A DNA stretch of 64,000 nucleotides from Sphaerisporangium siamense (lineage in GTDB: Bacteria; Actinomycetota; Actinomycetes; Streptosporangiales; Streptosporangiaceae), in contig NZ_JACHND010000001.1 in NCBI RefSeq assembly GCF_014205275.1, positions 1,240,001-1,304,000 on the forward strand, read 5' to 3'. Positions 1 to 64,000 of this stretch are shown piece by piece. A program made the translations under genes and the position numbers. The notes under the pieces are model-generated. The model did no database searches, was not told the origin of the DNA, and saw only the letters and a list, made by a program, of their open reading frames with translations. Numbering within the stretch: position 1 is the stretch's first letter; every line of letters starts with the position of its first letter.

Positions 1-240
1 GGCGAGGCCGTTGCCCCACAGGTAGCCCTGCAGCGCGGACGACATCGTGACGGACAGGTTCGGCAGGTAGTAGCCGGCGTCGTCCCGCATCTGCCCGAGC
101 ACCTCGCCGGGCGACGGAACCAGCGTTCCGAGGCTGGTCAGCGACGCCGCCTGCCAGGCGAGGCCCACGACCACCACGGTCAGGAGCGGCGCGACGGCGT
201 GCCGCGTGCGCAGGGGCAGGCCCCGGGCCACGGCGCTCAC
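1..240 (-). CDS. ABC transporter permease, N-terminal part (cut by window edge)
   Basis: This is the first 80 residues of an inner-membrane permease, beginning at a GTG that shares four bases (GTGA) with the stop of the ATPase gene upstream in the operon. One hydrophobic segment is visible near residues 16-30, followed by LVPSPGEVL, the sequence that typically opens SsuC/ThiX-type permeases of the nitrate/sulfonate/taurine/pyrimidine-precursor group. Together with the ATPase and the NMT1-like binding protein it would complete one importer. The rest of the gene lies outside the window, so the EAA loop cannot be checked. Not in doubt as a permease; substrate unknown. Confidence 0.85.
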
Positions 241-1091
241 CGGGACGTCCCGTCCCCGTGGCCGGCGAACAGCTTCTCCGACAGCTCATCGCAGATGGCG
301 TGGAAGGCGGCGTCGTGCAGGATCTCGGGCGTGCGCGGCCGCGGCAGGTCGACGCGGACGACGTCCAGGATCGTTCCAGGGCGCGGCGACATCAGGACCA
401 CGGTGTCGGAGAGCAGCACGGCCTCGGCGATGCCATGGGTGACCAGCACGGTGGTCGTGCCGCGCTCGGCCCAGATGCGCTGCAGTTCGAAGTTGAGCCG
501 CTGGCGGGTCAGGTCGTCCAGCGCTCCGAACGGTTCGTCGAGGAGCAGGAGGTCGGGATGGGTGACCAGGGACCGGGCGAGCGACACCCGCTGGCGCATG
601 CCCCCGGACAACTGCGACGGCCTGGCCTTCTCGAACCCGCTGAGGCCGACGAGCCGGATCAGTTCGGCGACCGTGTCGCCGTCGCGGCGGCCGGCCACCT
701 CCAGCGGGAGCCGGATGTTGGCCTCCACGCTGCGCCACGGCAGCAGGCCGGCGTCCTGGAAGGCGATGCCGACGCCGTGCCCCTCCCGCAGCTCGCGCGG
801 GGTGCGGCCGTGGACGGTGACCGTCCCGCCGCTGGGGGTCTCCAGGTCGGCCAGCACCCGCAGGACCGTGGACTTGCCGCATCCCGACGGCCCCAGCAGC
901 CCGACGAACTCGCCGCGCCGGGACTCGAACGAGAAGTCGCGGAGCGCCTCGACCGACGCCCCCTTGTCCACGAAGGTCTTGGTCAGGCCCTGGGTGCGGA
1001 TGCCTTCCGACGCGCGCGTGTCCGCCGTGGCGTCGCCGGTCGCCGCCGTTTCGAGCACTGTTCTCTCCTCAGATCCGGTGCGGCCGGTCAC
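237..1091 (-). CDS. ABC transporter ATP-binding protein (SsuB/TauB-like)
   Basis: Cytoplasmic ATPase of 284 residues that would energise import through the permease downstream. Walker A (GPSGCGKST) lies near residue 69, the signature LSGGMRQR near residue 160 and Walker B ([13 protein letters not shown]) just after, followed by a switch histidine in VTHGIAEA. The family is the nitrate/sulfonate/NMT1 group. The ATG start overlaps the stop of the binding-protein gene by four bases, so the three transport genes are translationally coupled. A 35-residue N-terminal lead before the ABC fold is slightly long, so an internal start is possible. Confidence 0.93.
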
Positions 1092-2125
1092 CCGAGCAGC
1101 TCGTTCGTGAACAACGACGCGTCGAGCTTGATCCCGATGCTGCTCAGGCTCGTGATCGTCTCCTGGATGAGGGCGTCGGACATCCAGAAGAGGCCCTTGC
1201 CGCCGGCGGCGTCGTCGCCGGTGACGTACGGCGCGATGGCGTCGAGCGACTTGATCTGCTCGTCGAGCTTCAGGCCGAGGTCGGCGCCGTACTTCTTGAT
1301 GATGACGTCGGCGCCGTGCTTGTGGTCGCGCAGCGCCGCCTCCCAGCCCTGCCTGCTGCCGGCCATGAACTTGCGGGCGTTCTCGCGGGCGGCGGGGTCG
1401 TCCAGTGTCTGCTGGGAGACGAAGAAGACGCTCTGCATGCGGTTGAACCCGTAGTCGGCCAGCGGCATCACGTGCGTCTCCACCCCGCGCAGCGCCAGCG
1501 ACACCGGCTGGTTGGAGGCGAAGCCCCAGATGGCGTCGACCTCGCGGGCGGCGAGGGGAGCCGGGTCGAACTGGATCGGGACGAGCGTGACCTTACTGAC
1601 GTCCACGCCGTTGCGCTTCATGAACACGAGCGCGGTGTTCTTGCCGGCCAGCGTGATGCCGAGCTTCTTGCCCTCGATCTCCTTCGGGCTCTTGACGGGG
1701 TTGTCCGCGAGCGAGATCCAGCACTCGGGGCTCTTCTGCAGCCCGGCACCGACGATCTTCAGCTTCGAGCCGCGGGCGACGGCGGTGGCGACGTTCTCCG
1801 GGATCGCCTCGACGCCGACGTTGACGCGGTTGGTGGTGACCATGGGGACGACCGCGGAGTTCGGCCCGCCCGGGAGGACGTCGACGGTGAGCCCCTGCTT
1901 GGTGTAGAAGCCGTCGTTGACGCCGACGAAGACGCCCGCGTACTCCACGTTCGGGATCCAGGCCAGTTTCACCGAGAGCCGGCTCGGCGAGGCGGCGGTC
2001 TCGCCGCTCCCGCACCCGGACAGCCAGGTGACCGCCGAGCCGGCCGCCACGACGGCCGCGCCTCGGCCGCCGATGCGGAGGAAGGAACGCCGGCCCATGC
2101 CGGGCCGGACAGAGGTACGAGTCAT
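1088..2125 (-). CDS. NMT1/THI5-like ABC transporter substrate-binding protein
   Basis: Secreted solute-binding lipoprotein, 345 residues from the ATG at 2125, which has a GGGAG ribosome site; a longer in-frame start has no support. The N-terminus carries a twin-arginine-like stretch ([10 protein letters not shown]) and a lipobox ending WLSGC near residue 37. The mature start, [22 protein letters not shown], is typical of the NMT1/THI5 family, which includes binders for pyrimidine precursors, riboflavin-type compounds and sulfonates. Because a nucleoside phosphorylase gene lies divergently next door, a pyrimidine or nucleoside-derived ligand is my inference. It is co-directional with the regulator gene 55 bp upstream. 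Confidence 0.9.
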
Positions 2126-2180
2126 TCGTGCTCCCGAGAACGCGGTCGTCGTGATCGCCGTGGTGATTGGAGTGAGCGCT

Positions 2181-2927
2181 CTACGCGAGATCGATTTCCG
2201 CGAGCAGCGTGTGGATGAGATGAGCGTTGCCGCTGTTGGCGAATTGCTCGGTTTCACGGATCATTCCGTCGAGATGCACGACCATGAACCGCTCGGCGCC
2301 GTCCGCGTCCCGGTCTGAGATGCTCGCGACGATGTCACGGTGCTCCTGGTCCCAGCGGACCAGCGCATCCTGCCTGATTCCGATCATGATGAGCAGGCGT
2401 TCCAGCGGGTCGAGGCGCTCGTCGAAGAGCGTCGTGCTGATCGCCTGGACCTGCTTGTTGTGCGAGGCCTGACCGATCGTCTTGTGGAAGGCGACCCGCT
2501 CCTGCAGGCGCGCGGAGCCGCCCGCCTCGACCATCGCGCGCAGGTGGGACACCTCCTCCGGGCGTGCCCGGAGCGCGGCGGCCCGCGCGGCCTCCCGTTC
2601 GATCCCCCGGCGGCAGGCCAGGTGGTCGACCAGGTCGTGGACGTCGCGCAGGCTGAGCGCGTCGGCGAACGACGACGCCCTGCGGCTGTCCAGCCGCTGG
2701 TTGGCCGCGACACGACGCCCCTCCTCGGTGAGGACCCGGCCCTTCTTCCCCAGCGACCGGGTGAGGGCCCGTTCGTCGAGGTCGGTGAGCAGCCGGCTGA
2801 CGGTCGACTCGCTGATGTCGAATCCGTGCTCACGGAGATGCCGGGTGGCGGCGCGCGCCCCCACCGGGCCCGCATGGGAGTTCATGATCGCCAGAAGCGC
2901 GGACTCCATCGCCGGCGTGTGCCGCAC
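2181..2927 (-). CDS. FCD-domain transcriptional regulator with winged-helix N-terminus
   Basis: Predicted DNA-binding regulator of 248 residues. I chose the GTG at 2927 because GAGGAGG lies just before it; an in-frame ATG 90 bp further out has none. Residues about 5-75 form a winged-helix region (ALLAIMNSHAG to GKKGRVLTEEGRRVA) closer to NrpR/RNase R-type helices than to a classic GntR domain. Residues about 95-235 are helical and resemble the ligand-binding FCD domain. It heads the operon with the NMT1-type transporter and is divergent from the nucleoside phosphorylase, so it probably controls both from the shared 140-bp region, which contains repeated GTCAAT/ATTGAC half-sites. Confidence 0.85.
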   Translation of the reverse strand: MRHTPAMESALLAIMNSHAGPVGARAATRHLREHGFDISESTVSRLLTDLDERALTRSLGKKGRVLTEEGRRVAANQRLDSRRASSFADALSLRDVHDLVDHLACRRGIEREAARAAALRARPEEVSHLRAMVEAGGSARLQERVAFHKTIGQASHNKQVQAISTTLFDERLDPLERLLIMIGIRQDALVRWDQEHRDIVASISDRDADGAERFMVVHLDGMIRETEQFANSGNAHLIHTLLAEIDLA

Positions 2928-2938
2928 GGTTCCTCCTC

Positions 2939-2966
2939 GTCGTCGAGACCTTGTGTCGTCGAGACC
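2939..2966. repeat. 12-bp direct repeat in regulator leader
   Basis: GTCGTCGAGACC occurs twice, at 2939-2950 and 2955-2966, separated by four bases. It lies in the untranslated leader of the regulator gene. The 16-bp period puts the copies about one and a half helical turns apart. Function unknown; a binding site is possible. Confidence 0.5.
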
Positions 2967-2999
2967 GTAGCCGGAACCGTAGAAGTCCGATGAATGTAT

Positions 3000-3051
3000 G
3001 TCAATAGTGACGAACATTGACTAGATATGACACTCTAGCGTCGCAATTGAC
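3000..3051. promoter_or_regulatory. Candidate operator, GTCAAT/ATTGAC half-sites
   Basis: GTCAAT at 3000-3005 and ATTGAC at 3016-3021 form a perfect 6-10-6 inverted repeat. A third ATTGAC lies at 3046-3051, just before the AAGGAG of the phosphorylase gene. The block is A/T-rich in a GC-rich genome and sits between two divergent genes, as expected for an operator of the neighbouring FCD regulator. Confidence 0.5.
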
Positions 3052-3067
3052 GGATGGAAGGAGTCGG

Positions 3068-3862
3068 ATGAGCACCGACAAGCTGGCCCACCACCTGCAC
3101 CTGCGCGCCGGGGACGTGGGAAGGTACGCTCTGCTGCCCAGCAACCCCGACCACGTGGCGGCGATCGCCGCGCTCCTGGACGGCGCGGAGTTCGTGGCGC
3201 GCAACCGGGAGTTCGAGACCTGGCGCGGCACGGTGGCCGGCGAGCCCGTCGTCGTCACCTCCACCGGCGTGGGCGGGCCGTCCACGGCGCTGGCCGTGGA
3301 GGAGCTGGCCGCGCTCGGGGTCGGCACGATGCTCCGGGTGGGGGTGTCCGGTTCGATGCGGTCCGACACGGTGAACGGCGAGCTGGCCGTGCTCACCGGC
3401 GCGATCCGCGACGAGGGCACGACGCGGCAGTACCTGCCGGTCGAGTTCCCCGCGATCGCGTCCATCGACGTGGTGCTCGCGCTGCGGAGCGCCGCGGCCC
3501 GCGCGGGCGTGCCGTACCGGTGCGGGACCGCGCACACCAAGGACTCCTACTACGGCGAGATGGAGCCAGAACGGATGCCGCTCGCGGCCCACCTGACCGA
3601 GCGCTTCGAGACCTGGCGGCGCGGCGGGGCCGTCTGCTCCGAGATGGAGACGGCCGCGGTGTTCATCGTCGGCGCGGTCCTCGGCGTGCGCGCGGGCAGC
3701 GTCGTGATGATGTGGAGCCAGGAGGCCATGGCCACCGGCGCCGCCCCCTCGACGGACCCGCTGTTCGCCACCGCCGTCGACGCGATACGCGCGCTGGTCG
3801 CGGCGGACACCAGGGACACGGCCGACGCCGAGCCGGCCGCCCGGCCCGTCCTCGGGGTGTGA
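3068..3862 (+). CDS. Nucleoside phosphorylase (uridine phosphorylase-like)
   Basis: Cytoplasmic enzyme of 264 residues that would cleave a nucleoside with phosphate to give the free base and ribose 1-phosphate. Start ATG at 3068 follows AAGGAG. Family motifs are GDVGRYALLPSNPDHV near the N-terminus (phosphate site), GVSGSM near residue 97 in the place of the usual GTxGG-type loop, and CSEMETAAVF near residue 194 (ribose-binding Met-Glu-Thr). DSYYGE near residue 160 is typical of the uridine phosphorylase branch. It is divergent from the transporter/regulator operon and its stop overlaps the next start (TGATG), so it is cotranscribed with the CynX-type carrier. The exact base preference is not certain. 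Confidence 0.85.
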   Translation: MSTDKLAHHLHLRAGDVGRYALLPSNPDHVAAIAALLDGAEFVARNREFETWRGTVAGEPVVVTSTGVGGPSTALAVEELAALGVGTMLRVGVSGSMRSDTVNGELAVLTGAIRDEGTTRQYLPVEFPAIASIDVVLALRSAAARAGVPYRCGTAHTKDSYYGEMEPERMPLAAHLTERFETWRRGGAVCSEMETAAVFIVGAVLGVRAGSVVMMWSQEAMATGAAPSTDPLFATAVDAIRALVAADTRDTADAEPAARPVLGV

Positions 3863-5133
3863 TGAACCACCGCCACAGGACCCACGAGGACGCGAGGGCG
3901 CCCGCCACGTCGCCGCCCGGTCACGCGCGCGGCAGGCGGCGGGCGCTCGGCATGCTGGCCGGGGTCGTGCTCGTCGCCCTGAACCTGCGCGTCGCGGTGA
4001 CGAGCCTCGGCGCCGTGCTCGACCAGGCGCGTGCCGATCTCGCCATGTCGGCCGTCGCCGCGTCCACCGCGGCGGCGCTGCCGGTCGTGTGCTTCGGCGG
4101 CGTCGCGCTGGCCGTGCCGTGGCTGATCCGGCGCGTGGGCGCGATGGCCGGGCTCGGCGTCACGGTCGGGCTGCTCCTGGCCGGCCTGCTGATCCGGGTC
4201 GCCGGCGGCGAGATCACGTTGCTGACCGGCACGTTCGTCGCCTGCGCCGGCATCGCGGGCGCGAACGTGCTCATCCCCGTGATCGTCAAGATGGAGTTCC
4301 CGGCACGCGTCGGCGAGGTGACCGGCGCGTACAGCGCGGCCATGTCCGCCGGGGCCGCGATCGGCGCCGCCGCGACCGTGCCGGCCGGCGACGTCCTCGG
4401 CGGCTGGCGGGGCGGCCTCGCCGTCTGGTCCGTGCTCGCCGCCGCCGCCCTGGCGGTCTGGCTGCCCCTCACCCGGCGCGGCGCCGCGCCGGCCGAGCCC
4501 CGCGCCCGGACGTCCGCTCTGACGCGCAGCCCGGTCGCCTGGACGGTGACGTTGCTGTTCGCGACGCAGTCGCTGCTCGCGTTCGTCGTGATGGCGTGGC
4601 TGCCCACCATCTACCTGGACATCGGCTACACGCCGGGAGAGGCCGGCACGCTGCTGGCCGTCGCCCTGGTCGTCGGAGTGCCCGTGTACTTCGCCGTGCC
4701 GATCCTGGCCGCGCGCATGCGGCGCCAGGGGGCGTTCGGCGTGGGCATGACCGCCGTCCACGTCGCCGGACTGCTCGGCCTCCTGCTCCGTCCCGAGTCG
4801 GTCCCCTGGCTGTGGGCGCTGTTCATCGGCGTCGGCGGGGGCGTGTTCCCGCTGACCCTGGCGCTGTTCAGCATGCGCACGCGCACGGCGGAGGACACGG
4901 CGGCCCTGTCGGCGATGGCGCAGAGCGTCGGCTACCTTCTGGCCGCGTTCGGTCCGTTCACCGTCGGCCTGCTCCGGGAGGCCACCGGATCGTGGTCCGT
5001 GCCCGTCGCGCTCCTGGTGGCGATCTGCGTGGTGCAGGCGGCCCTCTGCCTCGGCGCGGGGAGGCCGCGCTTCGTGGAGCGGGGCGCGAGGGCCGCCGTG
5101 CCGGTCAGCGATGGCCGCCGGCGGGGTGTCTGA
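3862..5133 (+). CDS. MFS transporter, CynX/NimT family
   Basis: Integral membrane carrier of 423 residues with about twelve hydrophobic segments. The first segment runs into LNLRVAVTSLGAVLDQ, the hallmark of the CynX/NimT group of the major facilitator superfamily, whose known members move cyanate or nitroimidazoles. The start codon overlaps the stop of the nucleoside phosphorylase gene, so the two are coupled; uptake or export of a base or nucleoside product is an inference from that. The 3' end overlaps the convergent lactonase-like gene by 29 bp. Confidence 0.88.
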   Translation: MNHRHRTHEDARAPATSPPGHARGRRRALGMLAGVVLVALNLRVAVTSLGAVLDQARADLAMSAVAASTAAALPVVCFGGVALAVPWLIRRVGAMAGLGVTVGLLLAGLLIRVAGGEITLLTGTFVACAGIAGANVLIPVIVKMEFPARVGEVTGAYSAAMSAGAAIGAAATVPAGDVLGGWRGGLAVWSVLAAAALAVWLPLTRRGAAPAEPRARTSALTRSPVAWTVTLLFATQSLLAFVVMAWLPTIYLDIGYTPGEAGTLLAVALVVGVPVYFAVPILAARMRRQGAFGVGMTAVHVAGLLGLLLRPESVPWLWALFIGVGGGVFPLTLALFSMRTRTAEDTAALSAMAQSVGYLLAAFGPFTVGLLREATGSWSVPVALLVAICVVQAALCLGAGRPRFVERGARAAVPVSDGRRRGV

Positions 5134-5965
5134 TGGCGTTGTGCACGATCTGGTCGTGGCCGGGAATCAGGCGGGCGCGTAGCCGCCTGGCCTCGCCGAG
5201 CAGCCGTTCGAGGGAGTCCTCCGCCGCTTTCTCGTCGGCGGGGGTCCCCCCGGCGCAGGAGCCGCAGGGAACCCTGTCGTGGAAGTTCTGCGCGAGGTCG
5301 GCGGCGTCCATGGCGAAGAGCCACGTGCCCGTCTCGGGGAGATCGACGCGGTAGGACATGTGCCCGGGGGTGTGTCCCGGGGTCGCCACGGCCCACACCC
5401 CCGGCGCCAGCTCGGCGTCGCCGTCGAGGAGCCGCCAGGCGACCTCGTGCTCCCAGTCCTGCCGCCGGTAACCGTCGTCCAGCGTCGGCACGCCGCTCCT
5501 GGCGAACTCCAGCTCGGCGCGCTGGATGGCCACCGGGACCCCGGCCGCGGCCAGGGTCGGCACGCCGCCCGAGTGGTCCAGGTGCATGTGGCTCACGCAG
5601 GCCAGCGAGAGGTCGCCGGGGCGCAGCCCGACGCCGGCGAGCGCCCGCTCCAGCGGGTCGCCCGGCAGGCCCCAGTTCCAGCGTCCGGTCACGGGAGGAG
5701 CGGGGTACAGGTGCCATTCGGTCTCTGCGGGGTCGGCCCCGTAGGCGTCGGCGGCGGCCGCGTACGCCCGCTGGTTGGCCTCGTCCTCCAGGGCCGCGCG
5801 GCCCATCCCGGTGTCGAGGAGCACCCACCCGGTCTCGGTCTCGACGACGACGCCGGTCAGCGGCTCCCAGTACAGGACCCCGGAGCCGCCGCGCATGGAC
5901 AGCCCCTTGGTCACCCGTTCCGCGCCGTACTGCAGCGAGTACATGCGGCGTGCCTGCGATGTCAT
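5105..5965 (-). CDS. MBL-fold metallohydrolase, N-acyl-homoserine-lactonase type
   Basis: Predicted dinuclear zinc hydrolase of 286 residues. The metal motif HMHLDH is at residues 126-131, a further histidine lies in TPGHTPGH near 195, the bridging aspartate in FAMDAADL and the last histidine in IPGHDQ near the C-terminus. This layout matches AiiA/AttM-type lactonases, which open homoserine lactones or other small lactones. It sits 4 bp downstream of the NCS1 permease gene, which suggests cotranscription and a role in hydrolysing a cyclic compound brought in by that permease rather than quorum quenching; this is inference. Confidence 0.85.
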   Translation of the reverse strand: MTSQARRMYSLQYGAERVTKGLSMRGGSGVLYWEPLTGVVVETETGWVLLDTGMGRAALEDEANQRAYAAAADAYGADPAETEWHLYPAPPVTGRWNWGLPGDPLERALAGVGLRPGDLSLACVSHMHLDHSGGVPTLAAAGVPVAIQRAELEFARSGVPTLDDGYRRQDWEHEVAWRLLDGDAELAPGVWAVATPGHTPGHMSYRVDLPETGTWLFAMDAADLAQNFHDRVPCGSCAGGTPADEKAAEDSLERLLGEARRLRARLIPGHDQIVHNAIRHPAGGHR

Positions 5966-5969
5966 CAGA

Positions 5970-7379
5970 TCACACCCTGTCGAGCACGTGCTGGGGACGC
6001 CGGGCGCTCCGGCGGCCCATCAGCAGGAGGTACACGGCGCCGGTGACGACGGTGCCCGGGATCCAGGACAGGTCCGCGCCGCCGAGCGCCTCGGACAGCG
6101 GGCCGGTGTACCAGGTGTTGCCGACCAGCGGGATCGAGGCGAGGACGCCGACGACGTAGGACAGGATCGCCTTCCACGCGATGCCCTTCCACGTCCAGGT
6201 GGCGGCGTCTTCGTAGTACGGGCCGCGCGGCTCGAAGAACGCGTTCACGTCGTAGTCGCCGTGGCGGACCAGGTAGTAGTCGATCAGGTTGACGGCTCCC
6301 CAGGGGACGAACCCGAGCATCAGGAACGAGAGGAAGTTGCTGAGGTTCGTCACGAAGTTGTCCGACGCCCACATCGCGACGGCGAGCCCGATGAGGAACG
6401 TCGGGAGCAGCATCACGACCCGGAACGTGACCGACGCCTTCACCTTGACCGCGGAGCTCACCGCGGTGATCAGGTTGAGCATGCCGCCGTAGAGGTTCAG
6501 GGCGTTGTTCCCGCCGATGGCCGCGGCGCCGACGATGAGGACCACGAAGGTCAGCGGGCCGTCGCCGAGGACGGCGCGGACCGCGGCCATGGAGTCCAGG
6601 TCCTTGAACTGCACGGCGAGGAACGCGCCGACCAGCCCGGCGGCGAAGTACCCGGTGGTCGCGCCGAGGAAGGTCCAGCCGAAGGTGGACCTGGCGGGGG
6701 TGTCCTCGGGCAGGTAGCGCGAGTAGTCCGAGACGTACGGCGCGTAGGTGAGCAGGAAGGTGGCGACCAGGCCGATCGCGGTCAGGAACGGCCCCCAGGA
6801 GAAGCCGCCGAGCGACCAGTCGAGCCCGCCGTGCCGGATGCTCGCCACGGCGACGATGAGCACGCTGACGGACAGCGGCCAGACGGCGAGCCGGGCGGCC
6901 AGGTGGATGACGCGGTACCCGATCAGCGCCAGGCCGATGCTGACCAGCGAGACCAGGATGGTGGCGATCTCCGGCTCGGCCGCGGGGACGGCGGCGGTGA
7001 GCGCCTGGCCGCCGATGATGGCGGTGACCACGAAGAACCCGCCGTACAGCAGCGCGGCCAGGATGACGGGGAGCAGCGCGCCGTAGTAGCCGAACTGGCC
7101 GCGGCTCTGGATGAGCTGGGGCACGCCGAGCCGGGAGCCCTGCGCCGAGTGCAGGGCCATGAACGCCCCGCCGACGACGTTGCCGATCACCAGGGCGACG
7201 ACCGCCCACAGCAGGTTGTTGCCCACGATGACGGCGAGGGCGCCGAAGACGAACTGGCCGATGCTCAGGTTGGCCGAGCACCAGACGGCGAAGAGGTCGC
7301 GGGCCCTGCCGTGGCGTTCGGATGGGGCGACGACGTCGATGTGGTGGACTTCCACACCGCGGCTCTTTCCTTCGCTCAT
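5970..7379 (-). CDS. NCS1 family nucleobase:cation symporter
   Basis: Membrane symporter of 469 residues with about twelve transmembrane segments. Start ATG at 7379 has AAGGA upstream; a longer in-frame start has no such site. The first membrane segment, CSANLSIGQFVFGALAV, is the NCS1 signature of cytosine, uracil, allantoin and hydantoin permeases. Followed at 4 bp by the lactonase-like gene. The local company of a nucleoside phosphorylase and a possible base transporter supports a purine, pyrimidine or hydantoin-type substrate; no finer call is possible from sequence alone. Confidence 0.9.
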   Translation of the reverse strand: MSEGKSRGVEVHHIDVVAPSERHGRARDLFAVWCSANLSIGQFVFGALAVIVGNNLLWAVVALVIGNVVGGAFMALHSAQGSRLGVPQLIQSRGQFGYYGALLPVILAALLYGGFFVVTAIIGGQALTAAVPAAEPEIATILVSLVSIGLALIGYRVIHLAARLAVWPLSVSVLIVAVASIRHGGLDWSLGGFSWGPFLTAIGLVATFLLTYAPYVSDYSRYLPEDTPARSTFGWTFLGATTGYFAAGLVGAFLAVQFKDLDSMAAVRAVLGDGPLTFVVLIVGAAAIGGNNALNLYGGMLNLITAVSSAVKVKASVTFRVVMLLPTFLIGLAVAMWASDNFVTNLSNFLSFLMLGFVPWGAVNLIDYYLVRHGDYDVNAFFEPRGPYYEDAATWTWKGIAWKAILSYVVGVLASIPLVGNTWYTGPLSEALGGADLSWIPGTVVTGAVYLLLMGRRSARRPQHVLDRV

Positions 7380-7523
7380 ATGATCACATTCCTTGGGGGT
7401 GGGGCGAGGCGAGGAGCGACGACCTGCCCGGGCATCCGCGGGAGAGAGTGCCCGAGGCCGCACGCCACCGGGGTCGTCAGCCTGGGTGGCACGTGGGTGG
7501 GGACGGTAGGAGCCGGGGGCGGG

Positions 7524-8318
7524 TCATGCGTCCTCACCCCACAGCAGGACGTTCAGGAACTGGTGCAGCCGCTCGGTCTCCGGCCGGCGCAGGATCACGC
7601 CGGGCGGGCCGTCCTCGACGATCAGGCCGCCGTCGATGAAGACGGCGCGGTCGGCGACGCGGCGGGCGAAGCCCATCTCGTGGGTGACGATGATCATCGT
7701 CATGCCCTCGGCGGCCAGCTCGCGCATGGTGTCGAGCACCTCGGCGCGCAGTTCGGGGTCGAGGGCGGAGGTCGGCTCGTCGAACAGCATGATCTTGGGG
7801 TTCATGGCCAGCGCGCGGGCGATCGCCACCCGCTGCTGTTGTCCGCCGGAGAGCTGGCGCGGCTTGGCGTCCGCCTTGTGCTCCAGGCCGACCTTGGCCA
7901 GCATCCGGCGGGCGGTCTCCTCCGCCTCACGCGCGGACTTGCGCTGCACGGTGCGCTGACCCTCGATGACGTTGGCGAGCACGGTCATGTGCGGGAAGAG
8001 GTTGAACTGCTGGAAGACCATGCCGATCTCCCGCCGGATGCGGTCCAGCCGGGCGCCCTTGGCGTTGATCTGCTGCCCGAGTACGTGCACCTCTCCGCTG
8101 GTGGGGATCTCCAGCAGGTTGACGCAGCGCAGCAGGGTGCTCTTGCCGGACCCGCTCGGCCCGATGATCGTCACGACCTCGCCCTCGCGGACGTCGAGGT
8201 CGACGCCGCGCAGCACCTCGTTGTCGCCGAACCGTTTGTGCAGGTTCCTGATCCGGATCAGCGGCGGCCGTCCCGTCTCGCTTCCGGCGCCGCGCCGGGC
8301 CGTCTCCGTCTCAGACAT
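7524..8318 (-). CDS. Polar amino acid ABC transporter ATP-binding protein (GlnQ/HisP type)
   Basis: ATPase subunit of 264 residues. Walker A is GPSGSGKST near residue 54, the signature LSGGQQQR near 157 and Walker B IMLFDEPTSALDPE follows; the H-loop is IVTHEMGFA. NLFPHMTVLANVI after the Q-loop is characteristic of the polar amino-acid importer branch. The start overlaps the permease stop by eight bases. With the permease and the family-3 binding protein it makes a complete importer. No second permease is present, so the permease would act as a homodimer. Confidence 0.95.
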   Translation of the reverse strand: MSETETARRGAGSETGRPPLIRIRNLHKRFGDNEVLRGVDLDVREGEVVTIIGPSGSGKSTLLRCVNLLEIPTSGEVHVLGQQINAKGARLDRIRREIGMVFQQFNLFPHMTVLANVIEGQRTVQRKSAREAEETARRMLAKVGLEHKADAKPRQLSGGQQQRVAIARALAMNPKIMLFDEPTSALDPELRAEVLDTMRELAAEGMTMIIVTHEMGFARRVADRAVFIDGGLIVEDGPPGVILRRPETERLHQFLNVLLWGEDA

Positions 8319-8976
8319 GGATGTTGTGCCTTCGGTTCAGCCGCTCGGCGTACGCGGCGAGCGGCAGGTTGATCACCAGGTAGAAGAGAGAGATGAAGAG
8401 CAGGACCTCGATCTGCCGGAAGGTCCGGGCGCCGACGGTCTGGGCGGTGTTGAACAGGTCGGCGACGCCGATGACCGACACCAGGCTGGTGTCCTTGGTG
8501 AGACCGATGAGCATGCTGCCGATCGGGGGGAGCATGCGCCGGATCGCTTGAGGATAGATGACGCGGCGCAGTGTCTGGAGGCGCGTCATGCCCATGGCGT
8601 CGGCGGCCTCCCACTGCCCTCTGTCCAGGCTGAGCACCCCGGCCCGGAAGATCTCCGAGAAGAACGCCCCGTAGTTGAGGCTCAGCGCGATGACGCCGCT
8701 CGTGAACGCGGGCACCTGGACCGCGAACAGCATCGGGAGCAGGAAGAAGACCGCGACGATCTGGAACAGGACCGGGGTGAGCCGGAAGAAGTCCACATAG
8801 ACCCGGGCCGGGACGCGCAGCCACGCGTGCCTGGACATCAGCATCTGTCCGGTGACCAGGCCGATCGCCATGGACAGGATCGCGGCCCACAGGAGGATTT
8901 GCACGGTGAGCGCGGCGGCGCGCGCGAAGACGGGCAACGTGTCGGGGACCCAGGCGAAGTCGAACTCATAGCTCAT
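8311..8976 (-). CDS. Polar amino acid ABC transporter permease (HisM/GlnP type)
   Basis: Inner-membrane permease of 221 residues with about five hydrophobic segments. The ATPase-contact loop is visible as WEAADAMGMTRLQTLRRVIYPQA near residues 131-152. RLTPVLFQIVAVFFLLP is typical of the histidine/glutamine permease family. Cotranscribed with the ATPase downstream and the binding protein 57 bp upstream. Confidence 0.94.
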   Translation of the reverse strand: MSYEFDFAWVPDTLPVFARAAALTVQILLWAAILSMAIGLVTGQMLMSRHAWLRVPARVYVDFFRLTPVLFQIVAVFFLLPMLFAVQVPAFTSGVIALSLNYGAFFSEIFRAGVLSLDRGQWEAADAMGMTRLQTLRRVIYPQAIRRMLPPIGSMLIGLTKDTSLVSVIGVADLFNTAQTVGARTFRQIEVLLFISLFYLVINLPLAAYAERLNRRHNIHV

Positions 8977-9033
8977 CGGAATCTGCCCTCGTTCTCCGCG
9001 CGCCGTCCTCGGTGACGCCCGGACGTCGTACGG

Positions 9034-9984
9034 TCAACCTGCGATGTTCTGCGCCAGCCAGTAGTCGATGCGCTGGTCCATGCGCCCGCTCGTGGTGGCG
9101 TCCTCGACCCAGGCGTCGACGCAGGTCCGCCAGCCCGGATCGGTCTTGCCCAGGCCGAACGCGACCTTGAAGGGGTCGATGATCTCGTCCTTCCGCGCCT
9201 TGTCCCCGGTGACCCGGCCCTTGAGTCCGATCGCCGCCAGCGCGGGGCTCCGGTACTTCTTCAGCAGGACGGCCATGGGGGCGGCCTCGACCATGCTGAC
9301 GTCGGCCTGGCCGCTGGCCAGGAACTCGTACAGCAGGAGCTGGCCGCGAAGAGGGGCGTCCGACACGCCGGCCTTGGGGATGTACTTCTCCGCGAGCGGT
9401 CCCTGGCCGCCGCCCGTGCCGTACACGAAGCGGACCCCGGCCTTGTTCATGTCGTCGATGGTCTGGAAGGAGGAGTCGGCCCGCACGTAGAAGAGCTGGC
9501 CCGACAGGTAGTAGGGCGTGCTGAAGTCCATGGCCTTGGCACGTTCCGGCGTGATGAACAGCTGCGCGCCCACGATGTCGGCCTTCTTCGACTGGAGGGC
9601 GACGGTCATGAGGCTGTAGTCGTAGTCCTGGATGACGGGCCGTACGCCGAGGATCGCGGCGAGTTCCTGGGCGTTGTCGGCCTCGACCCCGCCCCAGCTC
9701 CCGTCGGGCTGCTTGAAGCCGAAGGGCGGGGAGACGCCGATTCCCCAGCGGAGCTCGCCCCGCTTGCGGATCTCGTCGATCGTGGGTGACGCGCCGGCCT
9801 GGCAGGCCGTCGTCACCGCCGAAGGGAAGCCCGTCGTGCGTGGCGCTCCGGCGCGGTCCTCGGCCTTGGGAGCGCTCGCGGTGCCGCTCGTGGACTCGAC
9901 TCCGACGGCACACGCACTGGTGATGGAGGCGGCGACCATGGCCATGACCAGCACGGCTCCGCGTCGTGTCCTCGATGTTCTCAT
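9034..9984 (-). CDS. Amino acid ABC transporter substrate-binding lipoprotein (family 3)
   Basis: Exported binding protein of 316 residues. A signal sequence ends in the lipobox ITSAC (Cys near residue 25). The bacterial family-3 solute-binding fold is marked by GELRWGIGVSPPFGFKQPDGSW and later FSTPYYLSGQLFYVRADS. Ligand class is therefore a polar or charged amino acid or close analogue; the lack of a clear conserved set does not allow a specific name. It heads the operon and its promoter region holds an A/T-rich site (10050-10059) shared with three other promoters to the right. Confidence 0.92.
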   Translation of the reverse strand: MRTSRTRRGAVLVMAMVAASITSACAVGVESTSGTASAPKAEDRAGAPRTTGFPSAVTTACQAGASPTIDEIRKRGELRWGIGVSPPFGFKQPDGSWGGVEADNAQELAAILGVRPVIQDYDYSLMTVALQSKKADIVGAQLFITPERAKAMDFSTPYYLSGQLFYVRADSSFQTIDDMNKAGVRFVYGTGGGQGPLAEKYIPKAGVSDAPLRGQLLLYEFLASGQADVSMVEAAPMAVLLKKYRSPALAAIGLKGRVTGDKARKDEIIDPFKVAFGLGKTDPGWRTCVDAWVEDATTSGRMDQRIDYWLAQNIAG

Positions 9985-10049
9985 CGATGACCCCCTAGAA
10001 CGTTGTGGGTGGAAAGCACCGTAGTAGAGATGAGGTAAAATGGATAGAG

Positions 10050-10059
10050 TATAAATTAT
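10050..10059. promoter_or_regulatory. A/T-rich operator candidate 1 (TATAAATTAT)
   Basis: TATAAATTAT, exactly repeated at 12734-12743, lies 66 bp upstream of the amino-acid binding-protein gene and overlaps the stop codon of the DUF1275 gene. The core is a 4-1-4 palindrome (ATAA-A-TTAT). The surrounding stretch is sharply A/T-rich against the GC-rich background. Confidence 0.5.
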
Positions 10060-10796
10060 TTAACTTTGGTCCCCTGCGGCTGTGAAGCACCGTGTAACCG
10101 GAAGACCGCGACGAGGATCACGACCAGGACGACGGCGGGCCCCGCCACGGCCGCCGCCAGGGGCGACACCCGCATGAGGACCGCGCCTGCGGCCGCGCCC
10201 ACGGCCAGCCCCACGATGACCAGCGACCGCTGCGCCGAGCCGCCACGCTCGCCCGCGACCAGGCCGCCGCACAGCGACGTGAGCGTCCCGGTGACGAACG
10301 TGGTGGTGATCCCGTACGCGTTGAGCTGCCGCGCGGCGGCGGTCTGGATCCCCATCGCCGCGGACGACAGGACGATCAGCCCGACCTCGGCCCACGGCCC
10401 CGGGCGCGCCCCCGTACCGGCCCACCAGGCGAGGAACACCACCTGAAGGGCCAGGTCGGCGACGAGCGCCCAGGTGACCCGCCGTGGCCACAGCTCGTCG
10501 CGCGCGGGCGAGCGCGCGATGCGGAACCCGGCCAGGAGGCCCGCCGCGAACGCCAGGACGGCCAGCCCGCAGCGCACCATCTCGCCGCCGGCCCCCTCTC
10601 CCGCGGCGAGCCCGAACAGCACGATGTTGCCGGTCATGTTCGCCGTGAAGACCCGGTCGAGGCCCACGAACCCCACCACGTCCACGACACCGGAGACGAC
10701 CGTGAGCAGCACGAGCAGGGTGTCGCGGGTCCGTGGCCCGGCGGAGGGCGCCGCGCGGGCACGTCCGGCGGTGCGCGCCGCCGCGCCCGCGCTCAT
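10056..10796 (-). CDS. DUF1275 (YoaK-like) membrane protein
   Basis: Membrane protein of 246 residues with six or seven hydrophobic segments. VSGVVDVVGFVGLDRVFTAN, then MTGNIVLFGLA, is the signature opening of DUF1275, a family of unknown function often annotated as YoaK. MGIQTAAARQLNAYGITTT and FVTGTLTSL are also family-typical. It lies between the amino-acid importer and the PLP lyase gene, 22 bp after the latter, so it belongs to their operon; a role in export of a pathway product is possible but unproven. Confidence 0.9.
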   Translation of the reverse strand: MSAGAAARTAGRARAAPSAGPRTRDTLLVLLTVVSGVVDVVGFVGLDRVFTANMTGNIVLFGLAAGEGAGGEMVRCGLAVLAFAAGLLAGFRIARSPARDELWPRRVTWALVADLALQVVFLAWWAGTGARPGPWAEVGLIVLSSAAMGIQTAAARQLNAYGITTTFVTGTLTSLCGGLVAGERGGSAQRSLVIVGLAVGAAAGAVLMRVSPLAAAVAGPAVVLVVILVAVFRLHGASQPQGTKVK

Positions 10797-10818
10797 GCCG
10801 CCCCCACGGCGCGGCCGG

Positions 10819-11955
10819 TCACGAGGCGGCTCCGACGATGCCGCGGTAGGCGTCCGGATCGGTGGCGCCCTCGGTGTTGAGGATGAGCACCCGCGATTCC
10901 GGCGTGAGCCCGAGCGCCTCGGGCCCGGCGGCCAGCAGGCCCGCCGCCCCCGCCGCGCCGGTCTCGCCCGCGACGACGGACTCCTTCGCCAGCACGCGCA
11001 TCGCCTCGCGCGCCGCCTCGTCCTCCACGCTGAGGAAGACGTCCGTGCCCTGGACGACCAGCGGCCATGCCAGCGGCGAGGGACGGCCGCAGTTGAGCCC
11101 CGCCATGATGGACGGATGCGGGCCGGGGACCTCGGCGAGCGCGCCCGCCTCGGCGGAGGCGAACAGGCAGGCGGCGGTCTCGGGCTCCACGATGATCACG
11201 CGGGGCGGGACGGCGAGGGAGCCGGCGCGGAAGTGCCGCACGGCCGCCGCCGCCAGCGCGCCCACGCCCGCCTGGACGACCACCGCGTCCGGCTGTCCCG
11301 CGCCCGTCGCGGCGAGCTGGTCGGCGACCTCGTGGAACAGCGTCGAGTACCCCTCGATGACGGCGCGCGGCACGGACTCGTACCCGGGCCAGGAGGTGTC
11401 GGAGATCACCAGAGTGCGTTCGCCCGCCTCCGCGGCCGAACGCTCGATCGCCTCGTCGTAGGTGCCGTCGACCACGGTGACCTCCGCGCCCTCGGCCCTG
11501 ATGGCCTCCATCCGCGCGGGCACGGTGCCGAGCGGCACGAAGATGTGCGCCCGCCATCCGAACAGCGCCGCCATGCGCGCCACGCCCCGCCCGTGGTTGC
11601 CGTCGGTGGCGGCGGCGAGCGTCCGGTCGCCGAGCGGGCGCAGCAGGTCCCGCATCTCCTCGACGGACCGGCAGGCCCTGAGGTCGGCGCCCCATTCCTC
11701 GCGCACGGCGTGGGCCACCGCCCACGACGCGCCGAGGATCTTGAACGACGGCAGCCCGAGGCGCGACGACTCGTCCTTGACCATCACCTCGGCCACGCCG
11801 GCCCGTTCCGCGAGGGACGGCGCCGCGGTCAGCGGTGTCCGGGCGTAGCCGGGCAGGCGCCGGTGGAACTCCAGGGGGGCACGGTCGGGCGGGTTGAACG
11901 CGCCCAGGTCGGCCCGCGGACGGGCGGCGCGGTTGACCGACAGGCGGTAACGCAT
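10819..11955 (-). CDS. PLP-dependent lyase, diaminopropionate ammonia-lyase-like
   Basis: Cytoplasmic fold-type II PLP enzyme of 378 residues. The PLP lysine is K72 in LPSFKILGA, preceded by KDESSRLG. ATDGNHGRGVARMA holds the substrate loop and QAGVGALAAAAV the phosphate-binding region. N-terminal AFNPPDRAPLEFHRRLPGYARTPL and overall length fit 2,3-diaminopropionate ammonia-lyase (two ammonia plus pyruvate) better than threonine dehydratase; other beta-substituted amino acids remain possible. AGGAG precedes the ATG. Located 24 bp from an SDR gene and in the same direction, so the two are probably one transcript. Confidence 0.85.
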   Translation of the reverse strand: MRYRLSVNRAARPRADLGAFNPPDRAPLEFHRRLPGYARTPLTAAPSLAERAGVAEVMVKDESSRLGLPSFKILGASWAVAHAVREEWGADLRACRSVEEMRDLLRPLGDRTLAAATDGNHGRGVARMAALFGWRAHIFVPLGTVPARMEAIRAEGAEVTVVDGTYDEAIERSAAEAGERTLVISDTSWPGYESVPRAVIEGYSTLFHEVADQLAATGAGQPDAVVVQAGVGALAAAAVRHFRAGSLAVPPRVIIVEPETAACLFASAEAGALAEVPGPHPSIMAGLNCGRPSPLAWPLVVQGTDVFLSVEDEAAREAMRVLAKESVVAGETGAAGAAGLLAAGPEALGLTPESRVLILNTEGATDPDAYRGIVGAAS

Positions 11956-11979
11956 GAAGAACTCCTGCTGGTGGGGGTG

Positions 11980-12723
11980 TCAGACGGCGGAGTATCCGCC
12001 GTCGATGACGATCGACTCGCCGGTGATGTAGCCGGACTCCGGTGCGGCGAGGAACATCACCAGACCGGCGATGTCCTCGGGCTGCGCCTGGCGGCGCAGC
12101 GGGATGCGGGACTCCAGCTCCTTGAGCGCCTCGGCGGGGCTGGCCTGGTGGTGCCAGAAGGCGTCGTTGAAGGGGGTGTCCACCCATCCCGGGCAGATAC
12201 AGTTCACCCGGACGCCGTGCGGTGACAGCTCGTCGGCCAGCGCGCGTGCCAGGTTCACCAGCCCCGCCTTGGAGGCGTGGTAGGCGGGCATGCCCGCGTG
12301 CCCGCGCAGCGCGCCGGTGGACGAGGTGAAGATCAGCCGCCCGAGCGGGGACTTCTCCAGGTGCGGCGCGGCGGCCTGCGCGACGAGGAAGGGCGCGCGC
12401 AGGTTGACCTGCATGGACAGGTCCCACTGCGCCACCGTCCACTCCGCGAGCGGTGCGGCGAGCAGCACGCCGGCGTTGTAGAAGACCACGTCGAGGCCGC
12501 CGCCGAACTCGACGGCCGCGCGCACGGCGTCCCCCGGCCCGTGCGCGGTCGCGAAGTCGCACTCCAGGATCCGCAGCGGGCCCGGCGCCGCCTCCTCGGC
12601 GACCTCGCGCGCGGCCGTGAGGTTCCGGTCGGCGAGCAGCACGCTGTCGCCGCGTTGTCGGAACGCCTGGACCACCGCTCTGCCGATGCCGGTCGCGCCG
12701 CCCGCGACGAGAACCGATGCCAT
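11980..12723 (-). CDS. SDR family oxidoreductase
   Basis: Short-chain dehydrogenase of 247 residues. The cofactor loop is GGATGIG at residues 8-14, the NNAG-equivalent is YNAGV, and the catalytic set is the serine in FTSSTGA with YHASK. PGWVDTPFND and the C-terminal GESIVIDGGYSAV are family-typical. I chose the ATG at 12723 because GGAGGT lies five bases before it; a GTG six bases earlier overlaps that site. First gene of an operon with the PLP lyase, divergent from the GGT-like gene. Substrate unknown. Confidence 0.9.
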   Translation of the reverse strand: MASVLVAGGATGIGRAVVQAFRQRGDSVLLADRNLTAAREVAEEAAPGPLRILECDFATAHGPGDAVRAAVEFGGGLDVVFYNAGVLLAAPLAEWTVAQWDLSMQVNLRAPFLVAQAAAPHLEKSPLGRLIFTSSTGALRGHAGMPAYHASKAGLVNLARALADELSPHGVRVNCICPGWVDTPFNDAFWHHQASPAEALKELESRIPLRRQAQPEDIAGLVMFLAAPESGYITGESIVIDGGYSAV

Positions 12724-12733
12724 TGCCACCTCC

Positions 12734-12743
12734 GAGTATGTTT
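12734..12743. promoter_or_regulatory. A/T-rich operator candidate 2 (TATAAATTAT)
   Basis: The same ten bases as at 10050-10059, placed in the 54-bp divergent space between the SDR and GGT-like genes, where one bound protein could control both. The flanking stretch 12731-12761 is strongly A/T-rich. Confidence 0.5.
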
Positions 12744-12777
12744 TATAAATTATCTTCTATATGCAGAGGAGGGGTCA

Positions 12778-14223
12778 ATGGCAAGTTCGCCCGGCTCCGC
12801 GTCCACGGCCCACCCCCGGGCCACCGAGGCCGCGCTCGCCGTGTTCCCCGCGGGCGGCAACGCCGTGGACGCCGCCATCGCCGCCCAGGCGGTGCTCACC
12901 GTTCTCATGCCGGACGCCTGCGGGCTCGGCGGGGACGCGCTCTGCCTGGTGCGCACGCCCGACGGCCGGGTGACGGCGGTGACCGGCGCCGGCGCGACGG
13001 CCGCGGCCTCCCCCCGCGCGCTGTGCTCCGACGGCGGCGGCAGCGTCACCGTGCCCGGCATCGTGGACGCCTGGCAGGTCATGAGCCACCGGTGGGGCCG
13101 GCTGCCGCTCGCCCAGGTGCTCGCCCCCGCCATCGCGCTCGCCGCCGACGGGATGCGGGTGAGCGAACCGCTCGCCGCCGCCGTCCGCGCCCAGCGCGCG
13201 CGGCTGCTGCGCGGCGGGGCCGAGGGCTGGCCGCTGCTCGACGCGGCGCCCGGCGACCTCGTGACCCAGAAGGAGCTGGCCCGCACCCTGGAACGGATCG
13301 CCGCCGAAGGATCACCCGCCTTCTACCAGGGGCGCCTGGCCGGCGCGGTGGCCGCCGCCGTACGGCGCGACGGCGGCCTGCTCACCGAGGACGACCTCGC
13401 CCGCCACCGCACCCCGACCGGCCCCCCGATCGGCACGCCGTGGGACGGCGGCACGGCGTTCGTGCAGCCGTCCCCCAGTCAAGGCGTGCTGCTCGCCATG
13501 GCGCTCGCCTGGCTGGAACGCGAGGGCGTGCCGGGGCCGCTCGACCACGTCTGCGTGGAGCTCACCGAGGCGGTGTTCGCCGCCCGTGACCGGTGCGCCC
13601 GGGACGGCGCCCGGCTCCTCGACGTCCCGCTGCGGGTGGATCTCGAACGGTCCTCCCTGCGCGGCGGGCCGCGCGCCTACCTGCACACCGCCGGGGTCGC
13701 CACCGCCGACCCGGCGGGGCACGTCGTGTCGTCGCTGGTCAGCGTGTTCGACGACTTCGGGTCCTGCACGTTCGTGCCCGAAGGCGGGTTCACGCTCAAC
13801 AACCGCGCGGGCGGATTCACCGCTCCCCCCAACGACCCGGGCCCGGCGCGCCGCCCCGTGCACACCCTGGCCCCCGCGCTGCTGACCGCGCCGGGCCGGG
13901 TCACGGCGCTCGCCACCCCCGGCGCCGACGGCCAGGTGCAGACCCTGCTCCAGGTGCTCGCGCGCGTGCGTTTCACCGGAAGCTCCCTGGCCGACGCCGT
14001 CCGCGCCCCGCGGTGGCGCAGCGAGGAGGGGCTGCTGCTCGTCGAGGACGGCCACGCGAGCGCCGGCGACCTCGCCCGGCGCGGGCACCGCGTCACCCGC
14101 GTCCCCGGCGCCGACATGCGGCTCGGCGCCGTCGTCGCCGCGGGCGCCGAGAACGGCGAGGTCTTCTGCGCGGGCGACTGGCGCAGGCAGGTGCACGCCG
14201 CCGTCGCGGAACCGTCCGTCTAG
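12778..14223 (+). CDS. Gamma-glutamyltranspeptidase family protein
   Basis: Ntn-hydrolase-type protein of 481 residues, shorter than the usual 550-580. ATG at 12778 follows [30 protein letters not shown] and CGLGGDALCLVR mark the large subunit. The candidate autoprocessing and nucleophile threonine is T304 in YLHTAGVATADPAGH, followed by FDDFGS and FTLNNRAGGF as in the small subunit. The residues after the threonine (TAGVAT rather than TTHxSV) are unusual. There is no signal peptide, so it would act in the cytoplasm, unlike typical GGT. Followed by the M20-like gene, suggesting hydrolysis of an amide or glutamyl conjugate. Confidence 0.85.
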   Translation: MASSPGSASTAHPRATEAALAVFPAGGNAVDAAIAAQAVLTVLMPDACGLGGDALCLVRTPDGRVTAVTGAGATAAASPRALCSDGGGSVTVPGIVDAWQVMSHRWGRLPLAQVLAPAIALAADGMRVSEPLAAAVRAQRARLLRGGAEGWPLLDAAPGDLVTQKELARTLERIAAEGSPAFYQGRLAGAVAAAVRRDGGLLTEDDLARHRTPTGPPIGTPWDGGTAFVQPSPSQGVLLAMALAWLEREGVPGPLDHVCVELTEAVFAARDRCARDGARLLDVPLRVDLERSSLRGGPRAYLHTAGVATADPAGHVVSSLVSVFDDFGSCTFVPEGGFTLNNRAGGFTAPPNDPGPARRPVHTLAPALLTAPGRVTALATPGADGQVQTLLQVLARVRFTGSSLADAVRAPRWRSEEGLLLVEDGHASAGDLARRGHRVTRVPGADMRLGAVVAAGAENGEVFCAGDWRRQVHAAVAEPSV

Positions 14224-14270
14224 CGGGCCCGGAACGCCGCGGTCCCTCGAACGCGGCCAAGCCCCCTCGG

Positions 14271-14315
14271 CCCGGCATCTCCCAGCCCGGCATCCCTCAG
14301 CCCGGCATCCCTCAG
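14271..14315. repeat. Three tandem 15-bp repeats before the M20 gene
   Basis: CCCGGCATCTCCCAG at 14271-14285 is followed by two identical copies of CCCGGCATCCCTCAG (14286-14300 and 14301-14315). The array ends two bases before the AAGGAG of the next gene, so it lies in the leader or spacer RNA. Confidence 0.85.
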
Positions 14316-14326
14316 TAAGGAGAACA

Positions 14327-15532
14327 ATGTCCCTGTCCGAAGAACTGGACGCCCTGGTCGACGGCGCCCGCGAGGACCTCGTCGCGCTGTGCGGCCGGCT
14401 CGTCGCGGCCCCCAGCGTCAACCCGCCCGGCGACACCAGGGCGGTGGCCGACGTCGTGGCCGGCTACCTGCGTGAGCACGGGTGCGAGCCGGACCTCCTC
14501 AGAGTCGATCCGGTGATGCCGAACGTCGTGTCCCGGATCGAGGGCACGGGCCCCGGCCCGCACCTCGTGCTCAACGTGCACATGGACACCATGGACCCGG
14601 GCGACGAATCGCTCTGGTCGGTCCCCGTCCACGAGATGACCCGCGAGGACGGGCGCCTGTACGGCCTGGGCATGGGCAACATGAAGGGCGCCGTCGCCGC
14701 GATGAGCCTCGCCTACACACTGCTCGCCCGGCACGCCGACCGCTGGCCGGGCACGATCACGTTCACCGCCGTGTCCGACGAGTGCGTGTTCGGGGACAAC
14801 GGCGCCGCCCACCTGCTCGGCGCGCTGCCCGAGCTGCGGGGCGACGGGCTGATCTGCGGGGAGGGGCCGGGCTGGATGCGGCTCGCGGTCGCGGAGAAGG
14901 GCGTGCTCTGGCTGGAGCTGTCCGCGACGGCCGACGGCGGGCACTCCTCGCTGGCGGAGAGCGGCTCCGGCGCGGTCCCCCGGCTCGCGAGGTTCGTCGC
15001 GGCCGTCGACGAGCTGAACGGATGGCGCACCACGCTGCCCGCCGAGCTGGCCGACGTCCGCGCCTCCGGCGAGGACCCCTCCGCACGCCTGTCCGCCAAC
15101 CCCGGCACGGTCGAGGGAGGCTCCTACGTCAGCCAGATCTCCACGAGGGCCGCCGCCGCGGTGGACTTCCGGCTGCCGCCGGGCATCCGCATGAGCGACG
15201 TCGAGGACCAGGTGAGCCGCATCGCCGCGCGGATCCCCGGCGCGGACTGGTCCAGGATCAAGGGCTGGGACGCCAACTGGACCGGGACCCGTTCCCCGCT
15301 GGTCAGCGCGCTGGCCGGCGCGTTCCGCGAGGTGCGGGGCGCGGAGCCGGAGTACACGATCAGGCTGCCCGCGAGCGACGCCAGCCGCTGGCGGGCCCTC
15401 GGCGTGCCGGCACTGTGCTTCGGCCCGCAGCCGGTCCTCGCCGCGGGCATCGACGACTACGCCGAGGAGCAGGACGTCGTCGACTGCGCGAAGATCTACG
15501 CCAGGGCCGCCCTGGACTTCCTCACCGCTTGA
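14327..15532 (+). CDS. M20 peptidase-like protein with altered metal ligands
   Basis: Protein of 401 residues with the M20 (ArgE/DapE/carboxypeptidase G2) fold; ATG follows AAGGAG. H85 and D87 (NVHMD) match the first metal ligand and its partner. The bridging aspartate, normally in a GxxDxKG motif, is N118 (GMGNMKG). The usual Glu-Glu pair is E152-C153 (SDEC): general base kept, metal-binding glutamate lost. E179 is kept. The C-terminal histidine is replaced (D377 in GIDDYAEE). The dimerisation domain (about 195-300) looks normal. It may bind metal differently, act on a special substrate, or not be a hydrolase. Likely cotranscribed with the GGT-like gene. Confidence 0.85.
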   Translation: MSLSEELDALVDGAREDLVALCGRLVAAPSVNPPGDTRAVADVVAGYLREHGCEPDLLRVDPVMPNVVSRIEGTGPGPHLVLNVHMDTMDPGDESLWSVPVHEMTREDGRLYGLGMGNMKGAVAAMSLAYTLLARHADRWPGTITFTAVSDECVFGDNGAAHLLGALPELRGDGLICGEGPGWMRLAVAEKGVLWLELSATADGGHSSLAESGSGAVPRLARFVAAVDELNGWRTTLPAELADVRASGEDPSARLSANPGTVEGGSYVSQISTRAAAAVDFRLPPGIRMSDVEDQVSRIAARIPGADWSRIKGWDANWTGTRSPLVSALAGAFREVRGAEPEYTIRLPASDASRWRALGVPALCFGPQPVLAAGIDDYAEEQDVVDCAKIYARAALDFLTA

Positions 15533-15654
15533 ACGACCTCCGAAGCCCCGAACAACGTCCGAGAGGCCCATCCCCCACATCGTGAGATGTCAGCGACTCG
15601 CCTGACGCCGTCCCCGGCATCGGGCACGGCTCGCCCGCCGACGGGAACGCCGCG

Positions 15655-15795
15655 TCACCATGTGAGCCGGTCGGTGTCGTCATCGGAATCGTCCGGGCTG
15701 TCACGGTGTGCCACCCACGCCAGCACCAGACAGCCTGCCGTGAACAGGACGGCGATCGTCAACGCCGCGACGTCGCCGCCGGTCAGATGCTCCAC
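15655..15795 (-). CDS. Small single-pass membrane protein
   Basis: 46 residues from the GTG at 15795, which has AGGAAGG upstream and lies inside the end of the helix-turn-helix gene (13-bp overlap), implying translational coupling. One membrane segment (about residues 8-28, ALTIAVLFTAGCLVLAWVA) is followed by a strongly acidic tail (DSPDDSDDDTD). Last gene of the five-gene micro-operon. No family recognised. Confidence 0.55.
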   Translation of the reverse strand: MEHLTGGDVAALTIAVLFTAGCLVLAWVAHRDSPDDSDDDTDRLTW

Positions 15796-16190
15796 GGACC
15801 TGCCCTTCCTTCGACGACGAAGAGCGGGGGGCGGCCTGCCTGGCACAGCGCCTCGTCGACCGCCGCGCGCAGTGAGGCGAAGCGCTTCAGGTGGTTGCGC
15901 ACGGTGATCTCGCTCCGGCCTATCCTGGTCGCCGCCCGGGGGATGGACAGCCCGGCGGCCAGCAGCGGTGGCAGCCGTGGGTGCCAGGTGGTGTCGGTGG
16001 CGGGGCCGTGCAGCCGGCGGTGCCGCACGCGGCGCGCCTGCGCGTGGAAGGCGGGGTCGGCTTGGAAGTGCTTGGTGAGAGTGGCGGTGCCCACGCCCAG
16101 CCTGCCGGCGGCGGCCTTGAAGCTCAGACCGTCTTCGACCAGGCGCAGGAAGTCACCGTGCCATCTGACGTCCTTACGGGGCGCCATCAT
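15783..16190 (-). CDS. Helix-turn-helix protein, unknown family
   Basis: 135 residues from ATG at 16190, overlapping the previous stop by four bases. Two helix-turn-helix-like units are visible: LSFKAAAGRLGVGTATLTKHF (split here as residues about 20-40) and LSIPRAATRIGRSEITVRNHL near residues 90-110. The twin arrangement recalls phage terminase small subunits and other helix-turn-helix proteins that bind repeats, but there is no phage context. No enzyme domain is present. Probably DNA-binding; target unknown. Confidence 0.7.
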   Translation of the reverse strand: MMAPRKDVRWHGDFLRLVEDGLSFKAAAGRLGVGTATLTKHFQADPAFHAQARRVRHRRLHGPATDTTWHPRLPPLLAAGLSIPRAATRIGRSEITVRNHLKRFASLRAAVDEALCQAGRPPLFVVEGRAGPWSI

Positions 16191-16603
16191 CGGTCCCTTT
16201 TCTGGACAAGATCCGCTTCCGCGCCGGCTCGGACGTCGCGGAGCCTGCCGGTGATGTCGTCCTGCGCGCAGACCTCCATCACCAGGTCGGCCACGGTGCG
16301 CCGCGCGATGCAGGGGTACAGCCCGGCCGCGCGTTCGGTGGCGTCGAGCCCGGCACGGCGGAAGGCCCACCAGCCGCCGTGCCCGCCGTCCGATCGGCGC
16401 ACACAGGTGATGCGCCAAGCGGGGTAGTCCCGGTTGAGCGCGGCGAGCCGGTACTCCACGGTCAGCGCCCTGTGCCATCCTTCGCGGGGCGCCTCGCCGT
16501 GCTGGGGCACGTAGCCGCCGACGACAGGCCGGGCGTCGTACATGCCGTACACGTCGGGCACATCGCTACCACGGCGGGTGTGCCTCCCTGCTGCGCGGCT
16601 CAT
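16187..16603 (-). CDS. Small protein of unknown function (138 aa)
   Basis: Start ATG at 16603 overlaps the previous stop (ATGA). The middle, LNRDYPAWRITCVRRSDGG then WWAFRRAG, resembles a pattern (Trp-x-Ile ... Trp-x-Ala-x-Arg) seen in small actinobacterial proteins encoded near XRE regulators; none has a known activity that I can name. Its first eight residues, MSRAAGRH, are the same as those of the next protein upstream, so the two start regions may be duplicated. Confidence 0.7.
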   Translation of the reverse strand: MSRAAGRHTRRGSDVPDVYGMYDARPVVGGYVPQHGEAPREGWHRALTVEYRLAALNRDYPAWRITCVRRSDGGHGGWWAFRRAGLDATERAAGLYPCIARRTVADLVMEVCAQDDITGRLRDVRAGAEADLVQKRDR

Positions 16604-16887
16604 GCGACCCTCAGCGAGCCGGGCCCCCTCGCGGCCATCGCCTCCGACTCGCCCTCGCGCATCCGCTCGCGCAGTTCCTCCGCCGTGAGCGCCTCGACCA
16701 TCAGGGCCACCGGGCAGCAGATGGCGATGGCGAAGAACCTGCGGCTCCACAGGCCGTACATGACGTGCCAGCCGGGTTCGAGCTGATCGAGCCGCGCGGC
16801 CGTCGCCCTCTTGTCCTCATCCCACCGCAACGGCCGAACGCGGGTGACGGGCGCGCCCACCTCGTGCCGCCCCGCCGCGCGGCTCAC
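16600..16887 (-). CDS. Small protein of unknown function (95 aa)
   Basis: GTG start at 16887 shares GTGA with the previous stop. LEPGWHVMYGLWSRRFFAIA followed by LTAEELRERMREGESEAM resembles a small actinobacterial family linked to XRE regulators. It begins MSRAAGRH like its downstream neighbour. The hydrophobic run FFAIAICCPVALMV is too short and mixed to call a membrane anchor. No activity known. Confidence 0.7.
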   Translation of the reverse strand: MSRAAGRHEVGAPVTRVRPLRWDEDKRATAARLDQLEPGWHVMYGLWSRRFFAIAICCPVALMVEALTAEELRERMREGESEAMAARGPGSLRVA

Positions 16888-17282
16888 GCCGCCGCCCCAT
16901 GCGGGTGTGGCACGCGCCGGTTACCGGAGCCCGGGATGTCGGGCGCCCGGCCCCGGCCGTAGGCGGCGGCCTCCACGAGGCGGCCGGGCCTGACGCTGCG
17001 GGTACCGGCGGGCGGGTGGACCGCCGCCGGACGCGCGGGACCTGCGGGAAAGGACGCGCACAGGCCCAGGCGCCGCCGGGAGGCCATGCGGGCGCGGACC
17101 TGCGCCGGGGTCGGCTGCTCCCAGTGGTGGACACGGCGGTGCGGCAGGCTCGCTGCCTCGTGCGCGTAGGGCGGGTGCCCGCACCAGCGGCACCCGAGCG
17201 GCTTGGGCGGGGTGTCGGCGCGATGCCGGATACGTATGACACGGGGAGTCGGTCGGATCGGGACAACCCTAGGATTGGGCAT
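16884..17282 (-). CDS. Small Arg/Pro-rich protein with possible zinc motif
   Basis: 132 residues from ATG at 17282, which has GGAGGT nine bases ahead; a start 27 bp earlier is less likely. First gene of the micro-operon. GCRWCGHPPYAHE (about residues 30-42) holds a CxxC with nearby histidines, a possible metal site; the rest is basic and proline-rich with low complexity. No family recognised. Coupled to the next gene through a GTGA overlap. Confidence 0.65.
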   Translation of the reverse strand: MPNPRVVPIRPTPRVIRIRHRADTPPKPLGCRWCGHPPYAHEAASLPHRRVHHWEQPTPAQVRARMASRRRLGLCASFPAGPARPAAVHPPAGTRSVRPGRLVEAAAYGRGRAPDIPGSGNRRVPHPHGAAA

Positions 17283-17412
17283 CGGATCGCACCTCCAGTG
17301 TGCGGTCAAGGGCTCGTCCGGTCGTGTGCAGCGCCGGGCGAGCCCGCCTACGTGTTACGGGTAGAAGCGAACGACGTTGCGTTGTTCATCACGTAGCCCT
17401 GTGGCTGCGATG

Positions 17413-17435
17413 GCGCCGTCACGAATCGACGGCGC
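17413..17435. terminator. Hairpin between XRE gene and micro-operon
   Basis: GCGCCGTC and GACGGCGC form a perfect 8-bp stem with a 7-base loop. There is no U-run. It lies 90 bp past the XRE stop and upstream of the small-ORF operon, so it could end the XRE transcript or act in the leader of the next. Confidence 0.45.
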
Positions 17436-17524
17436 GCAGAACGTTCGCATGGTGACAGAACGTAGGCGACAGATGACACACGGATTCCACGGGTGTGAAC
17501 TACCGGCAGATTGGCCGGATCCGG

Positions 17525-18745
17525 TCAGTGCGGGAGCCCCATACGGGCGGCCATGCCACGCAGTTCCCTGCCGCCGGCGGCGAGGAGTTGCTGGTTGAGC
17601 AGAACCGCCACGGTCTCCCGGATCAGGGGGGAGTTCCGGACGCGCTGAGGCGCCGCCGTCTCGGCACGTCGCAGCCATCCGATCGCCTGGTGCCGAGACG
17701 TCTTCTCGCGCGCCAGGCCACGACCCACATCAGCCATCATGCTGACGTACCGGCTCGGGCGGGCGAGCGCCTTGTCCTCCCGCACCCGGCCCGCCAGGTC
17801 GAGTACGGCGCCGCCGACCTCTCCGCGCTCCACAGCGATGGCCACGTTCCAGATCCCCACGTTCGTCGTGGAGAAGGCGGCCCAGTTGGCCGTCATGTCG
17901 TCGGACACCCGCTTTGCCAGGTCAGCGGCCTCGCGCAGCCAGTGCGCGGCCCCGGCGTTGTTGTGCACCGAGGCGGCGGCGAGCGCGGCCGTCAACGTGA
18001 GCATGCCGCACACAGGTACCGCGCCAGGTTCGGCGAGGTGCGGCTGCATCCGGTCCGCCGCCTGCTCCGCAGCCCGCAGTGTGCGGTCCCAACTCCCCTC
18101 TCGGGGCATGGTCTGGACACGGAGGAAGTCCGCCTTGCCCTGCTGAACCGGATCGCCCAGGACCACCCCGGCCTCGGCCGCTCGCACGGCGGCGAGATGC
18201 GCCAAGTCGGGATGACCGAGTTCCTTGAGTGGGGTCACGGCGAACCGGCATGCCTCGATGAGTGCTTCCAGAGCACGCCGCATCTGCTGCTCGTCCGCCG
18301 GTGCGGCGATGTGCACATGCAGTTCATCGATGATCCCGGGGAGCATTCGCCCGATCGCGAGGTAATCCGAGGCCGCCGTCAGCGCATCGACCTTCGCCAC
18401 ATCTTCAAGAAGGTCGGGCAGGGGACGGGCATGGTCCGTCGCGGCGCTGGTGAGGCTGTTGGTCTCCAGAGCTACACGCAGTGCGGGAACGTAGGCGTAC
18501 GGTCCGGACTGCACCGGATCGTGTGACAGGTGCGGGCCGCCCACGAGATCGGCCTCAGAGACCTGAAGGGCACGGGCGATCGCGGCGATATGGGAGCGCC
18601 GGTCGAGGGCCCGTTCCCCGCGCTCCACCATCGACAGGAAACTCTTGCTGACTCCCGCCTGCCCGGCGAGTTCAACCAGGCTCTTCTTCCGCCATTTGCG
18701 GAGCATGCGCAATCTGGCACCGGTGGTAGTGCCGTTGTCGTACAT
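17525..18745 (-). CDS. XRE-family transcriptional regulator with C-terminal helical repeats
   Basis: 406 residues from ATG at 18745 with GGAGGG ahead. The N-terminal helix-turn-helix (about residues 9-62: RLRMLRKWRKKSLVELAGQAG, VSKSFLSMVERGERALDRR) is classic XRE. The remaining 330 residues are alpha-helical with TPR-like texture and no enzyme motif. In actinobacteria such proteins are often encoded next to small genes that they regulate or partner, as for WhiJ-type loci. Here the small-ORF operon lies immediately downstream in the same direction, which supports a functional link. Confidence 0.85.
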   Translation of the reverse strand: MYDNGTTTGARLRMLRKWRKKSLVELAGQAGVSKSFLSMVERGERALDRRSHIAAIARALQVSEADLVGGPHLSHDPVQSGPYAYVPALRVALETNSLTSAATDHARPLPDLLEDVAKVDALTAASDYLAIGRMLPGIIDELHVHIAAPADEQQMRRALEALIEACRFAVTPLKELGHPDLAHLAAVRAAEAGVVLGDPVQQGKADFLRVQTMPREGSWDRTLRAAEQAADRMQPHLAEPGAVPVCGMLTLTAALAAASVHNNAGAAHWLREAADLAKRVSDDMTANWAAFSTTNVGIWNVAIAVERGEVGGAVLDLAGRVREDKALARPSRYVSMMADVGRGLAREKTSRHQAIGWLRRAETAAPQRVRNSPLIRETVAVLLNQQLLAAGGRELRGMAARMGLPH

Positions 18746-18840
18746 AGCCCCGCCCCTCCTGAAGCCTCGACGCCTTCAGGCTAAGCCGCGGAGCTTTCTC
18801 CCTGCTATGGATGCCGATTTTCGGTCATCCCACGTCTGAG

Positions 18841-18881
18841 TCCGCTGGAGCCCGTTACGTTGCGAAACGGGCTCCAGCGGA
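18841..18881. terminator. Strong hairpin, 16-bp perfect stem
   Basis: TCCGCTGGAGCCCGTT (18841-18856) pairs perfectly with AACGGGCTCCAGCGGA (18866-18881) around a 9-base loop. It lies 75 bp beyond the end of the HbpS/GlcG gene, so it most likely terminates the dehydrogenase operon. No clear U-run, common in GC-rich actinobacteria. Confidence 0.8.
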
Positions 18882-18955
18882 CTTTCTGGTGGTCGTGACG
18901 ACACCCCGGTGCGGGAGTGCGGTGTGACGGGGTCTCGTCACGCCTTTCCGTGCCG

Positions 18956-19393
18956 TCAGGCGGTGGTCAGGCCGGCGGCGGCGAGTGCCGCGTCCGCGCA
19001 TGCCTGGTCGACGTCGGCCGCCGACCCGCTGACGCCGAGGCCGCCGACGAGCCTGCCGCCCACCTTGATGGGCATGCCGCCGGCGAAGACGACGAAGCGC
19101 CCGCCGAGGGTGGTGTTGAGCCCCCAGTCGGGGCCCCCGGGCTGGGAGCGTTCCGCCCAGACGTGGCTGGGCAGCCCGCAGCCGACCGCGGTGTACGCCT
19201 TGTCGATGGCGAGGGGAAGCGCGACGATCTGCGCCCCGTCCATGCGCATGGCGGCGACCACCTGCCCGCCGAGGTCGACGACGGCCGCTCCCATCGCCAC
19301 CCCGCGACTCTCGGCCTCGGCGCGTACGCCGTCCAGCAACCGGCCGGCCAGATCGAGGCTCACGTCCTCGCGGCTCACGGTCAGATCGGTCAT
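18956..19393 (-). CDS. GlcG/HbpS family protein
   Basis: 145 residues; start ATG at 19393 overlaps the E2 stop by four bases (ATGA). The fold is marked by GVAMGAAVVDLGGQVVAAMRMD, then VVFAGGMPIKVGGRLVGGLGVSGS and DQACADAAL, as in GlcG and the haem-binding HbpS. Known roles differ between members (haem binding, redox sensing, or unknown in glycolate and diol operons), so only the family is firm. As the last gene of the dehydrogenase operon it may be an accessory or sensor protein. Confidence 0.9.
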   Translation of the reverse strand: MTDLTVSREDVSLDLAGRLLDGVRAEAESRGVAMGAAVVDLGGQVVAAMRMDGAQIVALPLAIDKAYTAVGCGLPSHVWAERSQPGGPDWGLNTTLGGRFVVFAGGMPIKVGGRLVGGLGVSGSAADVDQACADAALAAAGLTTA

Positions 19394-20064
19394 GCGATCA
19401 CCTTCATCCACTCAGGTGCTTCCAGCAGTTCGCCGACGTGGGTCAGGAATCGGGCCGCCGGCACGCCGTCGACGACCCGGTGGTCGCACGTCAGCGTGAG
19501 GGTGAGTCGGGAGCCGCGGGCCGATCCCACGGCGAGGATCGCCGCCTGCGGCGGCAGGACCATCGCCTGGAACCTGGTGACGCCGAACGGGCCGAGGTTG
19601 GAGATCGTGAAGGTCGCCGTGAAGAGCTCCGCGGGACGCAGCTTCCCGTTCCTGGCGGCCTCGGTCAGCCGGACCCGTTCCGCGGCGAGCTCGGGGAGGC
19701 CCTTCGTGTCCGCCCCCTGGATCACCGGGGTGATCAGGCCGTCGTCGAGCCCGACGACGAAGGCGACGTTGACGTCGGGGTTCTCCACGATCGCGTCCCC
19801 GTCGAAGCGGGCGTTGACCACGGGGAACTCCCGGAGGGCACGGGCCGAGGCCGCGACGAGCGCGTCGGAGTACGACAGCGCCGTCCCCGACGCGCGCAGC
19901 GCGGCCAGCGCCCCGGTGTCGATCTCCACGTCCACGCTGAACTGCGGGACCCGCGCGCTGGCCTCCACCGTGCGCACCACCCCGGCGCGCATCCGCGACA
20001 GCGGCCGGCGCACCTCCGTCGCGCGCTCGGTCTGCTCGGCCTGCGGGGTCTCCTGGCCGGTCAT
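19390..20064 (-). CDS. 2-oxoacid dehydrogenase E2 acyltransferase, catalytic domain only
   Basis: 224 residues comprising only the acyltransferase core. The catalytic motif is DHRVVDG (H195, D199), near the C-terminus; RRPLSRMRAGVV near residue 20 is the usual first helix of the core. Neither a lipoyl domain nor a peripheral-subunit-binding domain is present; the lipoyl domain is a separate gene immediately upstream, coupled by ATGA. It would transfer the acyl group from the lipoyl arm to CoA. The lack of an E1/E3-binding segment means the complex must assemble in a non-standard way or recruit one elsewhere. Confidence 0.9.
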   Translation of the reverse strand: MTGQETPQAEQTERATEVRRPLSRMRAGVVRTVEASARVPQFSVDVEIDTGALAALRASGTALSYSDALVAASARALREFPVVNARFDGDAIVENPDVNVAFVVGLDDGLITPVIQGADTKGLPELAAERVRLTEAARNGKLRPAELFTATFTISNLGPFGVTRFQAMVLPPQAAILAVGSARGSRLTLTLTCDHRVVDGVPAARFLTHVGELLEAPEWMKVIA

Positions 20065-20291
20065 GGGCTGAGGCGGGCGATGACGGCGCCGACCTCCACG
20101 GTGTCGCCCGCCGTCACCAGCAGCTCCGTGACGGTCCCGTCGCCCGGCGACTCGACCTCGGCGTCGACCTTCTCGGTCTCCACCGTGGCGACGGGCTGGC
20201 CCTCGGTGACGGTGTCGCCGACCTGGACGTGCCACTCGGTGATGACGCCCTCTTGCATTGACATGCCCCACTTGGGCAGCGTGATGTCCAT
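20061..20291 (-). CDS. Stand-alone lipoyl domain protein
   Basis: 76 residues forming one complete lipoyl/biotinyl domain and nothing else. The lysine to be lipoylated is K41 in VETEKVDAEV; the N-terminal ITLPKWGMSMQEGVI is typical of E2 lipoyl domains rather than glycine-cleavage H protein. It would carry the acyl group between E1 and the separately encoded acyltransferase. Coupled to that gene by a four-base overlap. Confidence 0.93.
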   Translation of the reverse strand: MDITLPKWGMSMQEGVITEWHVQVGDTVTEGQPVATVETEKVDAEVESPGDGTVTELLVTAGDTVEVGAVIARLSP

Positions 20292-20312
20292 CCGTGTCCT
20301 TTCCGCGGGCCG

Positions 20313-21284
20313 TCAGGCGAGGGTCTTCATGACCGCGGCCCTGATCCTGTCCTCGTCCACCAGCACCCGCTTCTCCAGGACCGGCGAGAAGGGCACCGGC
20401 ACGTCCTCCCAGGCCACGCGCTGCGGCGCGGCCTTGAGCACGCCGTAGGCGTTCTCGGTGACGGTGGCGACGATCTCGCTGGCGGCCGAGCAGGTGAGCC
20501 GGGCGCTGTCGCAGACGACGAGCCGGCCCGTCTTGCCGACGGACTCCAGGATCGTGTCGGTGTCGAGCGGCGCCAGCGTGCGCGGGTCCACGACCTCGGC
20601 CGAGATGCCCTCCTTCTCCAGGGCGGCGGCCACCTTGAGCGCCTTCGGCACGGTCGCGCCGATGGCGACCACGGTCACGTCCGTGCCCCTGCGCTTGACG
20701 TCCGCGACGCCGAGCGGGATCGCGTACGGCTCCTCGGGGACCTCGCCCTTGGTGCCGCCGAGGACGAAGTCCTGGAAGTAGACGACCGGGTTCGGCTCGC
20801 GGACCGCGGACAGCATCAGTCCCTTGGCGTCGTACGGCGTTGAGGGCATGACGATCTTGAGCCCGGCGACGTTCATCAGCATCGGGTGCGGGTTCTCCGA
20901 GTGCTGCGCCGCGCCGGAGCCGCTCGGGCCCGTCGCGGTGAAGTACACGATGGGCAGGTCCACCTGGCCGCCGGACATGTAGCGCAGCTTGGCGGCCTGG
21001 TTGGCGACCTGGTCCATGGCGACGTAGAAGAAGGAGCCGACCATGAGGTCCACCACGGGCCGCAGCCCGACGGCGGCGGCGCCCACGCAGGCGCCGACGA
21101 ACGTGGCCTCGGAGATGGGGGTGTTGCGCACCCGGTCCTCGCCGAACTCGCCGACCAGGCCCCGGGTGGCGCCGATGATCGACCGGTCGACGTCCTCGCC
21201 GATCACCACGACGGAGTCGTCCTCGGCCATCGCCGCCCTCAGGCCCTCCTGCATGGCCTGGATGTAGTAGATCTTCCTGCTCAC
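20313..21284 (-). CDS. 2-oxoacid dehydrogenase E1 beta subunit
   Basis: 323 residues of the pyrimidine-binding half of a thiamine-diphosphate E1. GEDVDRSIIGATRGL, NTPISEATFVGACVGAA and FVLGGTKGEVPEEPY mark the family; the C-terminal transketolase domain begins near residue 195. Starts at a GTG overlapping the alpha-subunit stop (GTGA). Alpha/beta E1 of this size serves pyruvate, acetoin or branched-chain complexes; sequence resembles the pyruvate/acetoin side. Confidence 0.93.
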   Translation of the reverse strand: MSRKIYYIQAMQEGLRAAMAEDDSVVVIGEDVDRSIIGATRGLVGEFGEDRVRNTPISEATFVGACVGAAAVGLRPVVDLMVGSFFYVAMDQVANQAAKLRYMSGGQVDLPIVYFTATGPSGSGAAQHSENPHPMLMNVAGLKIVMPSTPYDAKGLMLSAVREPNPVVYFQDFVLGGTKGEVPEEPYAIPLGVADVKRRGTDVTVVAIGATVPKALKVAAALEKEGISAEVVDPRTLAPLDTDTILESVGKTGRLVVCDSARLTCSAASEIVATVTENAYGVLKAAPQRVAWEDVPVPFSPVLEKRVLVDEDRIRAAVMKTLA

Positions 21285-22318
21285 GGGCGGGCACCTTCCG
21301 TACGGTCGGCATACAGGTGGGCGAGCGCCTCGTCGGCGTCGGGGAAGGGGCTGGCGTCGGCGAAGGCGACCGCGGCGTCCACGGCGGCCACTTCTTCAGC
21401 GTCGATCCGGTCCAGTTCCCCCTCGCCGGCGATCCCGGCGTCGATCAGGTGCCGGCGGAACCTCGCGATGGGCTCCTTGCCCCGCCAGTCGTCCTGCTCG
21501 TCCTGCGGGCGGTACTGCCCGGCGAACGCCTCCTCGCCCTCGTTGTGGCCGTGCCACCGGTAGGTGGCGGCCTCGATCAGGCTCGGGCCATCCCCGGCGC
21601 GGGCGCGGGCCACCGCCTCCTCGGTCGCCTGCCGTACGGCGAGCACGTCGTTGCCGTCCACCTGCACACCCGGGATGCCCATGGGCGCGCCGCGGTCGGC
21701 GATCTTCCCGGCGGTGAGCCGGTGCGTGGGAGTCCACTCGGTGTAGCCGTTGTTCTCGCAGACGAAGACCACCGGCAGCTTCCAGATGGCCGCCAGGTTC
21801 ATCGCCTCGAAGAAGACCCCCTGGTTGGAGGCCCCGTCGCCGAAGAAGGTCACCGTGACGTTGTCGCGGCCCAGTTGCTTGTCGCCCCAGGCGGAGCCGG
21901 TGCCGATCGGGATGCCGCCGCCGACGATGCCGTTGGTGCCGATGATGCCGAGGCTGAAGTCCACGATGTGCATGGATCCGCCCTTGCCGCGGCAGTAGCC
22001 GTCCACCCTGCCGAACAGTTCGGCCATCATGCGGTCGACCTGCGCGCCCTTGGCGATCAGGTGGCCGTGGCCGCGGTGCGTGGAGGTGATCCGGTCGTCG
22101 TCCCGCAGCGCCGAGCACACGCCGACGGCGACCGCCTCCTCTCCCAGGTAGAGGTGGACGAAGCCGGGAAGCCTGCCCCGTTTGAACAGGAGCGCAAGCC
22201 GCTCCTCGAAACGCCGGATGCGCACCATCTGGCGCAGCATCTGCAGTTGCTCGTCGCGCGCGAGCGCGGCACCTCGCATGACGTCGGTCACTGTGCCTCC
22301 GAACCGGCCGACCACCAT
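21281..22318 (-). CDS. 2-oxoacid dehydrogenase E1 alpha subunit
   Basis: Up to 345 residues. The thiamine-diphosphate motif is [18 protein letters not shown] to ENN near residues 170-200. [14 protein letters not shown] and [11 protein letters not shown] are typical of pyruvate/acetoin E1 alpha. The start is uncertain: ATG at 22318 has AGGAA upstream, and GTG at 22291 has GGAGG only four bases away. First gene of a five-gene operon (E1 alpha, E1 beta, lipoyl protein, E2 core, GlcG-like). An E3 gene is missing, so a housekeeping dihydrolipoamide dehydrogenase must be shared. Confidence 0.93.
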
Positions 22319-22366
22319 CAGTTCACGTTCCTGCTGCTACGGCTCTTGGCCGACTACGGATTTTTT

Positions 22367-22377
22367 TATAATATATA
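22367..22377. promoter_or_regulatory. A/T-rich operator candidate 3 (TATAATATATA)
   Basis: TATAATATATA follows a run of seven T in the divergent space between the E1-alpha gene and the SDR-lipA pair. It matches the ATAAAYTAT motif of the other sites at seven of nine positions. It may overlap or form a -10 element as well. Confidence 0.45.
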
Positions 22378-22428
22378 GCCCTAACTCCGCAAGGGGTGTC
22401 ACGCTCCATATCCGCGAAGGGCCACAAA

Positions 22429-23229
22429 TTGGACATTCAGTCATCCCGATCGCTGACAGGGCGCGTCGCCGTCATCACCGGAGGCGCCCAGGGCATCGGC
22501 CGGGCCATCGGCGAGCGGTTCGCCGCGGAGGGTGCGACGGTGGTCCTGGCCGACCTCGCCGTGGACAGGGCCGCGTCCGCCGCGGCCGAGATCGAGAGGA
22601 CCCACGGCCGCCCGGTTCACGCGGTGCGCATGGACGTGGCCGACCCGGCGTCCGTCGAGCAGGCGGCCGACGAGGTGCGCGACCGCGCCGGCCACCCGGA
22701 CGTGCTGGTCGCCAACGCGGGAACACTGCTGCTCAAGCCCGTGCTCGACATCAGCCTAGACGAGTGGCGGCGTGTCCTCGACGTCAACTTGACCGGCGCG
22801 TTCGTCACGGCGCGCGCCTTCGCCGCGCGCATGGTGGAGCGGGGCGCCGGGGGACGGATCATCTTCTCCTCCTCGCTGTTCGGACGCCGCGGCGGCAGGG
22901 AGAACGCCGCCTACTCGGCGTCGAAGTTCGGGGTGATCGGGCTGATGGAGTCGATGGCCGCGGAACTGGCCCCGCACGGCGTACTCGTGAACGCGGTCTG
23001 CCCCGGCCAGGTGGCGACCGAAATGATCGACCGGCTGGTCGGCGAGCGCGCCGCGCTGACCGGAGCCGACGCCGAGACCGTCAGGAGCGAGATGGTGGAG
23101 AGGATCCCCGTCGGCAGGCTCGGGTCGGTCGAGGAGATCGCCGACGTCTACGTCTACCTCGCCGGCGAGCTCAGCCGGTACGTGACGGGACAGTCCCTGA
23201 TCGTCGACGGCGGCTGGACGGTGGGATGA
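22429..23229 (+). CDS. SDR family oxidoreductase
   Basis: 266 residues if it begins at the TTG at 22429, which has GAAGGG seven bases ahead; a GTG 33 bp earlier has GAP-free but badly spaced purines and is less likely. TGGAQGIG is the cofactor loop, ANAG the second motif, with the catalytic serine in FSSSLFG and YSASK. Ends [15 protein letters not shown]. Divergent from the dehydrogenase operon and coupled to lipA by ATGA. It probably oxidises an alcohol intermediate of the same pathway; an acetoin-type or hydroxy-acid substrate would fit but is a guess. Confidence 0.88.
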
Positions 23230-24194
23230 GCATGGACGCCCCCGACACCCGCGCCCCCGCCGCCGAGCGTCCGGCCGCGAACCCCCCGGCCCGGCGGACG
23301 CTGCGCCTGGAGGCGCGCAACAGCGTGACCCCCATCGAGAAGCGGCCCGACTGGATCAAGGCCAGAATGCGCGTGGGCCCGGTCTCCCGCGAGCTGCACG
23401 ACCTGGTGCGCTCGGCCGGCCTGCACACGGTCTGCGAGGAGGCCGCCTGCCCCAACATCCACGAGTGCTGGGAGGACAGGGAGGCCACCTTCCTCATCGG
23501 CGGCGAGCGCTGCACACGGCGCTGCGACTTCTGCCAGATCGACACCGGCAAGCCGTCCGGCTACGACCGGGACGAACCACGCCGGGTCGCCGAGTCGGTC
23601 GCGCGCATGGGCCTGAACTACGCGACGGTGACCGGCGTCGCCCGCGACGACCTGCCCGACGGCGGCGCCTGGCTGTACGCCGAGACCTGCCGCCGCATCC
23701 ACGCGGCGGTCGAGGGATGCGGCGTGGAACTGCTGATCCCCGACTTCATGGGCGTTCCCGAGCTGCTCGGCGAGGTGTTCTCCGCGCGCCCGGAGGTCCT
23801 CGCGCACAACGTCGAGACGGTGCCCCGCCTGTTCCGGCGGATCAGGCCCGGTTTCCGCCACGACCGCTCGCTCGGCGTGCTGACGGCGGCGCGGAAGGCC
23901 GGTCTGGTCACCAAGTCGAACCTGATCCTCGGGCTCGGCGAGACCCGCGAAGAGGTCTCCGAGGCCATGCGGGAGCTGCTCGACGCGGGCTGCGAGCTGC
24001 TCACCATCACCCAGTACCTCCGCCCGAGCACGCGCCACCACCCCGTGACGCGCTGGGTACGACCTCAGGAGTTCGCCGACCTGCGGCAGGAGGCCGAGGA
24101 GATGGGCTTCGCCGGCGTCATGTCGGGTCCGCTGGTCCGGTCCTCCTACCGGGCGGGGCGGCTGTACCGGCAGGCCGTGGCCGCGCGGTCGTGA
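23226..24194 (+). CDS. lipA: Lipoyl synthase
   Basis: Radical-SAM enzyme of 322 residues that inserts two sulfurs into octanoyl chains on lipoyl domains. The auxiliary [4Fe-4S] cluster cysteines are C70, C75 and C81 ([12 protein letters not shown]), and the radical-SAM cysteines are C96, C100 and C103 (CTRRCDFC). [14 protein letters not shown] and ILGLGET are family motifs, and a late RSSYRAG supplies the conserved serine. It shares four bases with the SDR stop. Its position across from a lipoyl-domain gene suggests a pathway-specific copy; no octanoyltransferase (lipB) or ligase accompanies it. Confidence 0.95.
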
Positions 24195-24221
24195 CGCCCG
24201 GCCATCGCGGGGCGGGCGGGG

Positions 24222-24920
24222 CTAGTGCTCGACGAGGCCCCGGATCGCGGCGACCGTCGAGCGCACGTGCTCGGCGGCGACGCGGTCGGCCCGCTCCGCG
24301 TCCTGGTCGCGGATGGCGTCCAGCAGCTCGGCGTGCACGTTGATCCACCCGCGGCCCAGCGTGGGGGCGATCGCCGAGTAGTAGAAGCGGGCCCGCTTCT
24401 TCATGCCCGCCAGGGTGGCGCCCAGCACCGAGTTGTGGGCCGTGGCCCAGATCAGCTCGTAGAACTGGACGTCCAGGACGGCGAGCTCGTGGTCGTCGCC
24501 CCGCTCGGCGGCGTCGCGGCTGGACTCGACGATGCGGGAGAGCTCGGCGAGCTCCTGCTCGGTGCGGCGCGCGGCGGCGCGGGCCGCCGCCATGCCTTCG
24601 AGCTCGGCCCGCACGTCGAACAGTTCCTCAAGCTCCTTGCTGGTCCGCTCGCAGACATAGGTGCCGTACCGCGGCCGGATCTCGATCCACCCGGCGGCGT
24701 CGAGCGCGCGCAGGGTCTCGCGGACGGGAATGCGGCTGACGCCGTAGTGCGCGGCGATGTCGTCGGCGTGCAGGCGCTGGCCCGGCTTCAGACCGCCTCC
24801 GATGATCGCCTCTTCCAGCACCTGGTAGAGCTGGGCGGGCAACGTGCTCGACCCGGGCATGGCCAGTAACCCTTGCAGGGACGATGCCGCCTCTTCGGCG
24901 TCCCTCGCCTTTCGTGGCAT
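24222..24920 (-). CDS. GntR-family regulator with FCD domain
   Basis: 232 residues from ATG at 24920 (GAGAGAG ahead); a start at 24962 would place the operator inside the gene. The GntR winged helix spans about residues 28-95 (LEEAIIGGGLKPGQRLHADD, HYGVSRIPVRETLRALDAAGW) and the helical FCD ligand domain about 105-225, with the expected metal-binding D/H positions partly visible. Convergent with lipA. The A/T-rich motif in front of it recurs at three other promoters, so it likely autoregulates and controls the amino-acid importer, lyase/GGT and dehydrogenase operons. Confidence 0.9.
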   Translation of the reverse strand: MPRKARDAEEAASSLQGLLAMPGSSTLPAQLYQVLEEAIIGGGLKPGQRLHADDIAAHYGVSRIPVRETLRALDAAGWIEIRPRYGTYVCERTSKELEELFDVRAELEGMAAARAAARRTEQELAELSRIVESSRDAAERGDDHELAVLDVQFYELIWATAHNSVLGATLAGMKKRARFYYSAIAPTLGRGWINVHAELLDAIRDQDAERADRVAAEHVRSTVAAIRGLVEH

Positions 24921-24946
24921 CGCTCTCTCATCCGTCTTGGGAACCT

Positions 24947-24961
24947 TGAATAAACTATACA
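24947..24961. promoter_or_regulatory. A/T-rich operator candidate 4 (autoregulatory)
   Basis: TGAATAAACTATACA is a 6-3-6 palindrome with one mismatch, just upstream of the FCD-GntR gene. Its core ATAAACTAT differs by one base from ATAAATTAT at 10051 and 12735. Several FCD-type regulators bind TGTATACA-like palindromes, which this resembles. Confidence 0.5.
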
Positions 24962-25182
24962 CTTACCGGCCCGCGTCGATCCGCGACCACTCCCGGCCGG
25001 AATCACTTGCGGGCACCGGCCTCATCCTGGAAGAACCGCCCTCCTCCCGTCCAGCCCCAAGCGCCGACGACGCGGATGACCGGATTACGGGGCGGCAGAG
25101 GCTTCTCTCCCGGCGGGGAACGTGATATGGATCACAGAAGAAACCGGAATTATCCTACCGGGTAAGGAGGTTTTACCGCCTC

Positions 25183-25266
25183 GTGAGGTTCTTCCCGGTG
25201 ACCGTGTGGCTCGTCGAGCGCCTGCACGTGGACCTGTGCCGCCTGAACAGTCAGCTCTGTCCCTGA
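25183..25266 (+). CDS. Putative attenuator leader peptide (cysteine type)
   Basis: A 27-residue ORF beginning at GTG with AAGGAGG twelve bases ahead. Its core, LVERLHVDLCRLNSQLC, resembles the actinobacterial leader-peptide family with an R-x-H-x-D-L-x-R pattern ending in Ser and Cys, found before sulfur and cysteine genes. It ends 75 bp before the symporter gene; an imperfect hairpin lies between. Such leaders are thought to couple translation of cysteine codons to expression of the next gene. The long spacing to the ribosome site is a weakness. Confidence 0.6.
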   Translation: MRFFPVTVWLVERLHVDLCRLNSQLCP

Positions 25267-25295
25267 ACGCAGTTTCCACTCCCTTCCCTCACCCC

Positions 25296-25320
25296 GCATG
25301 CCGCCTGGGCGCGAGCATGC
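25296..25320 (+). promoter_or_regulatory. Candidate attenuator hairpin
   Basis: GCATGC at 25296-25301 and again at 25315-25320 can pair (the word is self-complementary) around a GC-rich 13-base loop, between the leader ORF and the symporter start. Weak on its own; its position is what makes it of interest. Confidence 0.35.
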
Positions 25321-25341
25321 CCTTTCGCCGGAGTCGCGTTC

Positions 25342-26640
25342 GTGAAGAAACCCTCCTTCTCCCTGCAGTTGCTGCTCGGCCTGGTGGTCGGCGTCGCCCT
25401 CGGGTTCATCGCCCGCGCCGGTGACGTCGCCTGGCTCACCGCCACCCTGACCGAGATCGGCAAGATCTTCGTCCAGCTTCTCAAGCTCGCCGTCCCGCCG
25501 CTGGTCTTCACCGCGATCGTCGTGAGCGTGGCCAACCTGCGCAACGTCAGCGGCGCCGCCAGGCTCGCGAGCAAGACGCTGCTGTGGTTCCTGGTCACCT
25601 CGCTGATCGCGGTGGCCTTCGGCATCGGCCTCGGCCTGATCCTGAACCCCGGCCGGGGCGTCACCATCTCCACCGCCGGCGCCAAGGCCGTCGACCTGGA
25701 GGGCGCCGGGACCTGGCTGGACTTCCTCACCGGCATCATCCCGACCAACATCGCCACCGCGTTCACCGAGCTCAACGTCCTCCAGATCGTCTTCCTCGGG
25801 GTCGTCCTCGGCGCCGCGGCCCTGGCCGTCGGCGAGCGGGCCGAGCCGTTCGTCGCCTTCAGCCGCTCGGTCCTCGACCTGGTCCAGAAGGCCCTGTGGT
25901 GGGTGATCAGGCTGGCCCCGATCGGCACCGCCGCCCTGATCGGCAAGTCGGTGGCCTCCTACGGCTGGGACCTGCTCGCCCCGCTCGCCAAGCTCAGCGT
26001 GGGCGTCTACATCGGCTGCCTGCTGGTGCTCGTGGTGAGCTACCCGCTGCTGCTCGCCTTCGTCGGCAAGGTCAACCCGCTCACCTTCTACCGCAACGCC
26101 TGGCCCGCGATCGAGCTGGCGTTCGTCTCCCGCTCCTCGGTCGGCACCATGCCGCTCACCCAGCGGGTCACCGCCGACCGCCTGGGCGTGGACCGCGACT
26201 ACGCCGCCTTCGCGGTGCCGTTCGGGGCGACCACCAAGATGGACGGCTGCGCCGCGATCTACCCCGCGCTCGCGGCGATCTTCGTCGCCCAGGTGTTCGC
26301 CGTCCCGCTCCACGCGGGCCACTACCTGCTGATCGCGTTCGTGTCCGTGGTCGGCTCGGCCGCGACCGCAGGCCTGACCGGCGCGATCGTGATGCTCACG
26401 CTGACGCTGAGCACCCTGGGGCTTCCTCTGGAGGGTGTCGGGCTGCTCCTGGCGATCGACCCGATCCTCGACATGATCCGCACCGCGACCAACGTCGCGG
26501 GGCAGATGGTGGTCCCCGTCCTTGTCGCCCGGTCCGAGGGCCGCCTCGACGAGGCCGTCCTGAACGCCCCGCCGCAACCCCTCGACGACGCCCCCGCCAC
26601 GGTCCGTCCCGCCGCGGGCCCCGAGCCGGCGCCCGCCTGA
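25342..26640 (+). CDS. Dicarboxylate/amino acid:cation symporter (DAACS family)
   Basis: Membrane symporter of 432 residues with about eight helices and two re-entrant loops. Family motifs are altered: SRSSVGTMPLT replaces the usual TSSSAATLP in the first hairpin loop, and PFGATTKMDG replaces PLGATINMDG. The family includes glutamate, aspartate, C4-dicarboxylate, serine and cystine carriers. A cysteine-type leader ORF just upstream favours a cystine or other sulfur amino-acid substrate; this is inference. GTG start has GGAG eight bases ahead. Confidence 0.9.
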   Translation: MKKPSFSLQLLLGLVVGVALGFIARAGDVAWLTATLTEIGKIFVQLLKLAVPPLVFTAIVVSVANLRNVSGAARLASKTLLWFLVTSLIAVAFGIGLGLILNPGRGVTISTAGAKAVDLEGAGTWLDFLTGIIPTNIATAFTELNVLQIVFLGVVLGAAALAVGERAEPFVAFSRSVLDLVQKALWWVIRLAPIGTAALIGKSVASYGWDLLAPLAKLSVGVYIGCLLVLVVSYPLLLAFVGKVNPLTFYRNAWPAIELAFVSRSSVGTMPLTQRVTADRLGVDRDYAAFAVPFGATTKMDGCAAIYPALAAIFVAQVFAVPLHAGHYLLIAFVSVVGSAATAGLTGAIVMLTLTLSTLGLPLEGVGLLLAIDPILDMIRTATNVAGQMVVPVLVARSEGRLDEAVLNAPPQPLDDAPATVRPAAGPEPAPA

Positions 26641-26806
26641 CCGGGCCGGCGTGCTGCCGCCGTGAGGAACATTCGTGGGACCACGGGCGAAGATGCGCCT
26701 GTTTCCGCATAGGAGCGGAACGGATACGGCAAAGCGTGGCGTGGGCCTGGGGCGGAGCGGGTAAAACGTGTCAGTTCACTCCGAGGGGTCACCGCGAGGA
26801 GGAACC

Positions 26807-27007
26807 ATGAGTGAGGGCACAGTGAACCACGACGTGCCCGTGGAGGGTGTCAGCGGCGCGGAGCCGCCGGCCTCTCCCGGGACGGCATCCGGGACGCGCC
26901 GGGCGGAGCCCTACCACGGCGCCGCCCCGCGCTTCTCCGACATCTCCGAGATCGACGACACCATGCGCGAGCACCTCAAGGAACTCAATCCCGACGACTT
27001 CGAATGA
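26807..27007 (+). CDS. Small acidic protein of unknown function
   Basis: 66 residues; ATG at 26807 with a strong AGGAGG. The N-terminal two-thirds is low-complexity, rich in Gly, Pro, Ser and Ala. The C-terminal third, FSDISEIDDTMREHLKELNPDDFE, is acidic and helical. It has no cysteines, and no modifying enzyme is encoded nearby. It resembles a short linear-motif or precursor-like protein but I recognise no family. Followed by a strong hairpin terminator, so it is a monocistronic unit. Confidence 0.65.
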   Translation: MSEGTVNHDVPVEGVSGAEPPASPGTASGTRRAEPYHGAAPRFSDISEIDDTMREHLKELNPDDFE

Positions 27008-27102
27008 AGCGAGCGCACCGCCGCAGGACATCGTGTGCGCATCGTTGAGAACCGTCTGAGCAGGGCCGTCGAACCGAAACCGCTGAAGGACACCGCCTCC
27101 GG

Positions 27103-27129
27103 AAGGGCGGCGGACGGGGCGCCGCCCTT
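27103..27129. terminator. Bidirectional terminator hairpin
   Basis: AAGGGCGGCG and CGCCGCCCTT form a perfect 10-bp stem with a 7-base loop, ending in TT on one strand and AA on the other. It lies between two convergent genes. Confidence 0.8.
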
Positions 27130-27141
27130 CGCGGCGGTCGC

Positions 27142-27750
27142 TCAGGGAATCTCGGTGTAGCGGAACGAGGAGCGGCCGTTGGCGTCGGTCCAGACATCGG
27201 CCGCGGTCGACGCGCCGGACGCGTTGGTCCGCTGCACCTCCAGGCGGATCGTCGTGGGCCCGTTGACGGTGATGTACTCGCTGATCGGGGCGGTCTCGTT
27301 CTTGCCGATGGCCCCGGCGGCCAGCGGCGTGGTGTCGAGGATCTGGCTGAGCAGGCGCTCGCTGTTGGGCACGAGCGCGCCCGCGGTGGTGTTCCAGAGC
27401 CGCCCGACGACGTACGCGTTGACCGGCGGGACGCCGGTAAGCCGCGTGCGGACGTTCAGGTCGAGCGCGTAGGTGCCCGCGTGGGGCAGGGTGACCGCCA
27501 GCCCGGTGCCGACCCACGCCCCGGACGCCGTCGGCTGGAGGTTGACGCGCGCGGGCAGGTAGTTGATGCCCGACGCGATCGCCAGGCCGGCGCCCTCGGC
27601 GGGGCCCGACGCCGCGCCGGGCGGCGGCTCCGAGGTCGCGCCGGACGCCGAGGTCGTCATCATGCCCCCGGCCATGAGGACGGCGGCGCCGGCGGCCACC
27701 AGGCAGGCACGCCTGCCGGAGACGAAGGCCCTGCGGCTGAAGCTCGACAT
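27142..27750 (-). CDS. Secreted protein of unknown function
   Basis: 202 residues from ATG at 27750 with GGGGGA ahead. The N-terminus (SRRAFVSGRRACLVAAGAAVLMAGG) is a signal sequence, with cleavage likely after TSASGA. The mature part is rich in beta-prone segments and Asn/Thr (VNLQPTASGAWVGTGLAVTLP, TYALDLNVRTRL), as expected for an extracellular beta-sandwich. No catalytic motif is seen. Such single-domain exported proteins are common in Streptosporangiales. Confidence 0.8.
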   Translation of the reverse strand: MSSFSRRAFVSGRRACLVAAGAAVLMAGGMMTTSASGATSEPPPGAASGPAEGAGLAIASGINYLPARVNLQPTASGAWVGTGLAVTLPHAGTYALDLNVRTRLTGVPPVNAYVVGRLWNTTAGALVPNSERLLSQILDTTPLAAGAIGKNETAPISEYITVNGPTTIRLEVQRTNASGASTAADVWTDANGRSSFRYTEIP

Positions 27751-27985
27751 GGTGATCCCCCACTGCTGTCTCGGCGGGGACCGTGGCCGATCGCACGGTC
27801 CTGCGGTCGCGGCACGGCGGCCCTTCCGGGGGGCCGGGGCACGACCGTGGATCATCCTGCCGGTAGAGCGATCATGAGCGAGGGCTCCGCGCGTACAGGT
27901 CGGCTCCGTAAACGGTAAACGAACCCCCACCGGCGGGACCGACGCGAGCGTGCCGGTCCTTTCCCGCACCCAGGCCGGGATTTTA

Positions 27986-28002
27986 CTTTTATCGCATAAA
28001 AG
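27986..28002. promoter_or_regulatory. 17-bp palindrome before the carboxypeptidase gene
   Basis: CTTTTAT-CGC-ATAAAAG is a perfect 7-3-7 palindrome, 31 bp upstream of the D,D-carboxypeptidase start, in an otherwise GC-rich region. A regulator site or an A/T-rich promoter element is likely. Confidence 0.5.
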
Positions 28003-28032
28003 CATTTCCAACCCCATGGCACGCTAAATGCC

Positions 28033-28932
28033 GTGCGTCTCTGGAAACTTGCGACAAGCGGCTTGCTCGCCACGTCCGCCCTGGTCAGCGGTGTCTCGTC
28101 ACCGGCGATCGCCCAGCCCGCGCCCACCGCCGTCCTCGCGTCCGCGCAAAGCCGCGCGCCCGAGGTGTTCGGGCGCGCCGTGTATCTCATGGACGCCTCC
28201 AACGGCGCATCCCTGTTGGACGAGAACGCCGCCACGCGGATGCCGATCGCGAGCCTCACCAAGGTCATGACGGCTTACATCGTCCTCAGCGAGGCCAAGC
28301 CGGCGGACACCGTCCAGATCGTCCAGCAGGACGCCGACTACGCGGAGGAGGGCGGCGGCACGACCGCCGACCTGCGTCCCGGCGACAAGATCCCGGTCGG
28401 GGAGCTGCTCTACGGCCTGATGCTGCCCTCGGGCGCGGACGCCGCGCACGCGCTCGCCCGCCGCTACGGCCCCGGCGTCGACGGTTTCGTCCGCAAGATG
28501 AACGCCACCGCGCACCGGCTCGGGCTGCGCGACACCCTGTACGTGAACGCCGACGGGCTGCCGACCCCGGACGGCGACGGCTACTCCACGGCGCGGGACC
28601 AGGCGCGGCTGGCCGCGGCCGCCCTGCGCGACGGCAGGTTCAGGGCGATCACCGCCACGCCGAGCCACTCCCTGGCGGAGTCGGCGGAGCACGGGTCCTA
28701 CACCTGGACCAACACCAACAAGATCGCCGGAGAGCCGGGCGTGCTCGGCGTGAAGACCGGGTTCACCAACGACGCGGGCTTCTGCCTGACGTTCGCGGCG
28801 GACCGCGCCGGACGTCGCCTGGTCGGCGTGATCCTCGGCGAGGACGTCTCCTCCCGGCGCTTCGTGACCGCCGAATCGCTGCTGGACTGGGGCGGCGACC
28901 ACGCCGGCGACACCGCCCGCGACCAGGTGTGA
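28033..28932 (+). CDS. D-alanyl-D-alanine carboxypeptidase (S11, DacA/PBP5 type)
   Basis: Exported penicillin-binding enzyme of 299 residues that trims the terminal D-Ala of peptidoglycan stem peptides. Signal peptide with cleavage likely after AIA (residue 27). S74-x-x-K77 (SLTK) gives the nucleophile and base, SGAD near residue 138 replaces the canonical SxN, and KTGF near 240 is the third motif. There is no clear C-terminal amphipathic anchor. GTG start lacks a strong ribosome site; the palindrome upstream may carry the promoter. Confidence 0.9.
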   Translation: MRLWKLATSGLLATSALVSGVSSPAIAQPAPTAVLASAQSRAPEVFGRAVYLMDASNGASLLDENAATRMPIASLTKVMTAYIVLSEAKPADTVQIVQQDADYAEEGGGTTADLRPGDKIPVGELLYGLMLPSGADAAHALARRYGPGVDGFVRKMNATAHRLGLRDTLYVNADGLPTPDGDGYSTARDQARLAAAALRDGRFRAITATPSHSLAESAEHGSYTWTNTNKIAGEPGVLGVKTGFTNDAGFCLTFAADRAGRRLVGVILGEDVSSRRFVTAESLLDWGGDHAGDTARDQV

Positions 28933-29106
28933 CGACCGGCGGACACGGGTTCGCCACGGCGAGCGCCGGAGCGGGCCGAACGTCCCCGGAGCCGGGGCCC
29001 TCGGCCTCTTGGCGGCCACCGGCGGCCACGGTTCGATGAAGGAGACGACGAGCCGTATCGAGCATGGCGGGCCTCCCTGGGACGGCCCCGGCAAGGAGGG
29101 GGAAGG

Positions 29107-29706
29107 ATGCTCGTCCAGGAGGTCATGACCAGCCCCGCCATCACCCTGCGGCCGGAGGATCCGATACGGCGGGCGATCCGCACGCTGCACTCCCACGGGA
29201 TCACCGCGGCCCCCGTGCTGGGCGACTACGGGGAGCTGGTCGGGATCGTCAGCGAGATGGACCTGCTGTGCGGCGCGTTCGAGCCCGATCCCCGGGTGAG
29301 CGTCCGCAGGTCGGGCGGACCGGCGGACCCCGCGCCGCGGCGGGTCGGCAGCGTGATGTCCACCCAGGTCACCACGGTGGCCGAGGACACCGACGCCGCC
29401 GTCCTGGTGGACCTGATGGTCGCCAAGCGGGTCAAGAGCGTGCCGGTGCTCCGCGACGACCAGGTGGTCGGGATGGTCAGCAGGCGTGATCTGATGGCCA
29501 CCCTCGCCGCGCCCGACGACGAGGTGCGCCGGGCCGTCCTGGACGCGCTGCGCGAACGGTTCCCGTCCGGCCCCGCCTGGGAGGTGACCGTCACCGACGG
29601 CGAGGTGGAGCTGCGCGGCCACGCGGGCGGCGACCTCGACGAGATCGCCGGCACGCTGGCGCGCACCGTCCCGGGCGTGAGCCGCGTCCGGCACACGCCC
29701 GCGTAA
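29107..29706 (+). CDS. CBS-domain protein with C-terminal BON-like domain
   Basis: 199 residues. Two CBS motifs form a Bateman module: MLVQEVMTSPAITLRPEDPI to LVGIVSEMDLL and VGSVMSTQVTTVAEDTDAA to VVGMVSRRDLM. A short C-terminal piece (VTVTDGEVELRGHAGGDLDEI) resembles a BON domain. Such proteins sense adenine nucleotides or act in stress and hypoxia responses in actinobacteria. GGAGGG precedes the ATG. Partner enzyme not apparent from neighbours. Confidence 0.85.
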   Translation: MLVQEVMTSPAITLRPEDPIRRAIRTLHSHGITAAPVLGDYGELVGIVSEMDLLCGAFEPDPRVSVRRSGGPADPAPRRVGSVMSTQVTTVAEDTDAAVLVDLMVAKRVKSVPVLRDDQVVGMVSRRDLMATLAAPDDEVRRAVLDALRERFPSGPAWEVTVTDGEVELRGHAGGDLDEIAGTLARTVPGVSRVRHTPA

Positions 29707-29789
29707 CCGGGTCGCCGGGTTCACCGGGGCGCCGCGGACCACGGGTCGCCGGATCGCCAGACCACCGGGCGCGTCGCCGGGGCGCCGGG

Positions 29790-31951
<2,162 letters not shown>

Positions 31952-31955
<4 letters not shown>

Positions 31956-33661
31956 GCGGTCACCTCCAGGTCGGCGAGGGTCGTGCGGAGCACGTCGGGC
32001 ACGTCGCACCCGGCGTGCAGGACGGCGTCCACGCCGTCGTGACGGTCGCGCCCGGCCAGCCAGATCCTGGTGGCGCCGGCCGCGCGCAGCGCCGCCGCGG
32101 CCTGCGCCGCCTGCTCGGCGTACCGGCGGTCGCCGCCGCACAGGCAGGCCACCGTGGTGACGCGCGGGTCGAACTCCTCGGGGATCCCGGTGACGGTCTC
32201 GATGCCGCCCGCGTGGAAGACGCCGGCGGCGAACGAGGTCCGCGCGGCGTGCTCGCGCGCCGGGCCGAGGGTGGCGAGGAACACGCGGGGCCGGACCGGG
32301 CGGGCGTCGGCCAGATCCCGGAGGTCCTCGTACTCGCCCGCGTGGCGGATGCGGGGCAGGACGCCCTCGGGCGGGCGCGGGGACGGGGCGGCCGGGCGCG
32401 GCGGCCGCGACAGGTCGGGGTAGTGGGTGACGCCGATGATCGGGGCGCGCCCGCGCGCGATGTCGCGTGCCCTGGTCGCGCGGACGGCGGCGATCCGCTC
32501 GGGCACCAGGCCCGAGGCGAGCGCCGCGGCCATGCCGCCCGCCTCCTCGATCTCCTGGAACCACTCCCAGGCGTGGCCGGCCAGGTCGGCGGTGCGGCGT
32601 TCGACGTACCAGGAGCCGCCCGCCGGGTCGGCCACCCGGGCCACGTGCGCCTCGTCGGTCAGCAGCGCGGAGGTGTTGCGGGCGAGACGCCGGGAGAAGG
32701 CGCCGGGCGCGCCGAGCGCGTCGTCGAAGGGCCGCACGGTCACGGCGTCGGCCCCGCCCACACCCGCGGCGAAGCAGGCCAGGGTGGTGCGCAGGATGTT
32801 GGTGTGGGGGTCGTGGCGGGCCATCATGGCCGCCGAGGTGACCGCGTGCTGGAACTGGCCGGGCGGCCCGCCGCTCACCTCGGCCACCCGCGCCCACAGC
32901 ACGCGGGCCGCGCGGAACTTGGCGATCGTGGCGAACTGGTCGGCGGTGGCGGCGTAGCGGAACTCGATCTGCCCGAACGCCTCCTCGACGGTGAGGCCGG
33001 CGTCGGTGAGCGCGCGCAGGTAGGCCAGGCCGGTCGCGATCGAGCAGCCGAGCTCCTGCGCGTCGCCGGCCCCGGCCTCGTGGTACGGGGTGGCGTCCGC
33101 GACCATGGCGCGCATGCCGGGCAGGCCGCCGGCGCGCGCCAGGCCGGTCGCGCCCGCGAGGCCGGCCGGCGTGCCCGGCGGAAGGCCCAGCGGGTCGGCG
33201 CCGAGACAGCCCCGCAGCGAGGCGGGCGGCAGGCCGCGCCGTTCGGCCAGCGCGCGCAGCGCCGCGGCGGCCTCGGAGGTGCGGGCGCCCGCGTCGAGCA
33301 CGATCGGGGTCGTGTCGAGCGGCACGCCGGCGAGGGCCTGGGACAGGTCCTCGGGGGCCACGGCGAGCCAGAGCGACCCGGCGCCATTGGCCAGGTCGGC
33401 CAGGACGGCGTCCGGGTCGGCGATGTCGTGCCGCGGCCGCACCTGCCAGGGACGGCCCGGCGGGCGGCCGTCACCGGTGGCCGGCGGGAGGCCGGGCGCG
33501 TCGTCGGGCAGGTCCGCGGCGTCGTACAGCGGCGCGAGGGTGACGCCGTCGTAGGTCGTGGTGGCGAGCGCCCGCTCCGGTTCGGCGCCGTCCCCGCCCG
33601 CCTTGCGCAGGACCTCCCCGGCCAGCTCCCGCCAGCGCTCGCGGGTCGCGGCCGGTGTCAC
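31952..33661 (-). CDS. mutA: Methylmalonyl-CoA mutase small subunit
   Basis: 569 residues with the mutase barrel but a degenerate C-terminal domain: the DxHxxG cobalamin motif is absent ([13 protein letters not shown] in its place), as in all small subunits. RFRAARVLW-type subunit contact sequence is visible around residue 245. It pairs with the large subunit in a heterodimer. Start GTG overlaps the carboxylase stop by four bases. Confidence 0.95.
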
Positions 33662-35439
33662 GACCCGTCCTTGATCTCGCAGATCACCGCGCCCGCCGTC
33701 ACGGTCGCGCCGGTCTCGGCCGACAGACCGGTCACGACGCCGTCCCGGTGGGCGGTCAGTGGTTGCTCCATCTTCATGGCCTCCAGGACGACGATGACGT
33801 CTCCCGCGGCGACGACGTCGCCGTCGGAGACGGCCACCTTGACGATGGTCCCCTGCATGGGGCTGACCAGGGCGTTCCCGCTCGCGGCCGCTTTGGCACC
33901 GCCGCGCCGGGACGTGCTCCCGGCGGGGGACGGCCGCCGGTTCGCGGCGGTGACAGGGGCGGTGACAGAGGCGGTGACGGTGCCGGCGGGGAGCACGACC
34001 TCCAGGCGCTTGCCCCCCACCTCGACCGTGATCCGTTCCCGCTCCTGTGCCGCCGCGGCCTCGGCGTGGCCGTCGTAGGGGGCGATGGTGTTGTGGAACT
34101 CGGTCTCGATCCAGCTGGTGTGGACGGTGAACGGTTCGCCGGTGAAGGCGGGGTCGGTCACGACGGCCCGGTGGAAGGGCAGCGCGGTGGGCATGCCGTC
34201 GATCTCGAACTCGGCCAGGGCCCTGCGGGCGCGCCGCAGCGCCTCGGCGCGGGTGGCGCCGGTGACGATCAGCTTGGCGACCAGCGAGTCGAACGCGCCG
34301 GGCACGGTCTCGCCCTGCTCGTAGCCCGCGTCGAGGCGGACGCCGGGGCCGGAGGGCGCGCGCCAGCGGGTGATCGTGCCGGGTGCGGGCAGGAAGCCGC
34401 GGCCGGGGTCCTCGGCGTTGATCCGGAACTCGACGGAGTGGCCGCGCGCGGGCGGGTCGTCGTAGCCGAGGGGTTCGCCCGCCGCGACGCGGAACATCTC
34501 CCGTACCAGGTCGATGCCGGTGACCTCCTCGGTGACCGGGTGCTCGACCTGCAGGCGGGTGTTGACCTCAAGGAACGACACGGTGCCGTCCTGCCCGACG
34601 AGGAACTCGCACGTCCCCGCGCCGACGTACCCGGCCTCGCGCAGGATGGCCTTGGAGGACTCGCGCAGCCGCGCCTCCTGCGCCGCGGTCAGGAACGGGG
34701 CGGGGGCCTCCTCGACGAGCTTCTGGTGGCGGCGCTGCAGCGAGCAGTCGCGGGTGGAGACCACGACGACGTTGCCGTGCGCGTCGGCCAGGCACTGCGT
34801 CTCGACGTGCCGCGGCCTGTCGAGGTAGCGCTCCACGAAGCACTCGCCCCGGCCGAACGACACCACCGCCTCCCGCACGGCGCTGTCGTACAGGTCGGGG
34901 ATCTCCTCCAGCGTGCGCGCGACCTTGAGCCCGCGCCCGCCGCCGCCGAACGCCGCCTTGATCGCGATGGGCAGCCCGTGCTCCTCGGCGAACGCGACGA
35001 CCTCCGCCACACCGGACACCGGGTCGGGGGTGCCCGCCACGAGCGGCGCGCCGACCTTCTGGGCGATGTGCCGCGCCTGGACCTTGTCGCCGAGCGCGGT
35101 GATCGCGTGCGGCGGCGGCCCGATCCAGGTCAGCCCGGCGTCGATGACGGCCTGGGCGAACGCGGCGTTCTCGGCGAGGAATCCGTAGCCGGGGTGCACG
35201 GCGTCCGCGCCGGACCGCGCCGCGACGTCGATGATCTTCTCGATCGACAGGTACGTCTCGGCGGGCGTGGCGCCGCCCAGCGCGTACGCCTCGTCCGCCA
35301 TGCGGGCGTGGGAGGCGTCCCGGTCGGGGTCGGCGTAGACCGCCACGCTGCCGATCCCGGCGTCCCGGCAGGCCCGGATGACGCGGACGGCGATCTCGCC
35401 GCGGTTGGCGACCAGCACCTTGCGCGGACTCGTGCTCAC
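33658..35439 (-). CDS. pccA: Acyl-CoA carboxylase alpha subunit (biotin carboxylase + BCCP)
   Basis: 593 residues from GTG at 35439 (GGGAGG ahead). N-terminal biotin carboxylase with [24 protein letters not shown] (ATP loop) and [16 protein letters not shown]-terminal carrier domain with biotin lysine K556 in LEAMKMEQP. Linker near residues 480-520 is Ala/Pro-rich. It forms carboxybiotin for the beta subunit; propionyl-CoA is the likely substrate given the methylmalonyl-CoA mutase genes downstream, though acetyl-CoA is possible. Confidence 0.93.
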
Positions 35440-35627
35440 AGGGACCTCCCAAGGTTCCATCGCGACTCCCGCCAGCCGCGGGGACCGGTCGCGAGAGGAC
35501 CGCGCAGCGCGGGCCGGGGACGGGGCGCCGGGGGCGGCGGCGCGGGGGCGGCGGCCCTCGCGACGCGCAGGGCCACGACGAGGGCGGCGAGCTCCTCGGG
35601 CGTCGGGTGGCCGGTGACGACGTTCAC
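35436..35627 (-). CDS. accE: Acyl-CoA carboxylase epsilon subunit
   Basis: 63 residues from GTG at 35627. [16 protein letters not shown] is the usual N-terminal helix, followed by a Pro/Ala-rich linker and a C-terminal [12 protein letters not shown] motif. Epsilon subunits are short actinobacterial proteins that stabilise the alpha-beta carboxylase. It overlaps both neighbours by four bases (GTGA at each end), a tight coupling. Confidence 0.85.
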
Positions 35628-37162
35628 AGCGGGATGTTCCCGTGCTTCTTGGGCGGCAGGGCGTCGCGTTTGCCGCGCAGCAGCCGCAGCGCCAGCGTGA
35701 CCTCGCGGCGCGTCTCGCTCGGCCGGATCACCGCGTCCACGTAGCCGCGCTCGGCCGCCAGGTAGGGCGTGGCCAGGGTCTCCTCGTACTCGCGGATCAG
35801 CTCGGCCCGCAACGTGCCGGGGTCGCCGGCGGCGGCCAGGCGCTTGCGGTGCAGGATGCCGACCGCGCCCTGCGCGCCCATCACCGCGATCTGCGCGCTG
35901 GACCAGGCGAGGTTGACGTCGGCGCCCAGGTGCTTGGAGCCCATCACGTCGTAGGCGCCGCCGTAGGCCTTGCGGGTGATGACGGTGACGAGCGGGACGG
36001 TGGCCTCGCCGTAGGCGTACAGGAGCTTGGCGCCGCGCCGGATGATTCCGTTCCACTCCTGGTCGGTGCCGGGCAGGAAGCCGGGCACGTCCACCAGCGT
36101 GAGCACCGGGACGCTGAAGGCATCACAGGTGCGGACGAACCGGGCGGCCTTCTCGGAGGCGTCGATGTCCAGCGTGCCGGCCATGCGCATCGGCTGGTTG
36201 GCCACGACGCCGACCGGACGGCCCTCGACGCGGCCGAAGCCGACCACGATGTTGGGCGCGAACAGCGCCTGCACCTCCAGGAAGTCGCCGTCGTCCAGCA
36301 GGGCGGCGATCACCTCGTGCATGTCGTAGGGCTGGTTCGGCGAGCCGGGCACCAGCGCGTCCAGCGCGAGGTCGGCGGCGGACGGCTCCAGGTCCGCCTC
36401 GAAGACCGGGTGCGGCGGCTCGTCGAGGTTGTTGTCGGGCAGGTACGACAGCAGCGCCCGCGCGTAGTCCAGCGCGTCGTCCTCGTCGTGGGCGAGGTAG
36501 TGGGCGACGCCGCTGCGGCTGTTGTGCACCCGGCCGCCGCCCAGTTCCTCGAACGTGACGTCCTCGCCGGTCACGGTCTTGATCACGTCCGGGCCCGTGA
36601 CGAACATGTGGGACGAGGAGTCCACCATGATCGTGAAGTCGGTGAGCGCGGGCGAGTAGACGTGGCCGCCCGCGCAGGCGCCCATGACGAGGGAGATCTG
36701 CGGGATCACGCCGGACGCGCGGATGTTGCGGCGGAAGATCTCGCCGTACATGCCGAGCGAGACCACGCCCTCCTGGATGCGCGCCCCGGCGCCTTCGTTG
36801 ATGCCGATGATCGGGCAGCCGTTGCGCACGGCCAGGTCCATGACCTTGCAGATCTTCTGGCCGTACACCTCGCCGAGGCTGCCGCCGGCGACCGTGAAGT
36901 CCTGCGCGAACACGCACACGCGGCGGCCGTGGATCGTCCCGTGCCCGGTGACCACGCCGTCACCGTAGGCGAGAGATCCCTTGGCCAGCGCGTCCAGTTC
37001 GACGAAGGTGCCCGCGTCCAGCAGGCGTTCGACGCGCTCGCGCGCGGTGAGCCTGCCCTTGGCGTGCTGTTTGGCCGCGGCGCGGGCCTCGGCGGCGTGG
37101 ACCGCCTCGTCGAGGCGCTCCTTCAGGCGGGCGAGGCCGTCCGCGGTTCCGTGCGGGTTCAT
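35624..37162 (-). CDS. pccB: Acyl-CoA carboxylase beta subunit (propionyl-CoA carboxylase type)
   Basis: 512-residue carboxyltransferase. Residues around [12 protein letters not shown] and [16 protein letters not shown] hold the CoA-binding and oxyanion loops of the N-domain; [24 protein letters not shown] marks the C-domain. First gene of the operon pccB-accE-pccA-mutA-mutB. It transfers CO2 from biotin to propionyl-CoA. Divergent from a TetR gene across a 79-bp spacer with a palindrome. Confidence 0.95.
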
Positions 37163-37178
37163 CCACCACCCCGATAAG

Positions 37179-37206
37179 ACTGAGTATCGCTTTTATGGTA
37201 CTCAGT
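37179..37206. promoter_or_regulatory. Candidate TetR operator, ACTGAGTA inverted repeat
   Basis: ACTGAGTA at 37179-37186 and TACTCAGT at 37199-37206 form a perfect 8-12-8 inverted repeat between pccB and the TetR gene. Placement and symmetry suit repression of both directions by the neighbouring TetR. Confidence 0.6.
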
Positions 37207-37241
37207 ATCATGGCGAATGGCAACCCCGCAGGTCCGGAAGA

Positions 37242-37940
37242 ATGACCCACGTGTCCACACCGCCCATCCGCCGCCGCCTCGCCGAGGCCGCCGTCGCGCT
37301 GTTCGACGAGAACGGCTACGACGCGACCACGGTCGACGACATCGCGGCCCGCGCGGGGGTGAGCCGCAGCACGTTCTTCCGCCACTACCGCTCGAAGGAC
37401 GACGCGATCTTCCCCGACCACGACGCGCTGCTGGCCAGGATCGACGCCCGGCTGCGCGCCTCCACCGCCGAGACCGCGATCGTGGCCATCACCGACGCCG
37501 TCCGCATCGTGCTCGCCCACTACGTCGACGACGCCGACGTCTCGCTGCGCCGCTACCGCCTCGTCCGCAGGGTGCCCGCGCTGCGCGACCGCGAGATCTC
37601 CAGCGTGGCCCGCTACCAGCGGCTGTTCCGCGAGTTCGTCGGCGCGTGGCTCGGCGCGTCCCCCGACGCGGACCTGCGCGCCGAACTCATGGCCGCCTCC
37701 GTCGTCGCCGCCCACAACCAGGTGCTGCGCGGCTGGCTGCGCGCCGGCGGCACCTACGACCCCTCCGCCCCCCTCGACCACGCCCTCGGCTACGTCATCG
37801 CCACCTTCCGCCACCTGGAACAACCCCAGGACAAGGGGGACGAGATCGTCGTCGCCGCCTTCCCCCGCTCCGCCACCCCCCAGGCCGTGATGTCCGCCGT
37901 CCGGCGACACCTGGAGTCCGGCGGAGGCAGCCCCTCCTGA
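37242..37940 (+). CDS. TetR-family regulator of the propionyl-CoA operon
   Basis: 232 residues. The helix-turn-helix lies at about residues 20-55: LFDENGYDATTVDDIAARAGVSRSTFFRHYRSKDD (given in two parts here only by its ends). The C-terminal domain is helical with no ligand motif I recognise. Start ATG at 37242 with a weak GGAAG site; GTG at 37251 is an alternative. Divergent from the carboxylase-mutase operon and the likely binder of the ACTGAGTA repeat. Confidence 0.87.
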   Translation: MTHVSTPPIRRRLAEAAVALFDENGYDATTVDDIAARAGVSRSTFFRHYRSKDDAIFPDHDALLARIDARLRASTAETAIVAITDAVRIVLAHYVDDADVSLRRYRLVRRVPALRDREISSVARYQRLFREFVGAWLGASPDADLRAELMAASVVAAHNQVLRGWLRAGGTYDPSAPLDHALGYVIATFRHLEQPQDKGDEIVVAAFPRSATPQAVMSAVRRHLESGGGSPS

Positions 37941-37967
37941 GCCGTCGCCGCGCGTCCCGGCGGAGCG

Positions 37968-39083
37968 TCAGGGAAGCTCGATCGCGTTCTTGACGCGGTC
38001 CACCGGGCTTTCGCCGTCGGGGTCCTCTTCCATGTGCTTGCGGTTCTCTTCGACGAGGGACTGGTTGAGGGTGACGAAGGGGCGCATGCGGGACTCGTAG
38101 GCGGCGAAGGCGGTCTCGTGGTCGGACCTCGCCAGCTCGGCGGCGAGGACGTAGGCGCCGATCAGAGCCAGGCTCGTTCCCTGGCCGGACAGCGGGGACG
38201 CGCAGTAGCCGGCGTCGCCGAGCAGCGTCACCCGGCCGGACGACCAGCGGTCCATGCGGACCTGGGCCATCGAGTCGAAGTAGAAGTCCGGGGCGTCCCA
38301 CATCGCCTTGAGCAGCCGGGGCACCTCCCAGCGGGCCCGCGCGCAGCGGTCGGCGACCAGCCGCTTCTGCGCCTCGACGTCACGGTGGTCGTACGCGATC
38401 GGGTCGGGGGACTCGAAGCCCAGGTTGACGCGCAGCTCGGTGTTGCCGCGCACCGGGTAGACGGCCCCGCCCACCGACCCGTCGTTGAACCAGGTCTGCC
38501 AGTCCTCCAGGCCGAGGTAGTTGTCCGTCGAGAAGATCGACACGTACATCCCGAGGTGGTGGACGAACTCGCGTTCGGGGCCGAAGGCGAGCCTGCGCAC
38601 GGCCGAGTGCAGGCCGTCCGCGCCGACCACCAGGTCGAAGGCGCGCGGCGCCGACCGCTCGAAGGTGACGCGCACGCCGTGCCCGTCCTGGTCGAGCGTG
38701 GCGATGGAGTCGCCGAAGACGTACTCGACGTCGTCGCGCGTCCTGTCGTGGATGAGGCGGCTCAGGTCCTCGCGGAGCAGCTCCACGTCGTCGCCGCCGA
38801 GCCGGCCGCTGGACAGCGCCATCTCGGTGGACCGCCACAGCTCGTTGCCGTCGCCGTCGAGCATGGACATGCCCTTCATGTGGGTGCGGTGGCGGCGCAC
38901 GTCGGCGAGGATCCCAATGCGGTCGGCGACCGTGAGCGCGGCGCCGCGCACGTCGATCGCCTGGCCGCCGGCACGCGCGGCGGGGGCGCGCTCGACCACG
39001 GTGACGGCGAAGCCGTGCCGGCGGAGCAGGTAGGCGAGGGCGGGGCCGGCGACGCTCGCGCCGGAGATCAGCACTGAAGTCAT
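37968..39083 (-). CDS. FAD-dependent monooxygenase (PHBH/TetX-like)
   Basis: 371 residues of the flavoprotein hydroxylase group. The N-terminal dinucleotide motif is SGASVAGPALAYLL, a DG motif is VVGADGLHSAVRRLA near residue 155, and the second FAD motif is VTLLGDAGYCASPLSGQGTS near residue 280. Such enzymes hydroxylate aromatic or antibiotic substrates using NAD(P)H and oxygen. Divergent from the hybrid GntR-TetR regulator, which may control it. Substrate not determinable. Confidence 0.9.
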   Translation of the reverse strand: MTSVLISGASVAGPALAYLLRRHGFAVTVVERAPAARAGGQAIDVRGAALTVADRIGILADVRRHRTHMKGMSMLDGDGNELWRSTEMALSSGRLGGDDVELLREDLSRLIHDRTRDDVEYVFGDSIATLDQDGHGVRVTFERSAPRAFDLVVGADGLHSAVRRLAFGPEREFVHHLGMYVSIFSTDNYLGLEDWQTWFNDGSVGGAVYPVRGNTELRVNLGFESPDPIAYDHRDVEAQKRLVADRCARARWEVPRLLKAMWDAPDFYFDSMAQVRMDRWSSGRVTLLGDAGYCASPLSGQGTSLALIGAYVLAAELARSDHETAFAAYESRMRPFVTLNQSLVEENRKHMEEDPDGESPVDRVKNAIELP

Positions 39084-39118
39084 GGCTCATTGGTATTCCA
39101 GGCGGTGTTCACCCACCC

Positions 39119-39172
39119 AACTGTGCTAGAACAGTTTCCGCTCCTCCCGCCGCAATCTGTACTAGGACAGTT
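39119..39172. promoter_or_regulatory. Tandem operators, CTGTNCTAGNACAG
   Basis: AACTGT-GCTAGA-ACAGTT at 39119-39136 is a perfect inverted repeat. ATCTGT-ACTAGG-ACAGTT at 39155-39172 is a near copy, 36 bp further. The second ends three bases before the GTG of the hybrid regulator, so it probably overlaps its promoter and start. CTGTnCTAGnACAG palindromes suit a GntR-type winged helix. Confidence 0.65.
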
Positions 39173-39175
39173 CTC

Positions 39176-40159
39176 GTGGACCATCCCTACCTGCGCATCG
39201 CGGACGAGCTCCGGCGGCGCATCAGGACCGGCGAGCTCGTGCCCGGCGACAAGGCTCCCTCCACCCGCGCGCTCGCCCGCGACTTCCAGGTGGCGGCGGC
39301 CACGGCGGTGCGGGCGCTCGCCGTGCTCAAGGACGAGGGCCTGCTGGAGGCGAGGCCGAGGTCGGGCACCGTGGTGGCGGCGACGCTCGGCAGGCCGCGG
39401 CGGCGCGCCGGAGGGACGGAGCTGACCCGGGAACGGATCGTACGCGAGGCGATCGCGACCGCGGACGCCGAAGGGCTCGGCGCGGTGACCATCCGCGCGG
39501 TGGCCGCCCGGCTCGGCGTCCCGCCCGCGGCCATCTACCGGCACGTGCGGGGCAGGGACGAGCTGGTCAGGACCATGGCGGACCTGGCCTACAGCGAGGA
39601 ACGCTACACGGCAGGCCCGCTCGGCAGGCGCGAGCGGCTGGAGACGGTGGCGCGGACGCTGTGGCGGACCTACCGGCGGCATCCGTGGCTGCCCCATCTG
39701 ACCCCTCTCAGCCGCCCCCTCCCGCTGCCGGGCCTGCTCAGGCACGGCGAGCAGATGCTGCGCGCGCTGGACGGCCTCGGCCTGCCCCCGGCGGCCATGC
39801 TGTCCATCGAGGTGCTGATCTACGGGTACGTGCAGGGCTTCGCCGTGCACCTGGAACGGGAGACCCAGGCGATGGCCGCCACCGGGCTGTCCGGCGACCA
39901 GTGGATGGACACCCAGGAGCGGGCGATGAACGCCCTCATCGCCTCCGGCCGGGCCCCCTTGTTCACCGGCCTCATGAGACGTCTCGACACGAACGGCTAC
40001 GACTTCGACCTCGACGAGCTGTTCGAGTTCGGCCTCCGGACGCTCCTCGACGGCCTGGCCGTCGGGGACGACGGGATCGGATCCGCCGGCATGCCGCCGG
40101 GAGCCCCGCCCTCGGTCAGGCCACCCGCCAGCGGGCCGCGTCGGACTCCTTCAGGGTGA
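39176..40159 (+). CDS. Hybrid GntR-TetR transcriptional regulator
   Basis: 327 residues with two DNA-binding modules. Residues 1-70 are a GntR-type winged helix (LRIADELRRRIRTGELVPGD, TAVRALAVLKDEGLLEARP), and residues about 80-130 a TetR-type helix-turn-helix (REAIATADAEGLGAVTIRAV, RLGVPPAAIYRHVRGRDEL) followed by a helical TetR C-terminal domain. This fusion is known in actinobacteria. It lies beside two copies of a CTGTnCTAGnACAG palindrome and divergent from the FAD monooxygenase. Its 3' end overlaps the enolase-family gene by 44 bp. Confidence 0.88.
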   Translation: MDHPYLRIADELRRRIRTGELVPGDKAPSTRALARDFQVAAATAVRALAVLKDEGLLEARPRSGTVVAATLGRPRRRAGGTELTRERIVREAIATADAEGLGAVTIRAVAARLGVPPAAIYRHVRGRDELVRTMADLAYSEERYTAGPLGRRERLETVARTLWRTYRRHPWLPHLTPLSRPLPLPGLLRHGEQMLRALDGLGLPPAAMLSIEVLIYGYVQGFAVHLERETQAMAATGLSGDQWMDTQERAMNALIASGRAPLFTGLMRRLDTNGYDFDLDELFEFGLRTLLDGLAVGDDGIGSAGMPPGAPPSVRPPASGPRRTPSG

Positions 40160-41201
40160 GCCCGTTGCCGGGGTCGCCGGACGGCACGCGCACCTCGCCG
40201 CCGTCCGGCGAGCCGGTCCCGTCGAACAGCATGGTCTCGACGCGCACGTGATCGTGGAACCATTCCAGGTGGCGCAGGTTCGGGACGGCGGCGGCGACGG
40301 CGAGGTGCTGGTGCGGGGCGCAGTGGCCCGACACGTCCAGGCCGTGGGCGGCGGCCACGGCGGCGGCGCGCAGGAACTCGCTGATCCCGCCGCAGCGGGT
40401 CACGTCGATCTGCTGGCAGTCCACGAACGGGGCCATGCGCCCGAAATAGGTGAGGTCGTAGCCGTACTCCCCGGCGGCCACGTCGGCGTCCACCGCGTCG
40501 CGGACCACGCCGAGGCCCTCCAGGTCGTCGGACGAGACCGGTTCCTCGAACCACCGGACGTCCAGGTCGGCGGCGCGTTCCATCACGCGGACGGCCTGCT
40601 TGCGCGTGTAGCCGCCGTTGGCGTCCACGAACAGCTCGGCCCGGTCGCCGATGGTCCGGCGGGCGTCGGCCATCCGCCGCAGGTCCCGTCCTGACGCCCG
40701 TCCCCACGACTGCGCGATCTTGATCTTCACGCGGGGGATGCCCTGCTCGATGGCCCAGTGGGCCAGCTGGCGGTGCTGCCGCTCCTCGTCGTAGGTCGTG
40801 AACCCGCCGCTGCCGTAGACGGGCACGGCCGGGCGCGCCGTGCCGAGGAGGCTCGCCAGCGGCAGGCCGTGGCGGCGCGCCTTGAGGTCCCACAGGGCGC
40901 AGTCGGCCGCGGACAGCGCCATCCCCGCGACGCCGGGACGGCCGGCGTTGCGCACCTGCCGCGCCATCGCCGTCCACGCGCCGGGAACGTCGTCGGGGTC
41001 CAGCGCGCCGACCGCCGGCGCCAGCAGCTCGGCCACGACCGCGGCCGTCGCGGCGGGCCCGTACGTCCAGCCGAAACCCGTGACGGGGCCGTCGGCGGCG
41101 TGGACGATCACGATGGTCGTGCTCGACCAGGCGAAGGTGCCGTCCGCCTCGGGGTCGTCCGTGGGGATCCGGTACGCGCGCGCGGCCAGGTCGATCGCCA
41201 T
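40116..41201 (-). CDS. Enolase superfamily enzyme (mandelate racemase subgroup)
   Basis: 361 residues. Catalytic candidates: K159 and K161 in VKIKIA, metal ligands D193, E219 and E245 (FVDANGG, WFEEPV, AGEYG), and D266 with a histidine pair in GHCAPHQH (H293, H297). These match acid-sugar dehydratases and racemases. It starts two bases after the dehydrogenase stop, so it is the last gene of the operon with the FAD/Fe-S enzyme and pyruvate oxidase. An aldonic or sugar-acid dehydratase role fits that context but is unproven. Confidence 0.9.
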   Translation of the reverse strand: MAIDLAARAYRIPTDDPEADGTFAWSSTTIVIVHAADGPVTGFGWTYGPAATAAVVAELLAPAVGALDPDDVPGAWTAMARQVRNAGRPGVAGMALSAADCALWDLKARRHGLPLASLLGTARPAVPVYGSGGFTTYDEERQHRQLAHWAIEQGIPRVKIKIAQSWGRASGRDLRRMADARRTIGDRAELFVDANGGYTRKQAVRVMERAADLDVRWFEEPVSSDDLEGLGVVRDAVDADVAAGEYGYDLTYFGRMAPFVDCQQIDVTRCGGISEFLRAAAVAAAHGLDVSGHCAPHQHLAVAAAVPNLRHLEWFHDHVRVETMLFDGTGSPDGGEVRVPSGDPGNGLTLKESDAARWRVA

Positions 41202-41202
41202 G

Positions 41203-44200
41203 TCATCCCCGCAGGACGCGCCTCGCTCCGAGCGCGAGCCCCGCGAGGAGCACCGCCGCCACGCCCGCGGACGCGCAGGCGCGCACCGCCAGGGACGGGC
41301 GCCTCGGCCATGTGGCGAAGGCCCCTTCCGGGCGGGGTGAGTCGCCCTGGTCGCCGCGCAGCCCGGCCCGCAGGAGCTGGGCGAGGTGGACGGCCGCGCG
41401 CCCGTCCGCGTCGCTCTGTTCGAGCTGCGTCCGGCAGCTGAACCCGTCGGCGAGGATCACGGCCGACGGGTCGGCCTCCCGGACCGCGGGCAGCAGGACC
41501 CGCTCGGCGCACGCCTCGGACACCTCGTAGTGCCCCCGCTCGAACCCGAAGTTGCCCGCCAGCCCGCAGCACCCGGAGTCCAGCACGTGGGCGTCCACGC
41601 CCGCCGCGCGCAGCAGCGCCTCGTCGGCGTCGTGCTTGAGGATCGCGTGCTGGTGGCAGTGCACCTGGACGAGCGCCGACCGGGGCACCTTTGGAGGCCG
41701 CCACCCCGGGGTGTGGTCGCGCAGCAGCTCGGCCAGGGTCACCGTCTGCCGGCTCAGCCGCCGGACGTCCTCGTCGTCGGGGAACAGCTCCGTCGCGTCG
41801 CCGCGGAGGACGGCCGCGCAGCTCGGCTCCAGCGCGACCACCCGCAGTCCGGCCTGGATCGCGGGTCTCAGCTCGGCGACGGTGCGGCGCAGCACCCGCT
41901 TGGCGGTGGCGAGCTGGCCGGTGGAGATCCAGGTCAGGCCGCAGCAGACGGCCGCGCGCGGCACCCGGACGCGCCACCCGGCCGACTCCAGAACCTCGAC
42001 GGCGGCGTCGGCGACGTCGGTGTGGAAGTGGTTGGTGAAGGTGTCCGGCCACAGCAGCACCTCGCCGCGTGTCCCATCGCCTCCCGGCCGACGGCGGGCG
42101 AACCGGTCCTGGAAGGTCCGCGGCGCGAACAGCGGCGGCTCGCGCCGCCGGTCGACGCCCGCGGCGGCCTTCGCGAGCCGGCCGAGCAGCGGGGCGTGGG
42201 CGAGGACGTTGACCACGCGCGGGGCGCGGGAGGCGAGTACGGCCCAGACGGGCAGCCATCCCATGGAGTAGTGGGCGCGGGGCCGCAGGCGTCCCGCGAA
42301 GTGGTGGGACAGGAACTCGGCCTTGTAGGTGGCCATGTCGACGTTGACCGGGCAGTCGGACTTGCACCCCTTGCAGGCCAGGCACAGGTCGAGCGCCTCG
42401 TGCACGGCCTTCGACCGCCAGCCCTCCGTCACCGCGCCGCCGCGCGCGGACCCGTCCAGCATCTCGAACAGCAGCCGGGCCCGGCCGCGGGTGGAGTGCT
42501 CCTCGGCGCGGGTGACCATGTACGAGGGGCACATGACGCCGCCGTGCTCGCGGCGGCACCGCCCCACCCCCACGCAGCGCAGCACGGCGCGCCCGAAGCT
42601 GCCCTCGTCGTCGGGGTACTTGAAGTGGGTCGCCACGTCGCCGTGGTTGTAGTCGGCGCCCAGGCGCAGGAACCCGTCCAGGGGGTAGGGCTTCACCACC
42701 TTGCCGGGGTTCATCCGGTCGTCGGGGTCGAAGATCGCCTTGAACCGGCCGAAGGCGTGCACCAGTTCGTCGCCGAACATCTTGGACAGCAGTTCGCCGC
42801 GGGCCTGCCCGTCGCCGTGCTCGCCGGACAGGGAGCCGCCGTAGGAGACGACGAGGTCGGCGGCCTCCTCCATGAAGGAGCGGAACCCGGCCACGCCGGC
42901 GGCGGTGGTCAGCGCGAACGGGATCCGGGTGTGCACGCAGCCCTGCCCGAAGTGGCCGTAGAGCGAGGCCTGTCGCAGGCCGTACCTCTCGTAGAGGCCC
43001 TGTAGGTCGCGCAGGTAGTCGCCGAGCCGGTCCGGCGCGACGGCCGAGTCCTCCCACCCGGGCCAGGTGTCGGGGAGCCCGGGGACGCGCGCGGTGGCGC
43101 CGAGCCCGGACTCCCGGATGAGCCACATCTCCTCTTCGAGCCGTTCGTCGTCGAAGTACCCGACGCCGGGGCCGCCCCGGCTCTTGCCGAGGTCGCGCAG
43201 CATCGCGTCGGCGGCCCGGTCGGCGTCGTCCTTGTCCTCGCCGCCCATCTGCACCAGCAGCCACGCGCCACCCGCGGGGAGTTTGGACACGGCCTCGGAA
43301 TTGAGGTGCTTCATGCGCTCGAAGTGGATGAGCTTGTCGTCGACGCCCTCCAGCGCGACGGGCTTGTGCGGAAGGATCGCCGGGACGGCGTCCGCCGCCG
43401 CCGCGATGTCGGGATAGGCGATGTAGATCATCGTGCGCGCCTTGACGACGGGCACGAGCGCCAGCCTGGCCCGCAGGACGACCACGAGGGTCCCTTCGGA
43501 GCCGACCAGGGCCCGGCCGACGTTGAAGCGGCGTTCCGGCAGCAGGCTGTCGAGGTTGTAGCCGGAGACGCGCCGCGGGATGTCCGGATAGCCCGTGCGG
43601 ATCCGCTCCAGGTGGGCGTCGCGCAGCTCGCGCAGCCGCGCGTAGATCTCCGCCCGGCGGCCCCCCTGCCGCCGGATCGCCGCGTACTCCTCCTCGCCGG
43701 TCTCGCCGACCCACATGCGGGTGCCGTCGTAGAGCAGCACCTCCATCTCGACGAGGTTGTCCACGACCTTGCCGGTCCGCTGGGCCGTGGAGCCGCACGA
43801 GTTGTTGCCGATCATCCCGCCGATCGTGCAGTGGTCGTGCGTGGCGGGCCTCGGGCCGAACTCCAGCCCGTACCCGGCGAGCCGCGCGTTGAGCGTGTCC
43901 AGGACGATGCCCGGTTCGACCAGGCAGGTCCTGGCCTCGGCGTCGACGTCCAGCAGCCGGTGGCAGTACTTGGACCAGTCCAGCACGACCGCGGTGTTGG
44001 TGCACTCCCCCGCCAGGCTGGTCCCTCCGCCGCGGGACAGCAGCGGCGCCCCGTGCCGCCGGCAGACCGCCACCGCCGCGACGGCCGCCTCGACGGTGCG
44101 GGGGCACACCACCCCGAGGGGGATCTGCCGGTAGTTGGACGCGTCGGTGGAGTAGGCGCCGCGCATGGTGGCGTCGAACCGCACCTCGCCGTGCACGGCC

Positions 44201-44298
44201 GCCTCCAGGTCGCGCCGCAGCGCCGCCACGTCGACCGGGGCCGCGGGCTCGGGACGGCGTCCGGTCAGGCCCGGAGGGCGCTGGGTGACGGCGCTCAC
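41203..44298 (-). CDS. FAD-linked and Fe-S oxidoreductase (D-lactate/D-2-hydroxyglutarate dehydrogenase type)
   Basis: Large fused flavoprotein of 1031 residues. N-terminal FAD domain (VCPRTVEAAVAA, LLSRGGGTSLAG), FAD-oxidase C domain with GEHGDG, then Fe-S motifs CVGVGRCRREHGGVMCP and CLACKGCKSDCPV near residues 640-700, and a CCG domain near the C-terminus with CCGL and CCGLAG. A C-terminal hydrophobic segment may anchor it to the membrane. YdiJ-type enzymes of this size oxidise D-2-hydroxyacids. Start GTG overlaps the pyruvate oxidase stop (GTGA). Confidence 0.9.
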   Translation of the reverse strand: MSAVTQRPPGLTGRRPEPAAPVDVAALRRDLEAAVHGEVRFDATMRGAYSTDASNYRQIPLGVVCPRTVEAAVAAVAVCRRHGAPLLSRGGGTSLAGECTNTAVVLDWSKYCHRLLDVDAEARTCLVEPGIVLDTLNARLAGYGLEFGPRPATHDHCTIGGMIGNNSCGSTAQRTGKVVDNLVEMEVLLYDGTRMWVGETGEEEYAAIRRQGGRRAEIYARLRELRDAHLERIRTGYPDIPRRVSGYNLDSLLPERRFNVGRALVGSEGTLVVVLRARLALVPVVKARTMIYIAYPDIAAAADAVPAILPHKPVALEGVDDKLIHFERMKHLNSEAVSKLPAGGAWLLVQMGGEDKDDADRAADAMLRDLGKSRGGPGVGYFDDERLEEEMWLIRESGLGATARVPGLPDTWPGWEDSAVAPDRLGDYLRDLQGLYERYGLRQASLYGHFGQGCVHTRIPFALTTAAGVAGFRSFMEEAADLVVSYGGSLSGEHGDGQARGELLSKMFGDELVHAFGRFKAIFDPDDRMNPGKVVKPYPLDGFLRLGADYNHGDVATHFKYPDDEGSFGRAVLRCVGVGRCRREHGGVMCPSYMVTRAEEHSTRGRARLLFEMLDGSARGGAVTEGWRSKAVHEALDLCLACKGCKSDCPVNVDMATYKAEFLSHHFAGRLRPRAHYSMGWLPVWAVLASRAPRVVNVLAHAPLLGRLAKAAAGVDRRREPPLFAPRTFQDRFARRRPGGDGTRGEVLLWPDTFTNHFHTDVADAAVEVLESAGWRVRVPRAAVCCGLTWISTGQLATAKRVLRRTVAELRPAIQAGLRVVALEPSCAAVLRGDATELFPDDEDVRRLSRQTVTLAELLRDHTPGWRPPKVPRSALVQVHCHQHAILKHDADEALLRAAGVDAHVLDSGCCGLAGNFGFERGHYEVSEACAERVLLPAVREADPSAVILADGFSCRTQLEQSDADGRAAVHLAQLLRAGLRGDQGDSPRPEGAFATWPRRPSLAVRACASAGVAAVLLAGLALGARRVLRG

Positions 44299-46061
44299 GA
44301 CCGCAGCTCGCTGATCTTGTCGCGCGCGACCGTGGCGAGGATGGCGGCCTTGTGCGGCTGGCCGCGCAGGAACGCCTCGGTGAACGCCTTGGCCTGCTCG
44401 TACTTGACCTTGCCCGGCATCGGCGGCTCGTTCGGGTTCACGTCGCAGTCCACCAGCGCGGGTCCCGGGTGGGCGAACGCCCGCCGGATCGCGTCCGGCA
44501 GGTCCCCCGGCTCCTTCACCTTGGCGCCGAACGCCCCGCACCCGCGTGCCCAGGACGAGAAGTCGGCCTCCGGCTGCCGGTGGCGCACGGCGTACTCGGG
44601 ATAGCCGAGGATGATCTGCTCCCAGAGGATCTGCCCGTAGGAGTTGTTGTTGTTGATCACGACCTTGATGGGCAGCTCGTGCCGTACGGCGGTCAGGAAG
44701 TCGGCCATCAGCATCGCGAACCCGCCGTCGCCGACGAACGCGACGACCTGCCGGCCGGGGAAGGCGTGCTGGATGCCGATCGCGTACGGCAGTCCCGGGG
44801 CCATGGTGGCGAGGTTGCCCGACAGGTAGAACTCCCGGCCGCCGCGTATCGTCCAGTGCCGCGCCGCCCACGTGGCGATGGTCCCGGAGTCGCAGGTGAG
44901 AACGGCGTCGTCGCCGGCGGCCTCGTCCACGCACGAGATGAGGTACTGCGGGGCGATGGGGTTACGTGACGGGTTCTGCAGCGCCTTCATGTCCGCCCGC
45001 CAGGCGTCCATCTTGCGCTGGTACTTGGTCAGGAACGACCGGTCGGAGGCGGGTTCCAGCATGGGCAGGAGCTGCTGGAGCGCCAGCTTGGCGTCCGCGG
45101 CGACCGGCGCCTCGGTGGGCCGTCTCATGCCGACCAGGCTGGGCTCGTCGTCGATCTGCACCACGCGCGCCTGGCCGTCGGGCGGCAGGTACTTCCCGTA
45201 CGGGAACGAGGTCCCGACCATGAGCAGGGTGTCGCATTCCTCCATGAGTTCCTCGCTGGGCGCGGTGCCCAGCAGGCCGAGGCCGCCCGTGGTCAGCGGG
45301 TGGTCGTCCGGCACCACGAGCTTGCCGGGGAGGGTCTTCACGATGGGGCTGGCCAGCCGCTCCGCCACCGCCAGCACCTCCCCGCGCGCGTGCCGGGCGC
45401 CGACGCCGACGAGCATCGCGACGCGCTCGCCCGCTCCGAGCACCTCCGCCGCCCGCGCCAGGTCCTCCTCGGCCGGCCGCAGCGGCGGCCGCGAGTAGGT
45501 GGGCACGCTGTTCGGCGGGCTGCCGGGCCCGACGTGCCGGTACGGGTCCTCGGTGACGGCCGCGACCTGGACGTCGTTGGGGAAGGTCAGGTGGGCCACC
45601 GTGCGCCGCGACAGCGCGGTCCGCACGGCCAGGTCGACCACCCCGGGAAGCTGCTGCGGGTTGGTGATCATCAGGTTGTAGGCCGCGACGTCCTGGTAGA
45701 GCCGGTCGAGGTGGACCTCCTGCTGGTAGTGCGTGCCGAGGACCGACGTCTCCTGCATCCCGGTCAGCGCCAGGACGGGCACGTGGTCGAGCTTGGCGTC
45801 GTACAGGCCGTTGAGCAGGTGGATGGCTCCGGGGCCTGAGGTGGCGGCGCACACGCCGAGCCTGCCGGTCGCCTTGGCGTAGCCGGTCGCCATGAAGGCG
45901 GCCGCCTCCTCGTGGTGCACGAGCACGAACCGGAGCTTGTCGCGGTGGCGGCGGAAGCCCTCCATCAGGCCGTTGATGCCGTCGCCGGGCAGACCGAAGA
46001 TCGTGTCGACTCCCCAGGCCACCAGGCGCCTGGCCAGGCTCTCTCCGACGATTTCCTTCAC
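44295..46061 (-). CDS. poxB: Thiamine-dependent pyruvate oxidase/dehydrogenase (PoxB-like)
   Basis: 588 residues from GTG at 46061, which has a well-placed GGAGG. The three acetolactate-synthase-type domains are clear: HHEEAAAFMATGYAKATG near residue 50 (TPP glutamate), the central FAD-type region with VGVGARHARGEVL, and GDGGFAMLMADFLTAVRHELPI with N-N-N near residue 440. It would decarboxylate pyruvate to acetate, passing electrons to quinone. Start GTG overlaps the small membrane protein stop. No C-terminal lipid-binding tail can be judged by eye. Confidence 0.9.
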   Translation of the reverse strand: MKEIVGESLARRLVAWGVDTIFGLPGDGINGLMEGFRRHRDKLRFVLVHHEEAAAFMATGYAKATGRLGVCAATSGPGAIHLLNGLYDAKLDHVPVLALTGMQETSVLGTHYQQEVHLDRLYQDVAAYNLMITNPQQLPGVVDLAVRTALSRRTVAHLTFPNDVQVAAVTEDPYRHVGPGSPPNSVPTYSRPPLRPAEEDLARAAEVLGAGERVAMLVGVGARHARGEVLAVAERLASPIVKTLPGKLVVPDDHPLTTGGLGLLGTAPSEELMEECDTLLMVGTSFPYGKYLPPDGQARVVQIDDEPSLVGMRRPTEAPVAADAKLALQQLLPMLEPASDRSFLTKYQRKMDAWRADMKALQNPSRNPIAPQYLISCVDEAAGDDAVLTCDSGTIATWAARHWTIRGGREFYLSGNLATMAPGLPYAIGIQHAFPGRQVVAFVGDGGFAMLMADFLTAVRHELPIKVVINNNNSYGQILWEQIILGYPEYAVRHRQPEADFSSWARGCGAFGAKVKEPGDLPDAIRRAFAHPGPALVDCDVNPNEPPMPGKVKYEQAKAFTEAFLRGQPHKAAILATVARDKISELRS

Positions 46062-46309
46062 GCTCGGCCTCCAAGGGTCCGTTCCCCGGCCGCGACGGGA
46101 CGGCGGGACGCCGTCCGGCGCGCGCGACGCCGGCCGAGCACGTAGGCCAGCGCGATCCCGCCGCCCACGAGGGAGTTCCTGGGCGAGGCGAGGGACGACC
46201 TGAGCCGCCGCAGCCCGCCCTTGGGGTCGGCGACGGCGCCCGTGACACCGCCGATCGCCGACACCAGGGCGTCGCCGGCGTTCTTCATCCAGGTGTGCTG
46301 ATCGTTCAT
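46058..46309 (-). CDS. Small protein with one membrane segment
   Basis: 83 residues; ATG at 46309 has GGAG seven bases ahead, and it overlaps poxB by four bases. The N-terminal half is amphipathic (MKNAGDALVSAIGGVTGAVAD), then SLVGGGIALAYVLGR may be one membrane pass, and the C-terminus is basic. First gene of the poxB operon; perhaps a membrane tether for the oxidase. No family recognised. Confidence 0.65.
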   Translation of the reverse strand: MNDQHTWMKNAGDALVSAIGGVTGAVADPKGGLRRLRSSLASPRNSLVGGGIALAYVLGRRRARRTASRRPVAAGERTLGGRA

Positions 46310-46660
46310 GATGGACTCCGGCCTCGCACGTCCCCGCCGGTCGGCCGCCGGGCGGAGGAACGCGCACCCGATCCGCGATCTCTTGTCCTGTCCGCTGTCG
46401 TGCTTCGCGGTGTCCAGCGACCCATTCGGGCCGTTCCCGCGCCCGATCGCCGCAAACGGCGGTTGTGCTGGGATTACCTCATCGGGCCCCGACCCGCACG
46501 CGCGCCTGTCGCGCCCGCGCGCCCGGACGGGCCGTACCGGCCCGCGCGTTGACGTCCTCTTGACGCGGACCGTCCGCCGGTCGCGTCACGACTCGCCCTG
46601 ACTCCGGCGACAGGAAAACACGGTGCGAGAGTGTGGCCGTCCGGCGTAGCGTCGGCAGGC
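46310..46660. other. Intergenic region without a supported gene
   Basis: 351 bp between two divergent genes. A GC-rich hairpin (CGGGCC / GGCCCG, loop of five) is at 46528-46544. No convincing ORF or promoter pair seen; both flanking promoters should lie here. Confidence 0.6.
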
Positions 46661-47176
46661 GTGAGCCTTCCGCGGGTACGTCCTCCTTTCGTGGCCGACG
46701 AGCGCACCCAGCTGCTGGGCTGGCTCGACATGCAGCGCGGGATCCTCCAGTGGAAGTGCGAGGGGCTCTCGGAGGAGGACGCGCACCGTCCTCTCCTGCC
46801 GGGCAGCCCGCTCATGACGGTGGCGGGGATCGTCTCGCACGCCCGCTGGACCGAGCACGGCTGGTTCGAGGTGCTGTTCCTCGGCCGTTCCGCGGAGGGC
46901 AACCCCCAGTTCGACCAGGACGTGAAGAACGCGGACATGCGGGCCGAGGGCGTCCCGCTCGCGCGGCTGCTCGACGAGTACGAGCGCCAGTGCGCGATCT
47001 CCAACGAGATCGCGGCCGCCCATTCCCTGGACGAGGTGGGCAGGCACCCCGACCACCGCTCGGGCGCCGCGTCCCTGCGCTGGATGCTCCTCCACATGGT
47101 CGAGGAGACCGCCCGGCACGCCGGCCACCTGGACGTGATCACCGAGTTGCTGGACGGCCGGAAGGGCTACTACTGA
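46661..47176 (+). CDS. DinB-family protein (DUF664)
   Basis: 171 residues from GTG at 46661; an upstream ATG in frame at 46631 would add ten residues. The four-helix DinB fold is marked by IVSHARWTEHGWFEVLF and MLLHMVEETARHAGHLDVITELLDG, which hold the three metal histidines (first in the HARW/EHGWF region, the last two in ETARHAGHLD). Members are metal-dependent enzymes or thiol transferases, many of unknown role. Followed by a terminator-like hairpin. Confidence 0.88.
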   Translation: MSLPRVRPPFVADERTQLLGWLDMQRGILQWKCEGLSEEDAHRPLLPGSPLMTVAGIVSHARWTEHGWFEVLFLGRSAEGNPQFDQDVKNADMRAEGVPLARLLDEYERQCAISNEIAAAHSLDEVGRHPDHRSGAASLRWMLLHMVEETARHAGHLDVITELLDGRKGYY

Positions 47177-47199
47177 CCGGGCGGGCCCGGCCCGCCCGG
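47177..47199. terminator. Hairpin between DinB and PotD-like genes
   Basis: CCGGGCGGG and CCCGCCCGG form a perfect 9-bp stem with a 5-base loop between two convergent genes. No U-run. Confidence 0.7.
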
Positions 47200-47215
47200 C
47201 GTCCCGGGGCCGTGG

Positions 47216-48355
47216 CTACTGGTGGACCGTCATCTCGGTGGCGAGGCGGCTGTACTTGGACGCGGCGTCGCCGACGTCGTTGATGGTCTCGCCCTGGAGC
47301 AGCTCCGCCGGGGTCATCTGCAGCGGGAGGTTCTTGGCGATCAGCTCCGGGTCGTTCCTGGCGATCAGGTCCATGGCCGCCTTGTTGGGCACCTTGGTGA
47401 GGATGTTCTCGGCCACCCAGCTCTGGACGGCCGGGTCCAGGAGGTAGTTGATGAAGGCGTGCGCCGCCTCCTTCTTCTTGGACGACTTCATGACCACCAT
47501 GGTGTCGGCCCAGAGGTCGCTGCCCTCCTTGGGCACCACGAACTTGATCTTCGGGTTCTGGGTCGGGCACCGGCGGTCGAACGACTCGACCATGGCGGCC
47601 TCGCCCTTCTCCAGCCGTTCGGTGAAGGTGGTGTCGTCGTAGGCCAGCAGGGACTTCTTGGTCCTCAGCAGCACTTCCTTGGCCTGGGCGAGCTGCTTGT
47701 CGTCGGTGGTGTTGATGGAGTAGCCGAGCGCCTTGAGCGCGGGCAGCGCCAGCCACCGCTCGGTGGTCATCATCGTCACCTTGCCCCGCAGCTCGGGCGC
47801 GGGGTTCAGCAGGTCGTTCCAGCTCGTCGGCGGGGTCTGCACCATGTCCGTGCGGTAGCACAGGCCCGTGGTGCCCCAGGTGTAGGGCACCGAGAACTTG
47901 TTGCCCTTGTCGAAGGAGAGCTGCGACGCCTCGGGGTAGAGGTTGGCCAGGTTCGGGATCAGCTCGGGGTGGATCGGCTCCAGCCAGCCCTGCTCGTTCA
48001 GCGCCTGGGCGTACTGGCCGGAGACGAACGCCACGTCGACGTCGCTCGGCGTGCCGATCGTGTTGGTGACCCGCGCGAAGGCCATCTCGTTGGTGTCGTG
48101 CAGGACGATCTTGACGTCGAAGCCCAGCCGGTCCTTCACCCGCTGCGGCATGTCCTTGGGGCTGTAGTTGTCCCAGATCGTGATGCTGAGCGGCGTCTGC
48201 TTGCTCAGGTCGGCATTGAGGTCGAGCTGGTTGGCGGCCGCGCTCAGCGCCACTCCCTCGGTGGCCGGACCACCGCCACAGGCCGCGAGGGCGAGCATCG
48301 ACCCGAGGGCTGCCACCGCGGCCGGAAGACGACGGCTGTACCGGGACCGGGACAC
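47216..48355 (-). CDS. Extracellular solute-binding lipoprotein (PotD/polyamine type)
   Basis: 379 residues from GTG at 48355, nine bases after AAGGAG; a GTG nine bases earlier abuts that site. Signal peptide with lipobox ALAAC near residue 25. ITIWDNYSPKDMPQRV and DVAFVSGQYAQAL, then PYTWGTTGLCYRTDMV with PTSWNDLLNP are typical of PotD/PotF spermidine-putrescine binders. No permease or ATPase is adjacent, so it is an orphan or serves a distant transporter. Confidence 0.9.
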   Translation of the reverse strand: MSRSRYSRRLPAAVAALGSMLALAACGGGPATEGVALSAAANQLDLNADLSKQTPLSITIWDNYSPKDMPQRVKDRLGFDVKIVLHDTNEMAFARVTNTIGTPSDVDVAFVSGQYAQALNEQGWLEPIHPELIPNLANLYPEASQLSFDKGNKFSVPYTWGTTGLCYRTDMVQTPPTSWNDLLNPAPELRGKVTMMTTERWLALPALKALGYSINTTDDKQLAQAKEVLLRTKKSLLAYDDTTFTERLEKGEAAMVESFDRRCPTQNPKIKFVVPKEGSDLWADTMVVMKSSKKKEAAHAFINYLLDPAVQSWVAENILTKVPNKAAMDLIARNDPELIAKNLPLQMTPAELLQGETINDVGDAASKYSRLATEMTVHQ

Positions 48356-48749
48356 GGCCACCACTCCTTAGGTTCTGGAGGTGCTGTGGTTCGAGAAAGG
48401 CCGCAGTGCCTGACCCTCGCACGGCAAGCGAGACACAGGAGTGTTGCAGCCCAACCAATTACGGGCAAGGGCTTCCGATCACGACACCGTAGCCTCAACG
48501 GCTCAACGGCATAACGGCCGACCCTCATCGGCATATCCGGCCACACATCTCCCCAGGCCACGGGGCGTCGCCGTCGCCGCGCGACGAGGGCCGCGCCGGC
48601 CCCTCGCCGTTCCACATGTCGGAACAGACCATCATCAATTGCGCATATCAGGCAAAAATTGCGGCAAGGGACGTCCAAGACCGCTCCCCGCGCGTGATCC
48701 GCGCACCGAGGGGTCCTGGCCGTCCGACGCAGCACGCCCAGGAGGATGA
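48356..48749. other. Divergent intergenic region
   Basis: About 390 bp between the orphan binding protein and the Bcr-type efflux gene. It holds a relatively A/T-rich segment near 48640-48665 with the word ATTGCG twice; no clear operator palindrome and no supported ORF. Confidence 0.55.
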
Positions 48750-49976
48750 ATGACGGCGATGTCGACGCGACCCCCCGGGGAACGGCTCTTGATCGGGACG
48801 TTCCTCGTTCTCGGGTCGCTCACGGCATTCGGCCCGCTGGCCATCGACCTGTACCTGCCGGCCATGCCCGACCTGGCGAGGATGCTCGGCACCTCCGACT
48901 CGCTCGCCCAGCTCACGATCTCCGCCTGCCTGGTCGGCCTGGCCGTGGGACAGCTCGTCGCCGGGCCGCTCAGCGACCGCGTCGGCAGGCGCTGGCCGCT
49001 GCTGATCGGGGTGATCCTGTTCACGCTCACCTCCGTGCTGTGCGCGCTGGCCACCTCGATCTGGGTCCTGCTGGTGCTGCGGCTCCTCCAGGGCCTGTGC
49101 GGGGCCGCGGGCGTGGTGATCGCCCGCGCCATCGTGCGAGACATGTTCGAGGGGCACAGGACCGCCAAGGCGTTCTCGCACCTCATGCTGATCACCGGTG
49201 TCGCCCCCATCGTGGCGCCCCTGCTCGGCGGGCAGATCCTGCGCTTCACCGACTGGCGGGGCCTGTTCGTGGGGCTGGGCGCGATCTCCCTGCTGATCCT
49301 CCTCGGCTGCGTCCTCGTGCTGCGCGAGACCCATCCCCCGCACCTGCGGCAGCACGGCGGGGCGGCGGGCACCTTCCTGTCGCTGCGCGGCCTGCTCGCC
49401 GACCCGGTCTTCCGCGGCTACCTGATCATCGGCGGGCTGCAGAGCGCCTCGCTGTTCACCTACATCTCGATGAGCTCGTTCGTGCTGCGCCAGGAGCACG
49501 GCGTGAGCCCGCAGGGGTTCTCCCTGATCTTCGCCGTCAACGCGGTCGGGCTCGTCCTCGGCAGCCAGGTGAACGGGGCGCTGGTCTCCCGGTTCGGGCC
49601 GGAGCGGTTGCTGAGCTTCCAGCTCGTGGTGATGTGCGTGGCCGCGGCCGCGGTCGTGGGCGCCGCCCTCGCCAACGCCGGCCTCGTCGTCCTGCTCGTC
49701 CCGCTGTGGATCGTCATGGCCGGCATGGGCGGCATGGGGGCCAACACCACGGCGCTCGCCCTCATCCCCTACGGACACGCCGCGGGCTCGGCCTCCGCCC
49801 TCATCGGTACCAGCCAGTTCCTGGTGGGCGCGGCCGTCGCCCCCCTGGCGTCGCTGGTCGGCACCGACAGCCGCGTCATGGGCGCGACCATCGCCCTGGC
49901 CACCGCCCTCTCGCTCCTCACCCTCTGGCGGGTCGATCACGCCCGCCGTACCGCCCCCACCGCACCTGCCGAGTAG
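48750..49976 (+). CDS. MFS multidrug efflux transporter (Bcr/CflA family)
   Basis: 408 residues with about twelve hydrophobic segments. FGPLAIDLYLPAMPDLARML and LSDRVGRRWPLLIG are Bcr/CflA signatures. LLQGLCGAAGVVIARAIVRD is the motif C-like drug efflux feature. Likely exports a small hydrophobic drug such as bicyclomycin or a chloramphenicol analogue, but no specific substrate can be named. GGAGG before ATG. A strong hairpin follows. Confidence 0.93.
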   Translation: MTAMSTRPPGERLLIGTFLVLGSLTAFGPLAIDLYLPAMPDLARMLGTSDSLAQLTISACLVGLAVGQLVAGPLSDRVGRRWPLLIGVILFTLTSVLCALATSIWVLLVLRLLQGLCGAAGVVIARAIVRDMFEGHRTAKAFSHLMLITGVAPIVAPLLGGQILRFTDWRGLFVGLGAISLLILLGCVLVLRETHPPHLRQHGGAAGTFLSLRGLLADPVFRGYLIIGGLQSASLFTYISMSSFVLRQEHGVSPQGFSLIFAVNAVGLVLGSQVNGALVSRFGPERLLSFQLVVMCVAAAAVVGAALANAGLVVLLVPLWIVMAGMGGMGANTTALALIPYGHAAGSASALIGTSQFLVGAAVAPLASLVGTDSRVMGATIALATALSLLTLWRVDHARRTAPTAPAE

Positions 49977-49977
49977 T

Positions 49978-50015
49978 GGCCGAGGCCGGGTCAGGACGGG
50001 GCCAACGCCTCGGCC
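49978..50015 (+). terminator. Terminator-like hairpin after the efflux gene
   Basis: GGCCGAGGC (49978-49986) and GCCTCGGCC (50007-50015) form a perfect 9-bp stem around a 20-base loop, starting just past the stop codon. Confidence 0.6.
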
Positions 50016-50097
50016 GAAAGGGGCCTACGTCCCTGTCCCGCGGGGCCCCCTGCGCGGTGTGCTGGAAGTGGGTCGTCCACCCGCGAGGGAGCCGAAC

Positions 50098-50805
50098 ATG
50101 CGGAAGAAAGTGCGGGACGTCATGACCGTGAAGGTCGCGTCCGTCAACGGGAGCACGCCGTTCAGGGATGTCGCCGAGGTCCTGATCCGCCACGAGGTGA
50201 GCGCCGTCCCGGTGGTCGACGGGGAGGGCCACGTCCTCGGCATGATCTCCGAGGCCGACCTGCTCCGCAAGGAGGAGTTCAAACGGCAGTACTACACGGA
50301 GGGCTACCACCTGCCGCTCGGCGCGCGGCTGCGCGAAAGGCTCATCGGCCACGGCTCCAGGCCCGAGGACCGGGCGCGCGGCGAGACGGCCGCCGAGCTC
50401 ATGACCAGCCCCGCCGTCACGATCAAGGACTACGCCTCGGTGGTCACCGCGGCCCGCCGGATGAGCGCGAACGGCGTCAAGCGCCTGCCGGTGGTGGACG
50501 ACGAAGGGCGCCTGCGGGGCATCGTCAGCCGCCACGACCTGCTCGCGGTGTTCCTCAGGGCCGACGAGGAGATCGCCAAGGAGATCGAGGACGACGTCAT
50601 CGGCGCCCTGTGGCCGTACCGGCCCGAGGTGCGGGTGACGGTGGACGACGGCGTCGTGACCCTGACCGGGCGCATGCCCACCGCCCGCGACGCGCGGCTG
50701 CTGATCCAGATGACCGGACGGGTCAACGGGGTGATCGACGTGGTCGACGCGCTGCGCCACGGCCCGGCCGGCCTGCCGCGCGCCCGGGGGACGGAGGCGT
50801 CATGA
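50098..50805 (+). CDS. CBS-pair plus BON domain protein
   Basis: 235 residues from ATG at 50098 (GAGGGAG ahead). CBS1: VRDVMTVKVASVNGSTPF to VLGMISEADLL; CBS2: AAELMTSPAVTIKDYASV to LRGIVSRHDLL; BON: EIEDDVIGALWPYRPEVRVT to INGVIDV-like ending. The BON domain may bind membranes. Similar proteins appear in hypoxia and stress regulons of mycobacteria. Coupled to the next CBS gene by ATGA, so the two proteins are probably made together. Confidence 0.88.
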   Translation: MRKKVRDVMTVKVASVNGSTPFRDVAEVLIRHEVSAVPVVDGEGHVLGMISEADLLRKEEFKRQYYTEGYHLPLGARLRERLIGHGSRPEDRARGETAAELMTSPAVTIKDYASVVTAARRMSANGVKRLPVVDDEGRLRGIVSRHDLLAVFLRADEEIAKEIEDDVIGALWPYRPEVRVTVDDGVVTLTGRMPTARDARLLIQMTGRVNGVIDVVDALRHGPAGLPRARGTEAS

Positions 50806-51296
50806 ACCTCGACCGGCTGACGGCCGCCGACGTGATGAGCCGGGTCCTGGTCGCCGTCGGACCGGAGGAGTCGCCGCTGATCGCCTGGGAGATCATGCGC
50901 CGGGGAGGCGTCCACCACCTGCCCGTGATCGACGACCGGCTGCGGCTGCACGGCGTGCTCACCCGCGAGCAGGTCGCCGCGAACTGGTCGGGAGGCCCGG
51001 CCGTGCAGTCCGCCGGCCAGGTGAGTCACCTGCTGGCCGGGCGGGCGTGCCCGCACGTGTCCCCCTCCACCCCCGTGCCGGTGATCGCCGCCGCCATGGT
51101 GGACCACGGCGTCGACGTACTTCCCGTGATCGGCCGGTCGGAGACGCTGGAAGGGCTGGTCACAGCCACCGACGTGCTCCGCGCGGTCGCGGGGCGCCCC
51201 GGCCCGGCACCCACCCACACCGACATCGCCACGGGGCTGTTCCGGCTGGAACCCATCGTCCCGCCGCGCCGCGACGACCCTCCGGCGGCCACCTGA
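50802..51296 (+). CDS. CBS-pair protein
   Basis: 164 residues with two CBS repeats: TAADVMSRVLVAVGPEESP to LHGVLTREQVAA and HLLAGRACPHVSPSTPVPV to LEGLVTATDVL. Short proline-rich tail. No BON or enzyme domain. Overlaps the previous gene by four bases, likely an obligate partner. Confidence 0.88.
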   Translation: MNLDRLTAADVMSRVLVAVGPEESPLIAWEIMRRGGVHHLPVIDDRLRLHGVLTREQVAANWSGGPAVQSAGQVSHLLAGRACPHVSPSTPVPVIAAAMVDHGVDVLPVIGRSETLEGLVTATDVLRAVAGRPGPAPTHTDIATGLFRLEPIVPPRRDDPPAAT

Positions 51297-51361
51297 GGCG
51301 AAGTGATTACCCGTCCGTCGCCAACACAGGGTGGTGATCGTGTTACTTGTAGTGACTAGTC

Positions 51362-51745
51362 ATGAATGCCGAGGACCGGTCGCGAAGAGAGCCACGCTGG
51401 ACGGCGTGGCTCTGCGTGCTGGTCGGCGTCATCACGGTCGCCCACCTGTGGACGCACGTCACCGCCCCGCACCAGCACGGCTTCCAGCTCGGCGCGCTGG
51501 TGATGGACTCCTGCCCCGACCACCCCGCGCACGACCACCACGACGAGTCCGCCCATCCCGAGGTGTTCCTCCTGCCCGCCTGGGGCTGCGCGGTCCCGGC
51601 GCAGGCGCCGGTCGCGCTCGCCGTCCCCGGCGCCACCCCGGCGCCCGTCGCCGCCGCCCCGCGGGAGCGGCCGCGCCGCGCCCCGCCGCGCTGTCACCGT
51701 GAGAGGGCCGCGCTGACCCACACGCTTGAGATCTGCCGTCGCTGA
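51362..51745 (+). CDS. LpqS-like histidine-rich membrane protein
   Basis: 127 residues with one N-terminal membrane segment (about 13-28) and a His-rich stretch outside ([28 protein letters not shown]). The layout is like mycobacterial LpqS, which is encoded just before cysK2 in M. tuberculosis and belongs to a copper-responsive regulon. No classical lipobox is visible. The start could be leaderless. A metal-binding role at the surface is inferred from composition and from the next two genes. Confidence 0.7.
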
Positions 51746-51846
51746 CGGCCGGCGAGCCGCTGTCCGGACCGGACACCGGGCTCGCTCGCCGTGCCGATCA
51801 CCCAGCGACGCCGGCGCCGACCGCGCCGGAGAGAGCGTGCGTCACC

Positions 51847-52899
51847 ATGTCGACCCTTTCACCCGTCATCGCCTCCCCCGCCGTCGCCCAGTTGGTGGGC
51901 AACACCCCCGTCCGCCGTATCTCCGCACCCTTCACCCCCGCGGGCCGGGGCTTCTGGGCCAAGCTCGAAGGGGCCAACCCCGGCGGCGTCAAGGACCGCG
52001 CCGCCCGGCACATCATCGAGCGCGCGCGGGCGCGCGGCGACCTGGCGCCCGGCGCGACGATCGTCGAGTCCACGTCCGGCACGTTCGGGCTGGGCCTCGC
52101 GCTGGCCGCGATCACGCACGGCCATCCCCTCACCGTGGTCACCGACCCCGGCATGGAGGCGATCGTGGCGCGCCTTTTGACCGCGTACGGCGCCCGCGTG
52201 GACACCGTGACCACCCCGCACCCGGCCGGGGGCTGGCAGCGGGCCCGGCTGGACCGGGTACGCGAGGTGCTCACCGCCGACCCCGGCGCCTACTGCCCGA
52301 GTCAGTACGACAACCCCGACATCGTCGACGCCTACGCCGGCCTGGCGGGCGAGCTGGCCGACCAGGTCGGCCGCGTCGACGTCCTGGTGTGCAGTGTGGG
52401 CACCGGAGGCCACTCGGCCGGCATCGCCAAGGTGCTCCGCGGCCGGTATCCGGACATGAGGCTGATCGGCGTCGACTCGATCGGCTCCGCGATCTTCGGG
52501 CAGCCGGCCAGGCCGCGGCTCATGCGCGGCCTGGGCAGCAGCATCCACCCGCGCAACGTCGCCCACCCCTGGTTCGACGAGGTCCACTGGGTCGCCCCGC
52601 ACGAGGCGGTGTGGGCCTGCCGGACGCTGGCCGCCACGCACTACACCACCGGGGGCTGGAGCGTCGGCGCCGTCACCGTCGTCGCCGCCTGGTGCGCCCG
52701 CACCCTGCCCGCCGGCACCCGGATCGTCACGGTGTTCCCCGACGGCCCCGCCCGCTACTACACCACCGTCTTCGACGACGCCTACTGCGCGGCCCACGAC
52801 CTGCTCGGCCGGCCTCCCGCCGAGGAGCCCGACGAGATCCGGCATCCCGGACAGGCCGAGGTGACGCGCTGGACCCGCTACGCCATGGCGAACCGCTGA
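51847..52899 (+). CDS. cysK2: PLP-dependent cysteine synthase family protein (CysK2-like)
   Basis: 350 residues, fold-type II PLP enzyme. PLP lysine K49 in [10 protein letters not shown]. The substrate loop reads STSGTFG (residues 75-81) instead of the TSGNTG of CysK/CysM, and the phosphate loop is GTGGHSAG. Its N-terminus and the loop change suggest the CysK2 (S-sulfocysteine synthase) side rather than a housekeeping CysK, consistent with the LpqS-like gene before it and the MFS gene after it. The start ATG of the MFS gene overlaps its stop (TGATG). Confidence 0.8.
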
Positions 52900-54119
52900 T
52901 GTGGCGGCGTTTCACCGCGTTCGACCGCGGCGTGCGGCTGCTCATGCTCAACCAGCTCACGATCAACATCGGCTTCTACATGCTCATGCCCTACCTCGCC
53001 GGGCACCTGTCGGCGGGGCTCGGCATGGCGGCCTGGGCGGTCGCACTGGTGCTCGGCGTGCGCAACCTGTCCCAGCAGGGCCTGTTCCTGCTGGGCGGCA
53101 CGCTGGCCGACCGGCTCGGGTACAAGCCCGTGATCGTCGGCGGCTGCCTGCTGCGCACCGCCGGGTTCGCCCTGCTCGGGCTGTCCGACTCGCTGCCGGC
53201 GCTGCTGGTGGCGTCGGTCGCCACGGGGTTCGCCGGGGCGCTGTTCAACCCCGCGGTGCGCGCCTACCTGGCCCACGACGCCGGGCCGCGCCGCGTGGAG
53301 GCGTTCGCGCTGTTCAACGTGTTCTACCAGGCGGGCATCCTGGCGGGGCCGCTGATCGGGCTGGCGCTGGTGGCGCTGGACTTCCGCCTGGTGTGTCTCG
53401 TGGCGGCCACGCTGTTCGCCCTGCTCACCGTCGTGCAGATCCGTGCGCTGCCCCGCTGCGCCGTCCCGCCCGCCTCGCCCGGCGCCGCCACCGGCGTGCT
53501 GGCCGCCTGGCGGGGGATGCTGGGCGACCGGCCGTTCGTGCTGTTCTGCGCGGCGATGGCGGGCGCGTACGTGCTGTCGTTCCAGATCTACCTGCTGCTG
53601 CCGTTGGCCGCGGGCGGCAGCGGGGCCGTGAGCCTGCTGTTCGTGCTGTCGGCGGCGGTCGCCATCGCGGGCCAGACGCGGATCACCGACTGGGCGCGAC
53701 GCCGCTGGAGCAACTCCGCGGCGATCACCCGCGGGCTGCTGCTCATGGGGGCGGCGTTCCTGCCGCCCGCGCTGTGCGTCACGCTCTGGCCCCGGTCCAC
53801 GGTGGCGCAGGTGGCGGCGGTCGTCGTCTGCACGGCCGTGCTGACGCTCGGGACGACGCTGAGCTACCCGTTCGAGATGGACACCATCCTCACCCTGTCA
53901 CGGGGCAGGATGGTGGCCACGCACTACGGCCTGTACAACACGGTCGCGGGCGTCGGCATCGCGGCGGGGAACCTGCTGGTCGGCGTGCTGATCGACATCG
54001 GGTCCCCGGCGCTGCCCTGGCTGGCCCTCGCGGCGCTCGGCGGGGCGTGCGCGCTGGCCGTGCGTCTGTTGCGCGAGGTCCCGCAGGGCGCGCGCGAACA
54101 GGTCCACCTCGTCCCGTGA
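52899..54119 (+). CDS. MFS transporter (Rv0849-like)
   Basis: 406 residues with about twelve membrane segments; LGGTLADRLGYKPVIVGG is motif A. Coupled to the CysK2-like gene by a one-base stop-start overlap. M. tuberculosis has an MFS gene directly after cysK2, so this is the same order (LpqS-like, CysK2-like, MFS). Likely exports a copper-linked or sulfur-linked small molecule. The last 222 bp are antisense to the end of the aminotransferase gene. Confidence 0.88.
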   Translation: MWRRFTAFDRGVRLLMLNQLTINIGFYMLMPYLAGHLSAGLGMAAWAVALVLGVRNLSQQGLFLLGGTLADRLGYKPVIVGGCLLRTAGFALLGLSDSLPALLVASVATGFAGALFNPAVRAYLAHDAGPRRVEAFALFNVFYQAGILAGPLIGLALVALDFRLVCLVAATLFALLTVVQIRALPRCAVPPASPGAATGVLAAWRGMLGDRPFVLFCAAMAGAYVLSFQIYLLLPLAAGGSGAVSLLFVLSAAVAIAGQTRITDWARRRWSNSAAITRGLLLMGAAFLPPALCVTLWPRSTVAQVAAVVVCTAVLTLGTTLSYPFEMDTILTLSRGRMVATHYGLYNTVAGVGIAAGNLLVGVLIDIGSPALPWLALAALGGACALAVRLLREVPQGAREQVHLVP

Positions 54120-55367
54120 CGTGAACAGGGCGGGCGTGACCCGGACGCAGGCGCCCCCGGCCGTCCCGCCGCGCTGGACGGTGAAGACGCGGTGCCGGTC
54201 GTACAGGTGCGCGACGATGGCCTGGTTGGCGGCGTCGGAGGTGTGCCCGGTGAGCCGGAACGCGGTGATCGCACCGTACATGTCCGGGTCCTCGGGGGTG
54301 AGGATCTCCACGTTCGGCAGGTCCCGCACCTGGTGGACCCAGCGGTCCCTCAGGAAGCGCAGCCGCGCCTGCTTGGCCGCCGCGCCCAGGGCGTCGTGAA
54401 AGTCCAGCGCGGCGGGCACGCCGAGCACGGCGGCCACGTCCAGGGTGCCGCTGTGCACCCGCGAGCGGACGTCGCCGGCGGGATAGGTCTCGTCGGCGAA
54501 GGCCCGGTCGATGTCGGCCAGGCGATGCGCGCGGATGTGGACGAACCCGGTGCCGAGCGGCGCGCCCATCCACTTGTGCAGCGAGAACCCGGCGAAGTCC
54601 GCGCCCAGGTCCGGGACGGCGAAGTCGAGCTGCCCCCACGAGTGGGCGGCGTCCACGATCACGTCCACGCCGGACGCCCGCGCCGTCGCCGCCAGCTCGG
54701 CGACCGGCAGGACCAGGCCGGTGCGGTTGTTCATGTGGCTGAGCAGCAGGAGCCGCACCCGGGGGTTGTCGCGCAGCGCCCGGGCGTAGACGTCCACGGC
54801 CCGGGTGCGGCTCACCGGCTCGGGGATCACGACGCGCACCACGTCGACGCCCCGGCGCTCGCGCAGCCAGTTCATCGCGTACTGCATGCCGGGGTAGTCG
54901 AGGTCGGCGTACATGACCGCGTCGCCGGGCCGCAGCCGCCGGTACCCGGCGATGAGGAGTTGCAGCGCCTCGGTGCCGCCCCGGGTGAGCGCGATCTCCT
55001 CCGGCGGGACCCCGGCCGCGGAGGCGACGCGCCGCCGCACCTGCTCGGCCCGCTGCTTGTAGGCGGTGCGCAGCAGGTGGCTGTTGCGCGCGTTCACCAG
55101 GTCGACGGCGCGGTGGTAGGCGTGCCGCACCGGCTCGGGCATGATCCCGTAGTAGCCGTTCTCCAGGTTCACGAAGTCGCGGGCCACCCGGTACCGGCGC
55201 GCCACGCCCCGCCAGAACCGCTCGTCGGTGGCCAGGTCCTCGGCGCTCACCCCCGAGGGGGCCTCCGGCGGCCCGGCCGCGGCCTCCGCCCGCGCCGGGG
55301 TCCGCCCCGGCGGGGCGAGCCCCAGCGAGAGGCCCAGCGTCCCCACGTCCCGCCTGGAGAGGCTCAT
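53898..55367 (-). CDS. Class V aminotransferase with Tat-like leader
   Basis: 489 residues. PLP lysine K265 in SLHKWMGAPLG and the coenzyme-binding D239 in DAAHSWGQ. Like isopenicillin-N epimerase or cysteine desulfurase relatives. Residues 1-30 carry SRRDVGTLGLSLGL, a twin-arginine-type leader, so it may be exported. The family usually ends near LFARALRDLAQQ (about residue 430); the last 60 residues are an Arg/Pro/Gln-rich extension read from the antisense strand of the MFS gene. A lost stop codon would explain it. Otherwise intact. Confidence 0.85.
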   Translation of the reverse strand: MSLSRRDVGTLGLSLGLAPPGRTPARAEAAAGPPEAPSGVSAEDLATDERFWRGVARRYRVARDFVNLENGYYGIMPEPVRHAYHRAVDLVNARNSHLLRTAYKQRAEQVRRRVASAAGVPPEEIALTRGGTEALQLLIAGYRRLRPGDAVMYADLDYPGMQYAMNWLRERRGVDVVRVVIPEPVSRTRAVDVYARALRDNPRVRLLLLSHMNNRTGLVLPVAELAATARASGVDVIVDAAHSWGQLDFAVPDLGADFAGFSLHKWMGAPLGTGFVHIRAHRLADIDRAFADETYPAGDVRSRVHSGTLDVAAVLGVPAALDFHDALGAAAKQARLRFLRDRWVHQVRDLPNVEILTPEDPDMYGAITAFRLTGHTSDAANQAIVAHLYDRHRVFTVQRGGTAGGACVRVTPALFTSRDEVDLFARALRDLAQQTHGQRARPAERREGQPGQRRGPDVDQHADQQVPRRDADARDRVVQAVVRGHHPAP

Positions 55368-55516
55368 CGGTCCACGCCACGCGCGTCCGGCGCTCTGAGC
55401 TGCCTGTTCGTCACGTGATCACCATTCCCTGCCGCCGTGGCCGCTCAATCTCTCCCTGGCACGCGAGCCGTTTTCCTGGGGCCGCGGCAGTGAGGGCGGC
55501 CGCCTTTTGTCATAGA

Positions 55517-55531
55517 CTGAATGGCATTCAG
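55517..55531. promoter_or_regulatory. TetR operator candidate, site 1 (CTGAATGGCATTCAG)
   Basis: Perfect 7-1-7 palindrome just ahead of the TetR gene. Three further copies or near copies lie at 58670, 58868 and 61285. Confidence 0.75.
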
Positions 55532-55575
55532 ATATTGGGGTGTCAGTGGACCTGTTAGACGTGGTGGGGGCTCGA

Positions 55576-56331
55576 ATGGCGAAGCCGGGTGCGGCGCCGA
55601 GAAAGCAGGGGAGATCGTCCCGAGAGGGCGACGACACCGAGGCGGTCATCGATCTCGACGATCCGCGGTTGCAGACCGAGGCCGCGCGCGGCCTCGTCGA
55701 GGCGGCGCGTGAACTGTTCGTCAAGAAAGGCTTCTCGGCGACGAGCGTGAGCGACATCACCGAGCGCGCGGGCATGAGCGTGGGGTCGCTGTACTACCAC
55801 TACGGCAGCAAGACCAACATCTACGTGGCGATCTGGCTGCAGTACCAGCGCAGCCAGGAGGCCCGCGCCCGCGAGACGGTCATCGCGGTGCGCGCCGCGG
55901 GGGTCACCAACGGATTGCGGCTGTTCCTGGCCGGCACCCGCGCCTACCTGCTCGGGGCCTGGGAGCACCGGGACGTGGTGCGGCTGGCCGCCGACGGCGA
56001 CACTCCGCCGGGGTTCGGGCTGCGCACCCGGCGGATCAACCAGGAATGGTTCCGGCAGAATTCCGCGCTGCTGCGCGACAGCGCCAACACCGCTGGGCAG
56101 GACGATCCGCTGGCCATCCGGGCGATCGTCGCGATCGTCACCGACGCCATGGGCGGGATCTGCCGGGAAGTGGCCGCCTGCGCCACCCGCGAGGAGGCCG
56201 AGGAACTGGTCGCCCGCGCCATCGACGTCTTCGCCCGGCTGGCCAATTCTCCCGTGGACCAGCAATTCCGGCCCGACGTCCGGCCGGCCACGGCGTTCGG
56301 CGTCACCGTCCGCGACGACGGCGGCTGGTGA
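55576..56331 (+). CDS. TetR-family regulator of the acyl-CoA oxidation cluster
   Basis: 251 residues from ATG at 55576 (GGGGG ahead); GTG at 55540 is an alternative that would put the start only eight bases past the palindrome. After a 30-residue basic/acidic lead, the helix-turn-helix runs at about residues 45-85 (LFVKKGFSATSVSDITERAG, MSVGSLYYHYGSKTNIY). The C-terminal domain is helical. The CTGAATGnCATTCAG palindrome before it recurs at etfD and the acyl-CoA dehydrogenases, so it likely represses them and itself, with an acyl-CoA as inducer. Confidence 0.88.
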   Translation: MAKPGAAPRKQGRSSREGDDTEAVIDLDDPRLQTEAARGLVEAARELFVKKGFSATSVSDITERAGMSVGSLYYHYGSKTNIYVAIWLQYQRSQEARARETVIAVRAAGVTNGLRLFLAGTRAYLLGAWEHRDVVRLAADGDTPPGFGLRTRRINQEWFRQNSALLRDSANTAGQDDPLAIRAIVAIVTDAMGGICREVAACATREEAEELVARAIDVFARLANSPVDQQFRPDVRPATAFGVTVRDDGGW

Positions 56332-56335
56332 CGGC

Positions 56336-56368
56336 GAATCGGCCGCGCCGGGCCGGCGCGGCCGATTC
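56336..56368. terminator. Strong bidirectional hairpin
   Basis: GAATCGGCCGCGCCGG (56336-56351) is followed after one base by its exact reverse complement (56353-56368). It lies four bases after the TetR stop, between convergent tetR and etfD. Confidence 0.85.
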
Positions 56369-56479
56369 ATCGGGAAATAACTGATCTCCGAGTAATGCCC
56401 CGAGTCAGGCGGCGAACGGATCACGGGTGAGGGAAGCGGTCGAACGCCGTCCGGCCCCGGACGGTGATCCGGGGGCGGC

Positions 56480-58627
56480 TCACCGTCCCGCGGGACCGCT
56501 CGCCACGGGCTCGCCCTTGACGGACTTGATCAGGAGCTGGGCGACGTCGACGACTTCCAGGGTTTCCTTGGCCTGGCCGGTGTTCTTCTTCTCGTTGATC
56601 GCGTCCCCGAGCATCACCAGGCAGAACGGGCACGCGGTGGACACGGTGTCGGGGTCGGTGGTCAGCGCCTCGTCCACCCGCTCGGTGTTGATCCGCTTGC
56701 CGATCCGCTCCTCCATCCACATCCGCGCCCCACCCGCACCACAACAAAACCCCCGCTCCTTGCACCGGTGCATCTCCTGGGTCCGCACCCCCGGCACCGT
56801 GGCCATGATGTCGCGCGGCTGCGCGTACACCTTGTTGTGCCGCCCCAGGAAACACGGATCGTGGTAAGTGATCTTCTCCTCGATCGGCGTCACCGGGGTC
56901 AGCCTGCCCTGCTCCACCAGATGCGCCAGCAACTGGGTGTGGTGGACGACCTCGAAGTGGCCGCCGAGCTGGGGGTATTCGTTGGCCAGGGTGTTGAAGC
57001 AGTGCGGGCACGTCGCCACGATCTTCGTCACCCCGGCCTCGTTCAACGTCTCGATGTTCTGCCGGGCCAGCATGTCGAACACGAACTCCATGCCCAGGCG
57101 ACGAGCCGGATCCCCGGTGCACGCCTCCATCGGCCCCAGCACCGCGAACCTCACCCCGGCGATGTGCAGCAACTCGGCCACCGCCTTGGTGGTCTTGCGG
57201 GCCCGGTCCTCCAGCGCACCGGCGCACCCCACCCAGAACAGGTACTCCACATCGCCGGGCATCTTCTCATCGACCATCTGGACCTCGATGGGGTCCACCT
57301 CACGAGAGGCCAGCTCCTCGATCCACTCGGCGCGCTTACCCTCCGGCAGACCCCACGGATTGCCCTTGTTCTCCAGGTTCTTCAACATCACCCCCGCCTC
57401 CGAGGGGAAGCTGGACTCGATCATCACCTGGTAACGGCGCATGTCGAGGATGTGATCGATGTGATCGATGTCCACCGGGCACTGCTCCACACACGCGCCA
57501 CAGTTGGTACACGACCACAACACATCCGGATGGATCACACCCTCCTCGCCCACCAGCGGCTTCTCCAGCAGGGCGAGCACGTCCTGCGGATGGGAGTCCT
57601 TCTCCGCGTCGCCCGCGAGCAGGTACGGAGCCACCTGGAACGCGTGGTCGCGCTGGTCGAGGATCAGCATCTTCGGCGACAGCGGCTTGCCGGTGTTCCA
57701 GGCGGGGCACTGCGACTGGCACCGCCCGCATTCCGTGCAGGTGTAGAAGTCCAGGAAGCCCTTCCACGTGGTGTCCCCGATCTTGCCGCGGCCGAAGACG
57801 TCGGTGTCGGGGTCGGCTTCCTCGAAGTCGAGCACCTTGCCGTTGCTGCGCATCTCGGGCACCGGCCCCAGACCGTCGGGACGGCGCGAGAACAGAACGT
57901 TCAGCGGCGCGGTGAAGATGTGCAGGTGCTTGGAGTTCACCACGATGACCAGGAACACCAGCATCACGCCGATATGCAGCAGGAGGCCGATCTCCTCCAG
58001 GAGCGTGCTCGTGGGCAGGATCCTCGCGGTGAGCTCGGAGGCGAAGGCGCCCGACTCGTAGGGGAAGTTGCCCGTGTTGATCGAGGCGCCGCGGAACAGG
58101 AACAGCGTCCAGATCACGTTGAAGATCATGAAGAGCACGAGCCAGGCCCCGCCGAGGTGCGAGCCGGAGAACCGTGAGCCGCGGCCGAGCCGCTTGGGCG
58201 AGTTCTTGACGCGGATCGCGGCGAAGGCGACCAGTCCGGCGAGCGCGGCGACGGCGATGAAGTCCTGGAGGAACCCGAGCACCGGCCAGGTCCCGATGAG
58301 CGGGATGTGGAAGTCGGGCTCCCCGGTGATCGCCCCCTGGATCAGCGCGCCGTACGCCTCCAGGTAGACGGTGGCGAGGATGAAGAACGCCCACATCACG
58401 AAGAAGTGCGCCGTGCCGGACGGCGTCCACTTCAGCAGCTTCTTCTGGCCGAAGACCTCCACCACCTGGGCTTTGATCTCCGCCCCGACGTTCTCCCTGG
58501 CGTACCGCAGGCGTTCGGGGGCGGGCTGGCCGCTGGTGGCGAGCCTGTAGAGGAACGCCACCCGGCGGCCCGCCAGGGCGAGCGCGACGCCGGTCGCGAC
58601 GAGCCCGATGATCGCAACCCAGAGCAC
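56480..58627 (-). CDS. etfD: EtfD-type membrane Fe-S oxidoreductase
   Basis: 715 residues. N-terminal membrane domain with about six segments, then CTECGRCQSQCP and CTNCGACVEQCP [4Fe-4S] motifs near residues 305 and 390, and two CCG-type domains (CPHCFN, CCGAGGARM) at the C-terminus. Same architecture as mycobacterial EtfD (Rv0338c), which passes electrons from electron-transfer flavoprotein to menaquinone during beta-oxidation. GAGGAGG before the GTG start. Divergent from two acyl-CoA dehydrogenase genes, which would supply those electrons; etfA/etfB are not in the window. Confidence 0.92.
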   Translation of the reverse strand: MLWVAIIGLVATGVALALAGRRVAFLYRLATSGQPAPERLRYARENVGAEIKAQVVEVFGQKKLLKWTPSGTAHFFVMWAFFILATVYLEAYGALIQGAITGEPDFHIPLIGTWPVLGFLQDFIAVAALAGLVAFAAIRVKNSPKRLGRGSRFSGSHLGGAWLVLFMIFNVIWTLFLFRGASINTGNFPYESGAFASELTARILPTSTLLEEIGLLLHIGVMLVFLVIVVNSKHLHIFTAPLNVLFSRRPDGLGPVPEMRSNGKVLDFEEADPDTDVFGRGKIGDTTWKGFLDFYTCTECGRCQSQCPAWNTGKPLSPKMLILDQRDHAFQVAPYLLAGDAEKDSHPQDVLALLEKPLVGEEGVIHPDVLWSCTNCGACVEQCPVDIDHIDHILDMRRYQVMIESSFPSEAGVMLKNLENKGNPWGLPEGKRAEWIEELASREVDPIEVQMVDEKMPGDVEYLFWVGCAGALEDRARKTTKAVAELLHIAGVRFAVLGPMEACTGDPARRLGMEFVFDMLARQNIETLNEAGVTKIVATCPHCFNTLANEYPQLGGHFEVVHHTQLLAHLVEQGRLTPVTPIEEKITYHDPCFLGRHNKVYAQPRDIMATVPGVRTQEMHRCKERGFCCGAGGARMWMEERIGKRINTERVDEALTTDPDTVSTACPFCLVMLGDAINEKKNTGQAKETLEVVDVAQLLIKSVKGEPVASGPAGR

Positions 58628-58669
58628 GGGTCCTCCTCAGCGAGGCGACATGGCTGGTGAAACCGCCAT

Positions 58670-58684
58670 CTGAATGTCATTCAT
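58670..58684. promoter_or_regulatory. TetR operator candidate, site 2
   Basis: CTGAATGTCATTCAT, a 6-1-6 palindrome (TGAATG-T-CATTCA), 43 bp upstream of the etfD start. Confidence 0.7.
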
Positions 58685-58832
58685 CGCCGCATGGAATCCG
58701 TGCGGAGCGGGTACCGCGTCACGCCCGGGGCTTCCGATCGGCATTGAAGAAGCTAAACATGCTGCTGAAGGGGTGGTCAACAGTCCCACCGAACGGGATT
58801 CAAGTTGCGGGAATGTAACGCCCATGTGTCCG

Positions 58833-58862
58833 TTGACGCCCTTCTCGGCACCGTGCTAGACA
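58833..58862 (+). promoter_or_regulatory. Promoter candidate for acyl-CoA dehydrogenases
   Basis: TTGACG at 58833-58838 and TAGACA at 58857-58862 with 18-bp spacing. The TetR palindrome begins six bases after the -10, a classic place for repression. Confidence 0.5.
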
Positions 58863-58867
58863 TTGCC

Positions 58868-58882
58868 CTGAATGACATTCAG
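58868..58882. promoter_or_regulatory. TetR operator candidate, site 3 (CTGAATGACATTCAG)
   Basis: Perfect 7-1-7 palindrome, directly downstream of the promoter candidate and 43 bp before the dehydrogenase start. Confidence 0.75.
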
Positions 58883-58925
58883 TCATGTTCCGCCCCTGGT
58901 CGCAAGGGGCATGGGAGGTGCTGTA

Positions 58926-59972
58926 GTGCTCGCTCTACTGAGTGACGAGCAGCAAATGCTCAAAGAGGTGGCCGCCCAGATCGCCGGCTCCGCCGGCCCG
59001 TCGAACCCCAGTGACCTGAACACCGTGGACCGCGCCGCGGCCTGGCGGTCGCTCGCGCAGGCCGGGCTGCTGGCGCTGCGGACCCGGGACGACGACGGGC
59101 GCCCGGTCGGTTCGGGCGTGGAGGTCGCGGTGGTGGCCGAGGCGCTGGGCGCGGGCCTGGTACCGGTGCCCTACCTCGGATCGGCCGTGCTCGCCACGGA
59201 GCTGCTCGCCCTGGCCGGCGCGCACGACGAGGCCGAGGCCCTGTCCGAAGGGGACGCGAGGACCACGGTGCTGCTCGACCGCCACCTGTCCGCCCTGGCC
59301 GTGCTGCCGGGCGAGCAGGTCTACGCGTGGGACGCGGACGGCGCCGCCGACGCGCTGGCGCTGACCGCCGGGCCCGACGGGCACCAAGTCGTACGGGTAT
59401 CACTGGACACCGGGTTCGTCCCCGCGACCGGAGCCGACCTCACCCGCACGCTGCTGCGTTCCGACGGCCCGATCGACGAGGCCCGGCTCACCCCGGTGGG
59501 CCGCCCCCTCTCCGCCGAGGCGCTGCTGCGCTGGGAGGCGCTCGCGCTCACGGTGATCAGCGCGGACATCGTCGGCGTCATGCGCGCCGCCGTGGCCAGG
59601 GCCGTCGCCTACACCAAGGAGCGCGTCCAGTACGGCGTGCTGATCGGCTCGTTCCAGGCGGTGCAGCACCTGTGCGCCGAGGCGTACGTGCAGGCGGAGG
59701 CGTCGGCGAGCGCGACCAACTACGCGGCCTGGGCCGTGGACGAGCTGGACGTGGCGGAGGCCCTCATGGCGGCCCGCACCGCGAAGACGCAGGCCGCCCT
59801 CGTGGCGCGCGAGGTGACCGAGACCGTCATGCAGGTGTTCGGCGGCATCGGCCAGACCTACGAGCACATCGCGCACGTCCACACGCGGCGTGCCCTGACC
59901 GACCGCCAGGTCCTCGGCGACGAGGGCGTCCAACTGCCGCGCATCGCCGACGTCCGGCTGACGGGAGAGTGA
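58926..59972 (+). CDS. Acyl-CoA dehydrogenase, short subunit
   Basis: 348 residues from GTG at 58926 with GGGAGG seven bases ahead; earlier starts would run into the operator. It resembles the acyl-CoA dehydrogenase fold but with a reduced N-terminal domain. The C-terminus has GGIGQTYEHIAHVHTRR with E313 at the likely catalytic-base position. Paired, slightly divergent dehydrogenase genes like these form alpha2-beta2 enzymes in mycobacteria (FadE26-FadE27 type). Next to EtfD, a role in side-chain or branched acyl-CoA oxidation is plausible. Confidence 0.88.
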   Translation: MLALLSDEQQMLKEVAAQIAGSAGPSNPSDLNTVDRAAAWRSLAQAGLLALRTRDDDGRPVGSGVEVAVVAEALGAGLVPVPYLGSAVLATELLALAGAHDEAEALSEGDARTTVLLDRHLSALAVLPGEQVYAWDADGAADALALTAGPDGHQVVRVSLDTGFVPATGADLTRTLLRSDGPIDEARLTPVGRPLSAEALLRWEALALTVISADIVGVMRAAVARAVAYTKERVQYGVLIGSFQAVQHLCAEAYVQAEASASATNYAAWAVDELDVAEALMAARTAKTQAALVAREVTETVMQVFGGIGQTYEHIAHVHTRRALTDRQVLGDEGVQLPRIADVRLTGE

Positions 59973-59974
59973 CC

Positions 59975-61102
59975 ATGGACTACCGCGACACCCCCGAGGA
60001 GGCGGAGTTCCGCGCGACCCTGCGCGAGTGGCTGAGCGCCACCATCCCCGCCGGCTGGGACAAGATCGAGGACGAGCTGGAGGCGGTCAGGCTCCGCAAG
60101 GACTGGCACCGCACCCTCTACCGCGCCGGATACGTCGGGATGAGCTGGCCGGTCGAGTACGGCGGGCGCGGCCTGAGCCCCGTGTACGACGCGATCCTCA
60201 ACGAGGAGTCGGGCAACCTGGGGGCCCCTCCGCTGCCGTCCGTCGGCTACATCGGCCGTGCCATCTTCATGTACGCCTCCGAGGAGCAGAAGAGGCGGTT
60301 CCTGCCGCCGCTGCTGTCCGGCGAGGCGAGCTGGTGCCAGGGCTTCAGCGAGCCGGAGGCCGGGTCCGACCTCGCCTCGCTGCGCACGGCGGCGCGGCTC
60401 GACGGGGACCACTACGTGGTCAACGGGCAGAAGATGTGGACCAGCGGCGGCCAGTACGCCGACTGGTGCCTCCTGCTGGCCAGGACCGACCCGGACGTCC
60501 CCAAGCACAAGGGCATCTCGGCCTTCCTGGTCTCGATGACCGAGCCGGGGGTCACGGTACGGCCCATCGTGATCGCCAGCGGCGAGGCCGAGACCGCCGA
60601 GGTGTTCTGGGACGACGTGCGGATCCCGGTGGAGCAGCGGCTCGGCGCCCCCGGCGAGGGCTGGCGGATCGCGATGACCACGGTGGCCTACGAGCGGGGC
60701 CCCGCCGACATCGGGTTCATCGCCAACTACCGGCGCACGCTGCGCAAGGTCGAGGGGCTCGCCGCCGAGCGCGGCCTGCTGGAGAAGGAGGAGGTCCGCA
60801 AGGCCCTGGCCCGCGCCTACGTACGCGGCGAGGTGCTGCGCCTCAACTGCATGGAGCAGCTCTCGATGCGGGTCTCCGGGCGGGCGCCGGGCCCCGAGGG
60901 TTCGATCGCGAAGCTGCTGTGGGCCGACGCCGAGCAGTCCCTGCAGCACCTGGCCATGGACATTCTCGGCGCCGACGAGATGACCGGCGTCGCCGCCGGC
61001 TGGCTCAGCTCCTACTTCACCTCCCGCCCCGTCAGCGTCTACGGCGGGTCGGCCCAGATCCAGAAGAACATCATCGCGCGCATGCTGGACATGCCGCGCT
61101 GA
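59975..61102 (+). CDS. Acyl-CoA dehydrogenase, long subunit
   Basis: 375 residues with the full fold: GFSEPEAGSDLASLRT and KMWTSGGQYADW (FAD-binding middle domain). The motif that usually holds the catalytic glutamate (YEGT-x-x-IQ) reads YGGSAQIQ, with Gly at 357 in its place, so it likely depends on its partner subunit for the base. Start ATG is two bases after the previous stop with GGGAGAG ahead. Cotranscribed with the short subunit. Confidence 0.92.
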   Translation: MDYRDTPEEAEFRATLREWLSATIPAGWDKIEDELEAVRLRKDWHRTLYRAGYVGMSWPVEYGGRGLSPVYDAILNEESGNLGAPPLPSVGYIGRAIFMYASEEQKRRFLPPLLSGEASWCQGFSEPEAGSDLASLRTAARLDGDHYVVNGQKMWTSGGQYADWCLLLARTDPDVPKHKGISAFLVSMTEPGVTVRPIVIASGEAETAEVFWDDVRIPVEQRLGAPGEGWRIAMTTVAYERGPADIGFIANYRRTLRKVEGLAAERGLLEKEEVRKALARAYVRGEVLRLNCMEQLSMRVSGRAPGPEGSIAKLLWADAEQSLQHLAMDILGADEMTGVAAGWLSSYFTSRPVSVYGGSAQIQKNIIARMLDMPR

Positions 61103-61148
61103 TCCGCGGGACCTCGGCCGCGCCCGGCCCCTTCTCCGGTCCGGGTGA

Positions 61149-61168
61149 CGGCGCCCCGGCGGGCGCCG
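61149..61168 (+). terminator. Hairpin after the acyl-CoA dehydrogenases
   Basis: CGGCGCCC and GGGCGCCG form an 8-bp stem with a 4-base loop, 47 bp past the stop. Confidence 0.55.
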
Positions 61169-61284
61169 GGCTCCCATTTCCGTGATCTTCATGTGGTCGG
61201 CGGCACGCAGGCCGTGCCGTATGCGATCACTTCTCTTTCCCATCCCCCAGGGCTCGCGCGGCCCGTCGCGCGCGCCCCTCCTCC

Positions 61285-61299
61285 CTGAACACCATTCAG
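61285..61299. promoter_or_regulatory. TetR operator candidate, site 4 (degenerate)
   Basis: CTGAACACCATTCAG: the right arm matches the other sites exactly, the left has two mismatches. Located 28 bp before the binding-protein start, linking the ABC operon to the same regulator. Confidence 0.5.
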
Positions 61300-61326
61300 T
61301 CGCATCGCCCGGCCGAGGAGGCCGCC

Positions 61327-62568
61327 ATGAGATCACGCCACATCCGTCTTTCCGCGATATCGCTCAGCGCCCTGCTCGCGTTCTCCGTGGCCGCGTGCGG
61401 CGGCGAAGGGAGCGACGGCGCGTCCGGCGGCAGCGCCGACAAGCCCTTCGTCGTCTACTTCACCGGGGACTACTCCGGTGCGATCTCCACGAACAACGCG
61501 AGCCTGGACGCGGGCATCAAGATCGCGGCGGAGGAGCTGAACGCCGCCGGCGGCATCAACGGCCGCAAGGTCGTGGTCGAGACGGCCAACGACCAGAACG
61601 ACCCGACCAAGGCGGTCAGCCTCCTCCAGCAGCGGCTCTCCTCGGGATCCAAGCCCGACCTGGTCTACCCGGGCGGCTCCAGCGCCGTCTCCCTCTCACT
61701 GCTGCCGATCCTGAGCCGACAGAAGATCCTCTCGATCGGCGGCACGGTCAGCACCCTGCTGAACGACCCGAAGAAGTTCCCCTACCACTTCGGGGTCTCC
61801 TCACCCGGCAAGGACTACGCGCCCGCGCTGATCCGGACGGCGAAGGAGAAGGGCTACAAGAAGATCGGCATGCTCTACTCCAACGACGCCACGGGCCAGA
61901 GCTCGGCCGAGATCTACAAGGCGGCCGTCCAGGGCGCGGGCATGGAGTTCGTCGAGGCCCGCTACGAGGCCACGGCGCTGGACATGACCTCGCAGCTCAA
62001 CCAGCTCCGCGCGCAGAACCCCGACGCGCTGGTGCTCAACGGGTACGGCACCGCGGCGCTGTACGTGATGCGCAGCCGGGCCCAGATCGGCTGGGACATC
62101 CCTGCCTTCTGCGACCAGCTCGCCTCCGGCTTCCCGTACCTGAAGAACCTCAAGACGGACCAGCTCAAGAACGTGTTCGTGGTCGTCTCCAGCGCGACGC
62201 TGGAGGACAGCGAGCGTCACCCGAACCTGGGCGCCTTCATCGACGACATCAAGAAGAGTCCGGCGGCCGGCGGCATCGGCAACACCGGCTGGGGGCTCTA
62301 CGCCACCGGGCACGACGCCCTCGCCGTCGTCGCCTACGCCGCGCAGCAGGCCAAGACCAACGAGTCCGACAAGGTCAAGGCCACGCTGGAGAACCTCCCG
62401 CAGCCCTCGGGCGCGCCGCTCTGGTACGCCGCGGGTCCCGCCGGGCAGTACGTGCAGTTCAAGTACTCGCCGGCGAACCACTTCCCGACCACGAGCGAGG
62501 AGACCTTCCAGTACGTCCCGCCGGGCGTCTACAACGGCGAAGGCTTCTACGCGCCCGAGAAGGCGTGA
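61327..62568 (+). CDS. Branched-chain amino acid-type ABC substrate-binding lipoprotein
   Basis: 413 residues; ATG follows GAGGAGG. Signal peptide ends in lipobox SVAAC near residue 19. Periplasmic-binding type 6 fold: FTGDYSGAISTNNASLDAG, AAEELNAAGGINGRKV, and a central two-lobe pattern. LivK-like proteins bind Leu/Ile/Val, amides, urea, or acyl and aromatic compounds. With the dehydrogenases and the shared operator nearby, a carboxylic acid ligand is possible. Cotranscribed with LivH and LivM permeases. Confidence 0.93.
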   Translation: MRSRHIRLSAISLSALLAFSVAACGGEGSDGASGGSADKPFVVYFTGDYSGAISTNNASLDAGIKIAAEELNAAGGINGRKVVVETANDQNDPTKAVSLLQQRLSSGSKPDLVYPGGSSAVSLSLLPILSRQKILSIGGTVSTLLNDPKKFPYHFGVSSPGKDYAPALIRTAKEKGYKKIGMLYSNDATGQSSAEIYKAAVQGAGMEFVEARYEATALDMTSQLNQLRAQNPDALVLNGYGTAALYVMRSRAQIGWDIPAFCDQLASGFPYLKNLKTDQLKNVFVVVSSATLEDSERHPNLGAFIDDIKKSPAAGGIGNTGWGLYATGHDALAVVAYAAQQAKTNESDKVKATLENLPQPSGAPLWYAAGPAGQYVQFKYSPANHFPTTSEETFQYVPPGVYNGEGFYAPEKA

Positions 62569-62575
62569 GGTCGCG

Positions 62576-63442
62576 ATGACGACCGTATGGGCCGGGCTGG
62601 CGACGGGCGCGATCTACTCGCTGATCGCGATCGGGTACAACGTCGTGCTCCTCGCCTCCGGGACGTTCAACTTCGCGCACGCGCAACTCCTGATGGTCGG
62701 CACGTTCCTGGCCTACACCGGGGCCGTCACGCTGGGGCTCCCCGTGCTGCCGACCGTGCTGCTCGCGATGATCGGCGTGGCGGCCATCGCGCTCATCGAG
62801 GAGCGGATCGCCATCCGTCCGCTCCTCGGCCGCAGCGACAGCCACGGCACGCTGATCACCACGGTCGGCGCCGCCACCATCCTGGACGGGCTCGCCGCGG
62901 TCATCTGGGGCAGGGAGCCGCTGACCGTGCCGTCGGTGCTGCCCGACCGGCCGCTCGACCTGCTCGGCGGCACCGTCCGGCCGGTGGACCTGGTGCTGAT
63001 CGCCTTCACGCTCGTCGTCGGCGTGGGACTGCACCTGTGGTCCCGGCACACGCTGACCGGCCTCGCCTCCCTGGCCTCCGCGGAGGACAGGGACGCGGCC
63101 TCGGCGCGCGGCATCAACGTGCGGCTCCTCGGCGTGGGCGCCTTCGCCCTCGCCGGGGCGGTCGCCGGAGTGTTCGGCCTGCTGGTCGGGGCGCGCACGT
63201 ACGCCGTCTTCGACCTCGGGCACGACCTGGCGCTGTTCGGGTTCGTGGCCATCGCGATCGGAGGATCGGGCAGCCAGCTCGGCGGCCTGATCGGCGGATT
63301 CGCCACCGGGCTCGTGTACGCGTTCGCCGCCAGGTACATCGGCGCGGCCTACCCGCAGATCGTGGTCTTCGCGGCGTTCCTGCTCATCCTGTTCCTGCGA
63401 CCGCGCGGCCTGTTCGGCGCCGCGCTCGAACGGCGGGTGTAG
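62576..63442 (+). CDS. Branched-chain amino acid-type ABC permease (LivH)
   Basis: 288 residues with about eight hydrophobic segments. LATGAIYSLIAIGYNVVL and SGTFNFAHAQLLMVG are the LivH signatures; the cytoplasmic loop DRDAASARGINVRLL holds the EAA-type contact with the ATPase. Spacing to the binding-protein gene is 7 bp. Confidence 0.94.
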   Translation: MTTVWAGLATGAIYSLIAIGYNVVLLASGTFNFAHAQLLMVGTFLAYTGAVTLGLPVLPTVLLAMIGVAAIALIEERIAIRPLLGRSDSHGTLITTVGAATILDGLAAVIWGREPLTVPSVLPDRPLDLLGGTVRPVDLVLIAFTLVVGVGLHLWSRHTLTGLASLASAEDRDAASARGINVRLLGVGAFALAGAVAGVFGLLVGARTYAVFDLGHDLALFGFVAIAIGGSGSQLGGLIGGFATGLVYAFAARYIGAAYPQIVVFAAFLLILFLRPRGLFGAALERRV

Positions 63443-63445
63443 CCC

Positions 63446-64000
63446 ATGAACGCCCTCGTCCACCGGTACCGCCCGCTGGGCATCGTGCTCCTGCTGGCCC
63501 TGCTGCTCATCGCCCCCACCGCGGGCCTGCTCAACGGCTACTGGTCGCGCACGGTGATGCTGATCGCGATCCTGAGCCTGCTGGTCAGCGGCCTGAACGT
63601 CGTCCTCGGCTACGCCGGCGAGCTGGCCATGGGACAGGTCGCGCTGTACGCCGTGGGCGCCTACGTCGCGGGCTACCTCGGCGTCGAGCTCGGCATGACG
63701 AACGTGCTGTTCTCGCTGCTGGGGGCCACCCTGGCCGCGGTCGTGGTCGGTCTCATCACCGGCATACCCGGGTTGCGCCTCGGCGGCTGGTCGCTGGCGA
63801 TGGTGACGTTCTTCCTGGTCACGCTGGTGCCGAACCTGGTCGACGTCTTCTCCGGCTTCACCGGCGGCACGCTCGGCATGGGCACCGCCGTCCCCACCCT
63901 GTTCGGCATGGAGATCGTCGGCGACCGGCTCTACTGGCTGATCATCCTGGTCGTGGCGGCCTGGTTCGCGGTCGCCCGCAACCTGCTGCTGTCGCGGCAC
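63446..64000 (+). CDS. Branched-chain amino acid-type ABC permease (LivM), N-terminal part
   Basis: 185 residues to the window edge with no stop. Starts ATG three bases after the LivH stop. LNVVLGYAGELAMGQVALYAVGAYVAG is the LivM signature, and FSGFTGGTLGMG follows near residue 135. The ATPases LivG/LivF would be expected beyond the window. Confidence 0.92.
   Translation, partial: MNALVHRYRPLGIVLLLALLLIAPTAGLLNGYWSRTVMLIAILSLLVSGLNVVLGYAGELAMGQVALYAVGAYVAGYLGVELGMTNVLFSLLGATLAAVVVGLITGIPGLRLGGWSLAMVTFFLVTLVPNLVDVFSGFTGGTLGMGTAVPTLFGMEIVGDRLYWLIILVVAAWFAVARNLLLSRH

Follow-up and report, generated by a model that had tools for sequence, protein, structure and literature searches.

A rare A/T-rich palindrome at four promoters of a putative catabolic gene island in Sphaerisporangium siamense, a candidate operator of the adjoining FCD-GntR regulator

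Four promoter regions within 15 kb of the Sphaerisporangium siamense genome (8.51 Mb) carry similar A/T-rich words. Are they one operator, and if so, which regulator reads it and what do the genes do? The sequence-only reading of this locus had tied the promoters of an ABC operon, an SDR/GGT pair, a dehydrogenase/lipA pair and an FCD-GntR gene together by a repeated A/T word. In the whole 64-kb stretch of DNA analysed here (the window), the tie was confirmed by a palindrome, ATA-N3-TAT, which is rare in the genome. We consider it fairly probable that the four sites are one operator of a repressor, most likely the FCD-GntR protein, over a catabolic unit of about 18 genes for an amino compound. 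That these genes form a co-regulated, catabolic unit is likely, and the FCD-GntR protein is the best candidate for its regulator.

Table 1. Genes and putative operator sites in the window. G172 is a genome with a near-identical island.
Feature	Position	Strand	Remark
Second FCD protein	2181-3017		
Metallo-beta-lactamase-fold hydrolase	5105..5965	-	closest NCBIfam models are N-acyl homoserine lactonases
NCS1-type (cytosine/purine/allantoin) permease	5970..7463	-	Pfam above cut-off; NCBIfam NCS1 model under cut-off
ABC ATPase	7524..8318	-	
ABC permease	8311..8976	-	
Family-3 solute-binding protein (SBP), amino-acid type	9034..9984	-	
Site 1, ATAGAGTATAAATTATTTAA	10044..10063	.	SBP gene downstream; two ATA-N3-TAT palindromes, overlapping, 7 bp offset
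DUF1275 protein	10056..10796	-	
PLP lyase, diaminopropionate ammonia-lyase family (predicted)	10819..11955	-	NF006058; PDB 4d9g, 5ygr
SDR1, short-chain dehydrogenase	11980..12723	-	
Site 2, TTTTATAAATTAT	12741..12753	.	in the 54 bp that separate SDR1 from the divergently oriented GGT-family gene
GGT-family (Ntn) hydrolase	12778..14223	+	Thr304 at nucleophile position
M20 ArgE/DapE-type deacylase	14327..15532	+	
XRE block	15534-18955		missing in G172
HbpS-like protein	18956..19396	-	
E2, catalytic domain alone	19390..20064	-	
Free-standing lipoyl domain, 76 aa	20061..20291	-	
E1-beta	20313..21284	-	
E1-alpha, TPP-dependent 2-oxoacid dehydrogenase	21281..22318	-	relatives pyruvate-type
Site 3, ATTTTTTTATAATATATA	22360..22377	.	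between divergent E1-alpha and SDR2-lipA
SDR2, short-chain dehydrogenase	22396..23229	+	
LipA, lipoyl synthase	23229..24194	+	NF004019
FCD-GntR regulator, 232 aa, candidate repressor	24222..24920	-	Pfam GntR and FCD
Site 4, TGAATAAACTATACA	24947..24961	.	26 bp 5' of FCD-GntR start codon

ATA-N3-TAT was common to all four promoters. Its five copies in the window (10044, 10051, 12745, 22368 and 24950) all lie at one of these promoters, and the first two overlap. The word TATAAATTAT was found at 10050-10059 and, in a second, identical copy, at 12744-12753; the motif is indeed present at four promoters as first read, with this second copy placed there and not at 12734. TATAATATATA occupies 22367-22377 in site 3. 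Site 1 overlaps the final 8 bases of the DUF1275 gene, and site 4, ahead of the FCD-GntR gene, is in a candidate autoregulatory position. Half-sites at spacings of 0-12 other than 3 gave 0-2 copies each in the window, partly within the same sites, and spacing 3 alone was enriched. Zero N3 copies were detected in 40 kb of flanks.

Such words could be mere strong sigma-70 -10 elements, similar through function and with no common regulator. The core of site 2 covers the -10 hexamers of promoter-like sequences on both strands, which are opposed and score as promoters, and site 3 contains a TATAAT. However, this is the single TATAAT of the window (site 3 also holds its sole ATATATTA), the other spacings are unenriched, and the words are rare, with 22 copies of ATA-N3-TAT and five A/T runs of at least 13 in 8.51 Mb. 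We regard this explanation as improbable.

Genome-wide, 5 of the 22 ATA-N3-TAT copies were located in these 15 kb (the backwards control gave 35), and the remaining 17 were dispersed over 16 places. A plain -10 element at many unrelated promoters, the outcome that the earlier reading had set against itself, is not what was found. No related island was recognised at any of the 16 places in the coding frames read from their unannotated genes, and these copies were rejected as regulon members. The ATAAAYTAT scan that had been suggested returned four copies, three of them clustered in the island. TATAVWWTATA with one mismatch gave 18 rows, 9 in the island, against 19 for the control, so there is no overall excess and the clustering is local. 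Of the A/T runs of at least 13, five are distinct, and three of these are island sites.

The island was near-identical in G172, with regulator (97% identical), genes and sites all kept. Between the two genomes 0 changes were found across 93 core bases, and dS was 0.05-0.12 for 16 of 18 island genes. The present genome and G172 are too similar for a strong footprint; at site 4, identity falls immediately beyond the site. The XRE block is missing in G172, yet the sites persist, which rules out XRE as the regulator. Chance clustering of A/T words would be helped by promoters being A/T-richer than genes and by a motif defined post hoc, once the sites were known. The probability of such a cluster anywhere in the genome, post hoc in the same sense, was about 1e-6 for the 22 copies with overlaps counted, 1e-4 with overlaps collapsed and 9e-5 for the A/T runs. 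These values and the 93 unchanged core bases make chance scarcely credible.

Lsr2, an H-NS-like silencer, prefers A/T-rich DNA, and the A/T stretches might be its nucleation points on an acquired island. In favour of this, long A/T runs are rare, and the regulator gene was detected at E<=1e-30 in 2 of 11 genus genomes. Against this, the island has 67-78% GC, the same as its surroundings, and the stretches are short, each at a single promoter and with a specific spacing of 3. Silencing of this kind is very unlikely here.

Which protein would bind the operator? The regulator scored 59.1 bits against Pfam GntR (cut-off 27) and 88.4 bits against FCD (cut-off 24.3). Using the D/H/H/H roles that we assume for FCD metal ligands, which are not in all members, alignment to 7xp0 showed three matching positions and one His replaced by Tyr. 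These roles come partly from PMC7797058. Known FCD operators are described in excerpts of PMC4494728 as TKGT/ACMA boxes, GT...AC, 2-3 nt apart, with 3 nt the usual GT-to-AC distance in the FadR subfamily. The spacing of 3 in the four cores fits such operators, but the GT...AC pair is missing. ATA-N3-TAT was found within 400 bp upstream in 0 of 29 actinobacterial relatives of the regulator (33-42% identical), and was not found upstream of a relative on a Streptomyces plasmid (L038). In 11 relatives from a single genus, CTATAGGATCA was conserved upstream instead. A literature search for GntR with TAATATATTA found none. Orthologues at E<=1e-60 occur in at least 2 of 200 family genomes, namely G172 and the present one; among the matches listed for 394 class genomes at E<=1e-45 there was no regulator besides that of the present genome. 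The regulator search of genome contigs gave at least two distant loci, and a plasmid match was 41% identical, its 30-kb region being without A/T runs of at least 9.

A true shared operator might be bound by a regulator encoded elsewhere, with the FCD-GntR protein merely a target or neighbour. The missing GT/AC boxes and the 29 of 29 relatives lacking the motif speak for this, as do the 17 copies outside the island and the second FCD protein. That gene, however, has no ATA-N3-TAT in front of it, the XRE block is missing in G172, and dense clusters of the palindrome likewise surround an FCD-GntR gene in two genomes of the same genus, G191 and G108. We find a binder elsewhere doubtful.

Copies of ATA-N3-TAT were fully listed for the present genome (G000), G108 and G191 only. 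In G191 6 of 32 copies, and in G108 5 of 33, lay within about 10 kb, a density like that of our island. Each cluster surrounds an FCD-GntR gene, with 36% identity to the island regulator in G191 and 33% in G108, and some copies overlap at a 7 bp offset, as in site 1. The cluster centres are C-N-G (ATACNGTAT), whereas the S. siamense sites are A/T-rich at the centre. These islands contain CoA-transferase III, acyl-CoA ligase, TPP-enzyme and MFS genes, which we take to be oxalate-type genes. The G191 and G108 clusters seem to represent a single shared locus and therefore count as one case, and the chance of a GntR-like stretch in such a span is about 9%. The genus-cluster regulator has a counterpart in our genome, 71% identical, with zero ATA-N3-TAT in the surrounding 20 kb. 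The genus clusters around related genes speak for the FCD-GntR protein as binder, as do the spacing of 3 and the position of site 4; it is unproven because the GT/AC boxes are missing and the motif is upstream of 0 of 29 relatives.

The gene families suggest what the unit may do. The lyase exceeded the cut-offs of NF006058 (372.9 bits, cut-off 276) and TIGR01747 (277.9, cut-off 274) and stayed below that of TIGR03528 (300.9, cut-off 532), and its residues 27-374 align near full length with 4d9g and 5ygr. Two of three NCBI models thus support assignment to the diaminopropionate ammonia-lyase family, in agreement with the PLP lyase first proposed. The gamma-glutamyl cleavage proposed with it is unsupported. 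Thr304 of the GGT-family protein is residue 1 of the small chain by alignment offsets, as expected of the catalytic Thr, but the following residues are unlike what we take to be the usual TTHxS of gamma-glutamyltranspeptidase. The presumed gamma-glutamyl pocket residues of 4y23 (Arg, Asp, Ser-Ser) are not kept in the alignment (Gly, Gly, His-Thr instead), and the TIGR00066 score is 202.5 (cut-off 357.85). The metallo-beta-lactamase-fold (MBL) protein scored under the cut-off of all 22 NCBIfam models listed, every lactonase among them, and breakdown of N-acyl homoserine lactones remains a mere possibility.

A 2-oxoacid dehydrogenase set, also anticipated from the sequence, was found. LipA exceeded the curated cut-offs (NF004019, 411 vs 203; TIGR00510, 315.3 vs 310.25). 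E1-alpha (349.9 vs 393.85) and E1-beta (300.9 vs 321) fell below those for pyruvate dehydrogenase E1; in E2, the lipoyl and E3-binding domains expected of pyruvate dehydrogenase E2 were not found at E<=0.001, and none of the island genes encodes an E3. At family level there is support for a putative M20 deacylase and for a predicted 2-oxoacid dehydrogenase that depends on lipoate and has a dedicated LipA. That the island genes serve one undescribed pathway, as first read, is an inference. A literature search for diaminopropionate ammonia-lyase with GntR gave no such regulon by title and abstract start, and among the matches listed for related literature none bore the name of the lyase.

The lyase was found at 1e-80 in 4 of 394 class genomes and E2 at 1e-35 in 4 of 325, our genome included in both. 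The island was missing in the neighbourhoods read in G208, G229, G533, G270 and G284; G284 has an E1/E2 set. G491 carries a different E1/E2/SDR cluster, which includes a distant GntR as well as an A/T palindrome of its own. On plasmids, SDR1 had zero matches at 1e-60, E1-alpha matched 167 records, all below 60%, and the island was in none of three neighbourhoods read. Lyase neighbours in other species are mostly Lrp/AsnC or LysR genes rather than GntR.

We propose that the four sites are copies of a single operator to which a dimeric repressor binds. This is most likely the adjoining FCD-GntR protein, which would also control the gene that encodes it. By occupying the -10 region, the repressor would silence six transcription units with about 18 genes until freed by an inducer, probably the imported amino compound or a product of it. 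Import would be through the ABC transporter and perhaps the NCS1-type permease, whose gene is penultimate in the presumed ABC operon. The M20, GGT-family or MBL-fold hydrolase might then strip the compound of an acyl or comparable blocking group. The diaminopropionate-lyase-type enzyme would then eliminate ammonia to give a 2-oxoacid, which a dedicated E1/E2 complex, with its lipoyl group from the island LipA, may oxidise. The full claim, an FCD-GntR repressor reading a nearly all-A/T ATA-N3-TAT without the arginine-contacted G and controlling an undescribed pathway from lyase to split-E2 2-oxoacid dehydrogenase and LipA, is put forward tentatively, as possible rather than probable. If true, about 18 genes become one testable pathway under a single switch, and an operator type beyond the accepted consensus is added to those of the GntR family. 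A tally of extreme A/T words or clustered ATA-N3-TAT might be a cheap unit finder in GC-rich genomes, since three of the five runs of at least 13 mark the island and the tally led to the G191/G108 FCD-GntR island.

Deinococcus plasmids carry similar divergons, in which a GntR gene (FCD shown for D. taeanensis) stands beside the same two enzyme families. In 3 of 3 with GntR divergent from an M20-lyase pair, ATATATTA lies within an A/T palindrome in the gap, TGATATATTACATATCA in two of the three; the palindrome was in 0 of 3 plasmids without an adjacent GntR. Among our four sites this word is in site 3 only. The Deinococcus regulators are 30-35% identical to ours and, unlike in the island, no ABC, E1/E2 or LipA genes adjoin the pair.

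BioR, an atypical GntR, regulates biotin genes. As given in excerpts of PMC4494728, it belongs to the same subfamily and reads an A/T-rich palindrome outside the GT/AC consensus, TTATMKATAA, with a half-site arrangement that differs from ATA-N3-TAT. Overlap of an operator with a -10 box is described for both Atu1419 and AlkR (partial texts of PMC7797058 and PMC12042122). That of Atu1419 (Agrobacterium fabrum, VanR group), ATGTATACAT, lies over the -10 box as the site 2 core does; of its half-site, TGTATA, the window has a single copy, which is at site 4 and not in sites 1-3, and its contacted G, termed essential in a figure legend, sets it apart from the island cores (PMC7797058, in part). HypR of Streptomyces coelicolor likewise has GntR and FCD domains and a local catabolic regulon of several promoters, and is autoregulated with its site over the -10 region, a placement similar to that proposed here; its motif CTNTGC(A/C)ATGTCAC has GT/AC elements, whereas the island cores are nearly all A/T (PMC6608401, in part). 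Gene sets for pyruvate and acetoin dehydrogenases resemble the island in having E1-alpha, E1-beta, lipoyl and E2 genes, and the island differs from them in a split E2, with the catalytic domain on its own and the lipoyl domain as a separate protein.

As shown in the table, A/T-rich words are present at four promoter regions of the window between 10044 and 24961, and alignment of the sites showed that ATA-N3-TAT is common to all four. The words listed in the sequence-only reading were all found, but the second TATAAATTAT lies at 12744-12753 and not at 12734. ATA-N3-TAT has five copies in the 64-kb window, every one at the four promoter regions, while the other half-site spacings from 0 to 12 gave 0 to 2 copies apiece. 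In the whole genome (8.51 Mb) 22 copies were counted against 35 for the backwards control, so the palindrome is not over-represented genome-wide. The clustering is local, with 5 of the 22 copies inside 15 kb. The suggested genome scan for ATAAAYTAT showed the same clustering, since three of the four copies in the genome lie in the window. A/T runs of at least 13 bases gave 12 overlapping matches genome-wide, which are five distinct runs; sites 1, 2 and 3 account for three of them. Post hoc scan-type estimates for these clusters were ~1e-6 with overlapping ATA-N3-TAT copies counted, ~1e-4 with copies collapsed and ~9e-5 for the A/T runs. The motif might instead be a plain -10 element, as the sequence-only reading had itself considered. 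TATAAT occurs only once in the window, and the sites are therefore not the usual -10 boxes of this region. The shared operator is real and locally clustered.

Positions of the operator copies, the units that they serve and the other features discussed (units were delimited from gaps and overlaps alone)
Feature	Position	Site or remark
A/T-rich word	10044..10063	site 1
A/T-rich word	12741..12753	site 2
A/T-rich word	22360..22377	site 3
A/T-rich word	24947..24961	site 4
ATA-N3-TAT copy ATAAATTAT	10051 and 12745	sites 1, 2
ATA-N3-TAT copy ATAATATAT	22368	site 3
ATA-N3-TAT copy ATAAACTAT	24950	site 4
Additional ATA-N3-TAT copy ATAGAGTAT	10044	site 1, overlapping the 10051 copy
Unit SBP, permease, ATPase, NCS1, MBL-fold		site 1
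Unit SDR1-lyase-DUF1275		site 2
Unit GGT-family-M20		site 2
Unit E1-alpha, E1-beta, lipoyl, E2, HbpS-like		site 3
Unit SDR2-LipA		site 3
Unit FCD-GntR gene	24222..24920 (-)	site 4
XRE/HTH_31 regulator block	15534-18955	
E2 region	19390-20291	
Second FCD regulator	2181-3017	
G191 cluster island	L097 4354-14811	ATA-N3-TAT palindromes close to gene starts
G108 cluster island	L098 5302-14855	ATA-N3-TAT palindromes close to gene starts

The sites serve six units. Site 2 falls within two promoter-like sequences of opposite orientation, TTGACC-18-GATAAT and TTGCCA-17-TAAATT, which are the only such matches in 15.2 kb (0.3 in shuffles). A protein occupying site 2 would block both of them. A local regulon at the island is probable.

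The regulator was matched at E<=1e-30 in 2 of the 11 genus genomes, the source genome and G172. The G172 island is ~96-97% identical to that of the window at the DNA level, and the site cores showed no change in 93 bases, as delimited by us. Differences in the site-bearing gaps were 0/71, 0/54, 2/112 and 21/230. The site-free gaps had 5/57 (SBP-permease), 2/60 (ATPase-NCS1), 5/27 (LipA-GntR) and 31/103 (GGT-M20, perhaps partly from poor alignment). Site 4 and one flank of site 1 were the only places with a core-sized footprint. The aligned parts of 18 island genes contained no stop and gave dN/dS of 0.00 to 0.41; some alignments were partial (ATPase 1-240 of 264 residues, DUF1275 from residue 20, E2 1-220 of 224). 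The XRE block is missing from the otherwise collinear G172 island, either by insertion in the window or by loss in G172. G172 (L009-L010) also has an extra 1.3 kb between HbpS-like and E2, in which one reading frame was judged by eye to resemble IS605 OrfB/TnpB.

The FCD-GntR protein is likely to be the binder of the four sites because its gene is adjacent and is itself preceded by a site, and because a spacing of 3 nt is typical of its subfamily (PMC4494728). Against the FCD-GntR as binder, the GT/AC boxes of this subfamily are absent from the four sites, and a contacted G is termed essential for Atu1419 of the VanR group (PMC7797058). Exceptions to GT/AC exist, such as BioR with TTATMKATAA (PMC4494728). 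Relatives of the regulator were matched at 1e-24 in 93 of 394 actinobacterial genomes, its own included. Also against it, among the 29 best of these matches none had ATA-N3-TAT within 400 bp upstream and one had an A/T run of at least 8 there. Instead, CTATAGGATCA is conserved upstream of 11 relatives from a single genus. All eleven (L064-L072, L074, L075) keep both CTATAGGATCA and GATAGGAT, which are likely the operator of a different FCD regulator. The second FCD regulator in the window is unusual in its domain pairing, since its N-terminus matches HTH_12, the winged helix of ribonuclease R, rather than GntR.

Beyond the source genome, which was counted separately, ATA-N3-TAT copies were listed completely only for the genus genomes G191 and G108. 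Each has a single dense cluster in ~10 kb, with 6 of 32 copies in G191 (scan estimate ~1e-8) and 5 of 33 in G108 (~1e-6). The sites are ATACNGTAT, and some copies overlap 7 bp apart, like those at site 1. An FCD-GntR gene lies inside both clusters (Pfam FCD 95.1 and 101.9 bits, 36% and 33% identity to the window regulator, for G191 and G108 respectively); the chance of a GntR-like stretch within such a span is ~9%. Both islands carry CoA-transferase III, acyl-CoA ligase, TPP-enzyme, ketopantoate-reductase-like and MFS genes, a content that we take to resemble oxalate breakdown. As both clusters seem to represent a single shared locus, they count as one supporting case for the FCD-GntR as binder. 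Against it, the source genome's 71-72%-identical counterpart of their regulator has no ATA-N3-TAT in the surrounding 20 kb.

Two of three NCBI models place the island lyase in the diaminopropionate ammonia-lyase family. An M20 deacylase lies beside the lyase in Deinococcus, Paenarthrobacter and Rhizobium, a Zn-dependent or carbamoylase-type hydrolase in D. ficus, Rhizobium, Paraburkholderia and Agrobacterium, and an amidohydrolase in Bosea; neither a deacylase nor such a hydrolase adjoins the lyase of Streptomyces sp. KN37. Regulators close to the lyase are Lrp/AsnC in the compared proteobacteria and LysR in the two actinobacteria. A reasonable core is one in which a blocking group is first taken off and ammonia then eliminated, yielding a 2-oxoacid that the E1/E2 set with LipA would oxidise. 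E2 comprises a bare catalytic domain and, as a protein of its own, a lipoyl domain of 76 aa; no E3-binding domain was found in this region. The GGT-family protein has Thr at the nucleophile position but does not keep the gamma-glutamyl pocket, so the label 'glutamyl' should be dropped. The pathway of the sequence-only reading is plausible but partly misnamed.

The six Deinococcus plasmids that gave the best lyase matches all carry an M20-lyase pair, and three of them have an adjacent divergent GntR gene. The GntR of the D. taeanensis plasmid has an FCD domain, and the other two are 69% and 60% identical to it. The GntR/M20-lyase gaps of these three plasmids (48, 20 and 54 bp in L050, L053 and L054) all contain ATATATTA in an A/T palindrome, TGATATATTACATATCA in two and TAATATATTA in the third. 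No ATATATTA-type word was found in ~200 bp upstream in the three plasmids without adjacent GntR. Within the window ATATATTA is in site 3, not in sites 1, 2 and 4. Among nine of the 15 plasmid records with relatives of the Deinococcus GntR, ATATATT was upstream in seven (three Deinococcus, Meiothermus, Arthrobacter, Sulfobacillus and Metabacillus, the last uninformative because of its 37% GC). It was absent upstream of the relative in the Rhodococcus and Ideonella records; the Rhodococcus record has one ATA-N3-TAT, ATACGATAT. The Meiothermus and Arthrobacter relatives neighbour an aminotransferase with an ABC importer and ACC deaminase, without this lyase. The plasmid cases support A/T-rich operators for such GntR proteins but are no proof for the window regulator.

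In another actinomycete (G491), an E1/SDR cluster that includes a GntR gene carries two copies of GCTCACTATTATATT (L046 10579, L047 5666), one of them in the SDR/GntR gap. On a Rhodococcus pseudokoreensis plasmid (L094), lipA, ACC deaminase, pdxS, a GntR gene and an amino acid permease lie together. The Rhodococcus plasmid, on which lipA adjoins ACC deaminase and a GntR relative, has a logic similar to that of the island.
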